A model generated the notes under the pieces. That model made no database searches. It saw only the letters and a list, made by a program, of their open reading frames with translations, and was not told where the DNA came from. From positions 1 through 64,000 of the forward strand of contig JALHLU010000013.1 in assembly GCA_022844345.1 (NCBI GenBank): a DNA stretch of 64,000 bases. Direction: 5' to 3'. The stretch's first letter is position 1; every line of letters begins with the position of its first letter. Both the position numbers and the translations under genes were made by a program. Positions 1-64,000 of the stretch are shown here, one piece after another. The DNA comes from Hyphomonadaceae bacterium (GTDB lineage Bacteria > Pseudomonadota > Alphaproteobacteria > Caulobacterales > Hyphomonadaceae).

Positions 1-214
1 TTACGAAATTACACATGTAATCTAGTCTGGTGTTTCGTGCTGACGCCGCGCGTGTCAGATTCTGCCAACAAATCCTCGCTCTAGAGGCGATTGGCGCGCG
101 CATGTGTTTCCTGCTGTTTCCTCAAATCACCCCGAGTTCCCCGCTCCGGTGTTTACTATGTGCTTCCAAGTCTGACCCTCGCATTAGTTCACGACGGGCA
201 AACGGAGGCTCGCC
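1..214 (+). repeat. att-int leader, copy A
   Basis: Positions 1-7 are TTACGAA, the reverse complement of the tRNA-Thr(CGU) anticodon loop. From there to the GTG start at 215 the sequence runs parallel to 58908-59121 at a constant offset of 58,907 bases. Long matched stretches include 50-67 and 115-133. The block also contains GACCCTCGCATTA at 174-186, a near copy of the tRNA core itself. A GGAGG at 204-208 serves the integrase gene. The rest of this attachment site lies before base 1. Confidence 0.8.
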
Positions 215-1465
215 GTGAAGCTTACAAAACGGAGCATCGAAGCACTCGCGGCTCCCAAGCAAGCGCGCATCGTGTTCGACGAAGACCTGCCTGGTTTCGG
301 CGTTCGGATCGCTCCTTCAGGCCGGAAGACTTTCGTCGTTCAGTATCGCGTAGGCGGCGGCCGGGGAGGCCGGCAGCGTCGCGTCTCTGTCGGAGTCTTC
401 GGCACCATCACGCCAGAGGATGCGCGTACTGAGGCTAAGAAGATCCTGGCGCGTGCGCACCTGGGAGACGACTTCGCGGACCAGCGCGACAAAACCCGCA
501 ACTCGAAAACCGTAAGCGAACTCATCGACGAGTGGTCCAAGGGCGGAGTGCTCATCAACCGGCGCACCGGCACGAGACGACAGCAGGTCAATATCAACAA
601 TGATATAGCGCTCGCCAACCATCACCTGAAGCCTCTGATCGGCAACCGCACGCTGGAAAGTCTTTCCAAAGGTGACATCCAGTTGCTGCGCAACCGCATC
701 GCTGGCGGTGACACCAAGACAACCCGCAAAGGCCGTCGACGCGGCAAGATCAATGTCACCGGCGGGGAGGGAACGGCGACAAGAACGATTCGGCTGTTTT
801 CGTCGATCCTCTCCTATGCGGTCGATATGGAACTGATCCCGCGAAATCCTGCCCTTGGCATCAAGCTGCCGCCGGGCGGCCAGCGGCATCGCTACCTGTC
901 TGCGGATGAGCTTCGCCGGTTGGGAGAGGTTCTTGAAAGACCAGCATCCACAACGACCGCGGGTGCTGCCGCCATCATCCTGCGCCTGCTCATCCTTACC
1001 GGTGCGCGTCGCGGTGAGATCGAAGGGTTGAAATGGTCAGAAGTCGATTTCAACTTCGGCATGCTGCGCAAGAAGACCAGCAAGACAGGAGCCAAGGTGA
1101 TACCGCTGGCCCGGGTTGCGGTCGAGATTCTCGAAGAGCAAAGGCGCTGGATAGACCGCAGCCAGACCTGGGTTTTTCCCGCGCACCGAGGCGAAGGACA
1201 CTTCGATGGTCTAAACAAGGAATGGCATCGCATCCGCAAACTTGCGGGGGTCGAAGACGTTCGCATTCACGACCTGCGGCATACCTTTGCAAGCGTGGGT
1301 GCAGGCGGCGGTGTGGGACTGCCGCTCATTGGCGGAATTCTCGGGCATCGCCAAGCATCGACGACGCAACGCTATGCGCACCTGGCCGATGGGCCTCTGC
1401 GTACGGCGGCTGATTTGATTGGTAGTGAGTTGGCAGCGGCGCTGGCCGGGGCCTCGTTCCGGTAA
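215..1465 (+). CDS. Tyrosine recombinase/integrase (island 1)
   Basis: A 416-residue phage-type integrase with a short N-terminal DUF4102-like arm-binding domain (about 1-85), a core-binding domain (about 95-215) and a catalytic domain (about 225-400). Catalytic residues visible are R265 in TGARRGE, H352 and R355 in HDLRH, H378 in GHRQ and the nucleophile Y387 in TQRYAH. It starts at GTG with GGAGG seven bases upstream. It would cut and join the element at the adjacent tRNA-Thr(CGU) 3' half. It is very similar along its whole length to the integrase at 59122-60405, with the same DUF4102-TGGEGTATRTIR-TGARRGE architecture, which points to related elements sharing one attachment site. All catalytic residues are intact. 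Confidence 0.96.
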   Translation: MKLTKRSIEALAAPKQARIVFDEDLPGFGVRIAPSGRKTFVVQYRVGGGRGGRQRRVSVGVFGTITPEDARTEAKKILARAHLGDDFADQRDKTRNSKTVSELIDEWSKGGVLINRRTGTRRQQVNINNDIALANHHLKPLIGNRTLESLSKGDIQLLRNRIAGGDTKTTRKGRRRGKINVTGGEGTATRTIRLFSSILSYAVDMELIPRNPALGIKLPPGGQRHRYLSADELRRLGEVLERPASTTTAGAAAIILRLLILTGARRGEIEGLKWSEVDFNFGMLRKKTSKTGAKVIPLARVAVEILEEQRRWIDRSQTWVFPAHRGEGHFDGLNKEWHRIRKLAGVEDVRIHDLRHTFASVGAGGGVGLPLIGGILGHRQASTTQRYAHLADGPLRTAADLIGSELAAALAGASFR

Positions 1466-1643
1466 GGATACGCAGCCGCCTTGAGCGTGAACAAGCGCTG
1501 GATGCGGCCCCCGTGGTTTGCAGCGGAATCAATCATGCAACGCAGCCTTCGGCGCCCTGACCCAACACCGGTTTACGGTCCGCCCTCCCGAAACGCTCCG
1601 TCAGCGAATTTCCACCACGTCAGTGGACGCCGACTGAGCGGCG

Positions 1644-2816
1644 CTATGGATCATCGCTCGGAGCCGCATCACTTAGAAGGTCAAGGTATCGACGATAGGA
1701 GTAGACGCGTCCACGCTTCTTGCCAGTGACCTCGACTACCATGCCCAGCTTCACCAGCTGATCGAGCGCGGCATTGACCGTAGGCAGAGCCAGCCCACTT
1801 TTCTTCCGCGCTCCTGGCGCTGTCACGTAGGGGCTGGTTTGTAGCAATTCATGTACGCGGAGAACGGAGTTTGGTGCGGCGGCTTCTGCGCCAATCCGCT
1901 GGCGGTCTTCTTGAAACAGCGCAACGATTTTGTTGGCAGTTTGGAACGCCTGGTTTGCGGTGTCGGCGATGCCCTCCAGAAAGAACTCGAGCCAAGCCTC
2001 CCATGCGCCTCGCTCACGTACCTCTTGGAGGAGGCGATAGTATGTCTCGCGGTGCTGCTTGAAGTAGAGGCTGAGGTAAAGAAGCGGCGCACGCAGGACA
2101 CCGCGCTCGCAAAGGTACAGCGTGATCAAAAGACGACCCAAGCGTCCGTTGCCGTCGAGAAATGGGTGGATGGTCTCGAATTGCACGTGTGCGAGGCCAG
2201 CCTTGATCAAGGGCGGTAGGCGATCCTTCTTATCATGCAGAAATGACTCTAAATCATGGAGCGCAGGCATTACCTCTTGCGGAGGGGGCGGGACGAATAT
2301 CGCATTGCCGGGCCGTGTGCCCCCGATCCAATTTTGCGACGTGCGAAAAGCGCCTGGCTGTTTAGTCATGCCCCGACCGCTCGCCATCAGCTTCTCATGC
2401 ATCTCGCGTATCAGCCTTAGCGAGAGGGGCAGCTTGGACAGGCGAGCGAGTCCATGCTCCATCGCCGCGATGTAGTTGGAAACCTCGCGGATATCGTCGA
2501 CCGGTGCGCCAGCTGCCGCGTCGCTTTCGAAGCGCAGGAGATCGTTCAGCGTGGACTGCGTCCCTTCGATCTGAGACGACAAGACCGCCTCTTTTCGCAC
2601 GTACATGTAGAGGAAGAGGCTAGTGTCCGGGACAAGCGCCGTGATGCCGTCTAATCGCCCCACCGCTCGATCGGCTTCGCTGAGAGGCCCCAAGAGTGAC
2701 AGGAGGTCGAGTTGCGGGACAGGCGGCAAGGGCGGCGGCACAAATGCCCGGACCTTTTCGCCAGCGACAGCAGTGCCGACATAGCGCCCCAGGCGCGGAT
2801 TTGCGGTCTTTGGCAC
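1644..2816 (-). CDS. Fic-family protein (AMP-transferase type) with C-terminal winged helix
   Basis: A 390-residue Fic enzyme, expected to transfer AMP or a related group to a target protein. An N-terminal Fic_N region is followed by the core motif HPFLDGNGRLGR at 217-228, which has the catalytic His and both arginines. The inhibitory helix motif SxxxEG is present at 80-85 (E84), so this is an autoinhibited Fic with the inhibitory helix N-terminal to the core. The last 80 or so residues look like a winged helix, a layout often linked to autoregulation. Repeated CTAATAA elements just upstream fit that. No antitoxin gene is adjacent. Whether it acts as a toxin or a housekeeping modifier cannot be told from sequence. 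Confidence 0.93.
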   Translation of the reverse strand: MPKTANPRLGRYVGTAVAGEKVRAFVPPPLPPVPQLDLLSLLGPLSEADRAVGRLDGITALVPDTSLFLYMYVRKEAVLSSQIEGTQSTLNDLLRFESDAAAGAPVDDIREVSNYIAAMEHGLARLSKLPLSLRLIREMHEKLMASGRGMTKQPGAFRTSQNWIGGTRPGNAIFVPPPPQEVMPALHDLESFLHDKKDRLPPLIKAGLAHVQFETIHPFLDGNGRLGRLLITLYLCERGVLRAPLLYLSLYFKQHRETYYRLLQEVRERGAWEAWLEFFLEGIADTANQAFQTANKIVALFQEDRQRIGAEAAAPNSVLRVHELLQTSPYVTAPGARKKSGLALPTVNAALDQLVKLGMVVEVTGKKRGRVYSYRRYLDLLSDAAPSDDP

Positions 2817-2825
2817 GCCGGCTCC

Positions 2826-2864
2826 CTAATAATCGGAGCCTTATTAGCGCGATTCACTAATAAA
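2826..2864. promoter_or_regulatory. Candidate operator repeats upstream of fic
   Basis: CTAATAA at 2826-2832 and its exact inverse TTATTAG at 2841-2847 form a dyad. A third copy, CACTAATAA, follows at 2856-2864. They begin ten bases before the Fic start codon, where they would overlap the promoter or the ribosome site. The natural reader is the winged helix of the Fic protein itself; this is inference. Confidence 0.5.
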
Positions 2865-2865
2865 G

Positions 2866-2886
2866 AAAAAGGCCATTGGCCTTTTT
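2866..2886. terminator. Hairpin with A/T tracts, likely bidirectional terminator
   Basis: AAAAAGGCC (2866-2874) and GGCCTTTTT (2878-2886) are perfect inverse copies around a three-base loop, giving a GC stem with a T run on either strand. It sits upstream of fic, so it more likely ends or insulates transcription from the right than ends fic. No complete gene reads into it from the left. Confidence 0.45.
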
Positions 2887-2976
2887 AGCGAGAATACTTG
2901 GTAAAGCTAGCGTTCTTAGGCCCGGGAGGCCGTCACACGCCTGACTGCTAGGTCACCATTTTCGAGTTTTCCTTCG

Positions 2977-3069
2977 TCAGGCAAAGGCCTGCAGTCTTTC
3001 TAGCTCCGCATCGGTGTTAGCATTGCTGAAGACGTCCCGCGTGGTCGATGGCCACTCCACTACTGACAT
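2977..3069 (-). CDS. Possible 30-residue ORF or gene remnant
   Basis: A short open frame lies downstream of the EAL-domain gene on the same strand. It begins ATG directly after GGAGGA and ends in the acidic helix-like stretch NTDAELERLQAFA. The Shine-Dalgarno sequence touches the start codon, which is too close for normal initiation. It may be the tail of a lost gene. I recognise no family. Confidence 0.2.
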   Translation of the reverse strand: MSVVEWPSTTRDVFSNANTDAELERLQAFA

Positions 3070-3089
3070 TCCTCCGTTAGTGAAAGACC

Positions 3090-5429
3090 TCAACCTGTCT
3101 GACGGTTGCTGACGCCGGACACGTTTGGGCTTTGCATGAAAGCGAGGAAGTCGTCGACTACCAGCGGTTTGGCGATGAAATAGCCCTGTATCATGTCAGC
3201 GCCCATCGCGCGCAGGATCGCGAGGACGTCTGCAGTTTCGACACCCTCAGCCGTGAGTTTCATGCCGAGGCTATGCGCGAGATCGATCGTCGACTTGACG
3301 AGGAATGTGTCGCTGTTTCCGTTACCAAGGTTCTCGATGAAGACCTTGTCGATTTTCAGTTCTTCCGCCGGTATGGCGCGCAGATATGACAGCGAGGACA
3401 GGCCTGAGCCGTAGTCATCAATGGAAATTCCCACGCCTGCCTGCTTGAGCTCGTTCATCACGTCCAGCGCCTGCCTGGGATTGTCGATGACGGCTGTTTC
3501 AGTGATCTCGAAGCACAGCCGGGCGCCCGAACGTCGGACCTGGCGCAGGGCCCGCTCTGCGAACTGCTCGTTCGCGATGAGCCTGCCGGAGACATTCACA
3601 GACACCGTGACGTCGTGGCCGGCCTTCCGGAAGATCCGCTGATCTGCGATCGCACGATCGATGACCCAGTCGGTGAGCGGGCGGATGTGGCCGGTTTCCT
3701 CGGCCATCCCTATGAAGGCGTCGGGCCGGACCATGCCGCGATGAGGATGGCGCCAGCGAAGCAGCGCTTCGGCGGAATTCACCCGATCTTGTCGTAGATC
3801 GAGTTTTGGCTGGTGCGCCAGGAACAGCTCGCCGTTCGACAGCCCGTGGATCATCGAGCTCATCAGCGACAGCGTCGTCGCCGGATCTCCATATGCGCCC
3901 GGGTCGAACCAAGCGGTGATTCTGCGCTGTGCGCGGGCCTGTTCGCCGGCGACTTCGGCGCGCTCCAGCAAGTCGAGATGCGCTTGCGCATCCTCGGCAT
4001 CGCAGGCAAGCCCGGCCGTCACCATAACGTCGATGCGGTCGGCATCCAGCGTCACCGGACTGGAGACCGCCTGTGCAGTTGCGCGAATCGTGGCTTCGGC
4101 CTCATCTCGATTCTCAGCGGTGAATACGATGGCGATCGTGCCGGTGGTTGCCCGGCCTACGTGAAGACCTTCGCGGGAATGTGAGGCGCGCGTCGCAACT
4201 TCCGCGACCAGACGCGAAAACAGACCGTGCCCGATTGCGCCGCGTATCTGGTCGAAGCGATTGATGCTGATGATCGCGCCGAAGATTTGGCTGGGTGATG
4301 TCCTGCTGCGCAGCGTCGTCAGTGTTTCTTGCAGGGCGCGCAGGTTTGGCAGGCCGGTTTCCTGATCGTGCAGCGCCAGATGCAGGATGCGTTGTTCGCG
4401 CGCTGCGATCTCGGAAGACATGACGTTGAAGTTCGCCGCCAGTTCCGAAATTTCGTTGCGGCCTCTGACCGCGACTTCGGCAACTTCGCCGCGAGTCAGT
4501 TGGCCGGCAGCGGCGCGAAGGCCGGAAATCGGCCCGGTCACGCGGCGCGAGACAAACCAGCTGCCAAGGACAAGCGCAACAAGGCCGATCGCGCCGATCA
4601 GCGCGATGGTCGTGAGCATGTCGCGGTAGTGCGCCTGGTTCATGGTGAGCGAGTATTCGAGCAGGAGGGCTGCAGAGGCTCCATCGGCAAACACCTGCAG
4701 GGTCTTGATGCCGCCGATCGAGTTGCGTTCGGGCATGTTGATCAGCAAGTCGCCGTCCGTCTCGACGACGCGATCTGCGAGTTCATCGTCGGCAATGCCG
4801 ATCGCACGTCCGGGCCTGTCTTCGAGCGCGGCCCAGGGTTGACCCTCGCGCCTCAGGTAGAGATGCGCGGACAAAGGTATGGCTGAAAGCTGTTCGAGCT
4901 CTCCGAGCTGTTCGCCGCCCAGCCGTCGGCCAAACACGACCCAGCCAATCAGTGTGGGCGCGCGGACGGGCGCGGACACAGCCTGGTAGGTCGTATCTCC
5001 CAGAGTGAGAACGCCCGAGGCGTCAGGGTTGGCGGTGACAGCAGCGAGGAGGGTAGGGTCCGCACGCCCAGTCAGAGTGTCATCAAGCGAGATGGCCGAT
5101 CCATCCGGGCGAATGATCAGCGCAGTGTCAAAGCCAAATCGCGACTGGATGTTGTCGAGCGCGGAAAGCATGGTCTCGTCGTCGCCCGTGGCGACGGCCT
5201 CGCGGAATCCGAAGTCCCTCGACAGTATTTCGGCTGTTTGCTGCAACTGGTCGGCGCGCAGTTTCCAGATACGGTCGAACACGGCGGAGGAAGAGGTCAT
5301 CTCCGCACGCACGGCCTGCCTGGAATTGGCTTCGACAGCTACCCAGACCGCGCCCGCAATCAGCAACAGCACCGCGCCAAACAGTGCGGCATAGATCAAT
5401 GTTAGTTCGGAAGACAAGCGTTTGAACAT
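3090..5429 (-). CDS. Membrane c-di-GMP phosphodiesterase: dCache-HAMP-GGDEF(degenerate)-EAL
   Basis: A 779-residue protein with a transmembrane helix near 9-31, a periplasmic double-Cache-like sensor to about 270, a second helix near 273-295 and a HAMP linker. These are followed by a GGDEF domain without the GG(D/E)EF motif and an EAL domain. The EAL domain keeps the catalytic set: EALLRW, NVS, the Glu of EITET, IDDYGSG, LKIDK and AEGVET. It should therefore hydrolyse c-di-GMP, with the degenerate GGDEF perhaps sensing GTP. It lies 18 bases behind the cupredoxin-like gene and is almost certainly in the same operon. Periplasmic signals connected with the redox proteins next door could control it; that is inference. 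Confidence 0.93.
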   Translation of the reverse strand: MFKRLSSELTLIYAALFGAVLLLIAGAVWVAVEANSRQAVRAEMTSSSAVFDRIWKLRADQLQQTAEILSRDFGFREAVATGDDETMLSALDNIQSRFGFDTALIIRPDGSAISLDDTLTGRADPTLLAAVTANPDASGVLTLGDTTYQAVSAPVRAPTLIGWVVFGRRLGGEQLGELEQLSAIPLSAHLYLRREGQPWAALEDRPGRAIGIADDELADRVVETDGDLLINMPERNSIGGIKTLQVFADGASAALLLEYSLTMNQAHYRDMLTTIALIGAIGLVALVLGSWFVSRRVTGPISGLRAAAGQLTRGEVAEVAVRGRNEISELAANFNVMSSEIAAREQRILHLALHDQETGLPNLRALQETLTTLRSRTSPSQIFGAIISINRFDQIRGAIGHGLFSRLVAEVATRASHSREGLHVGRATTGTIAIVFTAENRDEAEATIRATAQAVSSPVTLDADRIDVMVTAGLACDAEDAQAHLDLLERAEVAGEQARAQRRITAWFDPGAYGDPATTLSLMSSMIHGLSNGELFLAHQPKLDLRQDRVNSAEALLRWRHPHRGMVRPDAFIGMAEETGHIRPLTDWVIDRAIADQRIFRKAGHDVTVSVNVSGRLIANEQFAERALRQVRRSGARLCFEITETAVIDNPRQALDVMNELKQAGVGISIDDYGSGLSSLSYLRAIPAEELKIDKVFIENLGNGNSDTFLVKSTIDLAHSLGMKLTAEGVETADVLAILRAMGADMIQGYFIAKPLVVDDFLAFMQSPNVSGVSNRQTG

Positions 5430-5447
5430 GCGCGTGGACCGCTCATT

Positions 5448-6056
5448 CTACGTTGGCGGCACGATGTCGAGCACGACGGTGACTGTGGTAGTCCCTCCAG
5501 AAACGGTCACGGCTTGCGTGACGGTCTGGTCCTTTGAGGTGGCGTAAGGGTGCCAGACGTCGATGCGCTGGCTGCCCTCGGGTGCCGCGGTCAGTCTGGC
5601 CACACCATCGGCGCCGGACTTCGCAGCCCAAGGCGTGTCGACCACACGGATGAAGGCCACCATCTGATCGTGGATGTTGCAACCAAGTGCTGCGACCCCT
5701 GCCGTCTTGAACGTGACGACGCGTTTCTCCTCGCGGCCATAAAGTTCGAGCTCGAACCTGTTGCCCTTCGAAAACGAATAGACGTGATGCCGGAACTTAT
5801 CGAGGTTGGGAAACTCAACGGTCGATCCCACCGGCGCCACGAGCACGAACGGCGCGAACTGCTTGGACGTTTGCGCCATCCTGAGGCCATCGACTGGTGC
5901 GGGCTTCGGATCACCTGGCTTTGCGGGGATCAATGCCACTGCGTCGGACAGGGGCTTTCCGTCGGGTGTTGTCACGCGGACGACAATGTCTCCGGCCCAG
6001 GCGTGCGCCGTAAACAGAAGCGAAATCATCGCGAGATGAGGGAACCTGCCAAGCAT
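5448..6056 (-). CDS. Exported cupredoxin-like protein ('methylamine utilization protein' family)
   Basis: A 202-residue protein with a signal peptide ending near AHAWA. An upstream in-frame start at 6146 exists, but this start has a purine-rich GGAAGACGG before it and places the signal peptide at the N-terminus. The mature part has a beta-rich N-terminal segment and a plastocyanin-like region. That region keeps HHVYSFS, a central stretch ending in LGCNIHDQM and a final strand, so His, Cys, His and Met ligands for a type-1-like copper site are plausible. The family name is historical; no methylamine genes are nearby. It is divergent from the DUF3034 gene across 142 bases and is followed by the EAL gene. 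Confidence 0.8.
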   Translation of the reverse strand: MLGRFPHLAMISLLFTAHAWAGDIVVRVTTPDGKPLSDAVALIPAKPGDPKPAPVDGLRMAQTSKQFAPFVLVAPVGSTVEFPNLDKFRHHVYSFSKGNRFELELYGREEKRVVTFKTAGVAALGCNIHDQMVAFIRVVDTPWAAKSGADGVARLTAAPEGSQRIDVWHPYATSKDQTVTQAVTVSGGTTTVTVVLDIVPPT

Positions 6057-6198
6057 CCGTCTTCCGTAACATTGCAGACTGAAGATGCCGTAAAGCTGCA
6101 CAGGGCCAACCCCGACTGTTTGGCGCTGATTAAACCTTCGATGCAAAGTTGCCGCTTCGAACTCGCACAGGTGCGAGCATGTTGCGGTGGGATTCTGA

Positions 6199-7089
6199 AT
6201 GTCACGACTTGGCGTTGCCTGTGTCGCTCTCCTGATGGGGATGCCCCTCGCGGCCTATGCGCAAGAAGGCGGGTCTCTGATCGACATCGAGACCGGCGGC
6301 AAGCTGAAACTCACGCGCGGCGTCTCCACAATCGAGGGGCAGGGCGGCGGTGGTCTCACGCCATGGGCGCTGATCACTGGCAACGAGACCGACCGCGGCG
6401 TCGGCGGCACAGTTCACGCTACCGCGGTTGAACTGCCTGACTACTCCTTTCTCTCCTACGGCGCCGCGCTCGGCCTCTTCGATCGCATCGAACTAAGCTA
6501 TACGCGCCAGGAGTTTGATACGCGCGATGTTGGCGCCGCGCTGGGCCTGGGTCGCGGCTTCACATTCGGCCAGGATGTCTGGGGCGCAAAGGTGCGCGTG
6601 ATCGGTGATGCGGTATATGATCAGGACACATGGCTCCCGCAGGTCGCCGTTGGAGCAAACTGGAAGAAGAATGATCAGGGCGCTGTCGTTGCCGCTGTGG
6701 GCGGGACGGACGACGAAGGTTGGGAAACCTACGCCACTGCCACAAAGATCCTGCTCGACAGCTCGCTTCTGCTGAACGGCACGCTGCGCTGGACCAACGC
6801 AAACCAGACCGGCCTGCTCGGCTATGGCGGCAACCTCAACGATGACCATGAACTGATGGGAGAATTTTCCGCAGGCTGGTTGTTGTCGCCTGATATCGTT
6901 GTTGGCGCCGAATACCGGATGAAGCCAGACAACCTCGCTATCGCAAGGGAAGACGACTGGGTGGACATCTACGCCGCCTGGGCGATCAACCATCACATCA
7001 CGCTAACCGGCGCCTATGTAGACCTCGGTTCGATTGCGACGTTCGACAATCAGCGCGGCATCTATCTTTCGCTGCAGGCGGGGTTCTGA
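6199..7089 (+). CDS. DUF3034 family outer-membrane/periplasmic protein
   Basis: A 296-residue exported protein with a signal peptide ending near AAYAQ. It then has GGSLIDIETGGKLKLTRG and alternating aromatic/polar strands up to a C-terminal aromatic F, as in outer-membrane beta-barrels. It matches the DUF3034 family as I know it, with conserved GGGLTPWA and a barrel-like body. Function is unknown. It is two bases from the truncated haemoglobin gene downstream and divergent from the cupredoxin-like gene. This grouping suggests a shared role in envelope redox or gas sensing. Confidence 0.8.
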   Translation: MSRLGVACVALLMGMPLAAYAQEGGSLIDIETGGKLKLTRGVSTIEGQGGGGLTPWALITGNETDRGVGGTVHATAVELPDYSFLSYGAALGLFDRIELSYTRQEFDTRDVGAALGLGRGFTFGQDVWGAKVRVIGDAVYDQDTWLPQVAVGANWKKNDQGAVVAAVGGTDDEGWETYATATKILLDSSLLLNGTLRWTNANQTGLLGYGGNLNDDHELMGEFSAGWLLSPDIVVGAEYRMKPDNLAIAREDDWVDIYAAWAINHHITLTGAYVDLGSIATFDNQRGIYLSLQAGF

Positions 7090-7091
7090 TC

Positions 7092-7595
7092 ATGCGGACG
7101 TCTATTGCTTGCGTCGTTTCGGTGATCCTCGTCGCCACACCAGTATTCGGCCAACCGCCTTCGCTGGTTCCGCCTGGCGAGGAAGAAGTTGATCCTTATA
7201 CGATCTCCGACGCCAACGCCGGCGCCACACCGGTCGAAGGGCAGGAGCTCTTCATGGCCTTCCACGGACACGAAGGGATCAGCCGGATCGTCGATGATCT
7301 TGTCGAGCATGTGCAACAGGATTCTCGACTGACGGAGATTTTCAAGGCGTCAGATTTCGCGCGGTTGAGGCGTACGCTCAAGGAACAGTTCTGCTACATC
7401 CTCAATGGCGGGTGCGCATACTCCGGGCGCGACATGAAGTCAGTCCATGCCGATCACGGCGTCACTACCGCCGAGTTTAACGCTCTCGTTGAAATTCTCC
7501 AGGCCGCCATGGCGCGTGAAGGCGTTGCGTTCTCTTCTCAGAACAGGCTGCTCGCGAAGCTGGCGCCGATGAAGCGGGATACCGTGACCCGATAG
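7092..7595 (+). CDS. Exported group 1 truncated haemoglobin
   Basis: A 167-residue protein with a clear signal peptide ending in VFGQ, followed by a globin domain from about residue 50. Family features include FHGHEGISRIVDDLV in helices A-B and the proximal histidine in MKSVHADHG. Most truncated haemoglobins are cytosolic, whereas this one should be periplasmic or lipid-anchored nearby. It could bind O2 or NO in the envelope and inform the sensor-EAL protein of the divergent operon. CYILNGGCAYSG carries two extra cysteines that might form a disulfide outside the cytosol. It is co-transcribed with DUF3034. Confidence 0.88.
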   Translation: MRTSIACVVSVILVATPVFGQPPSLVPPGEEEVDPYTISDANAGATPVEGQELFMAFHGHEGISRIVDDLVEHVQQDSRLTEIFKASDFARLRRTLKEQFCYILNGGCAYSGRDMKSVHADHGVTTAEFNALVEILQAAMAREGVAFSSQNRLLAKLAPMKRDTVTR

Positions 7596-7794
7596 AGTGC
7601 GCTGGCTGCGTTAGCGCCTGGCTTCCGCAATCACGTTGGATTGAAGTATGGGCCACAAGGCGGGAAGGCGCCAAATCGAGCCAGACAAGCGGAGAAGACC
7701 GTCTCTACCACGGTGATTCCGAAACCTTCTTTCGGCGCGTGCTGCATCCCGGAAGTGTTAAGCCGATGGCAATCCGGGATAGCCACATTCAAGT

Positions 7795-9048
7795 ATGTCG
7801 ACACAGAGCCGGGTCATGATTCATGCCGCAAGAGCCATGGCGCCAGCATGCCTGATTGTTGTCTCCTTTAGCAGCGCCGCTGCCGCGCAATCACCACTCC
7901 CTGGCGACATATCGGGCGTGGTTGTTGTCGGCCCGGTTGTAGGCGCGGGCGGTCCCTCGGCGCTCGATGAGGGGCTGGGTAAGCTCAGAGCAAGCGAGGA
8001 CCGGCTTTCGATCGCAGCAGATGCGACGGTCGTCTGGGCTGGAGATCTTTCCGAGCGTATCCGCGCTGTCGCGTCCATCGACATGGGAAGTGACACTCAG
8101 CCTGTCGCAGGTCTTGGTGAGCTATACCTAAAGTTCAGGCCCGATCTCGTCTCTGCATGGAAAGTCTCCGGCCGCGCCGGATTGTTTTTTCCACCTGCCT
8201 CACTGGAGCATGACGGCGCAGACTGGTCTCTCAGCCGCACTTTGACACCGTCAGCAGTGAACACATGGATTGCGGAAGAGGTGAAGACAACCGGCGTTGA
8301 GGTCACGCTCAGAGGCGCTATCGGCGACCAACCCATCAACTTCACCGCCGCAGCTTTCGCCGGAAACGACACGTCGGGTGCGTTGCTCGTGTTTCGCGGA
8401 TGGGCCCTGCACAATGTGAGGGCCACGGTCGGCGGCACGTTTGCGCTTCCTGATGTGCCTGCCATGTTTGCTGGCACGCAGGCAGACAGGACGCGACCGA
8501 TAGACGAAGTCGATGGTCGGATAGGAGGCTACGGCCAGTTCGAATGGGCGCCGTCGGATGCTCTTTCTGTGAACTTGTTTGCCTACGACAACAATGGCGA
8601 TGAAACGAGCCTGGAGGACGGCCACTACGCCTGGCGCACACGCTTTGCTCAGGCGGCGCTTCATTGGGACGCCTATGATGGCGCCGAGGTTCTGGTCCAA
8701 GTGATGACGGGCGAAACCCGAATGGGCGGACGCATCAGTGGCCAGTCTCCGGCCAACGTAGGGTTTGTTGCCGCTTACGGGCTACTGTCTCAGGATCTCG
8801 GGACGGGGACTGTCACCGCTCGATTGGATTACTTCACCGTCAGTGATCGCTCCTTCAAGGACCTGGACAACAACGCCGAAAACGGTTGGTCAGCCTCCTT
8901 GGCATGGGTGCAGCCAGTTCGTGATCGGACACATCTTGTGTTCGAAGGTATCGTGGCGTCGAGTGAACGCCCGGATCGCATGCGGTTCGGACTAGACAGG
9001 GATCAGACAAGCGCGCAGGCGCGGGTCGCTCTCAGCACCGGCTTTTAA
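7795..9048 (+). CDS. Porin-like outer-membrane beta-barrel protein
   Basis: A 417-residue protein with a signal peptide ending near SAAAAQ. Internal ATG 7816, just before the signal, is an alternative start. The body is made of amphipathic strands rich in Gly, Asp and aromatics and ends STGF, with a terminal Phe typical of barrels. No catalytic motif is visible. It follows the haemoglobin gene by 199 bases, so it probably has its own promoter. I cannot name the substrate. Confidence 0.7.
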   Translation: MSTQSRVMIHAARAMAPACLIVVSFSSAAAAQSPLPGDISGVVVVGPVVGAGGPSALDEGLGKLRASEDRLSIAADATVVWAGDLSERIRAVASIDMGSDTQPVAGLGELYLKFRPDLVSAWKVSGRAGLFFPPASLEHDGADWSLSRTLTPSAVNTWIAEEVKTTGVEVTLRGAIGDQPINFTAAAFAGNDTSGALLVFRGWALHNVRATVGGTFALPDVPAMFAGTQADRTRPIDEVDGRIGGYGQFEWAPSDALSVNLFAYDNNGDETSLEDGHYAWRTRFAQAALHWDAYDGAEVLVQVMTGETRMGGRISGQSPANVGFVAAYGLLSQDLGTGTVTARLDYFTVSDRSFKDLDNNAENGWSASLAWVQPVRDRTHLVFEGIVASSERPDRMRFGLDRDQTSAQARVALSTGF

Positions 9049-9126
9049 TGCTTGAGCCGTGCGGTGGCATGACGATTGTATGGTCGTGGAAGCCGAGCAA
9101 GAGCATCACAAGTTTAAGTGACCGAC

Positions 9127-10869
9127 TCAATGGTCGCGACCCTGAACCTGCCTATGGTCCTCCGTTTCAATTGCGCGGTGGATTGCTGCCAACAGAGTTC
9201 CGGCATCGATAGGTTTGGCAACACAGTCGGTCATGCCGTTTTCGAGGTAGGAACGTCGCTCCGCGGCGCCGGTGTTCGCCGTGACCCCGATGATCGGGAC
9301 TGCGCGGTTCGGCCCCTCCATATTGCGGATCAGTCGGGTGGCCGTCGGTCCATCTTTAATCGGCATACGCACGTCCATGAGGATGATGTCGAAACGCTCA
9401 GTCTGAAGGTGTTTGATCGCTGAATCTCCATTGTTGGCCTGTACAATCTTGTGACCAGCTGCCTCCAGGATCATTTGAATAAGCGTTTGACTCGCTGGAT
9501 GGTCATCTACCGCCAAAACGCGGAGCGAGCGTTTGTCAGCAGGCAATTCCGGAGAGGGCGGAGAGCTTGCAGTTAGTTGGACCGGCGCGGTCGTTGGAGG
9601 CGCGGGTATGATGAACCAGAATTGACTGCCGACGCCAGGCTGGCTCACCACGCCTATCTGTCCGCCCATTGCCTCGACCAACTGCTTGCAGATCGCCAAC
9701 CCCAGACCCGTTCCGCCGTGCACAGGACTGATCGCGGTGTCGACCTGAGAAAATGGCTTAAAGAGCCGGACACGTTGCGCCTCGCTTATGCCCGGCCCGG
9801 TATCTGTCACGAACACGCTAAGGCGTGGATTGTCCGTGGCGCCGCCATAGGTGACGAGAATTTCGATCGTTCCGTTTTCGGTGAACTTGATCGCGTTGCT
9901 GATCAAGTTTGACAAGATTTGCCGAAGACGACTTGGATCGCCAGCGACCCAAACAGGGGTGCCAGGCGCGATTCTCCAGAGGAGTGCCAGCCCCTTCCTT
10001 TCTGCAGTTGGCGTGAAAAGCTGAGCCGTCGTCGAGATGAGATGTGGAACGGAGACTGGCGCGTGTTCCAGTTCGCTGCGGCCGGCTTCCAGCTTCGAGA
10101 ACGTAAGGATGTCGTCAAGAATGCCCACAAGGTCACGCGACGACTGGAGCGCAGCCTGCGCCCTTAGGCGCTGTCCTGAGTCAAGCTCGTGGCGCACAAG
10201 CAGATCAAGCATTCCAATAACGCCGTTCATGGGCGTGCGTATTTCGTGGCTCATGGTGGCCAGGAATTGCGACTTCGCCTGAGTGGCGGTTTCCGCTTCA
10301 TTCAAAGCGGTACGCAACTGGTTGTCGCGCCGAAGCGATTCCAGAACAGCGCTAAGCATGTAGGCCGACAGCAATACGAAGCCAATTGTCGCCTGGAGCG
10401 CCACTGATCCTTCGTAGCGCGGGTCCATGAGCATCTGCACGGGCATAGCGACGAAAGCGGCAAGAAGCGGAATGCCCGCCGCCATCAGCGAGCGGAGATG
10501 TGCAATGCAATTGCACGACACGTGATAGAGAGAGCCAAGAACAATCGCCAATCCGAGCACAAGCCCTGCGACACCACCACTCGTCCAGAATACCCACGCA
10601 GCGGCTCCCCATACTGAAGAGCCAAAAACCAGGTTGACAAGAAATGCGGCCTCGAACCGGTTTGCGGCCGCGTCGCCCACGCGAATCCCATTTGCAGCCC
10701 ACAACTCGAAGACCTCATTGGCTCCAAACAGCACAAACCAGCCCAGCGCGAGGGCCGGGTCGACGAAGAACCAGAGAACGCCTGCAACACCCGTGGCTGC
10801 GAGCACGCGTCCCCACAGGTCCTTGCCCAAACGGCCGGTGAGTTCAGTCAACCTAGCGCGCGCGCTCAT
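9127..10869 (-). CDS. Membrane hybrid histidine kinase/response regulator
   Basis: About 580 residues from ATG 10869, which has GAGGG seven bases upstream; a longer frame reaches 10980 but is less likely. About six hydrophobic segments form an N-terminal membrane sensor. The kinase core follows: H-box [11 protein letters not shown]-box [10 protein letters not shown]1 DTGPGIS and G2 GGTGLGLAI. The receiver domain has VDDHPAS, the phospho-acceptor Asp in ILMDVRMP and a Lys in VAKPID. There is no Hpt domain or separate output regulator next to it, so phosphate must pass to a partner elsewhere. The signal is unknown. Confidence 0.93.
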
Positions 10870-11265
10870 TTGCGATCCCTCAGTTGGACCGGCAGATTGG
10901 TCAGAATCTGGCGCCGCGCCACCCAACATCGTCGTGAACAGTAGCATCGAACCGACGTCACCCACGACCAAGTCTCGCATTTCAGGATACTCGCGACGCC
11001 GGCCATATTGGAGTGATTGCGGATATCGCGATCGGAGGCGCGCTGTTTCTGCCGACGAATATCTTGACCGGCTTCAATGATTTCGGGTCGTAGATCGCTT
11101 GCCGGCAAGTCACGTCGATAGGGACGGCCTAAATACTCGCACTTTGGCGAGGTCTCGGCTGATTTGTGAGGACGGCGCGAAACGTTTCAGGAACCACTTC
11201 ACACCTTTCGGCCTGTGGCGAACTCCTCAGTCGTGGCGCAGCGTAGCCACGCGACCGCAGCGAGG
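10870..11265. other. Gap between P450 and histidine kinase genes
   Basis: About 396 bases lie between two minus-strand genes. The part nearest the kinase must carry its promoter and ribosome site. I see no convincing coding frame, hairpin or repeat in the rest. Confidence 0.5.
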
Positions 11266-12639
11266 TCAGACCGAAACCGCTGCAAGGGTGAATTCGGGGC
11301 TGTGGCTCGGCTGCGTTGTAAGGCGGCCGACCGGCAATACCGGTCGCGGATCGTCGAGAGAAACGCGGTAGCGCGCCAGAAGGGTCGCCAGCACTATCTG
11401 CGCCTCTGCAAGAGCAAATACCGCGCCGATGCAAATGCGCGGACCTGCCCCGAAAGGGAGGTATGGGCCGCCCGCCGTCCATGGCGATGGCTGGTCTGAA
11501 AACCGATCAGGACGAAACGCGGTTGGCGCGTCCCAGAAGGCGCGATGTCGATGCATGACCCACGGTGCGACATAGATCTGCACACCGCGGCGCACCGGCT
11601 CTCCCATGATCGTGTCGTCATTGACGGGCTCGCGGACCAGCATCGGGACAGGCGGATAGAGTCGCAGCGCTTCGAGCAGGACATTGCGCAGGCGCGGCCA
11701 GTTCTCGAGGTCTTTCAAGGTGGACACCTGATCGACAGGGAAGGCCGTGACTTCCGCTCTAATGCGGGATTGTTCAGTCTTGTCGAGCGTCAAGAGATAG
11801 GTCGCCCAGAAGAGCAGGCGCGCGGTGGTTTCGTAGCCAGCAAAGATCATCGTCGCGGCCTGGTCACGAACTTCCTCGGGCGCCAGAGGCTGCTCTGTCT
11901 CGGGATCCCTTGCCGCCAGCAGCAGGTCCAGAAGGTCTCGCGACGCAACGGGATAGGGCGCTGCACTTCTTTCTGCAACGAGCGAGTCGACCAACGCGAC
12001 CCAGTTCTTCTGGAAGGCACGCCTGTGCCGGAGTGCGAAGCCGAACGCTGTTTCGGACTTCGCGATGCCGTCAAAAATCTGGGGTCGACCCGGACCGTCA
12101 ATATACTGGCGGACGACGGCGCCGACGCGATCACGATCTTGGCGATCCGGCAACGAGAACAGCGCGCGCAGGACCGCGTTTAGAGCGACGGACTGATAGG
12201 CGTCAGACAGATCGACGGCCTTACGAGATCGGACATCTTGAGCGAGATCTTCGGCGGCGGACAGGAAGTGGGGCAGCAATGTCGATACGCTGGCTGGCGA
12301 GAACACCGACGCAAGCTGACGTCGTTGCCGCCGCCACTCCTTACCTTCAGCGAGAAAGACGCCTCGACCCATCAGCGGGCGCAATAGGCGCGGCATGATT
12401 GTGGGCCGGACATAGTTCATCGCGTTTGTCGTCATAACGTGCCGGATCCCTTCGGGATCATTGATCAGCACATTCTCCACGCCCAGCACACGATTCCGGC
12501 TGAACCTGAGTTCGAACGCACTTTCAGGCCAGATTTCGAGACTGTTGCGGATCGAGGTCAGGGCCAGACGAAGTGTCGAAAGTTCACGCGAGTGGACGAC
12601 GGGAGCGGGTGGAATGATAGCAGGTGACGCATCCGGCAA
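11266..12639 (-). CDS. Cytochrome P450
   Basis: A 457-residue soluble bacterial P450, an O2- and electron-dependent monooxygenase. It has the I-helix AGYETT, the K-helix ExxR in EALRLYPP and the heme-cysteine motif FGAGPRICIG, followed by FALAEAQIVL. The N-terminal region with LLRPLMGRGVFLAEG and WRRQRRQL is also typical. It begins at TTG with AAGGA upstream, as no ATG occurs early in frame. No ferredoxin or reductase gene is adjacent, so its redox partner is encoded elsewhere. The divergent AraC regulator at 12752 probably controls it. The substrate is unknown; the style is closer to fatty-acid or terpene P450s of the CYP102/CYP4-like type. Confidence 0.95.
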   Translation of the reverse strand: MPDASPAIIPPAPVVHSRELSTLRLALTSIRNSLEIWPESAFELRFSRNRVLGVENVLINDPEGIRHVMTTNAMNYVRPTIMPRLLRPLMGRGVFLAEGKEWRRQRRQLASVFSPASVSTLLPHFLSAAEDLAQDVRSRKAVDLSDAYQSVALNAVLRALFSLPDRQDRDRVGAVVRQYIDGPGRPQIFDGIAKSETAFGFALRHRRAFQKNWVALVDSLVAERSAAPYPVASRDLLDLLLAARDPETEQPLAPEEVRDQAATMIFAGYETTARLLFWATYLLTLDKTEQSRIRAEVTAFPVDQVSTLKDLENWPRLRNVLLEALRLYPPVPMLVREPVNDDTIMGEPVRRGVQIYVAPWVMHRHRAFWDAPTAFRPDRFSDQPSPWTAGGPYLPFGAGPRICIGAVFALAEAQIVLATLLARYRVSLDDPRPVLPVGRLTTQPSHSPEFTLAAVSV

Positions 12640-12751
12640 GGGGATCTATCCTTCTGCGAGGCTTGGTTTGGTATGACCTCTGGACCTGATCTTGTATTGA
12701 ACGAATTGGACATGCGACCCGGTGCGAGACCATGTCCGGCACGGAGTCGGC

Positions 12752-13657
12752 ATGAGCATTGAAGCCCGGTCGGAGGTTCTCTGGCCTGACCGTGACCTTG
12801 CAGGCTGCCTATTCTGCACAATTGTGCGGGACACGCGGGGAGCCAGCCTCGAACATGCCCAACGGTTCAATTTCTTTCCCGCCTCGCCCCTTGCAAGCGT
12901 GACCTGGCTTCTGGAAGGGCAATGCCACTGGATAGAACGTCCGGAACATATGGAGCGGCCCTGGGAGGGGCCTCAGCTGCAGACGATCGCATTCTCCGGT
13001 GCACAACTGGGATCGCTAGTGAGCTGGAATCCCGGCCGGACTCTTGTGGTCACCGTGGCGTTCTATCCTGACGCATTCTCCGCCATGACGGGGATTGATC
13101 TGACGCCTTTGACGGATGTCTTGCTGGACGCCGAGGCTGTGCTGCCGGACTCGATGCTAGCGTGCTGCAATACTTTCCTTTCAGACGCCTTGTCGGTTGG
13201 GGTCGAACCTGCGCTGAGGACGCTTCAAAATCAGATTCGCGAAAAGTGGGAAAACGTCGGGAGTGGTCGACCGGCAAAGCAAATGCGCTTGCAAGCCTGG
13301 AGCGATGATCTTCTCAAGCGCGCAACCGATGCGGGTGACGGCAGAAGTGACCGCCAGATTGCGCGCCGCATCAAGACGTGGACTGGCGTGAGCCAAAGAG
13401 ACCTCAACAATCTGAGCCGCGTCGAGGCGCTTTATGGAACTATTCTCAAAGCTGGCAAGGATCGTGCGACAACTTGGGCCGATATCGCCGACGAAGCCGG
13501 GTACGCCGATCAAGCGCACATGGTGCGGCGTCTGCGTCAGCACACAGGCTTCACACCAGAGGAGTTGCGCACGCGAGTGCCGAAGGACGAAGCGCTGTGG
13601 GCGTATCGGCTCCTGGAAAAGTTCTTCGACCGTCCCGAGGTTGCAGACAAAGGCTAG
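12752..13657 (+). CDS. AraC-family transcriptional regulator
   Basis: A 301-residue regulator with an N-terminal sensor of the DUF6597/PqsE-like cupin kind (FNFFPASPLASVTWLLEG) and a C-terminal AraC DNA-binding domain. Its second helix-turn-helix reads WADIADEAGYADQAHMVRRLRQHTG, shortened here to the hallmark GYADQAHM. I chose ATG 12752, preceded by GGAG; the frame is open back to 12722. It is divergent from the P450 gene and shares 112 bases of promoter with it, so it is the likely regulator of that enzyme. Confidence 0.88.
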   Translation: MSIEARSEVLWPDRDLAGCLFCTIVRDTRGASLEHAQRFNFFPASPLASVTWLLEGQCHWIERPEHMERPWEGPQLQTIAFSGAQLGSLVSWNPGRTLVVTVAFYPDAFSAMTGIDLTPLTDVLLDAEAVLPDSMLACCNTFLSDALSVGVEPALRTLQNQIREKWENVGSGRPAKQMRLQAWSDDLLKRATDAGDGRSDRQIARRIKTWTGVSQRDLNNLSRVEALYGTILKAGKDRATTWADIADEAGYADQAHMVRRLRQHTGFTPEELRTRVPKDEALWAYRLLEKFFDRPEVADKG

Positions 13658-14143
13658 CCGAGATGCGGCTCTACGCTCCACCCACCAAATCATGTGGACA
13701 GATGGGCCGCATCAACAACGACGAGCTGCAAAACGGGAAGGTGACGCTGAACTAGAGACGGCTCGTAGGCGGCCCTTTGCAGTCTGCGGCGCTGAGTCCA
13801 TCCCCTCCGCAATCGCAAGCGATCGAAGCCGAGAGCGATTCTGTCGGCCTCAGCGATCTGGTTCTTTGGGTAAGCGCTGCGCCGAACTGCGCCACGGGAG
13901 AGCCGGCGCTTCTCGTTGCAAGCGAAGCTCATCGATTGTGATGGTGAAGGACTTTGTGTGCCCGTGCGGACGTTCCGATGCCCCGCAAGTTTTTGGAGTG
14001 GGGTGGGACTGGCAGGCGTGACGCGGTTTCGCGTTTGCTCCCCCGGCCCTGTATGAAATACGCTAGCAACGCGCCGGTCGTGACACCGACCTGACGAGCG
14101 CCGTATAGTCTGTGGGGGTCTCCGGAGGGTTGGGACTGGGTCG
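13658..14143. other. Gap of 486 bases with no supported gene
   Basis: Several frames are open on both strands, but none has a convincing ribosome site plus a recognisable protein. A plus-strand frame from about 13757 to 13940 has coding-like composition but no ATG, so a decayed gene is possible. A GGAGGG 15 bases before 14144 belongs to the TIR-WD40 gene. Confidence 0.4.
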
Positions 14144-16975
14144 ATGCTGTATCGCGGCTTCATCAGCTATTCGTGGCAGGACAAGGCCTGGGGACAACGC
14201 ATCCACAGATGGCTTGAGTCATACCGAATACCCGATGGCGTCGTCGCGGCGGTGGATTCGTCGCGGCGCCTCGGAAAATTCTTCAGAGACGACGACGATA
14301 TGCCAGCGGCGGCCGACATTGGCCAGATCGTACGAGAGGCGCTGCAGTCCTCGGAGAGCCTGGTCGTTCTCTGCTCTCCGCGGTCTGCGAGATCGCAATG
14401 GGTCAACGCCGAGATCGCACATTTTCGGAGCACGGTATCGAGCGGACAAGTATTTGCTCTGATCATTGACGGCAAGCCGAATGCCGGGAACCCGGATGAG
14501 GAGTGTTTTCCAGAGGCGCTGCGCGCCGCCAATGGCGGCGCTGAATCAACCATCATGCCGATCGAGCCCGTCGGGATCGACCTGCGGCGTGATGGCAAGC
14601 ACAGGGTCTGCGCGCGCCTTGCAGCGGGTATGCTGGGTGTGAGTTTTGACGATCTTTGGCAACGCGAACGCCGTCGCGCAGAGGTTCGCCATGGTATCCT
14701 TGTAGGAACTCTGAGCACGCTGACCATCACCTTTGCCGCCTTGTTGACGTGGGCGTTGATCAATGGCCAGCGCGCGCACGATACGTTGAGTCGCTTTTTT
14801 GCCGAGCGTGCATGGGAAAAGCTCGAAACAGGAGAAATACTTCCAGCTGCGCGCTTCGCGCTCGCGGGTTGGCAAATCGCGCCCACCAACGAGCCTCTCT
14901 ATCGCGCAGCGCTGGGGGCAGTGCTGCAGGCTGCCGGAGACAGCGAGCCGCCGCTCCTGCACAAAGAGCCTGTGACGAGCGCTGCCTATTCCCCAGACGC
15001 GCGCAGAGTCGTCACCGGTAGTCGCGACGGCCGGGCAAGAGTCTGGGAAGTTGCAACCGGCAAGCTGATCCTGAAGCTTGGAGGGAACGACGCTTGGGTC
15101 ACAGCAGTCGCCTTCAGCGGTGACGGGACGCGCATCGTCACAGCCGACGCTGCGGGGAATGTGCAAGTCTGGCGCAGCACAGACGGCGCTTCGCTCGCAG
15201 CGCTTTCGACAGGTTCGGCGGGAGCGCGCTTGGCCGGCTTCTATCCGGATGGCGAGTGTGTATTCGTTCTGGCCAACGACGGCGACATTCACGTCTGGGA
15301 TATCAATAGCCGCGAGCTCCGGTTCGAAATTCCAGCTGGAGGCGTTGCTGTGTGGAGTGCTTCGGTTGCGTCGACAGGCTCGAGCCTCGTCGTAGCGCGT
15401 GGCGACAACACCGCCGTCGTTCATGATGCTGTGACCGGTAAACTTCAGACGACACTCTCAGGCCATGAAGGCGCGGTCTTCCAGGCACGATTTTCTGCTG
15501 ACGGTCGCCGCGTTGTCACCGCTAGTGAAGATCGGCAAGCTCGTGTCTGGGACGCCCGCTCGGGGAGAATGCTCGCACCGCTCTTGGGGCACGAACGCGA
15601 AGTGCTGTCGGCAAGTTTTTCTCCGGATGGCGTCCGGATCGTCACTGCCAGCGTCGATGGCACGGCCCGGATATGGGATGCTTCCAACGGGCGGCAGCTG
15701 GCCATGCTTGGCGATCATGCCAAGTTTGTCGGCGAGGCAGTGTTTTCAAGCGACGGTCGGCGCGTCCTTACGGCAAGCGAAGATGGCGCGGCAAGAATCT
15801 GGAATGTTGAGGAAGCCCGCCTTATTGCAGAATTGCGCGGCCATGATGGCGCCGTTTCCGCTTCACTTGCGCCCACAGGCGATAGCGTCGTCACCTGGGG
15901 CGAAGATACAGCGGCGCGACTTTGGCTGTTGATGCCGGAGCACATCCTGCAGCCGGCGTCGGAAACGGAAAGCCTCTATAGCGTCCGATACGCACCCGAT
16001 GGTCGTACAATCGCCGCGTCGTCGAGCGATGGGACGGTCAGGTTCTGGGATCCAGGCACAGGGACCGTGACGGCTCAACTCAAAGTGCCGGGCGGCGAGG
16101 TCTATATGATCGCATTCTCGCCAGACTCGCGGTTGATCGTAACCATTGCCGCAGACGGCGTGGCGCGAGTTTGGGACTTGGAGAGCTTGTCGGAAATCGG
16201 CGCATTTACTGACAAGGAGGGGCTGAACGCCGCGCAGTTTTCTCCCAACGGACAATTCCTCCTGACCGGTTCACAAACGGGACGTCTAAGGTTGTGGCCC
16301 CTGAACAACGGGGATTCCGCGCCGAAGTTGAAAGGTCATCGCAGCGCTGTCTTCGCGGCGACTTTCTCGGCCGACGGCGGGACAATCGCCAGCGGTTCAC
16401 AGGACGCGACTGCCGTGCTGTGGGATGCCGCCACGGGCGAGCCATTGGCGACGCTGGAGCGACACAACCGAAGCGTCGGCGCAGTCGCTTTCTCTCCTGA
16501 CAATTCTACACTGGTTACGGCCAGTGATGACGCCTCTGTAGTGGTGTGGGATGTCCCGCGTGGGAGCATCCGGGCGGTTCTGCCTGGCAATGGCAGTGCC
16601 GTCATATCCGTTGCGTTTTCGCCTGATGGATCAAGGATAGCCACCGGAGATGATGGGGGGCTGAGCCAGGTTTGGGATGCGCGTGATGGCCGGTTGCTGG
16701 CGACGTTTCGAGGACACGCCGCCAGCGGGATCGAGGTCGCAATCGCTCCCGATGGGCGCACGCTTGCGACGGCTGGGCAGGACGGAATGCTGAAGCTCTG
16801 GGACATTTCCAAACTGACGCGGCCCTGGACCGATTTGGCCCACGACGCCTGCGTCAATATGCTTGGAATGGCCCAGAGCAGATTTACGAAGGCAGAAATC
16901 GAGTCGGACGCTTTGCTCGGCTCGTTGTGGACGAACCCCGATCAGGATGTGTGCGAAGGACTGCGGCGCCAGTGA
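14144..16975 (+). CDS. TIR domain-transmembrane-WD40 repeat protein, candidate immune sensor
   Basis: A 943-residue protein with three parts. Residues 1-175 form a TIR domain (FISYSWQDK at the start; E90 in SQWVNAEI sits where TIR NADases have their catalytic Glu). Residues about 184-206 form one transmembrane helix. From about 270 to the end there are roughly fifteen WD40 units, recognisable by repeated VWDxxxGx ends, enough for two seven-bladed propellers. TIR proteins in bacteria can cleave NAD+ or make cyclic ADP-ribose on infection, and WD40 propellers bind proteins. A membrane-anchored sensor-effector for phage or stress is therefore plausible but unproven. No NTPase (STAND) module lies between them. 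The gene is convergent with the DUF4344 gene, three bases apart. Confidence 0.9.
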   Translation: MLYRGFISYSWQDKAWGQRIHRWLESYRIPDGVVAAVDSSRRLGKFFRDDDDMPAAADIGQIVREALQSSESLVVLCSPRSARSQWVNAEIAHFRSTVSSGQVFALIIDGKPNAGNPDEECFPEALRAANGGAESTIMPIEPVGIDLRRDGKHRVCARLAAGMLGVSFDDLWQRERRRAEVRHGILVGTLSTLTITFAALLTWALINGQRAHDTLSRFFAERAWEKLETGEILPAARFALAGWQIAPTNEPLYRAALGAVLQAAGDSEPPLLHKEPVTSAAYSPDARRVVTGSRDGRARVWEVATGKLILKLGGNDAWVTAVAFSGDGTRIVTADAAGNVQVWRSTDGASLAALSTGSAGARLAGFYPDGECVFVLANDGDIHVWDINSRELRFEIPAGGVAVWSASVASTGSSLVVARGDNTAVVHDAVTGKLQTTLSGHEGAVFQARFSADGRRVVTASEDRQARVWDARSGRMLAPLLGHEREVLSASFSPDGVRIVTASVDGTARIWDASNGRQLAMLGDHAKFVGEAVFSSDGRRVLTASEDGAARIWNVEEARLIAELRGHDGAVSASLAPTGDSVVTWGEDTAARLWLLMPEHILQPASETESLYSVRYAPDGRTIAASSSDGTVRFWDPGTGTVTAQLKVPGGEVYMIAFSPDSRLIVTIAADGVARVWDLESLSEIGAFTDKEGLNAAQFSPNGQFLLTGSQTGRLRLWPLNNGDSAPKLKGHRSAVFAATFSADGGTIASGSQDATAVLWDAATGEPLATLERHNRSVGAVAFSPDNSTLVTASDDASVVVWDVPRGSIRAVLPGNGSAVISVAFSPDGSRIATGDDGGLSQVWDARDGRLLATFRGHAASGIEVAIAPDGRTLATAGQDGMLKLWDISKLTRPWTDLAHDACVNMLGMAQSRFTKAEIESDALLGSLWTNPDQDVCEGLRRQ

Positions 16976-16978
16976 GGC

Positions 16979-17908
16979 CTATTCGTCTGGCGGCGGGGGA
17001 GGAGGCGGCTGTTGTAGTGGTGAAATGGCCCTCGGACGCGAACCCAAATTGCCGTCGGCGTCCGATCGACCCGGCATTTGCGCTGCCGGCTCACCGAACA
17101 GGAACCAGTCGACCTCTTCATAGCAGGCGATGATCTCTTTGCGGGTCGGATTGTACATGAAGCCGGGCGATCCTGACCCACAGGAAGCGCCGCGCAGCAG
17201 GACATCGACAGGAAGTCCGACATACTCGATCAAGTCATCCCGCAGTCCCATTAGAATCCCCGATGCGATAAGAAAATCGCGCGCCTCCGAAAGGGCCGGT
17301 GCGGCTGGGTCGTGCTGGACACGAACACGCGCGACCGGGGCGTCGCTAAAATCCTCGGCGTCGCCGAAAATCTCCTCCATGCTGTTGTCGAGCGTCAGAT
17401 AGGTTTGGCGGCAAGCCGAAGCGTCGAAGCGCAGCGCCGCAAACGGCTCCAACTCAGCGAAAGCGTTGGGGCTGGACTCATCCGAGCCAAGCAAGAGGCA
17501 GGCGATACGCGAAGCGCGCGTCACAGCGTCCGGATAGAGATCAGCATCCGGCAGGTGCGGAGTATCCGCATCCCCGACGCCATCCCTGTCCGCCATCTCC
17601 AGCCAGCCACCTATCGCGGCGACGGCCTCCGAGCTCTCGATTTCTTCCCCAGGATCGGGCGAGATAAGCCAGGTGGCGATGTCATCAGCGGACTGTTCCG
17701 CCGCGAGACGGTTGTTCAACTGGTCGACCTGAACGACCTGATCAAGCAGCAGGTGTCCGACCTCGTGATAGGCGAGGAAGACCAGATTCCCGATCACCCA
17801 CTGGTCTTCCAGCTCGGTGTCGATCGTCTCCTGGGCGATGGCTGATGCCGCGAGACACGAGAGGGCCCCGCCAGCAACCAAGCAGCGCCACGATCTGGCA
17901 ACCCACAT
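16979..17908 (-). CDS. DUF4344 family putative metallopeptidase, exported
   Basis: A 309-residue protein with a signal peptide ending ASAIAQ and a zinc-protease-like HEVGH motif near residue 48 (AYHEVGHLLLDQ). A downstream EQSADDIA may supply a third ligand. The C-terminus is a proline-rich tail ending in a run of prolines before DE. DUF4344 proteins are annotated as putative metallopeptidases of unknown substrate. The start has a strong GGGAGG upstream. It is convergent with the TIR-WD40 gene, so a functional link is not implied by operon structure. Confidence 0.85.
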   Translation of the reverse strand: MWVARSWRCLVAGGALSCLAASAIAQETIDTELEDQWVIGNLVFLAYHEVGHLLLDQVVQVDQLNNRLAAEQSADDIATWLISPDPGEEIESSEAVAAIGGWLEMADRDGVGDADTPHLPDADLYPDAVTRASRIACLLLGSDESSPNAFAELEPFAALRFDASACRQTYLTLDNSMEEIFGDAEDFSDAPVARVRVQHDPAAPALSEARDFLIASGILMGLRDDLIEYVGLPVDVLLRGASCGSGSPGFMYNPTRKEIIACYEEVDWFLFGEPAAQMPGRSDADGNLGSRPRAISPLQQPPPPPPPDE

Positions 17909-18096
17909 GTTCGACCTCCCGTCCCCTTTTGAGTAGGGAATGGTTGCAGGTAGGCGCGGGCTGTCAACCTAGAACGCGCAGGATGATGCGTTGTGCTTCA
18001 ATCTCCGCAGCAGCTTCCATCAGTTCACGACGGTTCGCTTCTCCACACCGGTCCCGACGGAGCTGTCAAGTTAAGGGCGAATCCACGTCGAGTGGA

Positions 18097-18431
18097 TTTT
18101 TCGCGATCAACGCGCACGCTGATTTTCGACGCCTTTCGGCTGCGATGACCTTTCAAACGCTCCCGAAAATCGGTCTTGCTTGGCTCACTTGATATTCCCG
18201 GCGGACGCCGCCACAGCGGCAAAAGGTGGTCAGTCGGTTCCGGCCGGCTTTTACAACGTCGAACACATGATCGGGCGCGTCATGTCGAGCGGTGGGAAGG
18301 TGCTCTTGTGCCGGACATGCATGAGCGCCAGAGGACTGCTGGATGACGAGCTGATCGCAGGCGCCGCACGCGGCTCGATGGATGATCTCGGCAAGGCCTC
18401 ACTTCTCGCCGACAAGGTGATCGTGTTCTGA
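18097..18431 (+). pseudogene. Frameshifted DsrE/DsrF-like gene
   Basis: The frame 18180-18431 encodes the C-terminal two thirds of a DsrE-family sulfur-transfer-like protein: PAGFYNVEHMIGRV, then GKVLLCRTCMSARG with the conserved cysteines, ending ADKVIVF. It begins only at a TTG without a ribosome site. The upstream part that should hold the first strand and helix is found in another frame (18097-18189, with FRRLSAAMTFQTLP), which stops at 18190. A one- or two-base shift near 18185 would join them. The call rests on resemblance of the N-terminal part, which is modest. Confidence 0.5.
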
Positions 18432-18504
18432 CGCGGCCGTTTTGGTCGACAATTTGTTGAGTGCGCATCTGGCGAGCATGGCGATGACCGGCTAGGTCAA
18501 TGCC

Positions 18505-19563
18505 ATGTGGGACGGGCTTACCAGCCTTGAGATCATGCTGCGAGGCGCCGCGGTTGGCGCGCTTGTAGCGACCGCAATTGTCCTCGGGCGCAGCCGGGCC
18601 AGTCCAGCGGTCCGGCTGTCAGGCGTTCTGTTTGCGATTGCGGTCATTGGCTATGTGTTCAATTCGTCTGCATCGAGCAGGGCAGCCGTGGGCGACCTGC
18701 ATCCGCTTTTCCGCGCGCTGTCCTACGGAGGCATAGGCGCCTTCTGGGCTTTCGTGCTTGCGATATTCGAAGACCGGCGGCTCTCGCCCGGCCTGCTGGC
18801 ACCGTTCGTCGCTCTCACTGTGTACGGCATCGCGGCCTCATTCGCGTCAGCGGGCAGTCATGGTGTTTGGTGGATCGTTCACAACGCCATCGAGGTCGGC
18901 CTGGCGGCACACGCCTTGTTTGTCGTTTATCGTAGTTGGCGTGGCGATCTCGTGGATGCGCGGCGTCGCCTTCGAGGCCCCTTCATCGCTGGCGTGGCAT
19001 TGTTCGCCGTTGTCATTTCGGCATTTGAAATCGGCGAAGACCTCGGCGTATCGGCCAGCTGGTATCCGCTAGCCGGTGCGCTGGGTCTGGCGGGTTTCAG
19101 CCTGCTCGGGACGTTTGTATTGTTCGAGCTGCGGTCGGCGCTGTTGGGCGCCGTTATTCCTCCGGCCTCCACTGTACCCAAAGCAATTGGTCCAGACGCA
19201 GCAGACCGACTTGAGATTGACCGTGTGACGGCGCTGATGGATGCGGGCGAGGTCTGGCGGCGGGAAGGTCTCGCGATTGGGACGCTGGCTCAGGAGTTGA
19301 GCATACCGGAGCATCGGCTTCGGAGGCTGATCAACGACCAACTCGGTTACCGGAATTTTGCAGCGTTCGTGAATGCTCGCCGGATCGAAGCTGCGAAGCG
19401 AGTGCTCGCCGACCCAGGAGAAGCGCGGACGACTATTGCTTCAATCGCCTTCGACCTCGGTTTCGGATCGCTTGGCCCCTTCAATCGCGCGTTCAAGGAG
19501 GTGACTGGTGAGACGCCTACGGAGTGGCGTCGCCGCGCGATGGGGTCGGGCGAACCAAGCTGA
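18505..19563 (+). CDS. Membrane-anchored AraC-type regulator
   Basis: A 352-residue protein with six to seven hydrophobic segments in residues 1-220 and a C-terminal AraC-type DNA-binding domain (about 245-345). In that domain LAQELSIPEHRLRRLI forms the first helix-turn-helix and IAFDLGFGSLGPFNRAFKE the second. Such regulators sense a membrane or envelope signal and act on DNA from the membrane. The target is unknown. The methyltransferase gene converges on it from the right. Confidence 0.88.
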   Translation: MWDGLTSLEIMLRGAAVGALVATAIVLGRSRASPAVRLSGVLFAIAVIGYVFNSSASSRAAVGDLHPLFRALSYGGIGAFWAFVLAIFEDRRLSPGLLAPFVALTVYGIAASFASAGSHGVWWIVHNAIEVGLAAHALFVVYRSWRGDLVDARRRLRGPFIAGVALFAVVISAFEIGEDLGVSASWYPLAGALGLAGFSLLGTFVLFELRSALLGAVIPPASTVPKAIGPDAADRLEIDRVTALMDAGEVWRREGLAIGTLAQELSIPEHRLRRLINDQLGYRNFAAFVNARRIEAAKRVLADPGEARTTIASIAFDLGFGSLGPFNRAFKEVTGETPTEWRRRAMGSGEPS

Positions 19564-19575
19564 TCCGAAGTGCGG

Positions 19576-20199
19576 CTACCCCGCGCGTGTTGCGATGAGG
19601 AGTGTCGGCAATTGCGGTTCAACAGGCTGCGGTGATTTTACCGTGAACCCTGCCGCGGCCAGCGCCGCCTCGACCTCATGCTGCGTCCGGAATCTATAGA
19701 CCGAAGTGGGAAACGATCGAACCGAGCGCGGGTCATCCGACGACCGAAATAGAAGTGCGATGCGGCCACCTGGCTTCAACACGCGCGCGATCTCGCGAAA
19801 GCAAGGGCCGAGGTCGTCCCAGAAATAGATCACATGGACACACAGTGCCTTGTCGAATGTCCCGTCAGGAAAGGGCAGGGCCGATACGTCGGCGCGCGCC
19901 ACGGTAGTGCGTCCTTCATCAATCAGAGCTCGGTTTCGCCGCTCAGCGAGGCGGACCATCAGGGGTGAGGGGTCGATACCCGCAACGCGCCCCTTGAGAG
20001 CCCTGGCGGCGAGTTCGGACAGCGCAGCGCCAGGACCGCACCCGATGTCGAGTACGGCATCGGTTGCCGAGACCTCAAGTTCGTCAATTGCACGCCGGTT
20101 TGGCGCCGCCGTCTCCCGGGCCATGATGAAGGCAATCAGGCGTCCGAGTGGCCCGTTTGCGTGGCGGGCCTGATCGGCGATGAAGCGTGGTCTGCGCAT
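19576..20199 (-). CDS. Class I SAM-dependent methyltransferase
   Basis: A 207-residue methyltransferase of the UbiE/Coq5-like type. SAM-binding motif I is VLDIGCGPGAAL, followed by GIDPSPLMV for the acidic strand-2 end and FDKALCVHVIYFW for the post-II region. ATG 20199 is preferred because GGAGG lies eight bases before it; a start at 20214 would have its codons inside that ribosome site. The substrate cannot be read from sequence. It is divergent from the desaturase fusion across about 165 bases. Confidence 0.9.
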   Translation of the reverse strand: MRRPRFIADQARHANGPLGRLIAFIMARETAAPNRRAIDELEVSATDAVLDIGCGPGAALSELAARALKGRVAGIDPSPLMVRLAERRNRALIDEGRTTVARADVSALPFPDGTFDKALCVHVIYFWDDLGPCFREIARVLKPGGRIALLFRSSDDPRSVRSFPTSVYRFRTQHEVEAALAAAGFTVKSPQPVEPQLPTLLIATRAG

Positions 20200-20364
20200 A
20201 AGTATTTCCTCCACCGTCCGGTTTGGTCGGAGGGGCGCTGCTTTGGCTCGCTGTTTCTGAAAAAGCCTCGCCGTATTCGAAAATGGTGAGAGTTTTCAGC
20301 CTTGGGCGAGACCAACACACAGGCGCCACGGCTTGATGAAGCATTCAAAAAAAGGAAGCGTCAC

Positions 20365-21567
20365 ATGCCTGAATGGGTCGGAGTTACCGCGCTGACATGG
20401 CTGGAAAGCACCGGCGTGGACATAATCCGCTACGCCGTATTCGCCATCGGAATCTGGCTGGTGTTGTGGGTGCTGCTCCGCAGGGTAATGCGGCCGCGGA
20501 AGATCCGCGAGGCGACGCCGCCGGCGCGGCAACTCATTGTAGAGTTCCTGGTCTCACTCCGGTCAATCGCGGTGTTTTCGACCGTGGGTTTGATCATGTT
20601 CGGGCTGGAAAGCGTCGGCCTGCTGCCCGGCCCCGCCATCGCCGCAGGCTGGGGCGCCTGGTGGTTTGCCGCCTCCCTCATCCTGATGATCGTCGCGCAC
20701 GACACTTATTTCTACTGGACCCACCGGCTTATCCACGACCGGCGTCTTTTTCGGCGGTTTCACCGCCGTCATCACCGCAGCAACAACCCCTCGCCGTTTA
20801 CCGCCTACAGCTTCGACCTGAGCGAAGCTGCCGTGAACGCGCTCTTCGTCCCCCTCTGGATGATTACCGTTCCAACTGTGTGGGAGGTGCTGGGGTTGTT
20901 CATGCTGCATCAGATCGCCCGCAACACGATCGGGCATTCCGGCTACGAGATCATGCCGGCGCGTCGCAACGGGAGGCCGTTGATCGACTGGATCACGACG
21001 CCGACGCATCACGACATCCATCACGCTGAAGCTGGCTGGAACTACGGACTCTACTTCACCTGGTGGGACCGCCTGATGGGCACCGAGCATCCTGAGTATC
21101 ACGCTCGCTATGCGGCGGCGGCGAGGCAGTCGACGCTAAATGTGGGTGCGGCGGCAAAAGTGGCAGCGATAGTCGCGGCGCTGGGGGCCGCCGCCTTGCC
21201 GCCGCCTTCGGAGGCGCAAGCCGCCAATTCGCTGGCAGGCGACTGGGCGACCCCCGGCATTGGCGCAGTCGTCCGGCTTGGACCCTGTGGCGGCGGAGCC
21301 AACGAGTTGTGCGGAAGCCTGGTTTGGGTTTGGGATCCGGCCACGATCAAACCAGGCCGGCTCAACAAGACGATGCTATCGGGTTTTATCCTGCGAGACG
21401 GGCGTTGGCGTGATGGCACGTTAGTCAATCCGGCCGATGGGAACACCTATCAGGGCGAAATCTGGCTCGATGGCGCCGTCCTGCGTCTGAAGGGATGCTC
21501 ATGGGTCTTCTGTGACGAGCAGGTCTGGCGCCGACTGTCCGACCTGCCGCAGCCTCTAGTGGACTGA
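20365..21567 (+). CDS. Sterol desaturase/fatty-acid hydroxylase fused to DUF2147
   Basis: A 400-residue protein. Residues 1 to about 270 are a four-helix membrane di-iron oxygenase with the histidine clusters HDTYFYWTHRLIH, HRRHH and HHDIHH. After a hydrophobic segment (about 275-300) comes a DUF2147 domain starting AGDWATPG and containing LCGSLVWVWDP and GEIWLDGAVL. DUF2147 domains are usually separate exported proteins, so this is a fusion that would put the domain in the periplasm. ATG 20365 follows AAGGAAG. It may modify a lipid or carotenoid-like substrate. Confidence 0.88.
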   Translation: MPEWVGVTALTWLESTGVDIIRYAVFAIGIWLVLWVLLRRVMRPRKIREATPPARQLIVEFLVSLRSIAVFSTVGLIMFGLESVGLLPGPAIAAGWGAWWFAASLILMIVAHDTYFYWTHRLIHDRRLFRRFHRRHHRSNNPSPFTAYSFDLSEAAVNALFVPLWMITVPTVWEVLGLFMLHQIARNTIGHSGYEIMPARRNGRPLIDWITTPTHHDIHHAEAGWNYGLYFTWWDRLMGTEHPEYHARYAAAARQSTLNVGAAAKVAAIVAALGAAALPPPSEAQAANSLAGDWATPGIGAVVRLGPCGGGANELCGSLVWVWDPATIKPGRLNKTMLSGFILRDGRWRDGTLVNPADGNTYQGEIWLDGAVLRLKGCSWVFCDEQVWRRLSDLPQPLVD

Positions 21568-21882
21568 ACTGCTTCGGGAAGCCGCTGTCCGCCGCCGTCA
21601 CCGTGGAAAGCCTCTTTCCTGACAAATCGTGGAAGGTAGCGAGGAATCCGAGCGCAGAGACTGATGTTGGCTCGTCCAGTCGAGGCATGCACCGGAGCCG
21701 GCTTATCGTCCACGCGCGAAGTGCCGTGCTTCCCGAAACCTTGACCGTTTTGAACTAGAGTTCTTGATTGTATTTTCCCACGCTGCCTGGAGCAGGTCAT
21801 AGGGCGGGGGGGCCTAGGTCGAGCGCACGTCGCTGAGGTCAAGCAATACGGCATCCAGTCAACAAGACGGCTCTCACCAACC
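21568..21882. other. Gap of 315 bases, nothing recognised
   Basis: The gap lies between the desaturase fusion and the end of the efflux operon, which converge. The frames in it are short and without ribosome sites. I see no strong terminator hairpin. Confidence 0.4.
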
Positions 21883-22980
21883 TTATTGCGTCCTCGCTCG
21901 AAACATCCAGGCCGCGGCTGGCAAGGTGATGCTCGCGATAATAACGAGCGGGGCGGTATTAGTCAGGATTTCCAGAGCCGGCATGTCTTTCAGGAACACG
22001 CCATGCACGATCACCAGGAAATGCCGCAGTGGGTTGATCATGGTGAACGCCTGCAGCCACTCGGGCATATTTTCGACCGGCGCGCCAAAGCCGGACAACA
22101 TGATGGCCGGAGCGATGAAGGCGAACGCCCCGATGATAGCTTGCTGCTGCGTTGCAGAAATCGCAGATATGAAAAGACCCACTCCGAGAACGGCCGCCAG
22201 GAAGAACACCATCGCGAGATAGAGCAGCGGCAGCGATCCCAAGAGGGGCACGCCGAATGCGAAGACGGCCAAGGCTATGAAAATCGTGCCCTGCACCGCG
22301 CTGATGAGAAAACCTGGCGCAACCTTGCCAAGCATGATCTCGGTCTGATTTAGCGGCGACACCAGCAACTGGTCGAAGGTTCCAAGTTCCCGTTCGCGTG
22401 CGATCGAGAGCGTCGTCACAACGATGGCAGTGAGCATGGTGATCATCGCGAGCAGCGCTGGAACCATGAACCAGCGATAGACGAGGTTCGGATTGAACCA
22501 GTGACGTACCACCCCGTCGGTCAAAACGGGCAGGGGGCGTGCCGTCGCTCCGACACCTGCTACGATCCGGTTGATATACCCGAACAGAATCTGGGCGGCG
22601 TTTGCGCGCCGACCATCGAGTACGATTTGGGCGTGAGCGGTGCGACCCGCTTCGATGTCGCGGGAGAAGTCCTGCGGGATATGGATAGCGGCGAGAGCCC
22701 GGCCGCTGTCGATGGTGTCTGTGATCTCACCGACGCTTGAAAGCACAATCACCTCGTCGAACGTGGAACTCGCCTCGATACGCGCGACGATTTCGCGTCC
22801 CCAACGGCCGTGGTCCAAGTTGACGATGGCTATATCGACGTTGCGCACTTCGAGTGTGGCCGCGAAGGTGAAGATGAAGAGCTGAATGAGTGGGGGCGCG
22901 ACCAGCACCAAGCGCCCCCGCGGATCTCGCGTGAGCGCCAGTAGCTCTTTGACGATCAGCGAGAGAATGCGCGCCCACAT
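21883..22980 (-). CDS. ABC-2 type permease (YbhR/YbhS-like), second subunit
   Basis: A 365-residue membrane subunit with an N-terminal helix (APPLIQLFIFTFA), a large periplasmic loop of about 130 residues, and five helices ending the protein. It includes the family signature RERELGTFDQLLVSPL. It starts at ATG 22980, two bases after the stop of the other permease; an upstream in-frame extension overlaps that gene and is rejected. With the 22983-24125 subunit it forms the channel of the tandem-ATPase efflux pump. Confidence 0.93.
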   Translation of the reverse strand: MWARILSLIVKELLALTRDPRGRLVLVAPPLIQLFIFTFAATLEVRNVDIAIVNLDHGRWGREIVARIEASSTFDEVIVLSSVGEITDTIDSGRALAAIHIPQDFSRDIEAGRTAHAQIVLDGRRANAAQILFGYINRIVAGVGATARPLPVLTDGVVRHWFNPNLVYRWFMVPALLAMITMLTAIVVTTLSIARERELGTFDQLLVSPLNQTEIMLGKVAPGFLISAVQGTIFIALAVFAFGVPLLGSLPLLYLAMVFFLAAVLGVGLFISAISATQQQAIIGAFAFIAPAIMLSGFGAPVENMPEWLQAFTMINPLRHFLVIVHGVFLKDMPALEILTNTAPLVIIASITLPAAAWMFRARTQ

Positions 22981-22982
22981 CG

Positions 22983-24125
22983 TCAGGCGATCCTCTTCGG
23001 CGTCACGCGCCACGCGAAGAACAAAAGCACAGCCCCAAGCCCTAGCATCTTGAGCATTACCGGCAGCAGAACTTCCCAGACGTCGCCGGCCAAGAACACA
23101 GTCTGCAGCCCGGTGACGAAATAGCGTGCCGGGATGATCGCGGTGATCGCCCTGATGGGCTCGGGCATCGACTCGATCTCGAACATGAAGCCGGAAAGCA
23201 GCATGGCTGGCAGGAAGCCGGAGAAGAGCGCAAGCTGCGAGGCGACGAACTGGTTCTTCGCCGCCGAGGAGATGAGAAGCCCTTGTCCGAGCGCCGGCGC
23301 CAGAAATGCGGCAGTCAGTGCAAGGATAGCCAGGAACGAGCCACGGAAAGGCACGCCGAACAGAAAGATTGCCGCCGCCACGCACGCCGCCATGGTCGCC
23401 AGCGCGAGTAGAAAATAGGGGATGAACTTGGAGGCCAGCAGTTCAAGGGCGCTGACGGGGGTCGCAAACACGGCCTCGAGTGTGCCGCGTTCCCATTCGC
23501 GCGCTACCACCAATGCGGTGAGAAGCGTGCCGATGATCGTCATGACCAGTGCGATCGAGCCCGGCACCAGATTGTAACGCGTCCGCAGATCCTCGTTGAA
23601 CCAGAACCGCGGTTCGATCGAAATGGCAGGCGCGGAGGCCACACCACGATCGCGGGCGAATTGTGTCGACCAGGTTGCCAGCACCCCCTGGGAATAATTG
23701 GCGACGATCTCGGCGGTGTTTGGCTGCGATCCGTCGGTAACGATATGGATCTGCGCGGGCCAGGAACCGCGCGCATGCAGGCGCTGGGAGAAATCAGGGG
23801 GGATGACAAGGAAGCCCCGCAGCTGGTTGGCCCGAAGAGCGCGTTCAGCTTCAGCTCGGCTTGGATATAGCAGCACCTCGAAGTCGGGGGCATTGGCATA
23901 GGCGTCGGCAAGACTCCGCGCATCTGGACCACGCTCTTCCAGGACCACACCAAGCCGCACCGAGGCGGCGTCGAGCGAGATGCCGTAACCGAAGAGAAAC
24001 AGGAGAAAGAGCGGCAGGAACAGCACGATTACCGCGCTCGAGGGATCGCGGCGGATCTGCTTGGCTTCCTTGCGGGCCAGCGCAGCGATGCGCCCAAACG
24101 ATCCGAGTTGACGCGGCCGGGTCAT
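22983..24125 (-). CDS. ABC-2 type permease (YbhS/YbhR-like), first subunit
   Basis: A 380-residue permease with the same fold as its neighbour: a helix near 30-50 (VIVLFLPLFLLFLFGYGI), a large periplasmic domain, then REWERGTLEAVFATPV and five helices. It overlaps the ATPase gene by four bases (ATGA), implying translational coupling. Confidence 0.93.
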   Translation of the reverse strand: MTRPRQLGSFGRIAALARKEAKQIRRDPSSAVIVLFLPLFLLFLFGYGISLDAASVRLGVVLEERGPDARSLADAYANAPDFEVLLYPSRAEAERALRANQLRGFLVIPPDFSQRLHARGSWPAQIHIVTDGSQPNTAEIVANYSQGVLATWSTQFARDRGVASAPAISIEPRFWFNEDLRTRYNLVPGSIALVMTIIGTLLTALVVAREWERGTLEAVFATPVSALELLASKFIPYFLLALATMAACVAAAIFLFGVPFRGSFLAILALTAAFLAPALGQGLLISSAAKNQFVASQLALFSGFLPAMLLSGFMFEIESMPEPIRAITAIIPARYFVTGLQTVFLAGDVWEVLLPVMLKMLGLGAVLLFFAWRVTPKRIA

Positions 24126-25831
24126 GGTTTCTCCCGCTCGGCGTTCGAGCGCTCGATCAGCCGGATGAACGCGTCATCCATGGTCGGGTCTGGCAGGTCG
24201 GCGTCGCGCACCGCGTCCTTGAGTTCATCCGGGCTGCCATCCGCCACGAGGCGCGCACGATAGATGAGGCTGATACGGTCGCAATACTCAGCCTCCTCCA
24301 TGAAGTGGGTCGTTACCAGTACGGCCACGTTCTTTTTGACGAGCGCATTGATGTGCGACCAGAATTCGCGCCGCGCCAAGGGGTCAACGCCAGAGGTTGG
24401 CTCGTCTAGAAAAAGAGCGTCAGGCTCGTGCAGCAGTGCGCAGGCGAGCGCCAGGCGCTGTTTGAATCCCAAGGGCAGGGCCCCTGCGTTCCGCCCAGCC
24501 ATGGGGCCGAGCTCGAACACTTCGATCATAGTCGTGACACGGTCTCTACGGCGGGTACCGGTGAGGCCATAAACGCCAGCAAAGAACTCGAGGTTCTGGC
24601 GGACCGAAAGTTCCCCATAGAGCGAGAATTTTTGCGCCATGTAGCCCAGACGCGCACGCGCCTTGGGCGCGGCGCGGCGAAGATCGATACCCGCCACATG
24701 GCCCTCGCCGCTTGTGGGTCGTAACAGACCGCACAGCATTTTGAACGTTGTGGACTTGCCCGCACCGTTCGGGCCGAGCAACCCGAAGATCTCCCCGGGA
24801 CGTACCTGGAAGGTGATGTTTTCTGCGGCAGTGAAGGCGCCGAACTGTTTTGTCAGTCCGCGTGCCTCGATAACGGGCGTGTCGCTTGCGGGGATCATGC
24901 GCATAGCGGCTGCGAGTGGAGAGTCTCGGAGATGAGATCCGCCCAGAAGATCGACGAAAGCATCTTCAAAGCGAGGCGCCGCCGCAGAAGCCGAGGAGAG
25001 CCCGGCGGGCTTATCGTGCGCGCGCGTCATCACGCGGATGGAATCGCCCTGGAGCACGGCGTCTGCGATTGTGGGGTCGCTCTCAAGATGCTGCAGTACT
25101 GTGCGCTTGGCGCCCGCCTCGGGGCGGACACGGAAGACGCGCCCCTCCACACGCGCCGTCAGTCCCTGCGGCGAACCGGCATAGAGCAAGCGTCCCTCGC
25201 TCAGCAGCAGAACCTCGTCGCAGCGCTCTGCTTCGTCGAGATACGAGGTCGACCAGACGACAGCAGTTTCAGGATCGACGAGGCCACGCACCATCGCCCA
25301 CAATTCACGTCGGGACGCGGGATCAACCCCAACTGACGGCTCGTCGAGCAGCAGGAGGCGCGGACGGCGCAGTAGAGCGCAGGCAAGCCCGAGTTTCTGC
25401 TTCATGCCGCCAGATAGTTTGCCCGCCAGCCTTGCGCGAAACGCACCGAGGTCGGTGAAGTCGAGCAGGCGATCGAAGGCGCTATTACGTTCCGCTGCTG
25501 AAATGCCCTGTAGATCGGCATAGAGATCGAGATTTTCCTGGACGCTCAGATCCTCATAGAGGCCGAAGCGTTGCGGCATGTAGCCGATGCTGGCCTGCGC
25601 TGTCCCCGGGTTGCTTCGCGTGTTGGCGTCTAGAATGCTCACATCGCCGTGGTCGGGCAGAACGAGGCCCGTCATCAGGCGGATCAAGGTTGTCTTGCCG
25701 GCAGCGTCAGGACCAACAATGCCCGTGAGTCGGCCAGCTGTGATTGAGGCAGTTATGGCGTCGAGCGCAGGGCGGTCCATTCCGGCAAACGACTTGCTGG
25801 CGCCTTGGATTATCGCCAACGGTGCTGTCAC
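24122..25831 (-). CDS. Tandem ABC ATPase (YbhF-like)
   Basis: A 569-residue protein with two complete nucleotide-binding domains. The first has Walker A GPDAAGKTT, signature LSGGMKQKL and Walker B LLLLDEPSVGVDP. The second has GPNGAGKST, a degenerate signature LPLGFKQRL and ALFLDEPTSGVDP. The asymmetric second signature is a possible hallmark of unequal ATP sites. It powers export by the two permeases and overlaps genes on both sides by four bases. Confidence 0.95.
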   Translation of the reverse strand: MTAPLAIIQGASKSFAGMDRPALDAITASITAGRLTGIVGPDAAGKTTLIRLMTGLVLPDHGDVSILDANTRSNPGTAQASIGYMPQRFGLYEDLSVQENLDLYADLQGISAAERNSAFDRLLDFTDLGAFRARLAGKLSGGMKQKLGLACALLRRPRLLLLDEPSVGVDPASRRELWAMVRGLVDPETAVVWSTSYLDEAERCDEVLLLSEGRLLYAGSPQGLTARVEGRVFRVRPEAGAKRTVLQHLESDPTIADAVLQGDSIRVMTRAHDKPAGLSSASAAAPRFEDAFVDLLGGSHLRDSPLAAAMRMIPASDTPVIEARGLTKQFGAFTAAENITFQVRPGEIFGLLGPNGAGKSTTFKMLCGLLRPTSGEGHVAGIDLRRAAPKARARLGYMAQKFSLYGELSVRQNLEFFAGVYGLTGTRRRDRVTTMIEVFELGPMAGRNAGALPLGFKQRLALACALLHEPDALFLDEPTSGVDPLARREFWSHINALVKKNVAVLVTTHFMEEAEYCDRISLIYRARLVADGSPDELKDAVRDADLPDPTMDDAFIRLIERSNAEREKP

Positions 25832-26871
25832 GGGCGCTCCCGATCGTCATCCGGCGCGGACTCCAGGTTTAATCCGCGAATGCCCACGCTCGCCGGCATA
25901 CCTTGGCGCAGGAGTGCGTCGGGTTCGGCGACGATGATGCGGACCTGATAGACGAGGCCGCTGCGCAGGTTTTCAGTCTGGACTGTTCGCGGCGTAAATT
26001 CCGCGGTCGGCGAAACGAAGCCGACTTGTGCGCGATAGCGCCGGTCGGGCGCGGCATCGGTCCAGACCTCGGCCTCGGCGCCAGGGGCGACGCGCGCCAA
26101 ATCCTCGCCCTGTACATATGCGCGCACCCAAAGCGGGCGATCTAGCGCCAGCGTAAGCGTGGTTTCTCCCGGCTGCACGATTGCGCCCGGTTCACGGACG
26201 CGGGCGAGCACGACACCGGCCGAAGGCGCCTTCAATGTCGCATCGGCGAGCCTCGTTTCCGCGGTCCGTAGACGCGCTTCGGCTGCCGCTAGCGCAGCGC
26301 GACCTGCATCGACATCCTCGGCTCGAAAGCCTTCTCGTGCCAGATTCAGCGCTGCTTCAGCAACATGCAGGCGTGCTCTGGTTTCCTCGGCCCGTGCCCG
26401 CGATTCGGTGGCGGATTGTTGAGACACAGCCCCGTTGGCGAACAAAGTCTCCTGCCGGCGCGCGGTTTCTTCGGCGCTGCGCTGCGAGGCGCGCGCCTCG
26501 ATCACGCGTGCCTCGGCGCTGCGAATCTCGGCTGGACGCATGCCAGCCTCCAATCGGCTCAAGTCTGCCTGCCGCGTCGCCAAATCCGCCGCCGCCACGG
26601 CGCGCTCGTTCTCAAGCGACTCAGGATCGAGATGCGCCAAAGCCGTGCCCGCTTCGACCCTGTCACCTTCCTCGACAAACATTTCTGCTATGCGTCCGTT
26701 GACACGAAATCCAAGCTGCACCTGTCGAATGTCGATATTGCCTTGGAGAACCAAGTACTGTTCGGCTTGGCCGCGAAACATAGGCGCAATCGCGAAGTTC
26801 CAGAGCGCAAAGGCGAGGGCCAGGCCGAGTGCTCCCGCCGCCGCAAGCACGATCAGGCGTTTGCGTGTCAT
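25828..26871 (-). CDS. HlyD-family membrane fusion protein (YbhG-like)
   Basis: A 347-residue periplasmic adaptor with one N-terminal membrane anchor (AAGALGLALAFALWNFAI). It is followed by a lipoyl half (GNIDIRQVQLGFRVNGRI, EGDRVEAGTALAHLD), a long alanine-rich coiled coil (about 80-215) and the second lipoyl half (LKAPSAGVVLARVREPG). It bridges the inner-membrane ABC pump to an outer-membrane exit duct encoded elsewhere. It overlaps the TetR gene and the ATPase gene by four bases each. Confidence 0.94.
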   Translation of the reverse strand: MTRKRLIVLAAAGALGLALAFALWNFAIAPMFRGQAEQYLVLQGNIDIRQVQLGFRVNGRIAEMFVEEGDRVEAGTALAHLDPESLENERAVAAADLATRQADLSRLEAGMRPAEIRSAEARVIEARASQRSAEETARRQETLFANGAVSQQSATESRARAEETRARLHVAEAALNLAREGFRAEDVDAGRAALAAAEARLRTAETRLADATLKAPSAGVVLARVREPGAIVQPGETTLTLALDRPLWVRAYVQGEDLARVAPGAEAEVWTDAAPDRRYRAQVGFVSPTAEFTPRTVQTENLRSGLVYQVRIIVAEPDALLRQGMPASVGIRGLNLESAPDDDRERP

Positions 26872-27638
26872 GACGCTGATCTTTCAGCGTCTTTTTGGGC
26901 TAGAATCGCATCGACATTTGCGCGAATGGCGCGTTCGAGAACGTGGAACTCGTCCTTACCTATCTTGTTCCAACCGAGGACCCGCAGGGCAGCGGCTCGC
27001 GCCATGCGAAAGACAAGCACTTGCCCCAGCATGGCCAGAGCGCGCGCGCGCGTTTCGGTGTCCGCAGGATCACGATCGAGCGCGATTGCGGTCAGCCTTA
27101 CCAGCATGGTCAGCATACGCCCCATACTACTGGAGAACAGGATCTCGAACTCCGGACCTGGCTGCATCTGTTCGCGGAGGATGATGCGCGCCCAATCGTC
27201 GGAGGCCTCCAGAAGCAACGCGCGCGCGATATTGGCGAGCGCCAGATGCACCAATTCGCGCGCGTCATCGGGAGGGACGGCGCCAGCGCTCAAGCGTTCC
27301 TCGATCGCGCCGGCGGCAGGACCGACAATGGCGCTCATGGCGTCTGCGATGTGCTGGACCACGCCGCGATAGAGTTCGGCCTTGCTGCCGAAATGATAGG
27401 TGATCGCCTGCAGATTGACGCCGCTCTCGGTGGCAATCATCCGCGTGCTCGCCGCGGCAAAGCCCTCGCGCGCGAACACCCGCATCGCGGCATGCATGAG
27501 CTTGCTGCGAGTGTCTTGCGGCGTCAGCGCCTCCTTTTTACCGCGCTTGGGTTCAGGCTCTACAGCGACGGAGCGTCCGCGAGACCTGCTGGCGCCTGGA
27601 GAGCCGCTCGCGGCCGTTCGGGATGGTGACTTGCTCAT
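26868..27638 (-). CDS. TetR/AcrR regulator (CecR-like) of the efflux operon
   Basis: A 256-residue regulator. After a basic, disordered stretch of some 35 residues comes a TetR helix-turn-helix (TRMIATESGVNLQAITYHFGS) and a C-terminal ligand domain of the CecR (DUF1956) type. ATG 27638 is preferred because GAAGG precedes it; in-frame starts at 27650 and 27671 lack a clear ribosome site. It is the first gene of the operon and overlaps the HlyD gene. The perfect palindrome at 27683-27698 is its likely operator, making it autoregulated and able to control the divergent lipoprotein too. Confidence 0.93.
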   Translation of the reverse strand: MSKSPSRTAASGSPGASRSRGRSVAVEPEPKRGKKEALTPQDTRSKLMHAAMRVFAREGFAAASTRMIATESGVNLQAITYHFGSKAELYRGVVQHIADAMSAIVGPAAGAIEERLSAGAVPPDDARELVHLALANIARALLLEASDDWARIILREQMQPGPEFEILFSSSMGRMLTMLVRLTAIALDRDPADTETRARALAMLGQVLVFRMARAAALRVLGWNKIGKDEFHVLERAIRANVDAILAQKDAERSAS

Positions 27639-27682
27639 TCTGACCTTCATTTGCAGAGCCAAATGGTCCACCGCAACGTATC

Positions 27683-27698
27683 AGTCAATCGATTGACT
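27683..27698. promoter_or_regulatory. Perfect 16-bp palindrome, likely TetR operator
   Basis: AGTCAATCGATTGACT lies between the divergent TetR and cytochrome c'-like genes, 45 bases from the TetR start and 42 from the other. Its length and perfect symmetry are typical of TetR/CecR operators. Confidence 0.75.
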
Positions 27699-27739
27699 TA
27701 GACTTGAGAAGATGCGATCTGGGTGCCGGAGAAACAAGT

Positions 27740-28213
27740 ATGGCTCGACAATTTCACACCGCCGCTTCCTGCTTTGTGGCCATATGCGTCCTGCAGGCGT
27801 GTTCCGAGCCCCCTCACACGGTCGACGACCACGCTTCAGTTGGCGCGACCGACGCCCGCGAAGCGATCATCCTCAGCCGCGCCGAGCGCGACCTCGTGCT
27901 CGCCGAGATGCGTATGATGCTGGAATCGACCGAAGGCATTGTTGCGGGGCTGGCAGCAAATGACATGCAGAGGGTCGAACAAGCAGCCGCGCGTGCTGCG
28001 CCCAGTGCACCGGAAACAGTCGACCAGGAGCTGCATGCCAGCCTGCCGGAGGCTTTTCTGCATTCAGGAGCGGCCGCGCATGGCGGGTTCGAAGACATTG
28101 CGCGTTTGGCGCGCCAGGCCGCCGGTACCGAGGCCGTAATGACGCGACTTGGCGAAACCCTGCATCAATGCACGAGCTGCCACGCGGCCTATCGCGTCGA
28201 GGTGGCCAGATAG
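27740..28213 (+). CDS. Cytochrome c'-like lipoprotein
   Basis: A 157-residue exported protein with a lipobox (VLQAC) after a short signal sequence, so it should be lipid-anchored. The body is a four-helix bundle ending in CTSCHAAYRVE, the heme c-binding CxxCH placed at the C-terminus as in cytochromes c'. These proteins can bind NO or carry electrons. ATG 27740 has GGAG upstream. It is divergent from the efflux operon and may share its operator. Confidence 0.8.
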   Translation: MARQFHTAASCFVAICVLQACSEPPHTVDDHASVGATDAREAIILSRAERDLVLAEMRMMLESTEGIVAGLAANDMQRVEQAAARAAPSAPETVDQELHASLPEAFLHSGAAAHGGFEDIARLARQAAGTEAVMTRLGETLHQCTSCHAAYRVEVAR

Positions 28214-28261
28214 AGTGGTTCACGACGGCATTTGTCGCCGCGGGCACTCGGGAGTTGGCGA

Positions 28262-28687
28262 ATGCCAAGATTCTTCAGCAGCACGACAGGACTGCGCGCC
28301 CTGGCGTTACTGGCCATGGCATTCGGCGCGTTGACGATAAAGGAAGGCGGCGATGTCTTGTTCGGTCAGGACGCGGCGCGTGCCGCGGCGGGCGACTATG
28401 TTCCGTTCGTGCTCTGGTCGAATTTTCTGCTGGGATTTGTGTATGTGGCGTCGGGATTGGGCCTTTGGTTGCGGCGGCGTTGGGGCGAACTACTCGCGGC
28501 TTTTATCGTGGCCGCTACGGTGGCGACGTTCGCAGCATTTGCACTCCACCTCGCTCTCGGCGGAGCCTATGAGGTGCGAACGCTTGTCGCCATGACCATT
28601 CGCACGCTGGTCTGGGCTTTCATCTATCTCGCCGCCCGCAGGTTGCTGCGCTCTCTCGGCGCGCGCTCAACGCCAGGCGAGAGTTGA
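28262..28687 (+). CDS. Small membrane protein with four helices
   Basis: A 141-residue hydrophobic protein with four predicted helices, at about 9-28, 48-70, 77-102 and 108-128. There are no catalytic motifs. ATG 28262 follows GGGAG. It lies 48 bases after the cytochrome c'-like gene and is probably co-transcribed. I recognise no named family. Confidence 0.75.
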   Translation: MPRFFSSTTGLRALALLAMAFGALTIKEGGDVLFGQDAARAAAGDYVPFVLWSNFLLGFVYVASGLGLWLRRRWGELLAAFIVAATVATFAAFALHLALGGAYEVRTLVAMTIRTLVWAFIYLAARRLLRSLGARSTPGES

Positions 28688-29024
28688 GGCGACGCACCTC
28701 ACCATTCCAGACGCTTGAAGTCATTCGCTCCTGCCAACTCGTTGAAACCACTGCGTTGCCGGCTTTGCTCGTTGCGCCGCTTGACGTGATAGCGTCGCGG
28801 TTACGCGCGGTGGCGGCCACCTTGTCCTTTCGGTTCGATGTCGGGTGCTAATGCTGATTTTGTATCAGATGCTGCCGGAGTCCCACTCGTGCTCGAGGTG
28901 TCTGCGTGAGCGATGAAGCTCTGCAAGCATTCTCGATGGCGCTCGATTGTCCTAGGCTAGCGACTCAATTCGACATGCGCGTGACGTCCATGCCTGATCC
29001 TGACGCAACGCTTCGGTGAGTGGA
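28688..29024. other. Gap of 337 bases, promoter region of the respiration block
   Basis: It separates the small membrane protein gene from SirB2. No coding frame with a ribosome site, no FNR box and no clear hairpin were found. Confidence 0.4.
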
Positions 29025-29420
29025 ATGGAAGAACACTACAGCCTTATCCGCCATGTTCACATCGCTGCTGTATTCGCGAGCGGTAGTCTGTTCGCGCTTC
29101 GGGGGCTCGGCCTCAATGTGCTGAATCTCAACTGGATGATGGCGGCGCCACTCAGATACTCAAGCTACCTGATCGACACGGTTCTGCTGGTAGCGGCCGT
29201 TCTCCTCGCGGGAATCACGCGGCAGTATCCGTTCGTCGACGCCTGGCTCACCACAAAAATTCTGCTGCTGCTGCTCTATATTGTTCTTGGCAGCTTTGCC
29301 CTGAAGCGTGGACGCACACGCACGGTCCGCATCATATGTTGGATCAGCGCCATGGCGGTGTTCTGCTACATCATCGGTGTTGCACAGACACGCAGCCCGC
29401 TTATGTGGTTTGCCGGGTAG
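29025..29420 (+). CDS. SirB2-family membrane protein
   Basis: A 131-residue protein with four helices and family features HVHIAAVFASG near the start, SSYLIDTVLL in the second helix and KILLLLLYIVLG in the third. The family is of unknown biochemical role and is often found with nitrate-respiration and haemoglobin-type genes, which fits here. ATG 29025 is preferred over GTG 29016. Confidence 0.85.
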   Translation: MEEHYSLIRHVHIAAVFASGSLFALRGLGLNVLNLNWMMAAPLRYSSYLIDTVLLVAAVLLAGITRQYPFVDAWLTTKILLLLLYIVLGSFALKRGRTRTVRIICWISAMAVFCYIIGVAQTRSPLMWFAG

Positions 29421-29560
29421 TGCAGGGCGATCGTTGGCAGCGGCGTCATGAAGCTCCAGCGCTTGGTTCGTTGCGTGGCCTTCGTCGGACAATAGCCGCG
29501 AAACCTGACCGCTCGGGCAAGTTCTGTTCCGGGCCGTGATGAAATATGCCGTGCGCCCGC

Positions 29561-29574
29561 ATGATCTAAATCAT
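29561..29574. promoter_or_regulatory. FNR/DNR-like box upstream of moaB
   Basis: ATGAT-CTAA-ATCAT differs from TTGAT-N4-ATCAA only at the outermost base on each side and is itself symmetric. It is 114 bases before the moaB start. Confidence 0.55.
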
Positions 29575-29687
29575 GGGAGGGCGCCGACAGCGCGCGTAAT
29601 GTTGGGCTGAAATTCAGACCTGACGCCGCGATCAGCTCGGCGGGGTTGTGATTTCCTGGGCTGGCGCCGCACGTCTGGAGAAATGAA

Positions 29688-30233
29688 ATGAAGAACCCGC
29701 CCGGGATCGACCCAAGTCTGACCTTTCATCCGCTGAATATTGCCGTGCTGACCGTGTCGGACACGCGCAACAAGGATACCGACACGTCAGGCGCTTGCCT
29801 TGCAGACCGCGCAGCTTCGGCGGGTCACCGGATTGTTGAACACTGCATTGTCCGGGACGACGTGGTCGCGATCAGGGAAGCTGTCGCGCGCTGGATCGCC
29901 AGTGACGAGGTGGATGTGATCCTTACGACCGGAGGCACCGGCTTCTCTCCACGCGATATGACGCCTGAGGCAATCAAACCCTTGTTCTCGCGGGAGATGG
30001 AGGGGTTCTCCGCCGTTTTTCATCAGGTCAGCTTCAGAACGGTCGGCGTCTCCACACTCCAGTCTCGCGCCTTTGCAGGGCAGGCGGGCGACACTTTCAT
30101 CTTCTGCATTCCAGGATCGACGGGCGCCTGTCGCGACGCCTGGGACGAAGTTCTGGCGCTGGAGCTCGACAGCCGCTTCCGGCCCTGTTCGCTGGTCGGT
30201 CAGATAGGACGCTTCAGAGGGGTGTGTGCATGA
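29688..30233 (+). CDS. moaB: MoaB/MogA-type molybdopterin adenylyltransferase
   Basis: A 181-residue molybdenum-cofactor protein that would adenylylate molybdopterin before metal insertion. It shows NIAVLTVSDTR at the first strand, the TTGGTGFSPRD substrate loop and FCIPGSTGACRDAWDEVL. It lies at the head of the cofactor genes and ends in an overlap with a short frame leading to moeA. The FNR-like box upstream suggests induction without oxygen, matching the demand of NarG for cofactor. Confidence 0.93.
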   Translation: MKNPPGIDPSLTFHPLNIAVLTVSDTRNKDTDTSGACLADRAASAGHRIVEHCIVRDDVVAIREAVARWIASDEVDVILTTGGTGFSPRDMTPEAIKPLFSREMEGFSAVFHQVSFRTVGVSTLQSRAFAGQAGDTFIFCIPGSTGACRDAWDEVLALELDSRFRPCSLVGQIGRFRGVCA

Positions 30234-30304
30234 GCCTGCCGCTCTGCCGCCAGAGCGCGTTCGAGCTTTCTGTTCGAGCCCTGTCCGTGTTCGTGCAACC
30301 ATGA
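30230..30304 (+). CDS. 24-codon frame bridging moaB and moeA
   Basis: ATG overlaps the moaB stop (ATGA) and its own stop overlaps the next ATG (ATGA at 30301-30304), which begins moeA. The peptide starts MSLPLCRQ. Double overlap suggests a translational relay, but a random frame beside a longer moeA N-terminus starting at GTG 30226 is also possible. Confidence 0.3.
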   Translation: MSLPLCRQSAFELSVRALSVFVQP

Positions 30305-31572
30305 TTGCATACTCAAGTCTTCGGCCGTTGTCGGGATCCAGGCATGTCCTGCCTCGCTCACCTACCGACCAGGTTCGAAGTCCGGCCCTGACGTCGTTCG
30401 ACGAGGCCCTTAGCCGCGTGGTCGCGCTCGCGAAGCCTCTAGGTGTTGAGATTGTGCCCTTCGCGGAGGCTGAAGGACGCGTATTATCCTCGCCGCTCAG
30501 GGCGCGCTCTTCCATGCCGCCATGGGATGTATCCGCCATGGACGGCTACGCCGTGCGGGACGAGGACCTTGCCACGCAGCCCGCTGTGTTGCCTGTCGCC
30601 GGGGAGGCTGCGGCAGGGGATGAGCCTCGTTCTGAGTTGCCGCGGGGTACCGCGTTCCGGATCCTCACCGGCGCGCCGGTTCCGCATGGCGCGAGCCGCG
30701 TTGTCATACAGGAAAACGTCTGTCGCAGAGGCAACCATATCGAGATCATGACGCCGGCCGGACCACGCCGAAACATACGGGCAAGGGCCTCAGATTTCGA
30801 GCAGGGTGATGTGCTGGCGCCGGCCGGGCAGACAATGAGCTGGCGGGCCATGACGACAGCTGCAGCTGCAGACCGAAGCGAAGTCGAAGTCTTCCGGCGC
30901 CCGCGCCTCGTCATTCTCGCGACGGGAGACGAACTTGCGCCGCCGGGCGAAGCGCATTCTAGACCTGGCGCGATCCCCGAGAGCATCTCCTATGGGATAG
31001 CGGCATTTGCACGAGCACATGGCTGCGAGATCATGCGTGCCCAACATATTCCTGACGACCTCGGGCAACTCGCGTGTTCGGCCGAAAAGGCAGTCAGAGA
31101 CGCGGACCTCGTCATTGTGATCGGTGGCGCATCCGTCGGTGACCGGGACTTTTCGCGTCGAATCCTTGGTGAGACGCCCGACTATGTCTTCTCAGGCGTT
31201 GCCATCAAGCCCGGCAAGCCTGTGTGGCTGGCGCGAAGATCAGACAAGCTGATACTTGGGCTGCCAGGCAATCCGACGTCAGCGCTTGTCACCGCGCGGC
31301 TGTTTCTTGCTCCACTGCTTGCGGGGCTCAGTGGTCGCAAAGCTGATGACGCGACGGCTTTCAGAACGTGGCGGCTTGGCGGCGGGTTGTCCGCTAGCGG
31401 AGATCGTGAGTCGTTTGTCCTCGCGCGAGTATGTGGGGAGGCAGCGATTCCGCTCGATGACCAAAGCTCGGCAGGTCAGCGCGCTCTTGCCGGCGCTGAT
31501 CTTCTGATCCGCCTGCCGCCACACAGTCGTGCGTTTGCATTGGGTGATGAGGTCCAGGCGCTATGCTTCTGA
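30301..31572 (+). CDS. moeA: Molybdopterin molybdotransferase MoeA
   Basis: A 423-residue enzyme (from ATG 30301) that inserts molybdate into adenylylated molybdopterin. Recognisable are TSFDEALSRVVALA at the domain start, MPPWDVSAMDGYAVR, FRILTGAPVPHGA, ILATGDELAPPG, VIGGASVGDRDF, the VAIKPGKPVW loop and GLPGNPTSALV. The first 30 residues before TSFDEA are not conserved, so the true start could be later. It follows moaB and serves the nitrate reductase. Confidence 0.95.
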   Translation: MIAYSSLRPLSGSRHVLPRSPTDQVRSPALTSFDEALSRVVALAKPLGVEIVPFAEAEGRVLSSPLRARSSMPPWDVSAMDGYAVRDEDLATQPAVLPVAGEAAAGDEPRSELPRGTAFRILTGAPVPHGASRVVIQENVCRRGNHIEIMTPAGPRRNIRARASDFEQGDVLAPAGQTMSWRAMTTAAAADRSEVEVFRRPRLVILATGDELAPPGEAHSRPGAIPESISYGIAAFARAHGCEIMRAQHIPDDLGQLACSAEKAVRDADLVIVIGGASVGDRDFSRRILGETPDYVFSGVAIKPGKPVWLARRSDKLILGLPGNPTSALVTARLFLAPLLAGLSGRKADDATAFRTWRLGGGLSASGDRESFVLARVCGEAAIPLDDQSSAGQRALAGADLLIRLPPHSRAFALGDEVQALCF

Positions 31573-31628
31573 CGCCGAATTCTCCCAAGGGATGATCGAG
31601 GGGCGCTAGCCGACGGGAAGGGGACGGG

Positions 31629-32006
31629 ATGGAGAACAACGAGCGCGTTGTACGCGATTTCATCGCAGCGTGGTCGCGCCTCGATGTTGACGAGATAGTG
31701 GACTACTTCGCTATCGACGGCGTCTATCACAACATGCCGCTTCGGGTCGTGCAGGGCCATGCCGCCCTCAAGGTCATGATCAGCCGCTTCATTGGCGGCT
31801 GGACGGCTACCGAATGGGATATCCTCACGCTGATCAGTTCGAACAACATTGTCGTTGCCGAGCGATTGGACCGAACTCAACTGGGCGACAGGTATGTCGA
31901 GTTGCCGTGTTGTGGCGTGTTCGAGATGCAGGCCGGCAAGATCAAAGTCTGGCGGGACTATTTCGACCTGGACACGTACATGAAGGCGGTTGCCAACGAG
32001 CAGTAA
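31629..32006 (+). CDS. Limonene-1,2-epoxide hydrolase/SnoaL-like protein
   Basis: A 125-residue alpha+beta barrel protein. It matches the limonene-epoxide hydrolase family: VRDFIAAWSRLDVDEIVDYF, then AERLDRT, where the Arg and Asp of the catalytic triad would sit, and VWRDYFDLDTY with the other Asp. The family also has members of unknown function. Its place between moeA and the ribonucleotide reductase has no obvious metabolic reason. Confidence 0.8.
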   Translation: MENNERVVRDFIAAWSRLDVDEIVDYFAIDGVYHNMPLRVVQGHAALKVMISRFIGGWTATEWDILTLISSNNIVVAERLDRTQLGDRYVELPCCGVFEMQAGKIKVWRDYFDLDTYMKAVANEQ

Positions 32007-32029
32007 CGCTGGTGTCCCGGCTCTATGGC

Positions 32030-32043
32030 TTGATCACAATCAA
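32030..32043. promoter_or_regulatory. FNR box upstream of the B12-dependent ribonucleotide reductase
   Basis: TTGAT-CACA-ATCAA is a perfect match to the FNR/ANR/DNR consensus TTGAT-N4-ATCAA. It lies 107 bases before the reductase start and 24 bases after the preceding stop. Confidence 0.85.
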
Positions 32044-32150
32044 GCGCTCTCACCTACCTTTTTGCGGCGGTTTCCAATCCGCGCACCATCCCGCGCGCAG
32101 CAGCGACTCAGTCAGCCTGTTTCTCCCATTGATGTAACAGGACAGGACAG

Positions 32151-34355
32151 ATGCCTTTCGATATGCCGCTCGCTGAGGAAATCTGGGGCGCGAAGTATCG
32201 CTTCCGATCGGCAGATGCCGAAGACGCTGATCTGTCGGCAACGCTTGATCGCGTCGCTGAGGCTGTCGCGCGGGCTGAGAAACCCTCCGTGCGCAAACAG
32301 TGGCGGACGCGGTTCAGGGAGGCTCTCAGCGACTTCCGCTTCATTCCCGCAGGGCGCATCCTGGCGGGCGCCGGCACGGGCAGGAACGTCACGCTGTTCA
32401 ATTGCTTCGTGATGGGAACCATACCGGACAATCTCCCGGGGATCTTCGAACACCTTCGCGAAGCGGCCGTCACCCTGCAGCAGGGCGGAGGCGTCGGCAT
32501 GGATTTTTCCACGATCCGGCCGGCCGGGGCAGCCGTCAGGGGTGTCGGAGCCGAAGCCTCCGGTCCGCTCTCTTTCATGGATACGTGGGATGCGATGTGT
32601 CGCACGATCATGTCCGCAGGGCAGCGCAGAGGCGCGATGATGGGCTGCCTGCGGATCGATCACCCAGACATCGAGGCCTTCATTGATGCAAAGCGGGATG
32701 GCGTCCGGCTACGCAATTTCAATCTCTCTGTGCTGGTGACCGACGCCTTCATGGAAGCGCTGGAGCGCGACGGTGAATGGACTCTGCAACACGGAGGCAA
32801 GGCCTATCGCACGCTTCCTGCCGCAGATCTCTGGAACCGGCTGATGCGCGCGACCTATGATGCCGCTGAGCCGGGCGTCATCTTTGTCGATCGGGTGAAT
32901 GCACTCAACAATCTTGCAGAGATTGAGACGATCGCCGCGTCAAATCCCTGTGGGGAGCAGATGTTGCCGCCTTACGGCGCGTGCCTCCTCGGCTCGTTGA
33001 ATCTTGCCCAACTTGTTGCCTCGCCCTTTACACCAGAAGCAGGCATTGCCGCTGCCGAACTCGAAATGCTGACCGAGACGGCAGTTCGCTTCCTGGACAA
33101 TGTGATCGATACCTCGCGCTTTCCTTTGGAGGCACAGGAGCGTGAAGCCAGGCTGAAGCGGCGGATCGGGCTCGGTGTCACCGGGCTGGCTGACGCGCTA
33201 ATCTTCTGCGGTGCCCGCTACGGGTCGGCCGAAGCTGCGGCGCTCGCTGAAGGGTGGCTGGAGACCATCAAGCAGGCAGCATACCGGGCATCGGCAAGGC
33301 TCGCAGCAGAGAAGGGGCCTTATCCCGCATTCTCGCCGTCTGTCCTGGACCGCCCGAATCTCGTCGGGCTCGATCGCGAGGTCCGTGAGATGATCGCGAC
33401 GTCGGGTCTCCGAAACGCCTGCCTGACATCGATTGCTCCGACGGGCACAACATCTCTGCTCGCAGGCAATATCTCTTCGGGAATCGAGCCCGTGTTCGCG
33501 TTCTCGTACACGCGAAAGATCACGCAGGCCGACGGCTCCTTCAGATCAGAGGATGTGACTGACCATGCTCTGGCGCGCTGGCGAGCCATCAAGGGAGACG
33601 CGTCGCCGCCAGCTGACGTATTCGTCAGCGCACAGACTTTGCCACCCGATGCTCACTTGACGATGCAGGCGATCGCCCAGCGCCACGTAGACAGCTCGAT
33701 CTCCAAGACCGTGAACTGTCCGGCGGACATAAGCTTTGAAGCCTTCAAGAATATCTACCGCGATGGCTTTCAGCTTGGATGCAAGGGGCTCACCACCTAT
33801 CGCCCGAACGCAATCACCGGAGCTGTTCTGTCGACGGGCGAACAGAAGGACGTCTCGCCTCAAGCGCAGACCACCGAGGGCCGCCTCGCGCCCAGACCCG
33901 CCCAGCTTGCTGGCGCAACCTACAAACTCAAATGGCCTCCAAGTGCGCATGCGGTCTATGTGACGATCAATGACATCGACGACGAGCAGGGACATCGCCC
34001 CTTCGAGATATTCGTCAACTCCAAGAACATGGATCATTATGCGTGGACGCTCGCACTGACACGCATGATATCAGCAGTCTTCCGACGCGGCGGCGATGTC
34101 AGCTTCGTTGCCGAGGAACTGCAGGCGGTGTTCGATCCGCAGGGCGGAACGTTCATGGCTGGACGTTATGTTCCCTCACTGCCGGCAGCGATCGGACGCA
34201 TTATCGCCGGGCATTTGGGCCGCGCCGAGTCATCGGCGGTTTCTGAATCAGAAGCACTTGGCGCGGCGTGCTGTCCCAAATGCGGGCAACGGGCGCTGGT
34301 TCGCAAGGAGGGATGCGATGCGTGTCTGGAATGCGGCCACTCGAAGTGCGGATAA
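32151..34355 (+). CDS. nrdJ: Adenosylcobalamin-dependent (class II) ribonucleotide reductase
   Basis: A 734-residue enzyme that makes deoxyribonucleotides without oxygen. Its active-site cysteines lie in LFNCFVMG near 84 and in NPCGEQM, with the phosphate loop APTGTTSLLAG after them. The C-terminal region ends with Cys pairs (CCPKCGQ, GCDACLECGHSKCG) that form the thiol shuttle. Length fits the family. An FNR box upstream indicates induction under low oxygen, when an oxygen-dependent class I enzyme would fail. No cobalamin synthesis genes are in the window, so B12 must come from elsewhere. Confidence 0.95.
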   Translation: MPFDMPLAEEIWGAKYRFRSADAEDADLSATLDRVAEAVARAEKPSVRKQWRTRFREALSDFRFIPAGRILAGAGTGRNVTLFNCFVMGTIPDNLPGIFEHLREAAVTLQQGGGVGMDFSTIRPAGAAVRGVGAEASGPLSFMDTWDAMCRTIMSAGQRRGAMMGCLRIDHPDIEAFIDAKRDGVRLRNFNLSVLVTDAFMEALERDGEWTLQHGGKAYRTLPAADLWNRLMRATYDAAEPGVIFVDRVNALNNLAEIETIAASNPCGEQMLPPYGACLLGSLNLAQLVASPFTPEAGIAAAELEMLTETAVRFLDNVIDTSRFPLEAQEREARLKRRIGLGVTGLADALIFCGARYGSAEAAALAEGWLETIKQAAYRASARLAAEKGPYPAFSPSVLDRPNLVGLDREVREMIATSGLRNACLTSIAPTGTTSLLAGNISSGIEPVFAFSYTRKITQADGSFRSEDVTDHALARWRAIKGDASPPADVFVSAQTLPPDAHLTMQAIAQRHVDSSISKTVNCPADISFEAFKNIYRDGFQLGCKGLTTYRPNAITGAVLSTGEQKDVSPQAQTTEGRLAPRPAQLAGATYKLKWPPSAHAVYVTINDIDDEQGHRPFEIFVNSKNMDHYAWTLALTRMISAVFRRGGDVSFVAEELQAVFDPQGGTFMAGRYVPSLPAAIGRIIAGHLGRAESSAVSESEALGAACCPKCGQRALVRKEGCDACLECGHSKCG

Positions 34356-34376
34356 GACCTGCCTGGGCAGTGCGTC

Positions 34377-35573
34377 ATGACCCCCACGATCAAACCAAAG
34401 CGCGACTATAGGGGGCATCCGCTCTTCAGTTATGGCTTCAGGCCCTTCTTTCTGCTGAGCGCCATCTGGGCCGCAATCGCGATCCCGCTCTGGATTGCAT
34501 CCCATTCGCTCGGGCCGGGTGCGATGTCCGTGAACGCTGGCATAGTCTTTCATGTGCACGAAATGGTGTTTGGCTACGGTAGTGCCGTGCTGGCTGGCTT
34601 CCTGCTCACCGCAATTCCCAGTTGGACAGGACGTCGTCCCGTTTGCGGAAGTCCGCTCGTCCTGCTCGTTCTGCTGTGGACCGCTGGCAGGATCGCAATG
34701 GTTTTGGGAACCGAGCCGATCTGGATCGTGAGCCTGATTGAAGGTGCCTTTCTTGTTGTGTTGGCCGGCCTGGTCTGGCGAGAGATCATCGCAGGACACA
34801 ATGGGCGCAACCTCAAAGTGGCGGCTGCGGTGACTGCCCTCGCGGTCGCGAACATCGGCTTTCACGCGGTCGTGCTGACGTCTGGCGGGTTGCCTCAAAT
34901 GGCAATCCGCGCAGGCCTGTCGGTTCTGATTTTTCTTATCCTTCTAGTCGGCGGCCGCATTACGCCGACCTTCACGCGAAACTGGCTGGCTGGACAATCG
35001 AAGTCACTCCCGGCGCAACATGGCAAACTCGATGACCTCTGCCTCATCCTTTCGCTTGGCGCGCTCGCAGGCTGGACGATCCTTGAGTCCACTGGGGTCG
35101 CTTCGGTCCTGTTGGTGGTATCCGGGCTTCTCAACGTAATGAGACTGCTGCGCTGGCGAGGCGAGCTTACGATGGCCGAGCCGCTTCTGATCGCCCTGCA
35201 TGTCGGATATCTCTGGACCGCCTCCGCACTTGTCTTGATCGGGTTGGCTGGATTGGCGCCCGCCCATGTGCCGGCGGTCGCGGGAACGCACGCTGCTGGT
35301 GCAGGGGCGGTCGGCGTGATGACGCTAGCAGTGATGACCCGCGCCAGTCTCGGCCACACTGGGCGTGCACTTCATGCGGGGAGCGGCACCGTGGCTATCT
35401 ATGCGCTCGTCAATTTGGGTGCTCTCATTCGCGTCGCCGCGCCGTTTCTGGACTCGCCCATACAGTCGCAGGCGAACCACTGGGCGGCGGCGCTTTGGGC
35501 CGGCGGCTTCGCCGGTTTCGCTCTCCTCTATGGGCCCAGGCTGATCGGCGCGCGCATCGCGCCGCCAGCTTGA
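34377..35573 (+). CDS. nnrS: NnrS family heme-copper-like membrane protein
   Basis: A 398-residue protein with about 12 helices. It carries the NnrS signature at the start (FSYGFRPFFLLSA), FHVHEMVFGYG in the second helix and a GGRITPTFTRNWL loop. NnrS is associated with NO metabolism and protects cells from NO made in nitrate respiration. It lies 21 bases behind nrdJ and may be co-transcribed with it. Confidence 0.92.
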   Translation: MTPTIKPKRDYRGHPLFSYGFRPFFLLSAIWAAIAIPLWIASHSLGPGAMSVNAGIVFHVHEMVFGYGSAVLAGFLLTAIPSWTGRRPVCGSPLVLLVLLWTAGRIAMVLGTEPIWIVSLIEGAFLVVLAGLVWREIIAGHNGRNLKVAAAVTALAVANIGFHAVVLTSGGLPQMAIRAGLSVLIFLILLVGGRITPTFTRNWLAGQSKSLPAQHGKLDDLCLILSLGALAGWTILESTGVASVLLVVSGLLNVMRLLRWRGELTMAEPLLIALHVGYLWTASALVLIGLAGLAPAHVPAVAGTHAAGAGAVGVMTLAVMTRASLGHTGRALHAGSGTVAIYALVNLGALIRVAAPFLDSPIQSQANHWAAALWAGGFAGFALLYGPRLIGARIAPPA

Positions 35574-35583
35574 CACGTATCAA
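35570..35583. promoter_or_regulatory. FNR-like box upstream of moaA
   Basis: TTGAC-ACGT-ATCAA differs from the consensus by one base. It overlaps the stop of nnrS and lies 174 bases before the moaA start. Confidence 0.6.
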
Positions 35584-35756
35584 TACCTTGGGAGGCCTCT
35601 GTCAAATACAGTGCCGACCAACTCTTCATATGGTCCAAACGTCGCCGCGAGCCAGAGTGCCAAAGGCGTCTTGTGGAACCAACGCCCGAGCGTATTCGGC
35701 GCGTGCGTGACGGAGGCAACTGACATTGCCCGCCTTGCATGCAAAGGAGTCCGGCG

Positions 35757-36749
35757 ATGACAGCGGCTGACTTGGTGGCAGCGTACGTCTTCGGACAGAG
35801 GTTTCGCTATCTTCGGCTGTCCGTGACCGAAGTCTGCAACTTTCGCTGCACCTACTGCCTGCCTGACGGCTACCGGAAGTCGGAGACGGTGAATTTCTTA
35901 TCGGTCGACGAGGCGGCGCGACTCGTTAGTGCGTTCGCAGGCCTTGGCGTCGGCAAGGTGCGTCTCACAGGCGGTGAGCCAACCGTCAGGAGAGATCTCA
36001 CAAAACTGATCTCGCGAATTGCGATTCAGCCCGGTATTGACAAGGTTGCTCTCACAACCAATGGCTGGAATCTCCGACGCAACGTGGCTGAGTGGTCTCG
36101 AGCAGGCCTCACTCACCTCAATGTCAGTATCGACTCTCTCGATCGGAGCGTGTTCGCAGCGATCACCGGGCACGACCGCCTGCCGGATGTGCTTGCCGGT
36201 CTGGACGTCGCACAAGACCTGCCGCTCAAGTCCGTCAAAGTGAATGCGGTATTGCTTCGGGACTGCTTGGAGCAGGGCTTTTTGGCTTGGACAGAATTCG
36301 TGAGGCAAAGATCCATCTCTGTGCGGTTCATCGAGTTGATGCGCACCGGAGACAACCAGGCCTTTTTCGAGCGCCAGCATGTAAGCGGATCGGTCCTTCG
36401 CGATTGGCTCCTGGCTCGCGGGTGGGTTCCGGTTGCGCGCGGCGCAGATGACGGTCCTGCCGTCGAATTCCATCATACCGGCTACGCTGGTCGCATTGGC
36501 CTGATTGCGCCATACGCTCCCGGGTTCTGCGACGGCTGCAACCGGTTGCGAGTCAATGCACGCGGCCAGCTGCGTCTCTGTCTGTTCGGGCGGGGAGGGC
36601 GCGACCTCCGCGATCTACTCGCGTCGGACGATCAGAAAGCGGAGCTGCAACGGCGGATTGTGGATGCCATGCAATTCAAGCCTTCTTCCCACGCCCTTCA
36701 CGTCGGGGACGCAGGCGACACACGAAATCTGGCCCAGACAGGCGGCTAG
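35757..36749 (+). CDS. moaA: GTP 3',8-cyclase MoaA
   Basis: A 330-residue radical-SAM enzyme that makes the first intermediate of molybdenum-cofactor synthesis from GTP. It has the N-terminal iron-sulfur motif CNFRCTYC, RLTGGEPTVR, and the C-terminal cluster CDGCNRLRVNARGQLRLC. It ends in a GG tail (TGG), needed for cyclase activity in this family. ATG 35757 follows AAGGAG. MoaC, needed for the next step, is not in the window. Confidence 0.95.
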   Translation: MTAADLVAAYVFGQRFRYLRLSVTEVCNFRCTYCLPDGYRKSETVNFLSVDEAARLVSAFAGLGVGKVRLTGGEPTVRRDLTKLISRIAIQPGIDKVALTTNGWNLRRNVAEWSRAGLTHLNVSIDSLDRSVFAAITGHDRLPDVLAGLDVAQDLPLKSVKVNAVLLRDCLEQGFLAWTEFVRQRSISVRFIELMRTGDNQAFFERQHVSGSVLRDWLLARGWVPVARGADDGPAVEFHHTGYAGRIGLIAPYAPGFCDGCNRLRVNARGQLRLCLFGRGGRDLRDLLASDDQKAELQRRIVDAMQFKPSSHALHVGDAGDTRNLAQTGG

Positions 36750-36759
36750 AGACAGGCGG

Positions 36760-37536
36760 CTAGAGCGCTGCGACTCCGTCAAGCAATCCCTTGCCACGCT
36801 CGATATGCGATTCTCCTAACTCATTCTTTGGCTGGGCGTAGTGATTGTCGATCAAGGGGCTCGGCCGTGCGAGTCTTTCCAGCGCCGGGATCTTGCCAAG
36901 CTGAACCTGGACGCCGTCAACGCTTACGCCTTGCGCTGACAGTTTTGCGAAGGCGCGCGAGAGATTTTCGGGAGTCATTCCGAGGAGCGAAGCGAGCACC
37001 CGCTTCTCATGGGGAAGCAGAATGGTGTCCTTGCCGCCCTGCCGCGCCCGCTGGGTCAGCAGGTAGTTCGCAAGACGCTCCGTTGAGTCGCGCAGCTTGT
37101 GGTTCTTGACCGAGCGAACGAGGCCTCGGTAGCAGCCGGCAAGCTCTTCCGAGACGGCAAAACAGAAGTTGGCATCGCTTTTCATGGCTCTTCGAAGCGA
37201 CTCTCCGGGCACCATCAGGATTTCGGATCGCTCCAGCGTACTCGCTGACATGAGTGCATCGGAGTCCAGAACCACCGCCGCCAGAATAAACGTGGAGATG
37301 GGCCTGATGATGGCGAGCGTCGTGTCCTTGGACTTCCAGCTTGCGCCAAGTTCAACTGCGCCTTCGAGCAGGATGTAAAGAAAATCGACGCTGTCTCCCT
37401 CCATCAGCAATGTAGTTCCTGCGGGGAATCGTTGAAGAAAGGCTCCCGACAGGGCCATGGCGAACGCAGAATCGTTTGCTCCACGGAACAGGGGAATGTT
37501 GCGGACTCGGCTGGTCTCAGTGTTCCGGATCGGCAT
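36760..37536 (-). CDS. Crp/Fnr-family regulator (NarR/DNR-like)
   Basis: A 258-residue regulator with an N-terminal cyclic-nucleotide-type sensory domain (FPAGTTLLMEGDSVDFLYILLEGAVEL), a dimer helix and a Crp-type DNA-binding domain. The recognition helix has TPENLSRAF, the E-SR pattern that reads FNR boxes. There is no N-terminal Cys cluster, so it is not an iron-sulfur FNR but a nitrate- or NO-responsive type. It is divergent from narK and probably reads the FNR boxes of this block, including the perfect box 88 bases before its own start. The ligand is unknown. Confidence 0.92.
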   Translation of the reverse strand: MPIRNTETSRVRNIPLFRGANDSAFAMALSGAFLQRFPAGTTLLMEGDSVDFLYILLEGAVELGASWKSKDTTLAIIRPISTFILAAVVLDSDALMSASTLERSEILMVPGESLRRAMKSDANFCFAVSEELAGCYRGLVRSVKNHKLRDSTERLANYLLTQRARQGGKDTILLPHEKRVLASLLGMTPENLSRAFAKLSAQGVSVDGVQVQLGKIPALERLARPSPLIDNHYAQPKNELGESHIERGKGLLDGVAAL

Positions 37537-37623
37537 GGGTTCTCCAGCGGCGCCTGACGACCGCCTGCCTCGGCCTGGACGGCAGACGTTGTGCCTTTGT
37601 GGCGCAGGGAGACCGACTCTCGC

Positions 37624-37637
37624 TTGATCAAAATCAA
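37624..37637. promoter_or_regulatory. Perfect FNR box in the narK-fnr divergent promoter
   Basis: TTGAT-CAAA-ATCAA matches the consensus exactly. It is 88 bases from the start of the Crp/Fnr gene and 212 bases from narK, so it may act on the regulator gene more directly than on narK. Confidence 0.85.
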
Positions 37638-37764
37638 GCGTGTGCAGTGAACGGACTTTGAGGCATCAAAAGCGTCCCCGTTGCGATCACCGACCATGGC
37701 TGGGCGCCGAGAGAAAGGTCGATCTCGGTCGCGCCATTGGATTGGAAACAGAGCAAGCCCGCGC

Positions 37765-37778
37765 TTCACAAATATCAA
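37765..37778. promoter_or_regulatory. Degenerate FNR-like box nearer to narK
   Basis: TTCAC-AAAT-ATCAA keeps one perfect half site and lies 71 bases before narK, a better activating distance than the perfect box. The 37537-37848 gap holds no other gene. Confidence 0.45.
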
Positions 37779-37848
37779 GGTCTGCCTGCGCGTCGGGTGT
37801 CATCCTGCAACTTGAGGAGACCATCACGGTCAAAGCAGGGGCGACACA

Positions 37849-40587
37849 ATGCCAAGTGGCCAGGCACACACACCCAGAGAGGCCAATGTCGTTCTTGGCC
37901 TGACGACATTCGCCTTCACCGCCTGCTTCGCCGTCTGGACCATTTTTGCGATCATCGGCCTTCAGATCCAGAAGGATCTTGGATTATCCGAGACAGAGTT
38001 CGGCCTTCTGGTAGGCGCTCCAATACTGACAGGCTCGCTTTCACGCCTGTTCCTCGGAATCTGGGCGGACCAGTACGGTGGCCGGATCGTCAATGTGGCG
38101 GTCATGGTGTTGTCCGCGGTGGCGACATGGCTTCTGACATTCGCCTCCAGCTATCCCGAATTTCTGCTTGCAGGACTTGGTCTGGGACTCGCGGGCGGTT
38201 CATTCTCCGTCTCGATCACCTACGTCTCGAAGTTCTTTCCGGCAGAGAAACAGGGGGCAGCCCTGGGGATCGTCGGAGCTGGCAATGTCGGTGCGGCCGT
38301 GACGAAGTTTGCCGCCCCGATTGTCATGGCCGCCATGGGTTGGAAAGGTGTCGCCAACGTTTGGGCCATTGGGCTCGTTGTTGCGGCTGTGATTTTCTTT
38401 GCGTTCACGAAAGATGATCCGGAACTGGCGGCGCGGCGCGCCTCAGGAACCAAGCCGCGCAGTTTCGCTGCTCAGTTCGAGCCACTGCGGAGTGTGCAGG
38501 TCTGGCGCTTCTCACTCTACTATTTCTTCGTGTTCGGAGGGTTCGTGGCGCTCTCGCTGTGGCTGCCGCGCTATCTGATCGGTGTCTACGGCTTCGACAT
38601 CGCGACGGCCGGCATGCTGGCTGCCGCCTACTCAATTCCAGCGTCGTTGTTCCGCATTTATGGCGGTTACCTGTCGGATCGGGTTGGGGCCCGGACTGTC
38701 ATGTACTGGACCTTCCTGGTGTCCGTCGCCATCACCTTCTTTCTGTCCTACCCGCCGACCTCCTATGTCGTCGACGGAGTGAGGGGACCTATCAGTTTTC
38801 GGCTTGAAACTGGCCCGATCGCGTTTGTCGTCGCCATTTTCATCCTCGGCTTCTTCATGAGTCTCGGAAAGGCCGCCGTCTACAAGCACATCCCGGTCTA
38901 CTATCCAAAGGATGTGGGAGCGGTTGGCGGACTCGTTGGCCTGATGGGCGGACTTGGCGGCTTCATTCTTCCAATCGTGTTCGGTCTACTGAACGACCTC
39001 ACGGGCATCTGGACGAGCAGCTTCATGCTTCTCTTCCTCATCGTCTCTGCCTCGCTCATCTGGATGCATCTCGCAATCCGGCACATGGAACGAGAGGCTG
39101 CTGGCAAGACCTTGGACGCGCTACCCCAGCTGCCCGAAATGCAGCCGATACACGGGGAGAGAGAGGCGCGCGCACTGGCGCCCAAGCTGATTGACGACTG
39201 GCGACCTGAAGACCCAGCCTTCTGGAACAGCAAAGGCAAGAAGATCGCCGCGCGAAACCTCTGGTTGTCGATACCTGCGCTGCTGCTGTCCTTTTCCGTC
39301 TGGATGGTGTGGTCCGTCGTCGTCGCGAAACTTCCACAGGTTGGCTTTGACTACACAACCGATCAGTTGTTCTGGCTGGCTGCGCTGCCCGGACTATCGG
39401 GTGCAACACTCAGGATATTCTATAGCTTCATGGTGCCGGTGTTTGGCGGCCGGCTCTGGACTACGCTGACGACCTGGACCCTGATGATCCCGGCCTTGGG
39501 GATCGGGTTTGCCGTCCAGGATCCGCAGACACCCTATTGGATCATGCTCGGCCTGGCTTTGCTGTGCGGCTTTGGCGGGGGCAATTTTGCGTCATCCATG
39601 TCCAACATCGGCTTCTTCTTTCCCAAGCGAGAGAAGGGCAACGCACTCGCACTGAATGCCGGCCTTGGAAATCTTGGCGTCAGTCTGATGCAGTTCGTTG
39701 TGCCACTTGTCGTCACCGTGAGTGTGTTCGGTGCATTCGGTGGAGAGGCCCAGATCGCATCATCGGGGGAAAAGCTCTTCCTCCAGAATGCGGGATTTAT
39801 CTGGGCGCCCTTCATCGCTCTCAGCGCCTTCGCGGCGTGGTTCGGCATGAATGATCTCTCAACCGCGAAGGCCTCGTTTGCAGACCAGGCCGTGATCTTC
39901 AAACGTAAGCACAACTGGATCATGTGCTGGCTCTACACTGGCACATTTGGTTCTTTCATCGGCTTTTCGGCAGCGTTCCCGCTTTTCACCAAGACACAGT
40001 TTCCGGACGTCAACGTCCTTCAGATCGCCTTCCTCGGGCCTCTGGTGGGCGCGCTGGCGCGCTCCTTTACTGGCTGGATCGCCGATCGGTTCGGCGGCGC
40101 TCGCGTAACCCTTGTCGTATTCCTCGTGATGATGGCTGGAACTGTCGGTGTGCTCTACTTCCTGAGTGTGAAGGATCAGCCTGGCGCCTTCGTCGGGTTC
40201 TTCACGTGCTTCATCGTTCTGTTCTTCGCTTCAGGCGTGGGGAACGCTTCCACCTTCCAGATGATACCCGCGATCATGCGCAAGGAAGTTGCGCGCTTAG
40301 AGCCTCATCTTCGCGGCGATCACCTGCTCAGGCAGTCGGAAAAGGAAAGCGCGGCGATCACCGGGTTCACCTCTGCGATCGCCGCTTATGGCGCTTTCTT
40401 CATTCCCAACAGCTTCGGGATGTCGATCGCAGCAACCGGAAGCGCGGCGACAGCGCTCTATGCCTTCCTCGCGTTCTACGTCTCTTGCCTGCTGATCACC
40501 TGGTTTGTCTACGTCCGGCCCGGTGGGCTCCTGTTCGACGTGGAGAGCGCTCGCAGGTCGCGTGGCGCTCCCGTCGCCGCTAAATAA
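37849..40587 (+). CDS. narK: Fused nitrate/nitrite transporter NarK1-NarK2
   Basis: A 912-residue protein made of two complete MFS transporters joined by a linker of some 60 residues (about 420-480). Each half has the nitrate-signature loops: AGGSFSVSITYVSKFFP and MSLGKAAVYKHIP in the first, GGGNFASSMSNIGFFFP and SGVGNASTFQMIP in the second. Such fusions combine proton-coupled nitrate uptake (NarK1) with nitrate/nitrite exchange (NarK2), as known in Paracoccus. It is the first gene of the nar operon, with narG starting 14 bases after its stop. Confidence 0.95.
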   Translation: MPSGQAHTPREANVVLGLTTFAFTACFAVWTIFAIIGLQIQKDLGLSETEFGLLVGAPILTGSLSRLFLGIWADQYGGRIVNVAVMVLSAVATWLLTFASSYPEFLLAGLGLGLAGGSFSVSITYVSKFFPAEKQGAALGIVGAGNVGAAVTKFAAPIVMAAMGWKGVANVWAIGLVVAAVIFFAFTKDDPELAARRASGTKPRSFAAQFEPLRSVQVWRFSLYYFFVFGGFVALSLWLPRYLIGVYGFDIATAGMLAAAYSIPASLFRIYGGYLSDRVGARTVMYWTFLVSVAITFFLSYPPTSYVVDGVRGPISFRLETGPIAFVVAIFILGFFMSLGKAAVYKHIPVYYPKDVGAVGGLVGLMGGLGGFILPIVFGLLNDLTGIWTSSFMLLFLIVSASLIWMHLAIRHMEREAAGKTLDALPQLPEMQPIHGEREARALAPKLIDDWRPEDPAFWNSKGKKIAARNLWLSIPALLLSFSVWMVWSVVVAKLPQVGFDYTTDQLFWLAALPGLSGATLRIFYSFMVPVFGGRLWTTLTTWTLMIPALGIGFAVQDPQTPYWIMLGLALLCGFGGGNFASSMSNIGFFFPKREKGNALALNAGLGNLGVSLMQFVVPLVVTVSVFGAFGGEAQIASSGEKLFLQNAGFIWAPFIALSAFAAWFGMNDLSTAKASFADQAVIFKRKHNWIMCWLYTGTFGSFIGFSAAFPLFTKTQFPDVNVLQIAFLGPLVGALARSFTGWIADRFGGARVTLVVFLVMMAGTVGVLYFLSVKDQPGAFVGFFTCFIVLFFASGVGNASTFQMIPAIMRKEVARLEPHLRGDHLLRQSEKESAAITGFTSAIAAYGAFFIPNSFGMSIAATGSAATALYAFLAFYVSCLLITWFVYVRPGGLLFDVESARRSRGAPVAAK

Positions 40588-40600
40588 GGGGAGATTTCCT

Positions 40601-43600
40601 TTGAGCCACACACTCGATCGCCTGACCTTCTTTCGCCGGCGCACGGAGACCTTTGCGAACGCGCATGGGGTGCTCAACGATGACGATCGAACCTGGGAGG
40701 AGGCCTATCGGAACAGGTGGCGCCACGACAAGATTGTGCGCTCCACGCATGGCGTGAACTGCACCGGGTCGTGCTCCTGGAAAATCTATGTGAAGGGCGG
40801 CATCGTCACCTGGGAGACACAGCAGACTGACTACCCACGCACACGCGACGATCTGCCAAACCATGAGCCGCGCGGCTGTTCGCGTGGCGCGAGTTACAGC
40901 TGGTATCTCTATTCCGCCAACCGGGTGAAGTATCCACTTGTGCGGGCGCGGCTGCTCAAGGCTTGGCGAGCTGCACGCAAGATGCTTCCTCCGGTTGCGG
41001 CCTGGGCCTCGATCCAGAACGATCCCGCCAAGCGCGCCGACTACGTTACGCGACGCGGCCTCGGCGGATTCGTGCGCGCAACCTGGGCTGAAGTAAATGA
41101 GATCATTGCCGCAGCCAACGCCTATACGATCCGGCAGTGGGGGCCTGATCGCATCTTCGGCTTCTCGCCCATCCCCGCAATGTCGATGGTGTCATATGCT
41201 GCTGGGGCCAGATATCTCCAGCTCATCGGCGGCGTTACCGGCTCCTTCTACGACTGGTATTGTGATCTGCCTCCAGCCAGCCCGCAAACCTGGGGTGAGC
41301 AGACTGATGTTGCTGAAAGCGCAGACTGGTACAACTCGGGATTTCTGATCCTGTGGGGCTCGAACGTCCCACAGACGCGGACGCCGGACGCACATTTCTA
41401 TACAGAAGCGCGCTACAAGGGCGTCAAGTCGGTGGTCATCTGTCCCGACTACTCCGAAGCGTCCAAGTTCGCTGATCTGTGGCTTGCGCCGAAGCAGGGG
41501 ACTGACGCAGCGCTCGGAATGGCGCTCGGGCATGTCATCCTGACAGAATACCATCGTGACCGGCAGACGCCGTACTTCCGGGAGTACATTCGCAAATACA
41601 CGGATTTGCCGCTGCTCGTCAGGCTCGCGCCTCAAGACGATGGCTTTGTACCCGAACAGCTCCTGCGCGCGGCGGACTTCGATGGCGCGCTTGGCGAAAG
41701 CAACAATCCTGACTGGAAAACTGTCGCACTCGACGAGAAATCGGGTGAGATCGTCGTGCCGAATGGGTCCATCGGATTTCGCTGGGGAGAAGACGGACGA
41801 TGGAATCTGGAAGAGCGTGACGCCAAGGGTGCGGAGACTGAACTCAGGCTTGGTCTGAAGGGCGTCGAAGACGATGTCGTAAAGGTGCGATTCCCATACT
41901 TCGCCAATACCGCGTCGAACGGCTTTGCTTCAACCAATCACCCCAGCGTTCTCGTCCGAAACATCCCGGTCAAGAAGATCAAGCTCGCCAGCGGCGAGGA
42001 AGCACTCGTGGCCTGCGTCTACGATCTGCTGATGGCCAACTATGGTGTCGACCAGGGATATGGCGGCGAGCATCTGGCCGGCAGCTACAGCGACATGGAG
42101 CCCTACACGCCTGCCTGGGCCGAGGCCATCACATCGGTGACTCGCGAGAACATCATCGCCACGGCACGAGCGTTCGCCACCAATGCCGAAAAGACCCGTG
42201 GCAAGTCCATGGTGATCATCGGCGCCGGCATGAACCACTGGTACCACATGGACATGAACTATCGCGCAGTGATGAACATGCTCATCCTGTGCGGATGCGT
42301 AGGCCAATCCGGTGGCGGCTGGGCGCACTATGTGGGCCAGGAGAAACTGCGCCCCCAAACCGGTTGGGCCCCTCTCGCGTTTGCAACCGACTGGGTGCGG
42401 CCGCCGCGGCAGCAGAACTCGACCTCTTTCTTCTACGCGCACACCAATCAGTGGCGCTACGAAACGGTGCCCGTCGGCGAGATTCTATCGCCCACAGCCG
42501 AGCCAGGGGATTGGGCGGGCAGCTTCATCGACTACAATGCCAAGGCGGAGAGAATGGGGTGGTTGCCGTCCGCGCCCGCGCTCAAGACAAATTCTCTGGA
42601 CATTGCAGCGCGAGCCAAAGTGGCCGGCGTCGATACACGCGTCTATGTTGCGAGCGCACTGAAGTCAGGCGATCTGGAAATGTCCTGCATGGACCCGGAC
42701 GACCCTCACAACTGGCCTCGCAACATGTTCGTCTGGCGCTCGAACCTGCTCGGCTCGTCCGGGAAGGGGCATGAGTATTTCCTCAAGCATTTGCTTGGCG
42801 CCGACCACGGCGTTCAGGGGAAAGACCTGGGCGAGATGGGTCGCGACAAGCCACGTCAGGTGAAGTGGCGCGACGAGGCGCCAAAGGGAAAACTCGACCT
42901 CCTAGTCTGCATCGATTTCCGGATGTCAACGACGGCTGTTTATTCGGATATCGTCCTGCCGACGGCGACCTGGTATGAGAAAAACGATCTCAACACCTCC
43001 GACATGCATCCGTTCATCCACCCGCTCGGCGCGGCGGTGGATCCAGCCTGGGAGTCGCGTTCCGACTGGGAGATTTTCAAAGGGCTGGCCGAGACATTTT
43101 CCGCGATCGCCCCTGAGGTTCTGGGCGAAGAAACAGATGTCGTCCTGACCCCGATCCAGCACGACAGCGCAGGTGAACTGGCGCAGGCGCGGGGGGTCAA
43201 GGACTGGTTCGCAGGAGAGTGCGATCCCGTGCCAGGACGAACGATGCCGCAGGTCTCGGAAGTGACTCGGGACTACAGCCAGATCTTTTCGAAATTCACC
43301 TCGCTCGGTCCGCTACTGGACAAGCTCGGCAACGGCGGGAAGGGACTCGGATGGAGCACGCAGCATGAGATAGACAAGCTCACCTCACTCAACGGCGCGG
43401 TGCTTGACGATACAGTCGCCAAAGGGCGTCCGCGCGTCGTCAGCGACATCGACGCATGCGAGACGATCCTGATGCTGGCGCCAGAGACAAATGGCGAAGT
43501 GGCGGTCAAGGCGTGGCGCGCCCTCGAGAAGCAGACGGGCAGGGAGCACGCTCACCTCGCACTGCCAAAGGAGGACGAGAAAATCCGCTTCCGCGATCTC

Positions 43601-44335
43601 GTCGCGCAGCCGAGAAAGATCATCTCCTCTCCCATCTGGTCCGGCATCGAAAGCGAACATGTCAGCTACAATGCGGGCTACACAAATGTTCACGAACTGA
43701 TCCCGTGGCGCACGCTGACGGGGCGTCAGCAACTCTACCAGGATCATGACTGGATGCGCGCCTTCGGCGAGGCGCTGGTCGTCTACAAGCCACCGATCGA
43801 TCTCAAGACACTGCACGTGAAAGGAGACAAGCCGAACGGAAATCCTGAGATTACCCTGAACTTCATCACGCCGCACCAGAAGTGGGGTATTCACTCCACC
43901 TATACCGACAACCTTATGATGCTCACGCTCAATCGCGGCGGCCCGGTCGTCTGGGTATCCGAGAAGGATGCGAAGCGGGCAGACATCGTCGACAACGACT
44001 GGGTAGAGGTCTTCAACGCCAACGGAGCTCTGACGGCGCGGGCGGTGGTTTCACAACGTATACGTGAAGGTACGGTCTTCATGTATCACGCTCAGGAAAA
44101 GATCGTGAATACGCCCGGCTCGGAGATCACCGGCAAGCGCGGCGGCATCCACAACTCGGTCACGCGCGCCATCCTGAAGCCAACTCACATGATCGGTGGC
44201 TACGCGCAGCTTTCGTACGGCTTCAACTACTACGGCACCGTCGGGTCGAACCGCGACGAGTTCATCGTTCTTCGAAAGATGGCGAAGGTCGACTGGCTGG
44301 ATACGCCTCTCGCCCAGAAGGAGACCGCACGATGA
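40601..44335 (+). CDS. narG: Respiratory nitrate reductase alpha subunit
   Basis: A 1244-residue catalytic subunit of the membrane-bound nitrate reductase, facing the cytoplasm and carrying the molybdenum bis-MGD cofactor. The FS0 cluster is bound by HGVNCTGSCSW with a third Cys at RGCSRGASYS. Active-site hallmarks NSGFLILWGSNVPQTRTPD and YGVDQGYGG are present. The start is TTG 40601 with GGGGAG just upstream. A longer frame overlaps narK and is rejected because it adds narK-coding sequence. The length equals that of well-known NarG proteins. It overlaps narH by four bases. Confidence 0.97.
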   Translation: MSHTLDRLTFFRRRTETFANAHGVLNDDDRTWEEAYRNRWRHDKIVRSTHGVNCTGSCSWKIYVKGGIVTWETQQTDYPRTRDDLPNHEPRGCSRGASYSWYLYSANRVKYPLVRARLLKAWRAARKMLPPVAAWASIQNDPAKRADYVTRRGLGGFVRATWAEVNEIIAAANAYTIRQWGPDRIFGFSPIPAMSMVSYAAGARYLQLIGGVTGSFYDWYCDLPPASPQTWGEQTDVAESADWYNSGFLILWGSNVPQTRTPDAHFYTEARYKGVKSVVICPDYSEASKFADLWLAPKQGTDAALGMALGHVILTEYHRDRQTPYFREYIRKYTDLPLLVRLAPQDDGFVPEQLLRAADFDGALGESNNPDWKTVALDEKSGEIVVPNGSIGFRWGEDGRWNLEERDAKGAETELRLGLKGVEDDVVKVRFPYFANTASNGFASTNHPSVLVRNIPVKKIKLASGEEALVACVYDLLMANYGVDQGYGGEHLAGSYSDMEPYTPAWAEAITSVTRENIIATARAFATNAEKTRGKSMVIIGAGMNHWYHMDMNYRAVMNMLILCGCVGQSGGGWAHYVGQEKLRPQTGWAPLAFATDWVRPPRQQNSTSFFYAHTNQWRYETVPVGEILSPTAEPGDWAGSFIDYNAKAERMGWLPSAPALKTNSLDIAARAKVAGVDTRVYVASALKSGDLEMSCMDPDDPHNWPRNMFVWRSNLLGSSGKGHEYFLKHLLGADHGVQGKDLGEMGRDKPRQVKWRDEAPKGKLDLLVCIDFRMSTTAVYSDIVLPTATWYEKNDLNTSDMHPFIHPLGAAVDPAWESRSDWEIFKGLAETFSAIAPEVLGEETDVVLTPIQHDSAGELAQARGVKDWFAGECDPVPGRTMPQVSEVTRDYSQIFSKFTSLGPLLDKLGNGGKGLGWSTQHEIDKLTSLNGAVLDDTVAKGRPRVVSDIDACETILMLAPETNGEVAVKAWRALEKQTGREHAHLALPKEDEKIRFRDLVAQPRKIISSPIWSGIESEHVSYNAGYTNVHELIPWRTLTGRQQLYQDHDWMRAFGEALVVYKPPIDLKTLHVKGDKPNGNPEITLNFITPHQKWGIHSTYTDNLMMLTLNRGGPVVWVSEKDAKRADIVDNDWVEVFNANGALTARAVVSQRIREGTVFMYHAQEKIVNTPGSEITGKRGGIHNSVTRAILKPTHMIGGYAQLSYGFNYYGTVGSNRDEFIVLRKMAKVDWLDTPLAQKETAR

Positions 44336-45855
44336 AAATCCGTGCCCAGATCGGGATGGTTCTGAATCTCGACAAGTGTATTGGGTGTCATACCTGCTCG
44401 GTCACCTGCAAGAACGTATGGACCAGTCGGGAGGGCGTCGAATACGCCTGGTTCAACAATGTCGAGACCAAGCCAGGCATCGGCTTTCCGAAGAACTGGG
44501 AGAACCAGAAGCGCTGGAACGGAGGTTGGCGCCGGAAAGCCAACGGTCGGATCGAGCCGCGAATGGGATCAAAGTGGCGCATCCTCGCCAAGATATTTGC
44601 AAACCCTGACCTTCCCGAGATCGACGACTACTACGAACCATTCGATTTCGATTATGCCCATCTCCAGACCGCTCCGGAGATGATGGCGTTCCCGACCGCC
44701 CGACCGAGATCGAAGATCACCGGAGAGCGGATGGAGAAGATCGAGTGGGGTCCGAACTGGGAGGAGATTCTCGGCGGCGAGTTCGACAAGCGTAGCGAGG
44801 ACTCCAACTTCGAAGGCATTGAAAAGGCAATCTACGGCGCCTTCGAGCAGACCTTCATGATGTACCTGCCTCGCCTCTGCGAGCACTGTCTCAATCCAAC
44901 CTGTGTGGCTGCCTGTCCCTCCGGCGCAATCTACAAGCGTGAGGAGGACGGTATCGTCCTCATCGATCAGGACAAGTGCCGCGGCTGGCGCATGTGTGTA
45001 TCAGCCTGTCCGTACAAGAAGGTGTATTACAACTGGCAGAGCGGCAAATCCGAGAAGTGCACTTTTTGCTATCCACGTATCGAGGTGGGACAGCCGACGG
45101 TCTGCTCTGAGACCTGTGTTGGCCGCATCCGATATCTTGGTGTTCTTCTCTATGATGCGGATCGGGTCCTTGAGGCCGCCAGTGTTCCCGACGAGGCAGA
45201 TCTCTATCAGGCGCAGCTGGACCTCTTCCTCGATCCCAACGATCCTGCAGTTATTGCGCAGGCGCGTGCTGACGGTGTTGCCGAAGCATGGATCAAGGCG
45301 GCGCAAGCTAGCCCAGTCTACAAGATGGCCATGGAGTGGAAAGTCGCCTTTCCCCTTCACCCTGAGTATCGCACCTTGCCGATGGTCTGGTATGTGCCGC
45401 CGCTCTCGCCCATCCAGTCTGCGCTGGCGGCCGGAGCGCTCGAAGCCGACGCCGAGATGCCCGATGTGGCATCCATGCGCATTCCGGTGCGCTACCTCGC
45501 CAACCTGCTGACGGCTGGCAAGGAAGCGCCTGTGGTGTCCGCCCTCGAGCGCATGATCGCCATGCGAAAGTACATGCGGGCGAAGACGATCGAAGGTGTC
45601 ATCGATCATCCCACGGCAGAGCGTGTTGGACTGACGGCGCAGCAGATCGACGAGATGTATCGATACATGGCCATTGCCAACTACGAGGACCGGTTCGTCA
45701 TTCCAACCACACACAGGGAGACAAGCGAGGACGTCTATGATCTCCGCGGCGGATGCGGGTTCACATTCGGAAACGACTGCTCCGGCGGGCGAACCGAACT
45801 CGGACTCTTCGGCAAGGACAAGCGACCGCGCCCCAAGACTCCAATGGAGACCTGA
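44332..45855 (+). CDS. narH: Nitrate reductase beta subunit
   Basis: A 507-residue iron-sulfur subunit that passes electrons from NarI to NarG. Four Cys clusters are visible: CIGCHTCSVTC, CEHCLNPTC, CRGWRMCVSACP and CTFCYP with CSETC. In the third, Trp replaces one Cys (CRGW), as in NarH proteins that hold a [3Fe-4S] cluster. Its ATG overlaps the narG stop. Confidence 0.97.
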   Translation: MKIRAQIGMVLNLDKCIGCHTCSVTCKNVWTSREGVEYAWFNNVETKPGIGFPKNWENQKRWNGGWRRKANGRIEPRMGSKWRILAKIFANPDLPEIDDYYEPFDFDYAHLQTAPEMMAFPTARPRSKITGERMEKIEWGPNWEEILGGEFDKRSEDSNFEGIEKAIYGAFEQTFMMYLPRLCEHCLNPTCVAACPSGAIYKREEDGIVLIDQDKCRGWRMCVSACPYKKVYYNWQSGKSEKCTFCYPRIEVGQPTVCSETCVGRIRYLGVLLYDADRVLEAASVPDEADLYQAQLDLFLDPNDPAVIAQARADGVAEAWIKAAQASPVYKMAMEWKVAFPLHPEYRTLPMVWYVPPLSPIQSALAAGALEADAEMPDVASMRIPVRYLANLLTAGKEAPVVSALERMIAMRKYMRAKTIEGVIDHPTAERVGLTAQQIDEMYRYMAIANYEDRFVIPTTHRETSEDVYDLRGGCGFTFGNDCSGGRTELGLFGKDKRPRPKTPMET

Positions 45856-45858
45856 GCC

Positions 45859-46542
45859 ATGGCTATGACCTACCGGGCGCTGTCGCGCCTTCTGTCTTAT
45901 CCCGATGCGCAGCTTCAAAGCGAAGCGGATACCTGCGTTGAACTGGTTGAGCGTGAAGGCCTGATCTCGGGGCGCACCATCGCCGAGCTTCGAAAACTCG
46001 CGGATCATCTTGCGGTCCAGGACATCTACGAAGCACAAGCCGCTTATGTTGATCTGTTTGACCGGACACGCAGCGTGTCGCTTCATCTTTATGAGCACGT
46101 GCATGGTGAAAGTCGGGAGCGCGGGCCCGCCATGGTCGGCCTCGTAGAACTCTACCGGGCTCACGGTCTCGAAATGGAGGCCAACGACCTTCCCGACTAC
46201 CTTCCAGTCTTCCTGGAGTTTCTGTCTGTGATTGCTGACGCCGAAGCGGCCTCGCTGATCGGGGAGGCGGCGCACGTCCTGGAAGCGATCTCGGCGCGGC
46301 TCGCCAAGCGACAGAACCCCTATCAATCAATCTTCCGGGCGCTTCTCACGATCTCCGATAAACCGGCCGACACAGCAGCAGTCCAAAGTCTGCTCTCGAT
46401 TCAGGACGATGATCCCGATGACCTCGAAGCCCTTGATAAGGCCTGGGCGGAGGCGCCGGTCAATTTCGGCGCCGGAGATGCAAAGGATGGGTGTTCAGGG
46501 TCGCTACCTGGGCGCGTTGCAACACAGGGTGGTGCAGCATGA
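45859..46542 (+). CDS. narJ: Nitrate reductase molybdenum cofactor assembly chaperone NarJ
   Basis: A 227-residue chaperone that holds NarG until cofactor insertion and is not part of the mature enzyme. It has the family features YRALSRLLSYPD near the start, YVDLFDRTRSVSLHLYEHVHGESRERG in the centre, and a C-terminal variable tail. It follows narH by three bases. Its stop overlaps the start of the porin gene, not narI as in most operons. Confidence 0.94.
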   Translation: MAMTYRALSRLLSYPDAQLQSEADTCVELVEREGLISGRTIAELRKLADHLAVQDIYEAQAAYVDLFDRTRSVSLHLYEHVHGESRERGPAMVGLVELYRAHGLEMEANDLPDYLPVFLEFLSVIADAEAASLIGEAAHVLEAISARLAKRQNPYQSIFRALLTISDKPADTAAVQSLLSIQDDDPDDLEALDKAWAEAPVNFGAGDAKDGCSGSLPGRVATQGGAA

Positions 46543-47738
46543 AGCGAGCTGGCGCGTGTCTCGTCCTGATGCTCTCAACTCTCGGATTTTCCGGGGCGGC
46601 GCTTGCCCAGGGCTCAGATGTCGAGGGCGACGTGATCGCGGACGTCCGGGTGCGTGCGGAACACGTTGATCGCCAGGGTCTTGATGAGACACTGGCTGTC
46701 ACATGGCGGGCCCGGCTCGGGTACGAGATCAAGATGCCGGACGGATGGAGCGCCCTCATTGAAGGCGAGGCCGTTGGGCATCTCAACGACGACTTTTCCG
46801 ATTCAATTGATGTTGTGCCAGGCAAAGCGGTTGTCGCGGATCCGGAGGCGCTGGAGCTGAACCGACTACAGCTGGCGTGGACCGACACGAGTGCCAATGC
46901 CACGTTGGGCCGTCAGCGGATCGTCCTGGATGATGGAAGGTTCGTCGGCAGTGTCGGATTCCGTCAGAATGAACAGACGTTCGATGCCGTGCGGCTTGGC
47001 TACACGGGTAGCGAGGCCTTCAACCTGCAGTACGTCTACATCGACAAGGTACATCGCATCTTTGGAGACGAAAGCCCGGTTGGCGAGTTTGAAAGCAGCT
47101 CTCATGTCATCCGTCTTGCCGGTGAGACGGGTGTAGGAAATCTCGTCGCGACTGTGCTTCTCCTGGACCTTGGCGGATCTGGATCGGCTTCATCACAGAC
47201 ATACGCTGTTCGCTGGTCAGGGAGCTGGCCCCTTGGCGACGGGCTTCTGTCTGCGAACATCCAGGCCGCTGAACAAAGCGGTTATGAGGGGATGGGCCCT
47301 ACTGTTGACCTGGGCTTTCAGTCATACGGAGCGACGTACTCAAGCGGCGACATCACATTTGTCGGTGGACTTGAGATTCTAGAAGGCGCTGCGGGGCAGA
47401 GTTTCGCAACACCGCTTGCCACCCTTCACGCCTTTCAGGGCTGGGCGGATGTCTTCCTCAACACGCCTCCGTCCGGCATCCGGGACCTGAGCATCGGCAT
47501 AACGGGCAAGGGCGCCCCGGTGAATTCGGGAGCAAAGCCCGTGAGCTGGGCCGCCTTCGCACATCAGTTTGAAAGCGACAATGGAGCGCTGACGTACGGT
47601 GCGGAGTTTGATGCCGTCGTGCGCATCCCGATCAACGAAATTCTTGCGATCGAAGCCAAGGCTGCCGTGTTCAGCGGGGCCGCTGGTGGACCGCCCGACA
47701 CGAACAAGTTCTGGTTGGCGTTGGAAGCAAGCTTCTAG
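46539..47738 (+). CDS. Outer-membrane porin-like protein inserted between narJ and narI
   Basis: A 399-residue protein with a signal peptide ending AALAQ and a strand-rich body ending ALEASF, the terminal Phe of an outer-membrane barrel. Features such as LGRQRIVLDDGRFVGSVGFRQNEQTFDAVRLGY suggest the alginate-export/OprD-like porin group. Its ATG overlaps the narJ stop (ATGA) and narI begins 22 bases after it, so it is translated with the nitrate reductase. A role in letting nitrate or nitrite cross the outer membrane is inferred. I chose ATG 46539, as the longer frame from 46491 hides the signal peptide. Confidence 0.85.
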   Translation: MKRAGACLVLMLSTLGFSGAALAQGSDVEGDVIADVRVRAEHVDRQGLDETLAVTWRARLGYEIKMPDGWSALIEGEAVGHLNDDFSDSIDVVPGKAVVADPEALELNRLQLAWTDTSANATLGRQRIVLDDGRFVGSVGFRQNEQTFDAVRLGYTGSEAFNLQYVYIDKVHRIFGDESPVGEFESSSHVIRLAGETGVGNLVATVLLLDLGGSGSASSQTYAVRWSGSWPLGDGLLSANIQAAEQSGYEGMGPTVDLGFQSYGATYSSGDITFVGGLEILEGAAGQSFATPLATLHAFQGWADVFLNTPPSGIRDLSIGITGKGAPVNSGAKPVSWAAFAHQFESDNGALTYGAEFDAVVRIPINEILAIEAKAAVFSGAAGGPPDTNKFWLALEASF

Positions 47739-47760
47739 CCAACCTGCAAAGGAGACCGTC

Positions 47761-48525
47761 ATGGCTCAGGAACACACTGCAACGCTCGCGACAGCTGGAT
47801 GGTTTGATCAGGCCGTGTTTGGCTATTATCCCTACATCGCGCTCGCAATGCTGGCGATCGGATCCATCATCCGCTTTGATCGAGAGCCCTATACGTGGCG
47901 ATCAGGCTCGTCCCAGCTCCTTCGGCGCAAGCAGCTCATGCTTGGCTCCGTGCTCTTTCATGTTGGTGTGCTGATCATTTTCGGCGGCCACTTTGTGGGG
48001 CTGCTGACGCCAATTGAGGTGTTCGACTCCATCGGGGTGAGTCATGGCGCCAAGCAGGTTCTGGCGATCATCGCAGGGGGAATCGCAGGAGCTATGGCGA
48101 TCGTCGGCGCACTGATCCTGCTGCACCGAAGAGTCTTTGATCCACGCATTCGAGCTACATCGAGCTTTGGCGACACAGCTATCCTGGCGCTCCTGACGGC
48201 CCAGCTTGTGCTCGGGCTTTCGACGATCCCGTTGTCATCTCAGCATCTCGACGGTTCGGAGATGGTGAAATTCATGGCCTGGGCACAGGGCATTTTCACT
48301 TTCCAGCCGGGCGCCGCAGCTCACATTTCCGAAGTCCACTGGATCTTCAAAGCTCATCTCGCACTTGGCCTGACCATATTCCTCGTCTTCCCCTTTACGC
48401 GTCTCGTCCACATGCTCTCGGCCCCCATCTGGTATCTGAACCGTCGTGGCTGGCAGCTCGTTCGCACTCGCCGCGGCATGGCCGACCAGAAGAGCCGAGC
48501 CCGCCCGTCGCGAGGAGGCCGCTGA
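47761..48525 (+). CDS. narI: Nitrate reductase gamma subunit (cytochrome b)
   Basis: A 254-residue membrane subunit with five helices that oxidises quinol and binds two b-type hemes. Candidate heme histidines are in LFHVGVLIIFGGHFVGL, in EVHWIFKAHLALGL and in TRLVHML. ATG 47761 has AAAGGAG upstream. Its stop overlaps the start of the parvulin gene. Confidence 0.95.
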   Translation: MAQEHTATLATAGWFDQAVFGYYPYIALAMLAIGSIIRFDREPYTWRSGSSQLLRRKQLMLGSVLFHVGVLIIFGGHFVGLLTPIEVFDSIGVSHGAKQVLAIIAGGIAGAMAIVGALILLHRRVFDPRIRATSSFGDTAILALLTAQLVLGLSTIPLSSQHLDGSEMVKFMAWAQGIFTFQPGAAAHISEVHWIFKAHLALGLTIFLVFPFTRLVHMLSAPIWYLNRRGWQLVRTRRGMADQKSRARPSRGGR

Positions 48526-49658
48526 TGACAAAGATGACATCAGTCTTTCACGGCGTCGAAATTCCTGAGGCCTTGCTCGCGGGTGAAATGCAGAACCACC
48601 GAGCAGCGTCGTTGTCCGAGGCGCGCATTCAGGCCGGCCGGGCTCTTGCTATACGAGCCCGGCTGCTGGCGCGCGCGTGCGAACTCGGCTTGCACCCGGA
48701 GCCTGAGCGCAATGATCAAGGTCAGGAGGAGACGGCCGAGGAGGCGCTCATCCGGGCCGTTCTCAGCGTGGAGATCGAGGTGTCCCCGCCGTCGGAAGAA
48801 AAGATACGCGAGGTGTATGATAGACATCCCGACAGCTTCAAATCGCCCCCACTTGTCGAAGCGTCCCACATTCTCGTTGCGCTACCGAGAGGCGTGGATG
48901 CCGATGTATCTGATGCGCGCGCGCGGGCGGACGACTTGATTGCGCAGATCGAGGCGCAGCCGGCCCGGTTTACGCAACTGGCTCGCGAACACTCGGCCTG
49001 TCCATCCGCAGGTGAGGGCGGGTGGCTTGGCCAGCTTCGTCCCGGTGACGTGTTGCCCGAGATCTGGGACGCCCTGGCGGATCTCGAGGCTGGTGCGATC
49101 TGCGCCGTCCCCATTCGTAGCGAGCATGGTTGGCATGTCCTGAGACTGGATCGGGCGGCGGCCGGCCAGCGGCTGCCGTTCGCGCACGTCAGGCCCCACA
49201 TAGCGATGGAACTGGAAGCAAGGTCGTGGACGCAGGCAGCCGCGCGCTATGTGGACGGCATCATCGCTCAGTCGCTCACATTGCCCCATCTGAAACTGGA
49301 CAGCGCGGGTCGACTGGATCAGGGCCCGGATGGCGTGTCGCGCGCGGACGATATTCTGGGCTTAGCTCTTGCCGATATCCGGCGGGCATTCGCTGCACTA
49401 CCCCCAAAGTCACGGCAGGTCGTCGAGGAGGCCGTAGCACGTTCGGGCGAAACTGCAGAGGATGCGTTGGCGGCTGCCATCGGGAAATTCCTCTCATCGG
49501 CAGACGATGAAGCCTGGACTCAGCTGATCTCCCGGCTGCGCGACAGTGAAGCACCGCTTGCAGACTGTCTGAGCCTGATTGTCGAACGCGAACTGTCGGG
49601 CAGCAGGCCGGCGCACACGCTTATCAGAATGAGGAACGCGGCGGGGACAAAATCCTGA
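48525..49658 (+). CDS. Nitrate-reductase-associated parvulin peptidyl-prolyl isomerase
   Basis: A 377-residue protein with an N-terminal helical part, a parvulin (PpiC) domain around 120-225 and a C-terminal extension. The parvulin domain carries EASHILVALP, AREHSACPSAGEGGWLG and RSEHGWHVLRLD. A parvulin often follows narI and is thought to help fold the nitrate reductase. It has no signal peptide, so it acts in the cytoplasm. It is translationally coupled to narI. Confidence 0.9.
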   Translation: MTKMTSVFHGVEIPEALLAGEMQNHRAASLSEARIQAGRALAIRARLLARACELGLHPEPERNDQGQEETAEEALIRAVLSVEIEVSPPSEEKIREVYDRHPDSFKSPPLVEASHILVALPRGVDADVSDARARADDLIAQIEAQPARFTQLAREHSACPSAGEGGWLGQLRPGDVLPEIWDALADLEAGAICAVPIRSEHGWHVLRLDRAAAGQRLPFAHVRPHIAMELEARSWTQAAARYVDGIIAQSLTLPHLKLDSAGRLDQGPDGVSRADDILGLALADIRRAFAALPPKSRQVVEEAVARSGETAEDALAAAIGKFLSSADDEAWTQLISRLRDSEAPLADCLSLIVERELSGSRPAHTLIRMRNAAGTKS

Positions 49659-49675
49659 AAGGAAGGAAATGTGCC

Positions 49676-50236
49676 ATGACCATCACCGGAATGCAGTCGC
49701 CGATTGAACGTGTCCCGCTCGACCTCCTGCGAGAACCACTGGTCTGGTTCTTCGCCGAGCACTATCGGCACCGCGATGTCTGCAGCCGACTTCTTGTGAT
49801 GGCCAGGACAGTCGTGCAGGAGCCAGACGCGCTGGAAGAGATACATGATTTCCTGGACTATGATCTTGCGGTCCACGTCATCGATGAGGAAGACGACCTC
49901 TTTCCCCTGATGAGGCGCAGGTGTGAGCCTGATGATCACATCGAAGGCGTCCTTGGTATGCTTTCTGGAGAGCATGCGAGCGATCTCCAGTTGGCGAGCG
50001 CGGTCAAATCGCTGGTCGCCAAGGCGATGGCTGATGGGCGAGGGCTGGCGGCATATGCTGACGCCTGGGCGGTCATCGAGCCGTTCTGTGTCTCCCAGAA
50101 GCGGCACATAGCCGTAGAGAATGCAGTCGTTCTTCCTATTGCCAGGCTCCGACTGACTGCAAGCGATCTGCGCGGACTAGGTCAGCGCCTCGCAGCGCGG
50201 CGCGGACTTCCCGATCCCTTCGTCCAAGCCTCATGA
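49676..50236 (+). CDS. Hemerythrin-like protein
   Basis: A 186-residue four-helix protein with a likely di-iron site. Ligands appear as AEHYRH, AVHVIDEEDDLF (HxxxE), GEHASD and RHIAVENAVVLP (HxxxE). Similar proteins sense or scavenge O2 or NO, or repair iron sites damaged by NO. The start follows AAGGAAGG. It overlaps the carbonic anhydrase gene by four bases. Confidence 0.88.
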   Translation: MTITGMQSPIERVPLDLLREPLVWFFAEHYRHRDVCSRLLVMARTVVQEPDALEEIHDFLDYDLAVHVIDEEDDLFPLMRRRCEPDDHIEGVLGMLSGEHASDLQLASAVKSLVAKAMADGRGLAAYADAWAVIEPFCVSQKRHIAVENAVVLPIARLRLTASDLRGLGQRLAARRGLPDPFVQAS

Positions 50237-50871
50237 TTGACCAACTGCTCAGCAACAATATGGCGTGGGCCAGCGCTCGTGTCCGCGCCGACCCGCAGTT
50301 TTTTCGACGGCTTTCAGCGCAGCAGGCGCCGGAATATCTCTGGATCGGTTGCAGCGACAGCCGCGTTCCGGCCAACGAGATCGTTGGGTTGGATCCGGGC
50401 GAGCTGTTTGTTCATCGCAACATCGCCAATCTGGCGCCGCCGCGAGACATGAATTTCCTGGCCGTGCTGCAATTCTCGATCGAGGTCCTGAAGGTTCGGC
50501 ACATCATCGTCTGCGGCCACTATGGGTGTGGGGGCGTGCGAGCAGCGCTGGACAAGGAGCGCAGGGGATTGATCGATCACTGGCTCCAGCCGGTGGCCGA
50601 CCTGGCGCACCGACACCAGACCCATCTCATGGCAATTTCAGACTTCGAGACGCGTGTGAATGTCGCCTGCGAACACAATGTTCGTGCGCAGGTGGAGTAT
50701 GTTGGCAGGAATCCCTTCGTGACGGACGCCTGGCGCAGGGGGCAGGCACTCAGCATCCACGGATGGATCTACTCGATCCGCGATGGGCTGCTCCGCAATC
50801 TGGAACTCAGTGTGGATCGTCCAAGCCAGGTTGATGAACTGGCGGCACGTCAATGGTTCCCCGATGCCTGA
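50233..50871 (+). CDS. Beta-class carbonic anhydrase
   Basis: A 212-residue enzyme interconverting CO2 and bicarbonate. Zinc ligands are the Cys and Asp of GCSDSRVP and the His and Cys of CGHYGCGGV, all in place. It is coupled to the hemerythrin gene upstream and overlaps mobA. Its link to nitrate respiration may lie in pH or CO2 balance; this is inference. Confidence 0.95.
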   Translation: MIDQLLSNNMAWASARVRADPQFFRRLSAQQAPEYLWIGCSDSRVPANEIVGLDPGELFVHRNIANLAPPRDMNFLAVLQFSIEVLKVRHIIVCGHYGCGGVRAALDKERRGLIDHWLQPVADLAHRHQTHLMAISDFETRVNVACEHNVRAQVEYVGRNPFVTDAWRRGQALSIHGWIYSIRDGLLRNLELSVDRPSQVDELAARQWFPDA

Positions 50872-51439
50872 CCTCGGAGTCGTGATCCTGGCTGGTGGCG
50901 AAGGCAGGCGAATAGGCGGTCTGAAGCCTGATCGGATCTTCCGCGGCGAGCGACTGATCGATATTGCCATCGACAAGGCTCGCGCATGGTCGCCGATCGT
51001 ATTGATCAGCGTCCGCACAGTTGGGCAGGTCAGGACTGCGGCCGGCGAGCAGCTGCTCGACCGGCAAGATATCGAAGGACCGCTTGGCGGACTGATAGCT
51101 GCGTTGGAGCGGGCGCAAGCCCTGTGTCTAAGTCATGTTGTGACGCTGCCGTGTGATATGCCGCTCGTTCCCGCCGACATGGCAGAGCGCTTGTTCGACA
51201 CTTCGAGGCGTGAGGCGCGGGCAGCGGTTGCTGGTTCGGGTGGCCGACTTCACCCGGTCTGCGCCGTGTGGCCTGTCGCCTGTCTTGCGGACATCCTCGA
51301 ATACGCCTCCGCGGGGCGACGAAGCCTCGCGGGGGCTCTGGAGGTCTGTCAGGCGGTAGAGGTCTGGTGGACCGGGTCGGAGGGCGATCCGTTCGAGAAT
51401 ATCAACACGCTGTCGGACCTGAGGCGTCTCAGCGAGTGA
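50864..51439 (+). CDS. mobA: Molybdenum cofactor guanylyltransferase MobA
   Basis: A 191-residue enzyme that adds GMP to molybdopterin to give the MGD form used by NarG. The nucleotide loop is LAGGEGRRIGGLKPDR, followed by the acid motif LPCDMPLV. The ATG overlaps the stop of the carbonic anhydrase gene. This supplies the last cofactor step encoded in the window; moaC, moaD and moaE are absent. Confidence 0.93.
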   Translation: MPDLGVVILAGGEGRRIGGLKPDRIFRGERLIDIAIDKARAWSPIVLISVRTVGQVRTAAGEQLLDRQDIEGPLGGLIAALERAQALCLSHVVTLPCDMPLVPADMAERLFDTSRREARAAVAGSGGRLHPVCAVWPVACLADILEYASAGRRSLAGALEVCQAVEVWWTGSEGDPFENINTLSDLRRLSE

Positions 51440-51687
51440 GATTGCGGCTCTCTTGCCCGCTCGAATGTCGATTGCGTCGGGACTATCGTCGCTCGTAGTG
51501 AGCACCATCATACACGGGCGTGGAACAGAGGTGGATGTGGTTGGGTGCGATTGCGGTGCTGGCTGTTCGTCAAGGCTGGAGAATTCGCGTCAATCACAAT
51601 GAGTATCTACCGCGCACTGAGGCCTTCCGGGCTGCGCTTGTACCGTAGTCCGGCTCTGAACAATAAAAACGGGTAGAGCCTCCTGAG

Positions 51688-52236
51688 TCACGTAGTCTGA
51701 TCGCTGCAATCTTCAGGCGTGCAAACCGCACTTTCATTGGTGGTCGCCGATCCACCTGAGAGATTGGTCTCTCCGACAAGCGCCATGATATCAGCAGCGA
51801 GGCGCAAATCCGGAATATGGCCAAACACGTTTCTGCGGAGCCGGCCGCTGCGGTCGAACAACAATGTCGTGGGCGTTCCGCGCATCGCGTAGGCTTGCAT
51901 GGTCACGGGAATGGGATCGCAGGGATTGGCTTCGTCGACCCCGACCGGAATAGTGATCCGGTACTCGTGAAGGAATGCTGCGAGTGAAGTCGGCGTCATC
52001 GCTTCGTGGTGCTCGAACACCGTATGCAACCCCACGACGGCGAGATCGCCCTCTGAAAAAGCCTCCCGAACACGCAGCGCCTGTGGAAGGCTTTCACTGA
52101 CACAGCCAGGACACAGCATCTGGAAAGCGCTCACCATTACGACCTTGCCACGCAGGGCGCCAAGGGACAGGGGTGCTTCGGAATTGAACCAGCGAGAGAC
52201 GCGCCACTCAGGGCTGGCAGGGTAAATGTCTTTCAT
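51688..52236 (-). CDS. TlpA/AhpC-like redoxin
   Basis: A 182-residue thioredoxin-fold protein with a CPGC redox pair (FQMLCPGCVSES) and a cis-Pro loop (RGTPTTLLFD). A second Cys pair near the end, CTPEDC, is unusual and may act as a resolving pair. There is no signal peptide, so it is cytoplasmic. It is the last gene of the MarR-controlled redox operon. AAGGAAG precedes ATG 52236. Confidence 0.88.
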   Translation of the reverse strand: MKDIYPASPEWRVSRWFNSEAPLSLGALRGKVVMVSAFQMLCPGCVSESLPQALRVREAFSEGDLAVVGLHTVFEHHEAMTPTSLAAFLHEYRITIPVGVDEANPCDPIPVTMQAYAMRGTPTTLLFDRSGRLRRNVFGHIPDLRLAADIMALVGETNLSGGSATTNESAVCTPEDCSDQTT

Positions 52237-52305
52237 CTTACTTCCTTGTGCAGACCGTCCGTCTGCCCGTGCGCCGCTTACTGGCGAGGCACGGGCAGGC
52301 AGCGG

Positions 52306-53082
52306 TTACTGGTTGGGTTTGCCGGGCAGGCTGAGATCGCCCGAAGCAACCTCAAAGACATTCGCGACGCACAGCAGCGGCGCGTGTGCGCTTGCGCTGA
52401 CGCGAAGACCCGCCGTCACACCATCAAAGCGGGCCGCCTCGACGATGCCGATATCATCGAAAGGCACGCGGACTTCCACCGTGTCTCGATCAAGTTGAGG
52501 CTGCCAACCGGGACTGTCGATGTGGATCGGAACGCCTGGCCACGTCTTGGGCAGACGCGGCTTTCGGCCCTCCGGAATATCGATCACCTTGAGTGCGCCC
52601 TTGCCGCACACATCGTCCGGTCCCAGCACGACCCAATGCATGTGCCAAACGCCGCCATCGTTGGTGCGGTCGCCATCATGCGTCTCATCGAAGAGGGGGG
52701 TATCGTCGAAATCCGGGTGGGATGTCACGGCAGCCGCCAGAATGCCTGCATCCCGATCGAATCCGACCTCAAAGGGATCGATCGTGGTCGGCCAGACATA
52801 CGAGAACACCTCGCTGCCAGCGAACTGCCCGGTCGGAATCGGTCTGGTCGCGCCTGCCTTGCCCGACACAGCCATGTGGAACACCGCAGTGTTCCCGTCC
52901 GTCGTTATCTTGGCGTGCACGATGTCGAACGGGGCCAGGACAGCGGGGGAGGCCGGGTTACTGATGCCACCCGTATGGGAGTGAGAGGGCTGGGCCGAGC
53001 CGGTCTGAGCGGAAGGCAGTTGCGAGCAAGCCGCCAAGGAGATCAGCGCAAGCGCCACCGCCTGAATGGGTTTGCTGTTCAT
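52306..53082 (-). CDS. Lipoprotein of unknown function
   Basis: A 258-residue protein with a lipobox (LISLAAC) after a short signal peptide and then a His/Asp-rich body. The segments DIVHAKITTDG, SHPDFDDTP, DETHDGDRTNDGG and WHMHWVVLG could bind a metal. I recognise no named family. ATG 53082 overlaps the stop of the small thioredoxin-fold gene; a longer frame to 53295 overlaps that gene and is rejected. It sits inside the redox operon. Confidence 0.75.
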   Translation of the reverse strand: MNSKPIQAVALALISLAACSQLPSAQTGSAQPSHSHTGGISNPASPAVLAPFDIVHAKITTDGNTAVFHMAVSGKAGATRPIPTGQFAGSEVFSYVWPTTIDPFEVGFDRDAGILAAAVTSHPDFDDTPLFDETHDGDRTNDGGVWHMHWVVLGPDDVCGKGALKVIDIPEGRKPRLPKTWPGVPIHIDSPGWQPQLDRDTVEVRVPFDDIGIVEAARFDGVTAGLRVSASAHAPLLCVANVFEVASGDLSLPGKPNQ

Positions 53083-53327
53083 CAGGCAGCTCCTTTGACA
53101 TCGGCCATCGAGGCCCCGAAGTTTATGTGGAAGGCTGTCCCATCGATCACGAAGGCGGGGACAGATTTGACGCCCAGCTTTTCGGCTTCTGCGATGCGTT
53201 GAGGCGCGGTTGCAAAATTGACGATCTCGACATCGTAGCGAGCGGGATCGAGTGAGCCGGCGAGAGCTTGCTCGGCGCTCATGCAGACGGTGCAACCGGC
53301 GTGGTAGAAGGTAGCTCCTGTTTTCAT
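53082..53327 (-). CDS. Small glutaredoxin/thioredoxin-fold protein
   Basis: An 81-residue protein with the redox pair HAGCTVCMSAE near residue 12 and a cis-Pro loop in KSVPAFVIDG. ATG 53327 has AGGAG at a good distance. It opens the operon with the lipoprotein and TlpA-like genes and is preceded by a copy of the MarR operator half site. A role in thiol or nitrosative stress is likely. Confidence 0.85.
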   Translation of the reverse strand: MKTGATFYHAGCTVCMSAEQALAGSLDPARYDVEIVNFATAPQRIAEAEKLGVKSVPAFVIDGTAFHINFGASMADVKGAA

Positions 53328-53343
53328 ATTAGGACTCCTATGT
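53327..53343. promoter_or_regulatory. Second candidate MarR operator
   Basis: TAGG-ACT-CCTATGT repeats the right half (CCTATGT) of the 53991 palindrome exactly and the inner four bases of its left half. It overlaps the ribosome site of the small redoxin gene. Confidence 0.55.
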
Positions 53344-53414
53344 ATTATGCGCATGGAAGCGATGCGCACGCTTGCTTGAGACAGCGTCTCAAATTCTTGT
53401 ACGGGCGATGAAGC

Positions 53415-53990
53415 TCAGGCGGCGTTGACCTCACGATGCTCCGGACAGTCGATCCGAAGATCGCCAGCCCCAAGAGCGACGTCCATCAACCTGCAGTGAT
53501 GCTGTGCGGACTTGCCCGGATGCGCATCCCGCGCGAAATGCCGACAGCTCAGGCACATGCGCTGGCGTGAGATCACACCTTGTGTCTGCAGGGCCAGTAT
53601 GGCTCGGGAAACGATCCCCAGCAGGTCGGCACGGTCGCTTTCGGAAAGAGCTTCAATCATCCCGCCGAAGCTCATCGGCCAGCGCCGCGCCAGCGCCTTG
53701 CCGGCGGGTGTCGCCCGCAAGAGCACGGCCCGCCCATCGGCTGGATCGGAAATCTTCTCAAGATACCCTTTGCGCTCCAATGCAGAGACTGCATCGCTCC
53801 CGGTCGGCTGACTGACGCCGATATGCGCAGACGCAAACGACAGGCGGACGCCCTTGGGGCGCGTCATCAACAGTCGGAGAATATCACCCTGCGTAGGCGT
53901 CAGGCCTTCAACCTCACCCGTGCGCCAGTCATCCTGCCGCGACACGGCCGCGAGACGCGCTAATCCTTCTGACAACTGATCGATCTTCAT
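53415..53990 (-). CDS. MarR-family regulator with C-terminal cysteine cluster
   Basis: A 191-residue regulator with a MarR winged helix (LSFASAHIGVSQPTGSDAVSALERKGYL, DPADGRAVLLRATPAG). It also has a C-terminal extension with CLSCRHF, HHCRLMD and DCPEH. Four Cys and nearby His could bind an iron-sulfur cluster or zinc and sense redox state or NO. It is divergent from nothing but leads the redox operon, and its operator (53991-54007) covers its own ribosome site. Most MarR proteins lack such a tail. Confidence 0.88.
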   Translation of the reverse strand: MKIDQLSEGLARLAAVSRQDDWRTGEVEGLTPTQGDILRLLMTRPKGVRLSFASAHIGVSQPTGSDAVSALERKGYLEKISDPADGRAVLLRATPAGKALARRWPMSFGGMIEALSESDRADLLGIVSRAILALQTQGVISRQRMCLSCRHFARDAHPGKSAQHHCRLMDVALGAGDLRIDCPEHREVNAA

Positions 53991-54007
53991 ACATAGGACA
54001 CCTATGT
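53991..54007. promoter_or_regulatory. Perfect 17-bp palindrome, likely MarR operator
   Basis: ACATAGG-ACA-CCTATGT is a perfect dyad directly abutting the marR start codon (ATG 53990 on the minus strand). Position and symmetry indicate autorepression. Confidence 0.75.
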
Positions 54008-54259
54008 AATATGTTTGAGTTCGTCAAGTCATCATGCGCGGGTAGGGGGCTCAATCATCATAGAGACAAAAAACGACAGGCGTGCAGCCTAGCCTGACTG
54101 GCGCTCTGTAGGATGCTTCGATGTGAGCAGCCCTGTCGTACGGGCGAGGCTTGGCTCGTCGCGGAGCGTGTGTACGCGATCACTGTAACGTCCGGCTTTC
54201 GCAACACCGTCTACGGTTTGGCGCCGGGCATAGGGTGTGCTGGGCAGTGGTTGGCGAGC

Positions 54260-54415
54260 CTAAAAGCTACCGACGGCGGCAACGAAGAGAAACACGAACA
54301 ACAGAGTCAGGAGCATCATGTTGACGAGCATGCGGACCATGCCGCGTTCGTTCTCGTTCTTGATTCCCATTGCATCGCAAACCGCATTCGAAGGTCGCAT
54401 CAGCAGCCGAAGCAT
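54260..54415 (-). CDS. 51-residue single-helix membrane protein, divergent from nsrR
   Basis: A small protein with a short cytoplasmic start (MLRLLMRPSNAVCDAMG), a charged NENERGMV segment and a C-terminal transmembrane helix (VNMMLLTLLFVFLFVAA). ATG 54415 has GAGGA eight bases upstream. Its divergent position opposite nsrR suggests an accessory to an NO-related or respiratory membrane complex. I know no named family. Confidence 0.5.
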   Translation of the reverse strand: MLRLLMRPSNAVCDAMGIKNENERGMVRMLVNMMLLTLLFVFLFVAAVGSF

Positions 54416-54485
54416 CGCCAGTTCCTCGCTTATCGCCAGACGGCGCAACTTGTCGCCGTCCCAAACCTTGCACTTCTGCAGAATA

Positions 54486-54510
54486 AAAGCAATATATGGA
54501 ATACTGCTTT
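54486..54510. promoter_or_regulatory. Dyad upstream of nsrR, candidate NsrR operator
   Basis: AAAGCAATAT and ATACTGCTTT pair as a 9-of-10 inverted repeat around ATGGA, immediately before the AGGAG of nsrR. Size and AT-richness fit Rrf2 operators. It may also serve the divergent small gene. Confidence 0.55.
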
Positions 54511-54520
54511 AGGAGCGACC

Positions 54521-54958
54521 ATGCGCCTCAACCTCCAGTCGGACTACGCGCTCAGGATGCTTATGCACCTTGCGTCCAGTCCTGACCGCCTGGTCACGAT
54601 CGGTGAGGTCGCCGACCGGTTCCGGATTTCGCACAACCACCTGATGAAGGTCGCCTACTTGCTAGGAAAGGAGGGTCTGATCACGACGGTACGCGGGCGA
54701 TCCGGTGGACTGCGTCTGGCGGGGAGAGCAGAGAAAATCCAGGTCGGTGACGTCGTCCGACGGATGGAGGGTGACATCCACCTGGTCGAGTGTTTCGCCG
54801 CAGAGCCGGGCGGTTGCGCGATTGCAGGTGCGTGCAGGCTCAAAGGGGTGATGCACGAAGCAGTCGATGCATTCTTCAGCGTACTCGACCGGTACACGCT
54901 GGCAGACCTGGTCGCGAGTCCAAAACTTCGCGCACTGTTGAACAGCGAGGCCGCCTGA
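54521..54958 (+). CDS. nsrR: NsrR-type Rrf2 regulator, NO-responsive
   Basis: A 145-residue regulator with an Rrf2 winged helix (MRLNLQSDYALRMLMHLA, RISHNHLMKVAYLLGKEG). Its iron-sulfur Cys set is CFAAEPGGCAIAGAC, i.e. C-x7-C-x5-C as in NsrR. NO destroys the cluster and releases repression. It overlaps the trHb3 gene (TGATG), so the NO-binding globin is probably its main target. AGGAG precedes ATG 54521; longer frames reaching 54113 are rejected. Confidence 0.9.
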   Translation: MRLNLQSDYALRMLMHLASSPDRLVTIGEVADRFRISHNHLMKVAYLLGKEGLITTVRGRSGGLRLAGRAEKIQVGDVVRRMEGDIHLVECFAAEPGGCAIAGACRLKGVMHEAVDAFFSVLDRYTLADLVASPKLRALLNSEAA

Positions 54959-55407
54959 TGGGCGATCCTGTCCTTACAGCTCATGCGCGTCGCGCCGAGA
55001 TCCAGCGACGTGCGAATGTCATTGGTATCGACGAGGCCTACATATCGCTGTTGGTAGATGAGTTCTACAGGCGCATCCGCGCCGAGAAGACGCTTGGACC
55101 GATCTTCGAGGAAGCGATCGGAGACCGATGGAGCTATCATCTCCCGCGAATGAAGAGCTTCTGGGCTTCGGTCGCACTCAATGCGGGCACGTATTCTGGT
55201 CAGCCAGTTCCGGCCCATAAGAAGTTGAGCCAGGTCCAGCAGTCCCATTTCCAGACCTGGTTGGCGCTGTTTCGCCAGACCCTGCAAGACACCGCTCCCA
55301 CCCCCGAAGCGGTGGACTATTTCATGGAGCGCGCCAATCGGATTGCTGAAAGCCTGCAGCTCGCGATGTTCGGTTTTCCCGGCTTGCCGGTGAAACGACA
55401 AGGGTGA
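54958..55407 (+). CDS. Group III truncated haemoglobin
   Basis: A 149-residue cytosolic globin of the trHb3 class. It shows FYRRIRAEKTLGPIFEEAI in helix B-C, WSYHLPRMKSFWAS in helix E and the proximal histidine in QSHFQTWLALF. It can bind O2 or NO and often co-occurs with NsrR and nitrate respiration. It is translationally coupled to nsrR. Confidence 0.93.
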   Translation: MGDPVLTAHARRAEIQRRANVIGIDEAYISLLVDEFYRRIRAEKTLGPIFEEAIGDRWSYHLPRMKSFWASVALNAGTYSGQPVPAHKKLSQVQQSHFQTWLALFRQTLQDTAPTPEAVDYFMERANRIAESLQLAMFGFPGLPVKRQG

Positions 55408-55411
55408 CGAG

Positions 55412-55717
55412 ATGAATGATACTCCGACGCCGTCACCATATCGCTCAACGCCCGTGTTCGACGAAGCCACCTTGCCGGCCGCCCTTCGCCGCGAGCACCG
55501 CACCAAGCTGGGTGTGTGGGGTGTCATTCGTGTTTTGGACGGAGAGCTGAAGCTGACCTTCACGGAAACAGGCCACACCCAGATGCTCTCGCCCGGCGCG
55601 CCCGGTCTCATACTGCCGGACCAGCCGCATCTGGTCGAACCGCAAGGCCCGGTGCGAATGCAGGTCGATTTTTATCACGAATGTCCGAACTCGAACTCGC
55701 TGGCGACAAAGGGCTAG
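55412..55717 (+). CDS. DUF1971 (YeaR/TehB-like) cupin protein
   Basis: A 101-residue single-domain cupin with YRSTPVFDEATLPAALRREHRTKLGVWGVI and SPGAPGLILPDQPHLVEP. In Escherichia coli YeaR responds to nitrate and NO. It follows trHb3 by four bases in the NsrR operon. Confidence 0.9.
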   Translation: MNDTPTPSPYRSTPVFDEATLPAALRREHRTKLGVWGVIRVLDGELKLTFTETGHTQMLSPGAPGLILPDQPHLVEPQGPVRMQVDFYHECPNSNSLATKG

Positions 55718-56100
55718 AAGCCCCAAAGACCGAAAGCGGAGAGCGCTTGGCGCCATCATTCGCACGCGCTGGTCGAGTGGTGTCTCACCAGCGGTAGTGC
55801 GCTACCCGGAACTCCAACAAAACCAGCCTTGCGGATCGATGCCGTTGAGCCTGGGCGCCGCCAACAAGAAATACGTTGACGCTGCCCGCGATCAGTATCG
55901 GCGGACCAATCGCGACCTGCTGGCTCTCGAAAGGAATACCGGGAGCCGCACGCCCTACGTGACCAATGGGATGCTCATTGACGTTGCGTGGCGCGCAAGT
56001 CCTGAGGCAGCTCGCCTCGGGGCTGAATGACTGTTCGCGTACCGACTTTCGGCTAGATCGAGTCAACTGTCTGGTGCTCTGTCTTTGACTGGAGCCCCGC
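55718..56100. other. Gap of 383 bases with one doubtful frame
   Basis: A plus-strand frame from ATG 55839 to 56030 (64 codons, AANKKYVDAARDQY inside) has coding-like third positions but no clear ribosome site. Its antisense is also open, so neither is called. The end carries the ribosome site of the gene at 56101. Confidence 0.35.
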
Positions 56101-56331
56101 ATGCAGCACGTTCACGATCTCTGGTTCGAGCGCGTCGTGCGGCGACCCTCTTCGCGAGACTATCTCGAAGTCTCGCACGTGTTGGTTGTGGTCACCGATC
56201 TATTGACCGACCTCGACATCACAGACTCCGATGCGCTTGACTATCTCGAGACCGAGCTACGCCGGCAGCACGCCGAGGCGAACGATATCCGCTTCGTGCC
56301 GCTGGGGCGTGGGACGCGGAAAGGCCAGTGA
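56101..56331 (+). CDS. 76-residue protein of unknown function
   Basis: A small acidic-basic protein with a helical centre (VVVTDLLTDLDITDSDALDYLE). ATG 56101 follows GGAG and codon use is like its neighbours. I recognise no family. Confidence 0.55.
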   Translation: MQHVHDLWFERVVRRPSSRDYLEVSHVLVVVTDLLTDLDITDSDALDYLETELRRQHAEANDIRFVPLGRGTRKGQ

Positions 56332-56562
56332 GCTGATGCCGGGTCCGTAGCGCACGACCACGTCAAAGGCGCTAGGTCCTCGAACGCAGCCGGGTTGAGC
56401 TACCCGTTGCGGTGTCACAAAAGCCAAAAGACGTTCGGGTCACTGACGGGAGTCAGTTTGCGCCTTGATGGACAGCGCTGTCGAGCGAGGTATTGAGTTG
56501 TGGCTTGGTTGAGCGCAAGCCATCGGATCGTTCCCCCCACGTAAACAGAGGATGACACAGCG

Positions 56563-57270
56563 ATGCCGACAGGGATTGATCGCCGCACGGCGCTGGCTGC
56601 CACGCTAACCGCCGGTGTCATGCTCGCCGCTCAAGGATGCGCCACTGCGCAGCAGTCCGCAGCCGCTGTTTCGCTCAAAGGTTATCAGGCCAAACCGCTG
56701 CCATTCGACCCGAAAACAATCCCCGGCCTTTCAGAGCGCATCCTCGTCAGCCATCACGCCAACAACTATGTCGGCGCTGTTGCGCGCCTCGGTGCGATCG
56801 AAGCACAGGTCGCCCAACTGGATCCGACCGCGCCTGGCTTCATGTTCAACGGCCTCAAGCGCGAAGAACTGCTCGCGATGAACTCGATGATCCTGCACGA
56901 GCTCTACTTCGCTTCGCTTGGTAAGGGGGGCGGGAGGCCGGGACCTTCGCTTGCAACCCAGATCGAGAAGGATTTCGGCAGCCAGCAGAAATGGCGGGAC
57001 CAGTTCGTCGCGATGGGCAAGGCGCTGGGCGGCGGCTCGGGCTGGGTTCTACTGATGTGGTCGCCGCGGGCCGGCAAGCTCGTCAACCAGTGGGCGGCTG
57101 ACCATACGATGACGATTGCCGGCGGCAGTGGGCTGATCGCGCTCGACATGTACGAGCACGCCTACCACATGGATTTCGGTGCCAAGGCCGCCGCCTATGT
57201 CGATGCCTATATGGGCGCGCTTGACTGGACCAATGCGGACAAGGAGTTCGCCAGGGTCGGAGCGTCGTGA
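56563..57270 (+). CDS. Exported Fe/Mn superoxide dismutase-like protein
   Basis: A 235-residue protein with an N-terminal RRTALAA and a lipobox-like AAQGC, so it is probably exported, perhaps by Tat, and lipid-anchored. The dismutase fold has metal ligands in SHHANNYVG, the second His in ILHELYF, and Asp and His in LDMYEHAYHMDFG. The last motif is the usual DxWEHAYYxDY with Tyr for Trp and His for the second Tyr, so metal binding is likely but the outer sphere is altered. It overlaps the ChrA-like gene. Confidence 0.88.
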   Translation: MPTGIDRRTALAATLTAGVMLAAQGCATAQQSAAAVSLKGYQAKPLPFDPKTIPGLSERILVSHHANNYVGAVARLGAIEAQVAQLDPTAPGFMFNGLKREELLAMNSMILHELYFASLGKGGGRPGPSLATQIEKDFGSQQKWRDQFVAMGKALGGGSGWVLLMWSPRAGKLVNQWAADHTMTIAGGSGLIALDMYEHAYHMDFGAKAAAYVDAYMGALDWTNADKEFARVGAS

Positions 57271-58571
57271 CAGCCGAGGCGCGCCCGACCCTCAGCGAAC
57301 TGACGGCGGCCTCCTTCAAAGTGGGCTGCCTTGGCTTCGGCGGGCCGGCCGGCCAGATTGCCCTGATGCACCGCGTCTTCGTCGACGAGAAAAAGTGGAT
57401 CGACGAGGATCGCTACCTTCACGCCCTGAGCTACTGCACGCTGCTGCCGGGGCCAGAAGCACAACAGCTTGCGACCTATGTCGGCTGGCTGCTCCATGGC
57501 GTGAAGGGTGGGGTCATTGCTGGCTCCCTCTTCGTCCTGCCGGGGGCGCTGATTGTATTCGTGCTCTCGTGGGTCTACGTCACCGCTGGTCAACAGCCGC
57601 TCGTCGCAGCGGCATTCTTCGGCATCAAGGCGGCGGTGGTCGCCCTGGTGCTTGAGGCCATGATCAAGATCGGTAAGCGCGCGCTCAAGGGAGCGGGCGC
57701 CTGGCCGATCGCGATCGCGGCGTTTCTGGCGCTGCTCATCTGGAGCGCGCCGTTCCCGGTTGTCATTCTGGCCGCGGCAATCATTGGCGTCTTGCTCGCA
57801 CTGCGCGACCGCAAGCCCGCGACCGCGCCGGTTGAATCTGCAATCGAGTCCACGCCGTCAGCATGGCGCGCCATTGCGACCGCGGTGGCGTGGGGCGTCG
57901 CGTGGCTGGCGCCGCTTGGCATGTCACTACTTGCCCTTGGATCCGATCATGTGCTGACGCGGATAGGCCAGCTTTTCTCCACGCTCGCTGTCGTTACCTT
58001 CGGCGGGGCCTATGCGACCTTGGCCTACCTCAAGCAAGAAGCGGTCGAGGTGCATGGCTGGTTGACCGCCGGCCAGATGATCGACGGGCTGGGCCTAGCC
58101 GAAACAACTCCAGGCCCGCTCGTTCTGGTCAATGAGTTTGTCGGGTTTGTCGCTGGCTGGCAGGGCGGGGGAGGTCTTGCGCTGGCGACGCTTGGCGCCC
58201 TGATGGCGGCGTGGTGCACGTTCGCGCCGTCCTTCGTATGGATCTTTGCCGGTGCGCCATTCGCCGAGCGGCTGAGATCGAACCGCTTCGCCAACGCGGC
58301 GCTGAAGGGCATCACGGCTGCGGTCCTGGGCGTCATCGCCAACCTCGCGCTGTGGTTCGCGCTGCACGTCGTCTTCGGCACTGTTGACGCGCTGCATCTG
58401 CCGCTGGGAGCCGAACTGCCTCTACCCGTGTGGCCTTCATTTCAGATTGCCGCTGCTCTGATGTGCGTTATCGCGACGGTCGCGCTGCTCCGGTTCAAGA
58501 TCGGCGTGGTCTGGCTGATCCTTGCCTCGGCTGCATGCGGTGTTGCTCTACGGATCGCTAGGCTGGCTTAA
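57267..58571 (+). CDS. chrA: CHR-family chromate/anion transporter
   Basis: A 434-residue membrane protein with two homologous halves of about five helices each. It shows the CHR signatures FKVGCLGFGGPAGQIALMHR in the first half and VVTFGGAYATLAYL and GLAETTPGPLVLVNEFVGF in the second. It exports chromate or sulfate-like anions. GTG 57267 overlaps the dismutase stop by four bases. The pairing of dismutase and chromate transporter is common, since chromate reduction makes superoxide. Confidence 0.93.
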   Translation: MTAEARPTLSELTAASFKVGCLGFGGPAGQIALMHRVFVDEKKWIDEDRYLHALSYCTLLPGPEAQQLATYVGWLLHGVKGGVIAGSLFVLPGALIVFVLSWVYVTAGQQPLVAAAFFGIKAAVVALVLEAMIKIGKRALKGAGAWPIAIAAFLALLIWSAPFPVVILAAAIIGVLLALRDRKPATAPVESAIESTPSAWRAIATAVAWGVAWLAPLGMSLLALGSDHVLTRIGQLFSTLAVVTFGGAYATLAYLKQEAVEVHGWLTAGQMIDGLGLAETTPGPLVLVNEFVGFVAGWQGGGGLALATLGALMAAWCTFAPSFVWIFAGAPFAERLRSNRFANAALKGITAAVLGVIANLALWFALHVVFGTVDALHLPLGAELPLPVWPSFQIAAALMCVIATVALLRFKIGVVWLILASAACGVALRIARLA

Positions 58572-58869
58572 TCGGGTATCGCAGGTTCGAGTCGAATGCC
58601 GATCCTGTGCGCACGTTTCGTGCGGCAGTTGGATAGCGGTTCGCTGCGCTGATCTCAGGGTCGACGCATTACGCTGCAGAGCCCGAATTGTTTGTTGGTG
58701 TTTCCCATGTGCTTCCTGTCGAAGGTGCCGCTCGGTACAACTGCTTCAGCCGTTCGAGAATGTGAGATCAAACCGGAAGCTGAATGTCTGACCCGCGCAC
58801 ATGAAGTGGCATTGTTGAAGACGCTACAGCGCGCCAGCTAAAATTATGCAATAATATCAGCAACTTAGA
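58572..58869. other. Gap between chrA and the tRNA fragment
   Basis: No coding frame with a ribosome site, repeat or strong hairpin was recognised in these 298 bases, which form the right end of the first island. Confidence 0.4.
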
Positions 58870-58914
58870 TGGTGCTGCCTAGGTGACTTGAACACCTGAC
58901 CCCCGCATTACGAA
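58870..58914 (-). pseudogene. 3' half of tRNA-Thr(CGU), attachment-site core
   Basis: On the minus strand this reads anticodon loop TTCGTAA, variable part, T-arm AGGTG-TTCAAGT-CACCT, acceptor strand AGGCAGC and A-CCA. It lacks a matching 5' half: the bases beyond the loop do not form the anticodon stem or D arm. This is the typical remnant left by integration into a tRNA gene. A complete tRNA-Thr should be found at the far end of the second element, outside the window. Confidence 0.8.
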
Positions 58915-59121
58915 CGGAGCCGGGCGGTATCACCCGCTGTTTCCACAATATAGCACGCGTGTCAGATTCTGCCAGTAAATCCTCGCTCTACACGCGATTG
59001 GCGGACGAATGCGTTTCCTCGTGTTTCCTCAAATCACCCCGGATTCCCCGTCACGGTGCTTCCGATGTGCTTCCGGATTTGACCCCCGCATTGTTGTGCG
59101 GGTGTTGTTCGGAGCCGCCGC
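58908..59121 (+). repeat. att-int leader, copy B
   Basis: This is parallel to 1-214 with a fixed offset of 58,907 from the tRNA loop to the integrase start codon. It also carries an internal core copy, GACCCCCGCATT at 59081-59092, 183 bases after the same word in the tRNA fragment (58898-58909). Confidence 0.8.
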
Positions 59122-60405
59122 GTGAAGCTGATCAAGCGCAACATTGATGCGATCGAGAAACCCGAAAAGGACCTCTACCTTTTCGACGATGACCTCGCCG
59201 GCTTCGGCCTTCGCGTTTATCCGACCGGGCGCAAAGTGTTCATTGCCCAGTACCGGGTTGGCGGTGGTCGAGGCAGCCGCCAGCGTCGCTACAGCCTGGG
59301 TGTCTTCGGGAAGATCACCGCGGACGAGGCACGGGCCAAGGCGAAGGATGTTCTCGCGCGTGCTCATCTGGGTGAGGACACCGCTGAAGAGCGGGACAAG
59401 GTGCGCCGCTCCCAAACAGTCGCCCAACTCATCGATGCGTGGTCCGTGGACGGCGCGCTGAACAACCGCAGGACCGGCGTCAGGCGCAAGCAGGTCAATA
59501 TCGACCAGGACGTCGCCCTGGCCAATCACCATATCCGTCCCCTGATCGGACGCCGAACAGTGGAAAGCCTGGTCAAGGGCGACATCCAGCGCGTGCGAAC
59601 CCAGATCGCAACGGGCGAGTCAAAGTCCAAACGGAAGGGCCGCAAGCGCGGACTCATCAAGGTCACGGGCGGGGAAGGCACCGCAACGCGGACCATCCGC
59701 CTCTTCTCCTCGATACTGTCCTACGCGGTCGATGCAGGGATGATCGAGCGAAACCCGGCGCTCGGCATCAAGCTCGCTCCGTCAGGACAGAGGCACCGCT
59801 ATCTGTCGCCTCAGGAGCTGAAGCGCCTGGGCGAAGTTCTGGATCAGCCGGCTGCCTCGGAGACAGCGGGTACGGCGGCTACCATCATCCGCCTGCTGGT
59901 CCTGACCGGCGCACGCCGGGGCGAGATCGAAGGATTGAAGTGGTCTGAGGTGGACTTCAACTTCGGCATGCTTCGAAAGGAGACCAGCAAGACAGGCGCG
60001 AAGGTCATCCCGCTGGGCAGGGCGGCTCTCCAAATCCTGGATGATCAGCGCCAGTGGACGTCGAGCAACCAGGTGTGGGTGTTTCCAGCCCATAAGGGCG
60101 CCGGACATTTCGACGGGCTCAGCAAGGAGTGGGCTCGCATTCGCCGGTTGGCGAAAATCGAGGACGTCCGTGTTCACGATCTTCGGCACACGTTCGCAAG
60201 CATAGGGGCGGGTGGTGGAATTGGCCTTCCACTCATCGGCGGTATCCTCGGCCATCGGCAGGCGTCCACAACGCAAAGGTATGCGCACCTCGCGGACACG
60301 CCGTTGCGCGCGGCGGCCGACGTCATTGGCAGCGAAATTGCCGCTTCACTTTCAGGGTCGGGGTCTAAAGAGCAGCGACGGCCGGAGAAGCTCGCGCTCC
60401 TTTAA
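59122..60405 (+). CDS. Tyrosine recombinase/integrase (element 2)
   Basis: A 427-residue integrase, close to the one at 215-1465 along its full length but with a slightly longer C-terminus. The catalytic residues are present: TGARRGE, VHDLRH, GHRQ and Tyr in TQRYAH. Start GTG 59122 is at the same distance from the tRNA core as in the first copy. Both enzymes probably use the same tRNA-Thr site. Confidence 0.96.
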   Translation: MKLIKRNIDAIEKPEKDLYLFDDDLAGFGLRVYPTGRKVFIAQYRVGGGRGSRQRRYSLGVFGKITADEARAKAKDVLARAHLGEDTAEERDKVRRSQTVAQLIDAWSVDGALNNRRTGVRRKQVNIDQDVALANHHIRPLIGRRTVESLVKGDIQRVRTQIATGESKSKRKGRKRGLIKVTGGEGTATRTIRLFSSILSYAVDAGMIERNPALGIKLAPSGQRHRYLSPQELKRLGEVLDQPAASETAGTAATIIRLLVLTGARRGEIEGLKWSEVDFNFGMLRKETSKTGAKVIPLGRAALQILDDQRQWTSSNQVWVFPAHKGAGHFDGLSKEWARIRRLAKIEDVRVHDLRHTFASIGAGGGIGLPLIGGILGHRQASTTQRYAHLADTPLRAAADVIGSEIAASLSGSGSKEQRRPEKLALL

Positions 60406-60519
60406 CGCCGACGTCGCGCTGGAATCATGGTTAGCGCTCGCTGGCCGACTATGTACTCACCACATCGCTACCACCGCTCGCCTTGACGAGCTTCGGCCTG
60501 CGGATCATCGTAATAAGCT

Positions 60520-60870
60520 ATGCGTCAGACGTGGCTCACCATTCTGCTTGCCCTTGCCGTCGCCTGCAGTGCGACAGCGAGCGCGTGGGCGGCGCAGGCG
60601 TGTCCTTTCAAGGCCACACCTATGGCGGCGGCGATGGCACACGACTGTTGTCCGCAGAAACCGGAAGTGCCGGATCAGTCGTCCCACCATTCGAAGAAGA
60701 TGGATTGCCAGTTCGGACAGGCTTGCCGTTTTGCGCCCGCCATCGCGCCTCAAATCCCTATGTTGACGGTCGCAGTCGTCAGCGTCGTGGCGAAACTGCC
60801 GCTGGTTGAACAAACCGGCGCGCCGTCATCGGTTCTGACCGGTCTCTGGCGGCCTCCGCGATCAATCTGA
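60520..60870 (+). CDS. Exported Cys/His-rich small protein, copper-operon leader
   Basis: A 116-residue protein with a signal peptide ending ASAWA and metal-ligand-rich segments (ACPFKATPM, HDCCPQK, SSHHSKKMDCQFGQACRF). It resembles the small periplasmic proteins at the head of Cus/Czc operons and may bind copper. No closer name is possible. Confidence 0.7.
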   Translation: MRQTWLTILLALAVACSATASAWAAQACPFKATPMAAAMAHDCCPQKPEVPDQSSHHSKKMDCQFGQACRFAPAIAPQIPMLTVAVVSVVAKLPLVEQTGAPSSVLTGLWRPPRSI

Positions 60871-60939
60871 GGACACGAGAGTCGCACTGCGCCTGCGCGC
60901 GCGATGCATCCGTTCCACATCAGACATCCGGATATTTAC

Positions 60940-62172
60940 ATGCGCACAGCATGGCTATTGTGCTGCGCCGTCGGCTTGACGCCGGCCGCGTGGGCCGACC
61001 CCGTATCCTTCAGCGAAGCGCTCGCCCGCGCCGGCTCGGATGCACCCGCAATAGCGGCCAGGCAGGCCGCTGCGGACAGCGCGCGGCTACTGGTCAAACC
61101 GGCCGGCCAGCTGCCCGATCCCCAACTGGCGCTCAGTATCGACAGCTATCCCATCTCCGGGCCCGACCGATTCAGGCTCAACCGCGACGAGATGACGATG
61201 CTCAATGTCGGCGTGATGCAGGATGTGCCGAGTGAAGCTTCAAGGCGCGCGCGGGAAGGGCTAGCTCGCGCCGAAGTCGCGGCGTCTCTTGCGGCGATCG
61301 ACATCACTCGCCTGGAGGCCCAGCTTGCGGCCGCGAATGCCTGGCTTGAGGCCTTCTACGCCGAACGGCGCGTCGCGACATTGATGAGTCTCGCCAGCGA
61401 TGCGACGGCCCTTGAACAGGCGACAACCGCCAGTTTCAGTACGGGCGCCGGCAAGCCTGACGCGGCCCTCTCTGCGCGGCTGCAGTCAGCGCGGCTTGAG
61501 GACAGGATCGCCGATGCAAAGTTTGAGGCGGCGGCGGCGCGCGCTGAACTCGAACGCTGGATCGGCCCGCTTGGCCAAGATACGCTTGGTCCCAGTGCAC
61601 CAGATTTCGTGATCGATCCGGCTGCCCTGCGGGCTCACATTGAGCACCACGTCGAGGTTGCAGGCTCTTCGGCCTCAATTGCGCGTGCGCAAGCAGAGAT
61701 GGAGCAGGTTCGCGCCAGCCGCGAACCAGACTGGTCCTGGTCAGTGATGTATGGCCGTCGCGATCCGGCCTTTGGCGACATGCTTTCCTTCGGATTGAAA
61801 TTCAGCCTGCCTTTGTTCCAGTCGGATCGCCAGAGCCCGACGATCGATGCGCGTCGCGCCGACGTGCGGCGGGCCGAGGCCGATCGTGAGACGGTGCTCC
61901 GCGAGCATCGCGCCATGCTGGAGGCGAAGCTGGCGGAGCACGACCTGCTGACGCGGCGCCTCTCGCGGTCGCGCGAGGTCGTCCTGCCGCTGGCGAAGGA
62001 GCGCGAAAGCGTGGCGTCGGCCGCACATGCGTCGGGAACGCTCGATCTCGCCGAACTGTTCGCAATGCGCCTTGAGGTGAAGGAGGTGGAATTGGAGCGG
62101 CTGGATCTCGAGCGACGTCTGGCGCTGGTGGATGTCTATCTCGCCCTCGAATACGGGGAGGCGCAGTCGTGA
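60940..62172 (+). CDS. cusC: TolC-family outer-membrane efflux protein (CusC/CzcC-like)
   Basis: A 410-residue outer-membrane duct protein with a signal peptide ending AWAD and two coiled-coil hairpin repeats. Typical elements are SEALARAGSDAPAIAARQAAADSARL, QLPDPQLALSI and LKFSLPLFQSDRQSPTIDARRADV. Start ATG 60940 puts the signal peptide at the N-terminus; 60904 is an upstream alternative. It overlaps the cusB gene by four bases. Confidence 0.93.
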   Translation: MRTAWLLCCAVGLTPAAWADPVSFSEALARAGSDAPAIAARQAAADSARLLVKPAGQLPDPQLALSIDSYPISGPDRFRLNRDEMTMLNVGVMQDVPSEASRRAREGLARAEVAASLAAIDITRLEAQLAAANAWLEAFYAERRVATLMSLASDATALEQATTASFSTGAGKPDAALSARLQSARLEDRIADAKFEAAAARAELERWIGPLGQDTLGPSAPDFVIDPAALRAHIEHHVEVAGSSASIARAQAEMEQVRASREPDWSWSVMYGRRDPAFGDMLSFGLKFSLPLFQSDRQSPTIDARRADVRRAEADRETVLREHRAMLEAKLAEHDLLTRRLSRSREVVLPLAKERESVASAAHASGTLDLAELFAMRLEVKEVELERLDLERRLALVDVYLALEYGEAQS

Positions 62173-63620
62173 CCCCGCGCACGCGAACATTCTCTCTTGC
62201 GGCCGCCGCGATCGTGGCGCTCGCAGCCGTGGGAGCGAGCGGTTACTGGCTCGGAACCAGCCAGGGGTCAGGTCCGACAAGCGCAGGCGAACGCGAGATC
62301 CTTTACTGGCACGACCCGATGGTCCCGGACCAGCATTTCGACAAGCCCGGTAAATCTCCATTCATGGATATGGAGCTTGTGCCTCGCTATGCGGGTGAGG
62401 CCGACGCCTCCACCGCCGTCCGGATCGATCCGGGCGTGGTGCAGAATCTCGGCGTCCGCTACGCAGTCGTCGAGCGTGGCGACGTCGGTCAAAAACTCAG
62501 CGTCTCCGGCACGCTGACCTACAATGGTCGCGCAGTTGCAGCGGTACAGGCCAAGCAGGAAGGATTTGTCGAGCGCAGCCGCGATCGCGCGATCGGCGAT
62601 GTCGTGAGAGCAGGGGATCCGATTGTCGATTTGCGCGTCCCAGCGTGGACGGCAGCCCTGGCAGAGTATCTGTCCCTCCGCAAAGGAGCCGATACCGCCC
62701 TCGTGGAGTCTGCGCGGGCTCGGCTCGGCATGCTCGGTGTTCCAGGCGAGGCGGTGAACGAGGCCGAACGTTTGGGATCAGCGCCAGCGACCTTTATCGT
62801 TCGCGCGCCTATCAGCGGCGCCTTGGTCGCGCTCGATGCGCGTCAAGGAATGTCCATAGCTGCCGGTGCTCCGATCGCTTCAATCAGCGGCCTGTCGCCG
62901 GTCTGGTTGATAGTCGCGGTGCCGCAAGGCTCGCTTGGCGACATTGCGAACGGCGCGTCGGTGACCGCTATGTTCCCCGCCTTCCCCGGCGAACGGTTCA
63001 GCGGAAAGATCGAAGCTATTCTGCCAAGCGCCAATCTTGCCAACCGCACCGTCGAGGTCCGTATTGCGCTGCCCAATCCGGATGGGCGCTTGCGCCCCGG
63101 CATGACGGGCGGGGTCGACATAACCAGCGACGAGGCGCGGCAGGCGCTGCTCGTTCCCTCAGGCGCAGTGATCCGCACTGGGCAACGCACTGTTGTCATC
63201 GCAGCACAGCCGGATGGTGGGTTTGAACCAAGAGATGTGTCGCTGGGCGGCGCTGCAGGCGAACGGCAGGAAATCATCGCGGGGCTCACCGAGGGCGAGC
63301 GCGTTGTCGCCTCCGGTCAGTTCCTGATCGATTCCGAAGCCAATCTTACCGGCGTGCTGGAGCGGTTGCGTGGCAGTTCAGGCGCGGTGGCGTCCGACGC
63401 CTACGAGTCGACCGGCAAAATCACAGCGGTCGACGCCAACGGCGTCACCATCGCTCACGCGCCCGTCGCAGCTCTCAGTTGGCCAGAAATGACCATGGCG
63501 TTCGGCTGGGGCGGCCAACCACGCGACTTCAAGGTGGGTGATGAGGTCGCCTTCTCGTTCCGGAAGGGCGGAGCCGGTTATGTCCTGATGGCGATCCGCA
63601 AGGCGGGGGCGTCACGATGA
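62169..63620 (+). CDS. cusB: Periplasmic adaptor CusB fused to a CusF-like domain
   Basis: A 483-residue RND adaptor. After a membrane anchor comes a heavy-metal-binding segment ([24 protein letters not shown]) with Met and His. Then come the lipoyl, hairpin and beta-barrel domains (VKQ-type [21 protein letters not shown]). The last 75 residues form a CusF-like domain with SWPEMTMAF, where Trp and two Met bind Cu(I) or Ag(I). In many bacteria CusF is a separate protein; here the chaperone is tethered. GTG 62169 overlaps cusC. Confidence 0.93.
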
Positions 63621-64000
63621 TCGGATACGTCATCCGCTGGTCGGTCGCCAACCGGCTGATCATCGTCCTCGCGACGCTCGCGCTCGCAGTCGCGGGTGCA
63701 TTCGCCGTGCGTGCGACGCCAGTCGATGCTTTGCCTGATCTTTCTGACGTCCAGGTGGTGGTGCGCACGACTTATCCCGGTCAGGCGCCGCAAATCGTCG
63801 AGGACCAGATCACCTATCCGATGAGCGCAGCGATGCTGTCGGTCCCGGGCGCGCGCAGCGTGCGCGGCTATTCCTTCTTCGGCGACAGCTTCGTCTATGT
63901 GATTTTCGACGAGGGCGTTGATCTCTACTGGGCGCGATCGCGCGTGCTCGAATACATGTCCCAGGCGCGCGAACGCCTGCCCGAAGCAGCACGTTCAATC
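63617..64000 (+). CDS. cusA: RND pump CusA, N-terminal part (runs off the window)
   Basis: The first 128 residues of a heavy-metal RND transporter. It has a first transmembrane helix ([20 protein letters not shown]) and the family start [37 protein letters not shown] 63617 overlaps the cusB stop (ATGA). The remaining 900 or so residues lie outside. It would export Cu(I)/Ag(I) together with CusB and CusC. Confidence 0.94.

What the first reader, a model, noticed from the sequence alone, without database searches (positions are those of the whole stretch)
1..59121. Tandem integrative elements at one tRNA-Thr(CGU) gene with perfectly conserved att-int spacing
The anticodon-loop word, the 214-base leader, the internal core copy and the integrase start codon all recur at one constant offset of 58,907. 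The tRNA 3' half at 58870-58914 is complete but has no 5' half. This fits accretion of two related islands and dates the nitrate-respiration block as mobile cargo.
Basis: partly seen in the sequence, partly recalled or inferred. Interest (0 to 1): 0.7.

Follow-up and report, generated by a model that had tools for sequence, protein, structure and literature searches.

The report
Two islands stacked at one tRNA
Two mobile DNA islands sit end to end at one threonine tRNA gene: a 59-kb one carrying nitrate-respiration genes and a larger one carrying metal-efflux and DNA-transfer genes. It is a clear new example of a known way bacteria collect genes.

Summary
The window starts at the end of contig C13, so nothing can be read left of base 1. 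Near the end of contig C6 of the same genome, a decayed tRNA-Thr 3' half (41/45) runs into the window's first 18 bases. C13 joins C14 by a 21-base overlap, and C14 carries the intact tRNA-Thr(CGT). A gene 8.6 kb along C6 also lies on the 3' side of this tRNA in three relatives, so C6 and C14 flank one locus. The array reads: chromosome, element 1 (58.9 kb, nitrate respiration, no conjugation genes found), element 2 (90.6 kb, trb-type conjugative element, metal efflux), intact tRNA.

Both elements carry a pair of GTG words, 11 b apart, near each end. One relative has three such elements in a row. In another, 8.9 kb of the nar block is 96.9% identical while a presumed chromosomal stretch is 66-83%, so the block moved recently.

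This is tandem accretion, a known process. New details are words that differ between elements sharing one core, and a tRNA-like copy just before each alpha integrase. Open: the exact C6/C13 join, where C6 runs into an IS remnant.

The parts
1..58869 (.). Element 1 (58.9 kb): genomic island with its own integrase, nitrate-respiration cargo, no conjugation genes found
   Evidence: Bounded by the core at 1 and the tRNA 3' half at 58870; blastn found no other tRNA-Thr piece inside except 172-186; Pfam content
1..7 (+). Core heptamer TTACGAA (tRNA anticodon loop, minus strand); also the first bases of contig C13
1..214 (+). Left leader of element 1 (core to integrase start, 214 b)
   Evidence: 148/214 identical at offset 58907, next best 84/214; aligned with relatives
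148..167 (+). Left arm-type word pair of element 1 (GGTGTTTACTATGTGCTTCC), a weak pair: 7/10 between its two halves
173..185 (+). Internal core-like copy TGACCCTCGCATT, 42 b before the integrase start
   Evidence: 12/13 to the tRNA, maximum of 200 letter shuffles of this leader 10
215..1465 (+). Integrase of element 1 (Arm-DNA-bind_3 + Phage_integrase)
   Evidence: 72% identical to integrase 2
37849..48525 (+). Nitrate block: MFS transporter (NarK-like by position) 37849-40587, NarG 40586-44335, NarH 44332-45855, NarJ 45859-46542, NarI 47599-48525
   Evidence: window 40586-49469 is 96.9% identical in G012
58697..58716 (+). Right-end arm-type word pair of element 1 (GGTGTTTCCCATGTGCTTCC)
   Evidence: 18/20 to its own left word (and 18/20 to that of element 2), shuffled maximum 16
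58870..58914 (-). tRNA-Thr(CGT) 3' half, attachment site between elements 1 and 2
   Evidence: 45/45 to the intact tRNA on C14
58908..59121 (+). Left leader of element 2
59055..59074 (+). Left arm-type word pair of element 2 (GGTGCTTCCGATGTGCTTCC)
   Evidence: 20/20 with the right end of element 2 on C14
59080..59092 (+). Internal core-like copy TGACCCCCGCATT
   Evidence: 13/13
59122..60405 (+). Integrase of element 2
58870..64000 (.). Start of element 2 (continues to C13:98055 and C14:51445, 90,610 b in all; an outer-membrane efflux protein gene begins at 60904, an AcrB-type pump gene at 63617)

Best explanation
Two site-specific integrative elements accreted one after the other at the 3' half of one tRNA-Thr(CGT) gene. 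Each integrase recombines its attP core with the anticodon-loop core of the tRNA. The element's own copy of the 3' half restores the tRNA, and the old 3' half is pushed outward as a repeat. Element 1 (58.9 kb, left) carries the nitrate-respiration cluster and an integrase but no relaxase, coupling protein or secretion genes that I could find. Element 2 (90.6 kb, next to the intact tRNA) is a trb-type integrative and conjugative element with metal-efflux cargo. Shown from sequence: the order (apart from the C6/C13 join), the boundaries, matching end words, a shared flanking locus, and recent movement of the cargo. Inferred: that element 2 arrived later at the restored tRNA, that both integrases are active, and that element 1 leaves with or by help of element 2.
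For: Integrases 72% identical, leader and starts at offset 58,907. Exact 45/45 tRNA 3' half between the elements; intact tRNA-Thr(CGT) at the far end of element 2. C13 and C14 overlap by 21 b with a frame open for 332 codons across the join. C6: tRNA 3' half 41/45 and the first 18 bases of element 1. A gene 8.6 kb along C6 also lies on the 3' side of this tRNA in G004, G008 and G010 and beside the attachment copy in G007. Right-end words match left words 20/20 in element 2 and 18/20 in element 1, against at most 13/20 in four presumed chromosomal flanks. Relaxase-like DUF3363 protein, TraG-type coupling protein, TrbE, TrbI, VirB8, a T2SSE-type ATPase and an excisionase-like HTH_17 protein in element 2; none of seven query proteins from element 2 (six for transfer or excision, one ParB) matches element 1 at E 1e-3. 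G006 has three attachment copies in a row, each followed by an integrase. Nar block: 96.9% over 8,884 b in G012 against 66-83% for a presumed chromosomal stretch; NarG in 2 of 15 genomes of the genus.
Against: The C6/C13 join is not closed: after 18 shared bases C6 runs into a truncated IS3-type fragment and then a 119-b repeat also found at the ends of C10 and C18. A further, IS-damaged element between C6 and C13 is therefore possible. The anchor gene was not found in 4 of 9 flank stretches compared (G002, G006, G009, G011), and its distance to the site differs (8.6 kb here, about 8 kb in G008, about 17 kb in G004 and G010). Only one presumed chromosomal stretch was compared with G012. No excision or transfer was seen; no reads are held. 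Of 51 ORFs picked for element 1, 50 were given to Pfam and 10 of these matched no family, so a divergent relaxase cannot be excluded.
Confidence: 0.92

Rival explanations
1. Three elements, not two: an IS-damaged remnant of another alpha-type element lies between the C6 attachment copy and element 1.
For: C6 carries 18 bases of an alpha-1 left end and then a truncated IS3-type OrfA, not the rest of element 1. G006 has two alpha-1 elements side by side.
Against: C13 starts exactly with the 18 bases shared with C6; there is no direct trace of a third element's right end. An insertion or an assembly fault at this point explains it as well.
Confidence: 0.3
2. One element that duplicated its left end (att, leader, integrase) internally, rather than two separately acquired elements.
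For: Same order and spacing at both places.
Against: The two copies are only 72% identical in protein; copy 2 is 99% identical to an integrase in another species (G006) and the first 18 kb of element 2 is 95% identical there, while copy 1 is 98% identical to the integrase of a different G006 element. Element 1 has its own right-end words.
Confidence: 0.03
3. The composite is no longer mobile: element 1 is a decayed relic locked in place because its outer attachment copy has four changes, one of them next to the core.
For: Outer 3' half 41/45, with changes in the T-arm and in the base before TTACGAA; the excisionase-like protein of element 2 has no match in element 1.
Against: Integrase 1 is full-length with the usual motifs (motif names recalled), and part of element 1's cargo is 96-97% identical in G012, so the cargo moved recently even if not by this integrase.
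Confidence: 0.35

Closest known systems
Tandem accretion of ICEs, IMEs and CIMEs by site-specific recombination (Pavlovic 2004 and Bellanger 2011, as cited in the review PMC5704250; passages of the review seen)
   Same: Elements sharing one attachment site stand end to end, separated by chimeric att copies, next to the intact target gene; non-conjugative member beside a conjugative one
   Different: Element 1 keeps an integrase, so it is not a CIME in the strict sense; relatives are Hyphomonadaceae; nitrate-respiration cargo
ICEMlSym(R7A) integrase IntS with an attP of five arm-type sites, consensus TGKTGGTATC (PMC11963761; passages seen)
   Same: Integrase gene directly behind attL, arm-type words in the leader resembling TGGTG + variable bases, excisionase gene close to the relaxase gene
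   Different: Here the words come as tandem pairs of 11-b period whose letters differ between elements that share one core
KplE1 intS: integrase promoter overlapping attL and repressed by the integrase (PMC2951348; passages seen)
   Same: att-leader-integrase order; the leader holds arm-type words and (by inference) the promoter
   Different: Host, tRNA and words; no regulation tested here
Composite genomic island CGI48 at tRNA-Trp in Shewanella (PMC8978831; abstract and outline seen)
   Same: Composite island at a tRNA gene
   Different: There one island is carried inside the other; here they are end to end

Membership tests
Integrative and conjugative element (element 2) | Integrase of its own plus flanking attachment copies | tested here: met
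Integrative and conjugative element (element 2) | Relaxase | tested here: met
   DUF3363 match at C14:46417-48483; that DUF3363 proteins are relaxases is recalled, not from a call
Integrative and conjugative element (element 2) | Coupling protein and type IV secretion genes | tested here: met
   T4SS-DNA_transf/TraG, CagE_TrbE_VirB, TrbI, VirB8, T2SSE-type ATPase
Integrative and conjugative element (element 2) | Excises as a circle and transfers | not testable with these tools
   no reads, no bench
CIME (element 1) | Has lost integration and transfer genes, keeps att sites | tested here: not met
   no match to the transfer proteins of element 2, but a full-length integrase is present
IME (element 1) | Own integrase | tested here: met
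IME (element 1) | Own relaxase or an oriT usable by a helper | tested here: inconclusive
   no relaxase family among 50 of the 51 ORFs picked (10 of the 50 matched nothing), nor by comparison with the element 2 relaxase; no shared stretch beyond 14-15 b with four stretches of element 2
Tandem accretion at a tRNA gene | Direct att repeats at both outer ends and between elements, intact target gene at one end | tested here: met
Tandem accretion at a tRNA gene | Unoccupied site in relatives with the flanks adjoining | tested here: inconclusive
   At the level of the locus it holds: G004 and G010 have tRNA and anchor gene about 17 kb apart and no integrase of this family at E 1e-100, G008 about 8 kb apart. 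A base-exact junction could not be compared, because the sequence next to the tRNA differs between species; other integrase families were not sought
tRNA-dependent integration (considered for the G002 locus only) | Host tRNA disrupted at a short core and replaced by a tRNA brought by the element | tested here: inconclusive
   G002:C8 has a whole tRNA-Thr and, 72 b away, a second partial copy that lacks the T-arm and 3' acceptor strand

The most novel reading that the evidence does not exclude
The tandem pair of GTG words is an address: elements that share exactly the same 45-b tRNA core but carry different words (alpha GTGCTTCCGAT, beta GTGATGCCCAG, gamma GTGCTACTCCG) keep their own ends apart inside one array, so each integrase excises its own element, while elements with like words (alpha-1 and alpha-2, as in this window) can leave together. 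In the alpha elements the word pair runs on, in line with the tRNA, into a core-like copy 42 b before the integrase gene, a 40-b tRNA-3'-half-like module that could serve as a second integrase site controlling the gene or be a fossil attachment site.
Probability: 0.25. Interest if true: 0.55.

Novelty: new member of a known kind. Interest (0 to 1): 0.35.

Why it matters
It shows how an ability as large as nitrate respiration can be added to a genome at one tRNA gene, beside a conjugative element that could carry it on. It also gives a natural series (two elements here, three in a row in G006, two in G002 if its contigs are linked as inferred) sharing one core sequence, in which the part played by arm-type words in keeping neighbours apart can be tested directly. 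For genome annotation, the word pair may give a simple mark for the far end of such islands, which is usually hard to place.

Tried and rejected
RNA hairpin at the internal core copy: element 2 folds well (z -3.0) but element 1, G002 and G006_B do not (z +0.6, -0.4, -0.4), so a conserved leader hairpin is rejected.

Shared origin of transfer: four stretches of element 2 near its transfer genes gave only 14-15-b matches in element 1 and G006_B and none in G006_A.

Word pair tracking the integrase N-terminal domain: 25 integrases with a readable word, 18 representatives; r 0.30 with the N-domain and 0.27 with the catalytic domain; partial correlation given the other 0.17 (p 0.05) and 0.11 (p 0.14). 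Too weak to claim. Two of the 27 (L100, L102) were left out because their words were unclear.

Decayed tRNA copies at right ends of alpha-1 elements: G006_A is above all 300 shuffles, but element 1 (16 of 300 shuffles as good) and G006_B (14 of 300) are not convincing.

The arm pair as a tRNA copy: words of elements at other tRNAs resemble tRNA-Thr about as well by eye (e.g. L098), so similarity of the arm pair alone is not taken as descent.

Left-flank nitroreductase-like gene as an empty-site probe: at E 1e-60 it occurs only in the own genome among 15, so a gene further out was used.

Solved structures: integrase 2 matches only distant recombinases (XerA, XerD, HP1 integrase and others) over its catalytic part; not used further.

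ARAGORN found no tRNA in the 12 distant loci or the 7; their tRNA 3' halves were recognised by eye.
Full report
What was claimed. Two related islands stand in tandem at one tRNA-Thr(CGU) gene, with the anticodon-loop word, leader, internal core copy and integrase start all repeated at offset 58,907.

Check of the observation. The window is contig C13, bases 1-64,000, of an 18-contig genome; C13 is 98,055 b long, so base 1 is a contig end. Bases 1-214 match 58908-59121 at 148 of 214 positions; the next best of all offsets gives 84. The two integrases (215-1465, 59122-60405) are 72% identical and both have Arm-DNA-bind_3 and Phage_integrase domains. The four other matches in this genome are far more distant (23-39%, all over only part of the protein). 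Bases 58870-58914 match the 3' half of the intact tRNA-Thr(CGT) on C14:51446-51521 at 45 of 45. A third copy, 41 of 45, lies at C6:694-738, near the end of C6. Blastn found no other tRNA-Thr piece inside element 1 apart from 172-186, in the leader.

Layout outside the window. The right end of C13 and left end of C14 share exactly 21 b, and one frame stays open for 332 codons across the join; that it is a TrbL-type gene is my recall. Element 2 so runs from C13:58870 to C14:51445, 90,610 b, and ends at the intact tRNA. C6, read in reverse, gives chromosome, decayed 3' half ending in TTACGAA, then the 11 bases that follow TTACGAA in the window (18 shared bases in all), and then an OrfA fragment of IS3 type (named by eye) and a 119-b repeat also at the ends of C10 and C18. 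Where exactly C6 meets C13 is therefore open. In relative G006 a full 3' half stands directly left of the matching left end of an alpha-1 element. G+C is 60.6% in element 1, 62.4% in element 2 and 64.8% in both flanks.

Flanks. In 8 of 15 genomes of the genus (own plus 7) the best match to the gene that flanks the tRNA here, a methyltransferase-like gene (named by eye), lies beside a tRNA-Thr(CGT); blastn of the tRNA against the other loci fetched found none. A gene at C6:9373-10551 has its counterpart on the 3' side of this tRNA in G004, G008 and G010 and beside the attachment copy in G007 (64-79% protein identity to the C6 copy). It was not seen in the stretches compared from G002, G006, G009 and G011 (33.9, 10.4, 4.5 and 5.4 kb), so 5 of 9 stretches share it. 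It lies 8.6 kb from the attachment copy here, 4.7 kb in G007, and about 8, 17 and 17 kb from the tRNA in G008, G004 and G010. The C6 and C14 flanks thus belong to one locus. G004 and G010 are alike for about 19 kb there and have no integrase of this family at E 1e-100: they look unoccupied, though no base-exact empty junction could be compared. G008 carries what looks by eye like an integrase remnant beside the tRNA.

Recurrence. Seven of 15 genomes of the genus, own included, have an integrase of this family at E 1e-100; 14 of 105 of the family at E 1e-110. Record titles name the relatives as Hyphomonadaceae MAGs. G006:C10 has attachment copies at 10395, 39370 and 55740 and an integrase behind each: three elements in a row, the right end of the third not seen. 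Its third is 95% identical to element 2 over the first 18 kb; element 1 matches the left 3.1 kb of G006_A at 90.6% and the right part of G006_B at 87.6% over 5.9 kb. Core-to-integrase spacing is 214 b in 5 of 6 alpha elements; the sixth holds an insertion of about 2.4 kb that looks like IS66 with an 8-b target repeat (family named by eye). It is 285 b in 3 of 3 beta elements (both by hand from coordinates).

End words. I took 27 integrase leaders: 9 of the 12 genus matches (three partial ones left out), the 7 family matches, and 11 of the 16 more distant loci (L103-L107 left out as weak or partial). In the 130 b before the integrase a tandem repeat of period 11 at 8 of 10 or better stands in 21 of 27, against a mean of 0.87 in dinucleotide shuffles (highest 3 of 60); period 10 also stands out (12 of 27). 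The misses are the three alpha-1 leaders (element 1 included, 7 of 10), L144 (7), L100 (6) and L102 (6). The words differ between elements. At the right ends, element 2 repeats its own left word 20 of 20, the G002 alpha word is found 20 of 20, and the beta word 20 of 20 at two right ends, all at -67 from the tRNA end. Pairing left and right ends in G002 crosses contigs and is inferred; in G006 a beta right end stands at the tRNA but no beta integrase was found. Element 1 has 18 of 20 at -173. Against a strict code: G006_B matches the element 2 word (19) better than its own (16, no better than the highest shuffle), and G006_A (14) is not above the shuffled maximum of 16. Four presumed chromosomal flanks reach at most 13 (plain letter shuffles). 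Arm-type sites of similar form are known from ICEMlSym(R7A) (consensus TGKTGGTATC, PMC11963761, passages). A classification of tyrosine recombinases puts integrases with a DUF4102 arm domain in an IntSXT subgroup (PMC8138268, passages); that PF13356 is the former DUF4102 is recalled, and subgroup membership was not tested.

Internal core copy. TGACCC(C/T)CGCATT stands 42 b before the integrase in 6 of 6 alpha leaders (12 or 13 of 13) and in none of the 21 others (at most 9). Because the six are orthologous this is one event, not six. With the arm pair it lines up along 39-40 b of the tRNA 3' half (scores 34-38, 0 of 300 shuffles as good in each of the four alpha leaders tested). Whether it works or is a fossil is not known; a conserved RNA hairpin is not supported.

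Cargo. Fifty of the 51 ORFs picked for element 1 were given to Pfam, and 10 matched no family (limit 1e-5 in the first four, 1e-3 in the last). The matches include NarG, NarH, NarJ, NarI, an MFS transporter beside them, molybdenum-cofactor proteins, NnrS, an Rrf2 and a Crp-type regulator, a ribonucleotide reductase, an ABC exporter and a chromate transporter. No relaxase, coupling protein or secretion family was among them, and seven proteins of element 2 (excisionase-like, relaxase, TraG, TrbE, TrbB, TrbI, ParB) have no match in element 1. NarG occurs in 16 of 105 genomes of the family and 2 of 15 of the genus. In the second, G012, the block 40586-49469 is 96.9% identical, and a further stretch (21840-27474) is 96.1% identical and lies beside an integrase related to integrase 2 (86% DNA identity), while one presumed chromosomal stretch gives four pieces of 66-83%. 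Element 1 cargo has thus moved recently and has been joined to more than one integrase type. Only that one comparator was used.

How it most likely works. The integrase cuts at the anticodon-loop core; each incoming element restores the tRNA with its own 3' half and pushes the old half outward. The order (decayed outermost copy, exact inner copy, intact tRNA) fits element 1 first and element 2 later at the restored tRNA, but decay of the outermost copy is expected under either order. Element 2 has all the classes of gene a conjugative element needs; in element 1 none was found, and it would need to leave in one piece with element 2 or by its help. None of this movement was observed.

Comparison. 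This is tandem accretion as reviewed in PMC5704250 (passages). Element 1 fails the strict CIME definition because it keeps an integrase; IME membership is undecided. Paper searches in the held library: tandem accretion, P4-type integrases and arm sites, Hyphomonadaceae and ICEs, nitrate respiration on mobile elements. No title or abstract start listed there describes this array or tandem words that differ between elements sharing a core; but the library lacks most subscription journals, and I read only passages of five papers and the abstract and outline of a sixth.

Verdict. The finding is right and the reading sound; it is a clean new case of a known process, with two details worth a bench test.

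Noticed in passing
L075 (G002:C8) 15093-15289, minus strand: A whole tRNA-Thr(CGT) is followed 72 b further by a second partial copy (94% over 49 b: 5' half and part of the anticodon arm, no T-arm or 3' acceptor strand). The native gene looks split and replaced by a whole copy, recalling tRNA-dependent lysogeny (PMC10865867, passages seen).
   Followed up: partly
window 1; also G001:C1 base 1 (L028): Contig C13 begins exactly at the first base of the core TTACGAA, and G001:C1 begins exactly at the tRNA 3' end. Contig breaks at these points could reflect mixed integrated and excised (or mixed strain) DNA in the sequenced samples.
   Followed up: no
L070 19540 - L071 1950 (G006:C10 about 39,540-41,950): IS66-like insertion with an 8-b target repeat inside the leader between att and integrase of a tandem element.
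   Followed up: partly
L149 (G075) and L101 (Aminobacter), left of the tRNA-Arg 3' half: Another element's word pair (GTGCTTCCAC..., GTGCTTCCG...) stands just left of the attachment copy, while the element to the right has a different word: likely further tandem arrays, at what looks by eye like a tRNA-Arg.
   Followed up: partly
window 14144-16975: 943-aa protein made largely of WD40 repeats, matching 52 Pfam families, on the island.
   Followed up: no
L081 (G012:C527) 1-6376: Element 1 cargo (21840-27474, 96.1%) lies directly behind an integrase of the element 2 type: cargo and integrase modules have been reshuffled.
   Followed up: partly
L018 (C6) 1-690: Truncated IS3-type OrfA fragment joined to the first 18 b of an alpha-1 left end, then a 119-b repeat shared with the ends of contigs C10 and C18.
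   Followed up: partly
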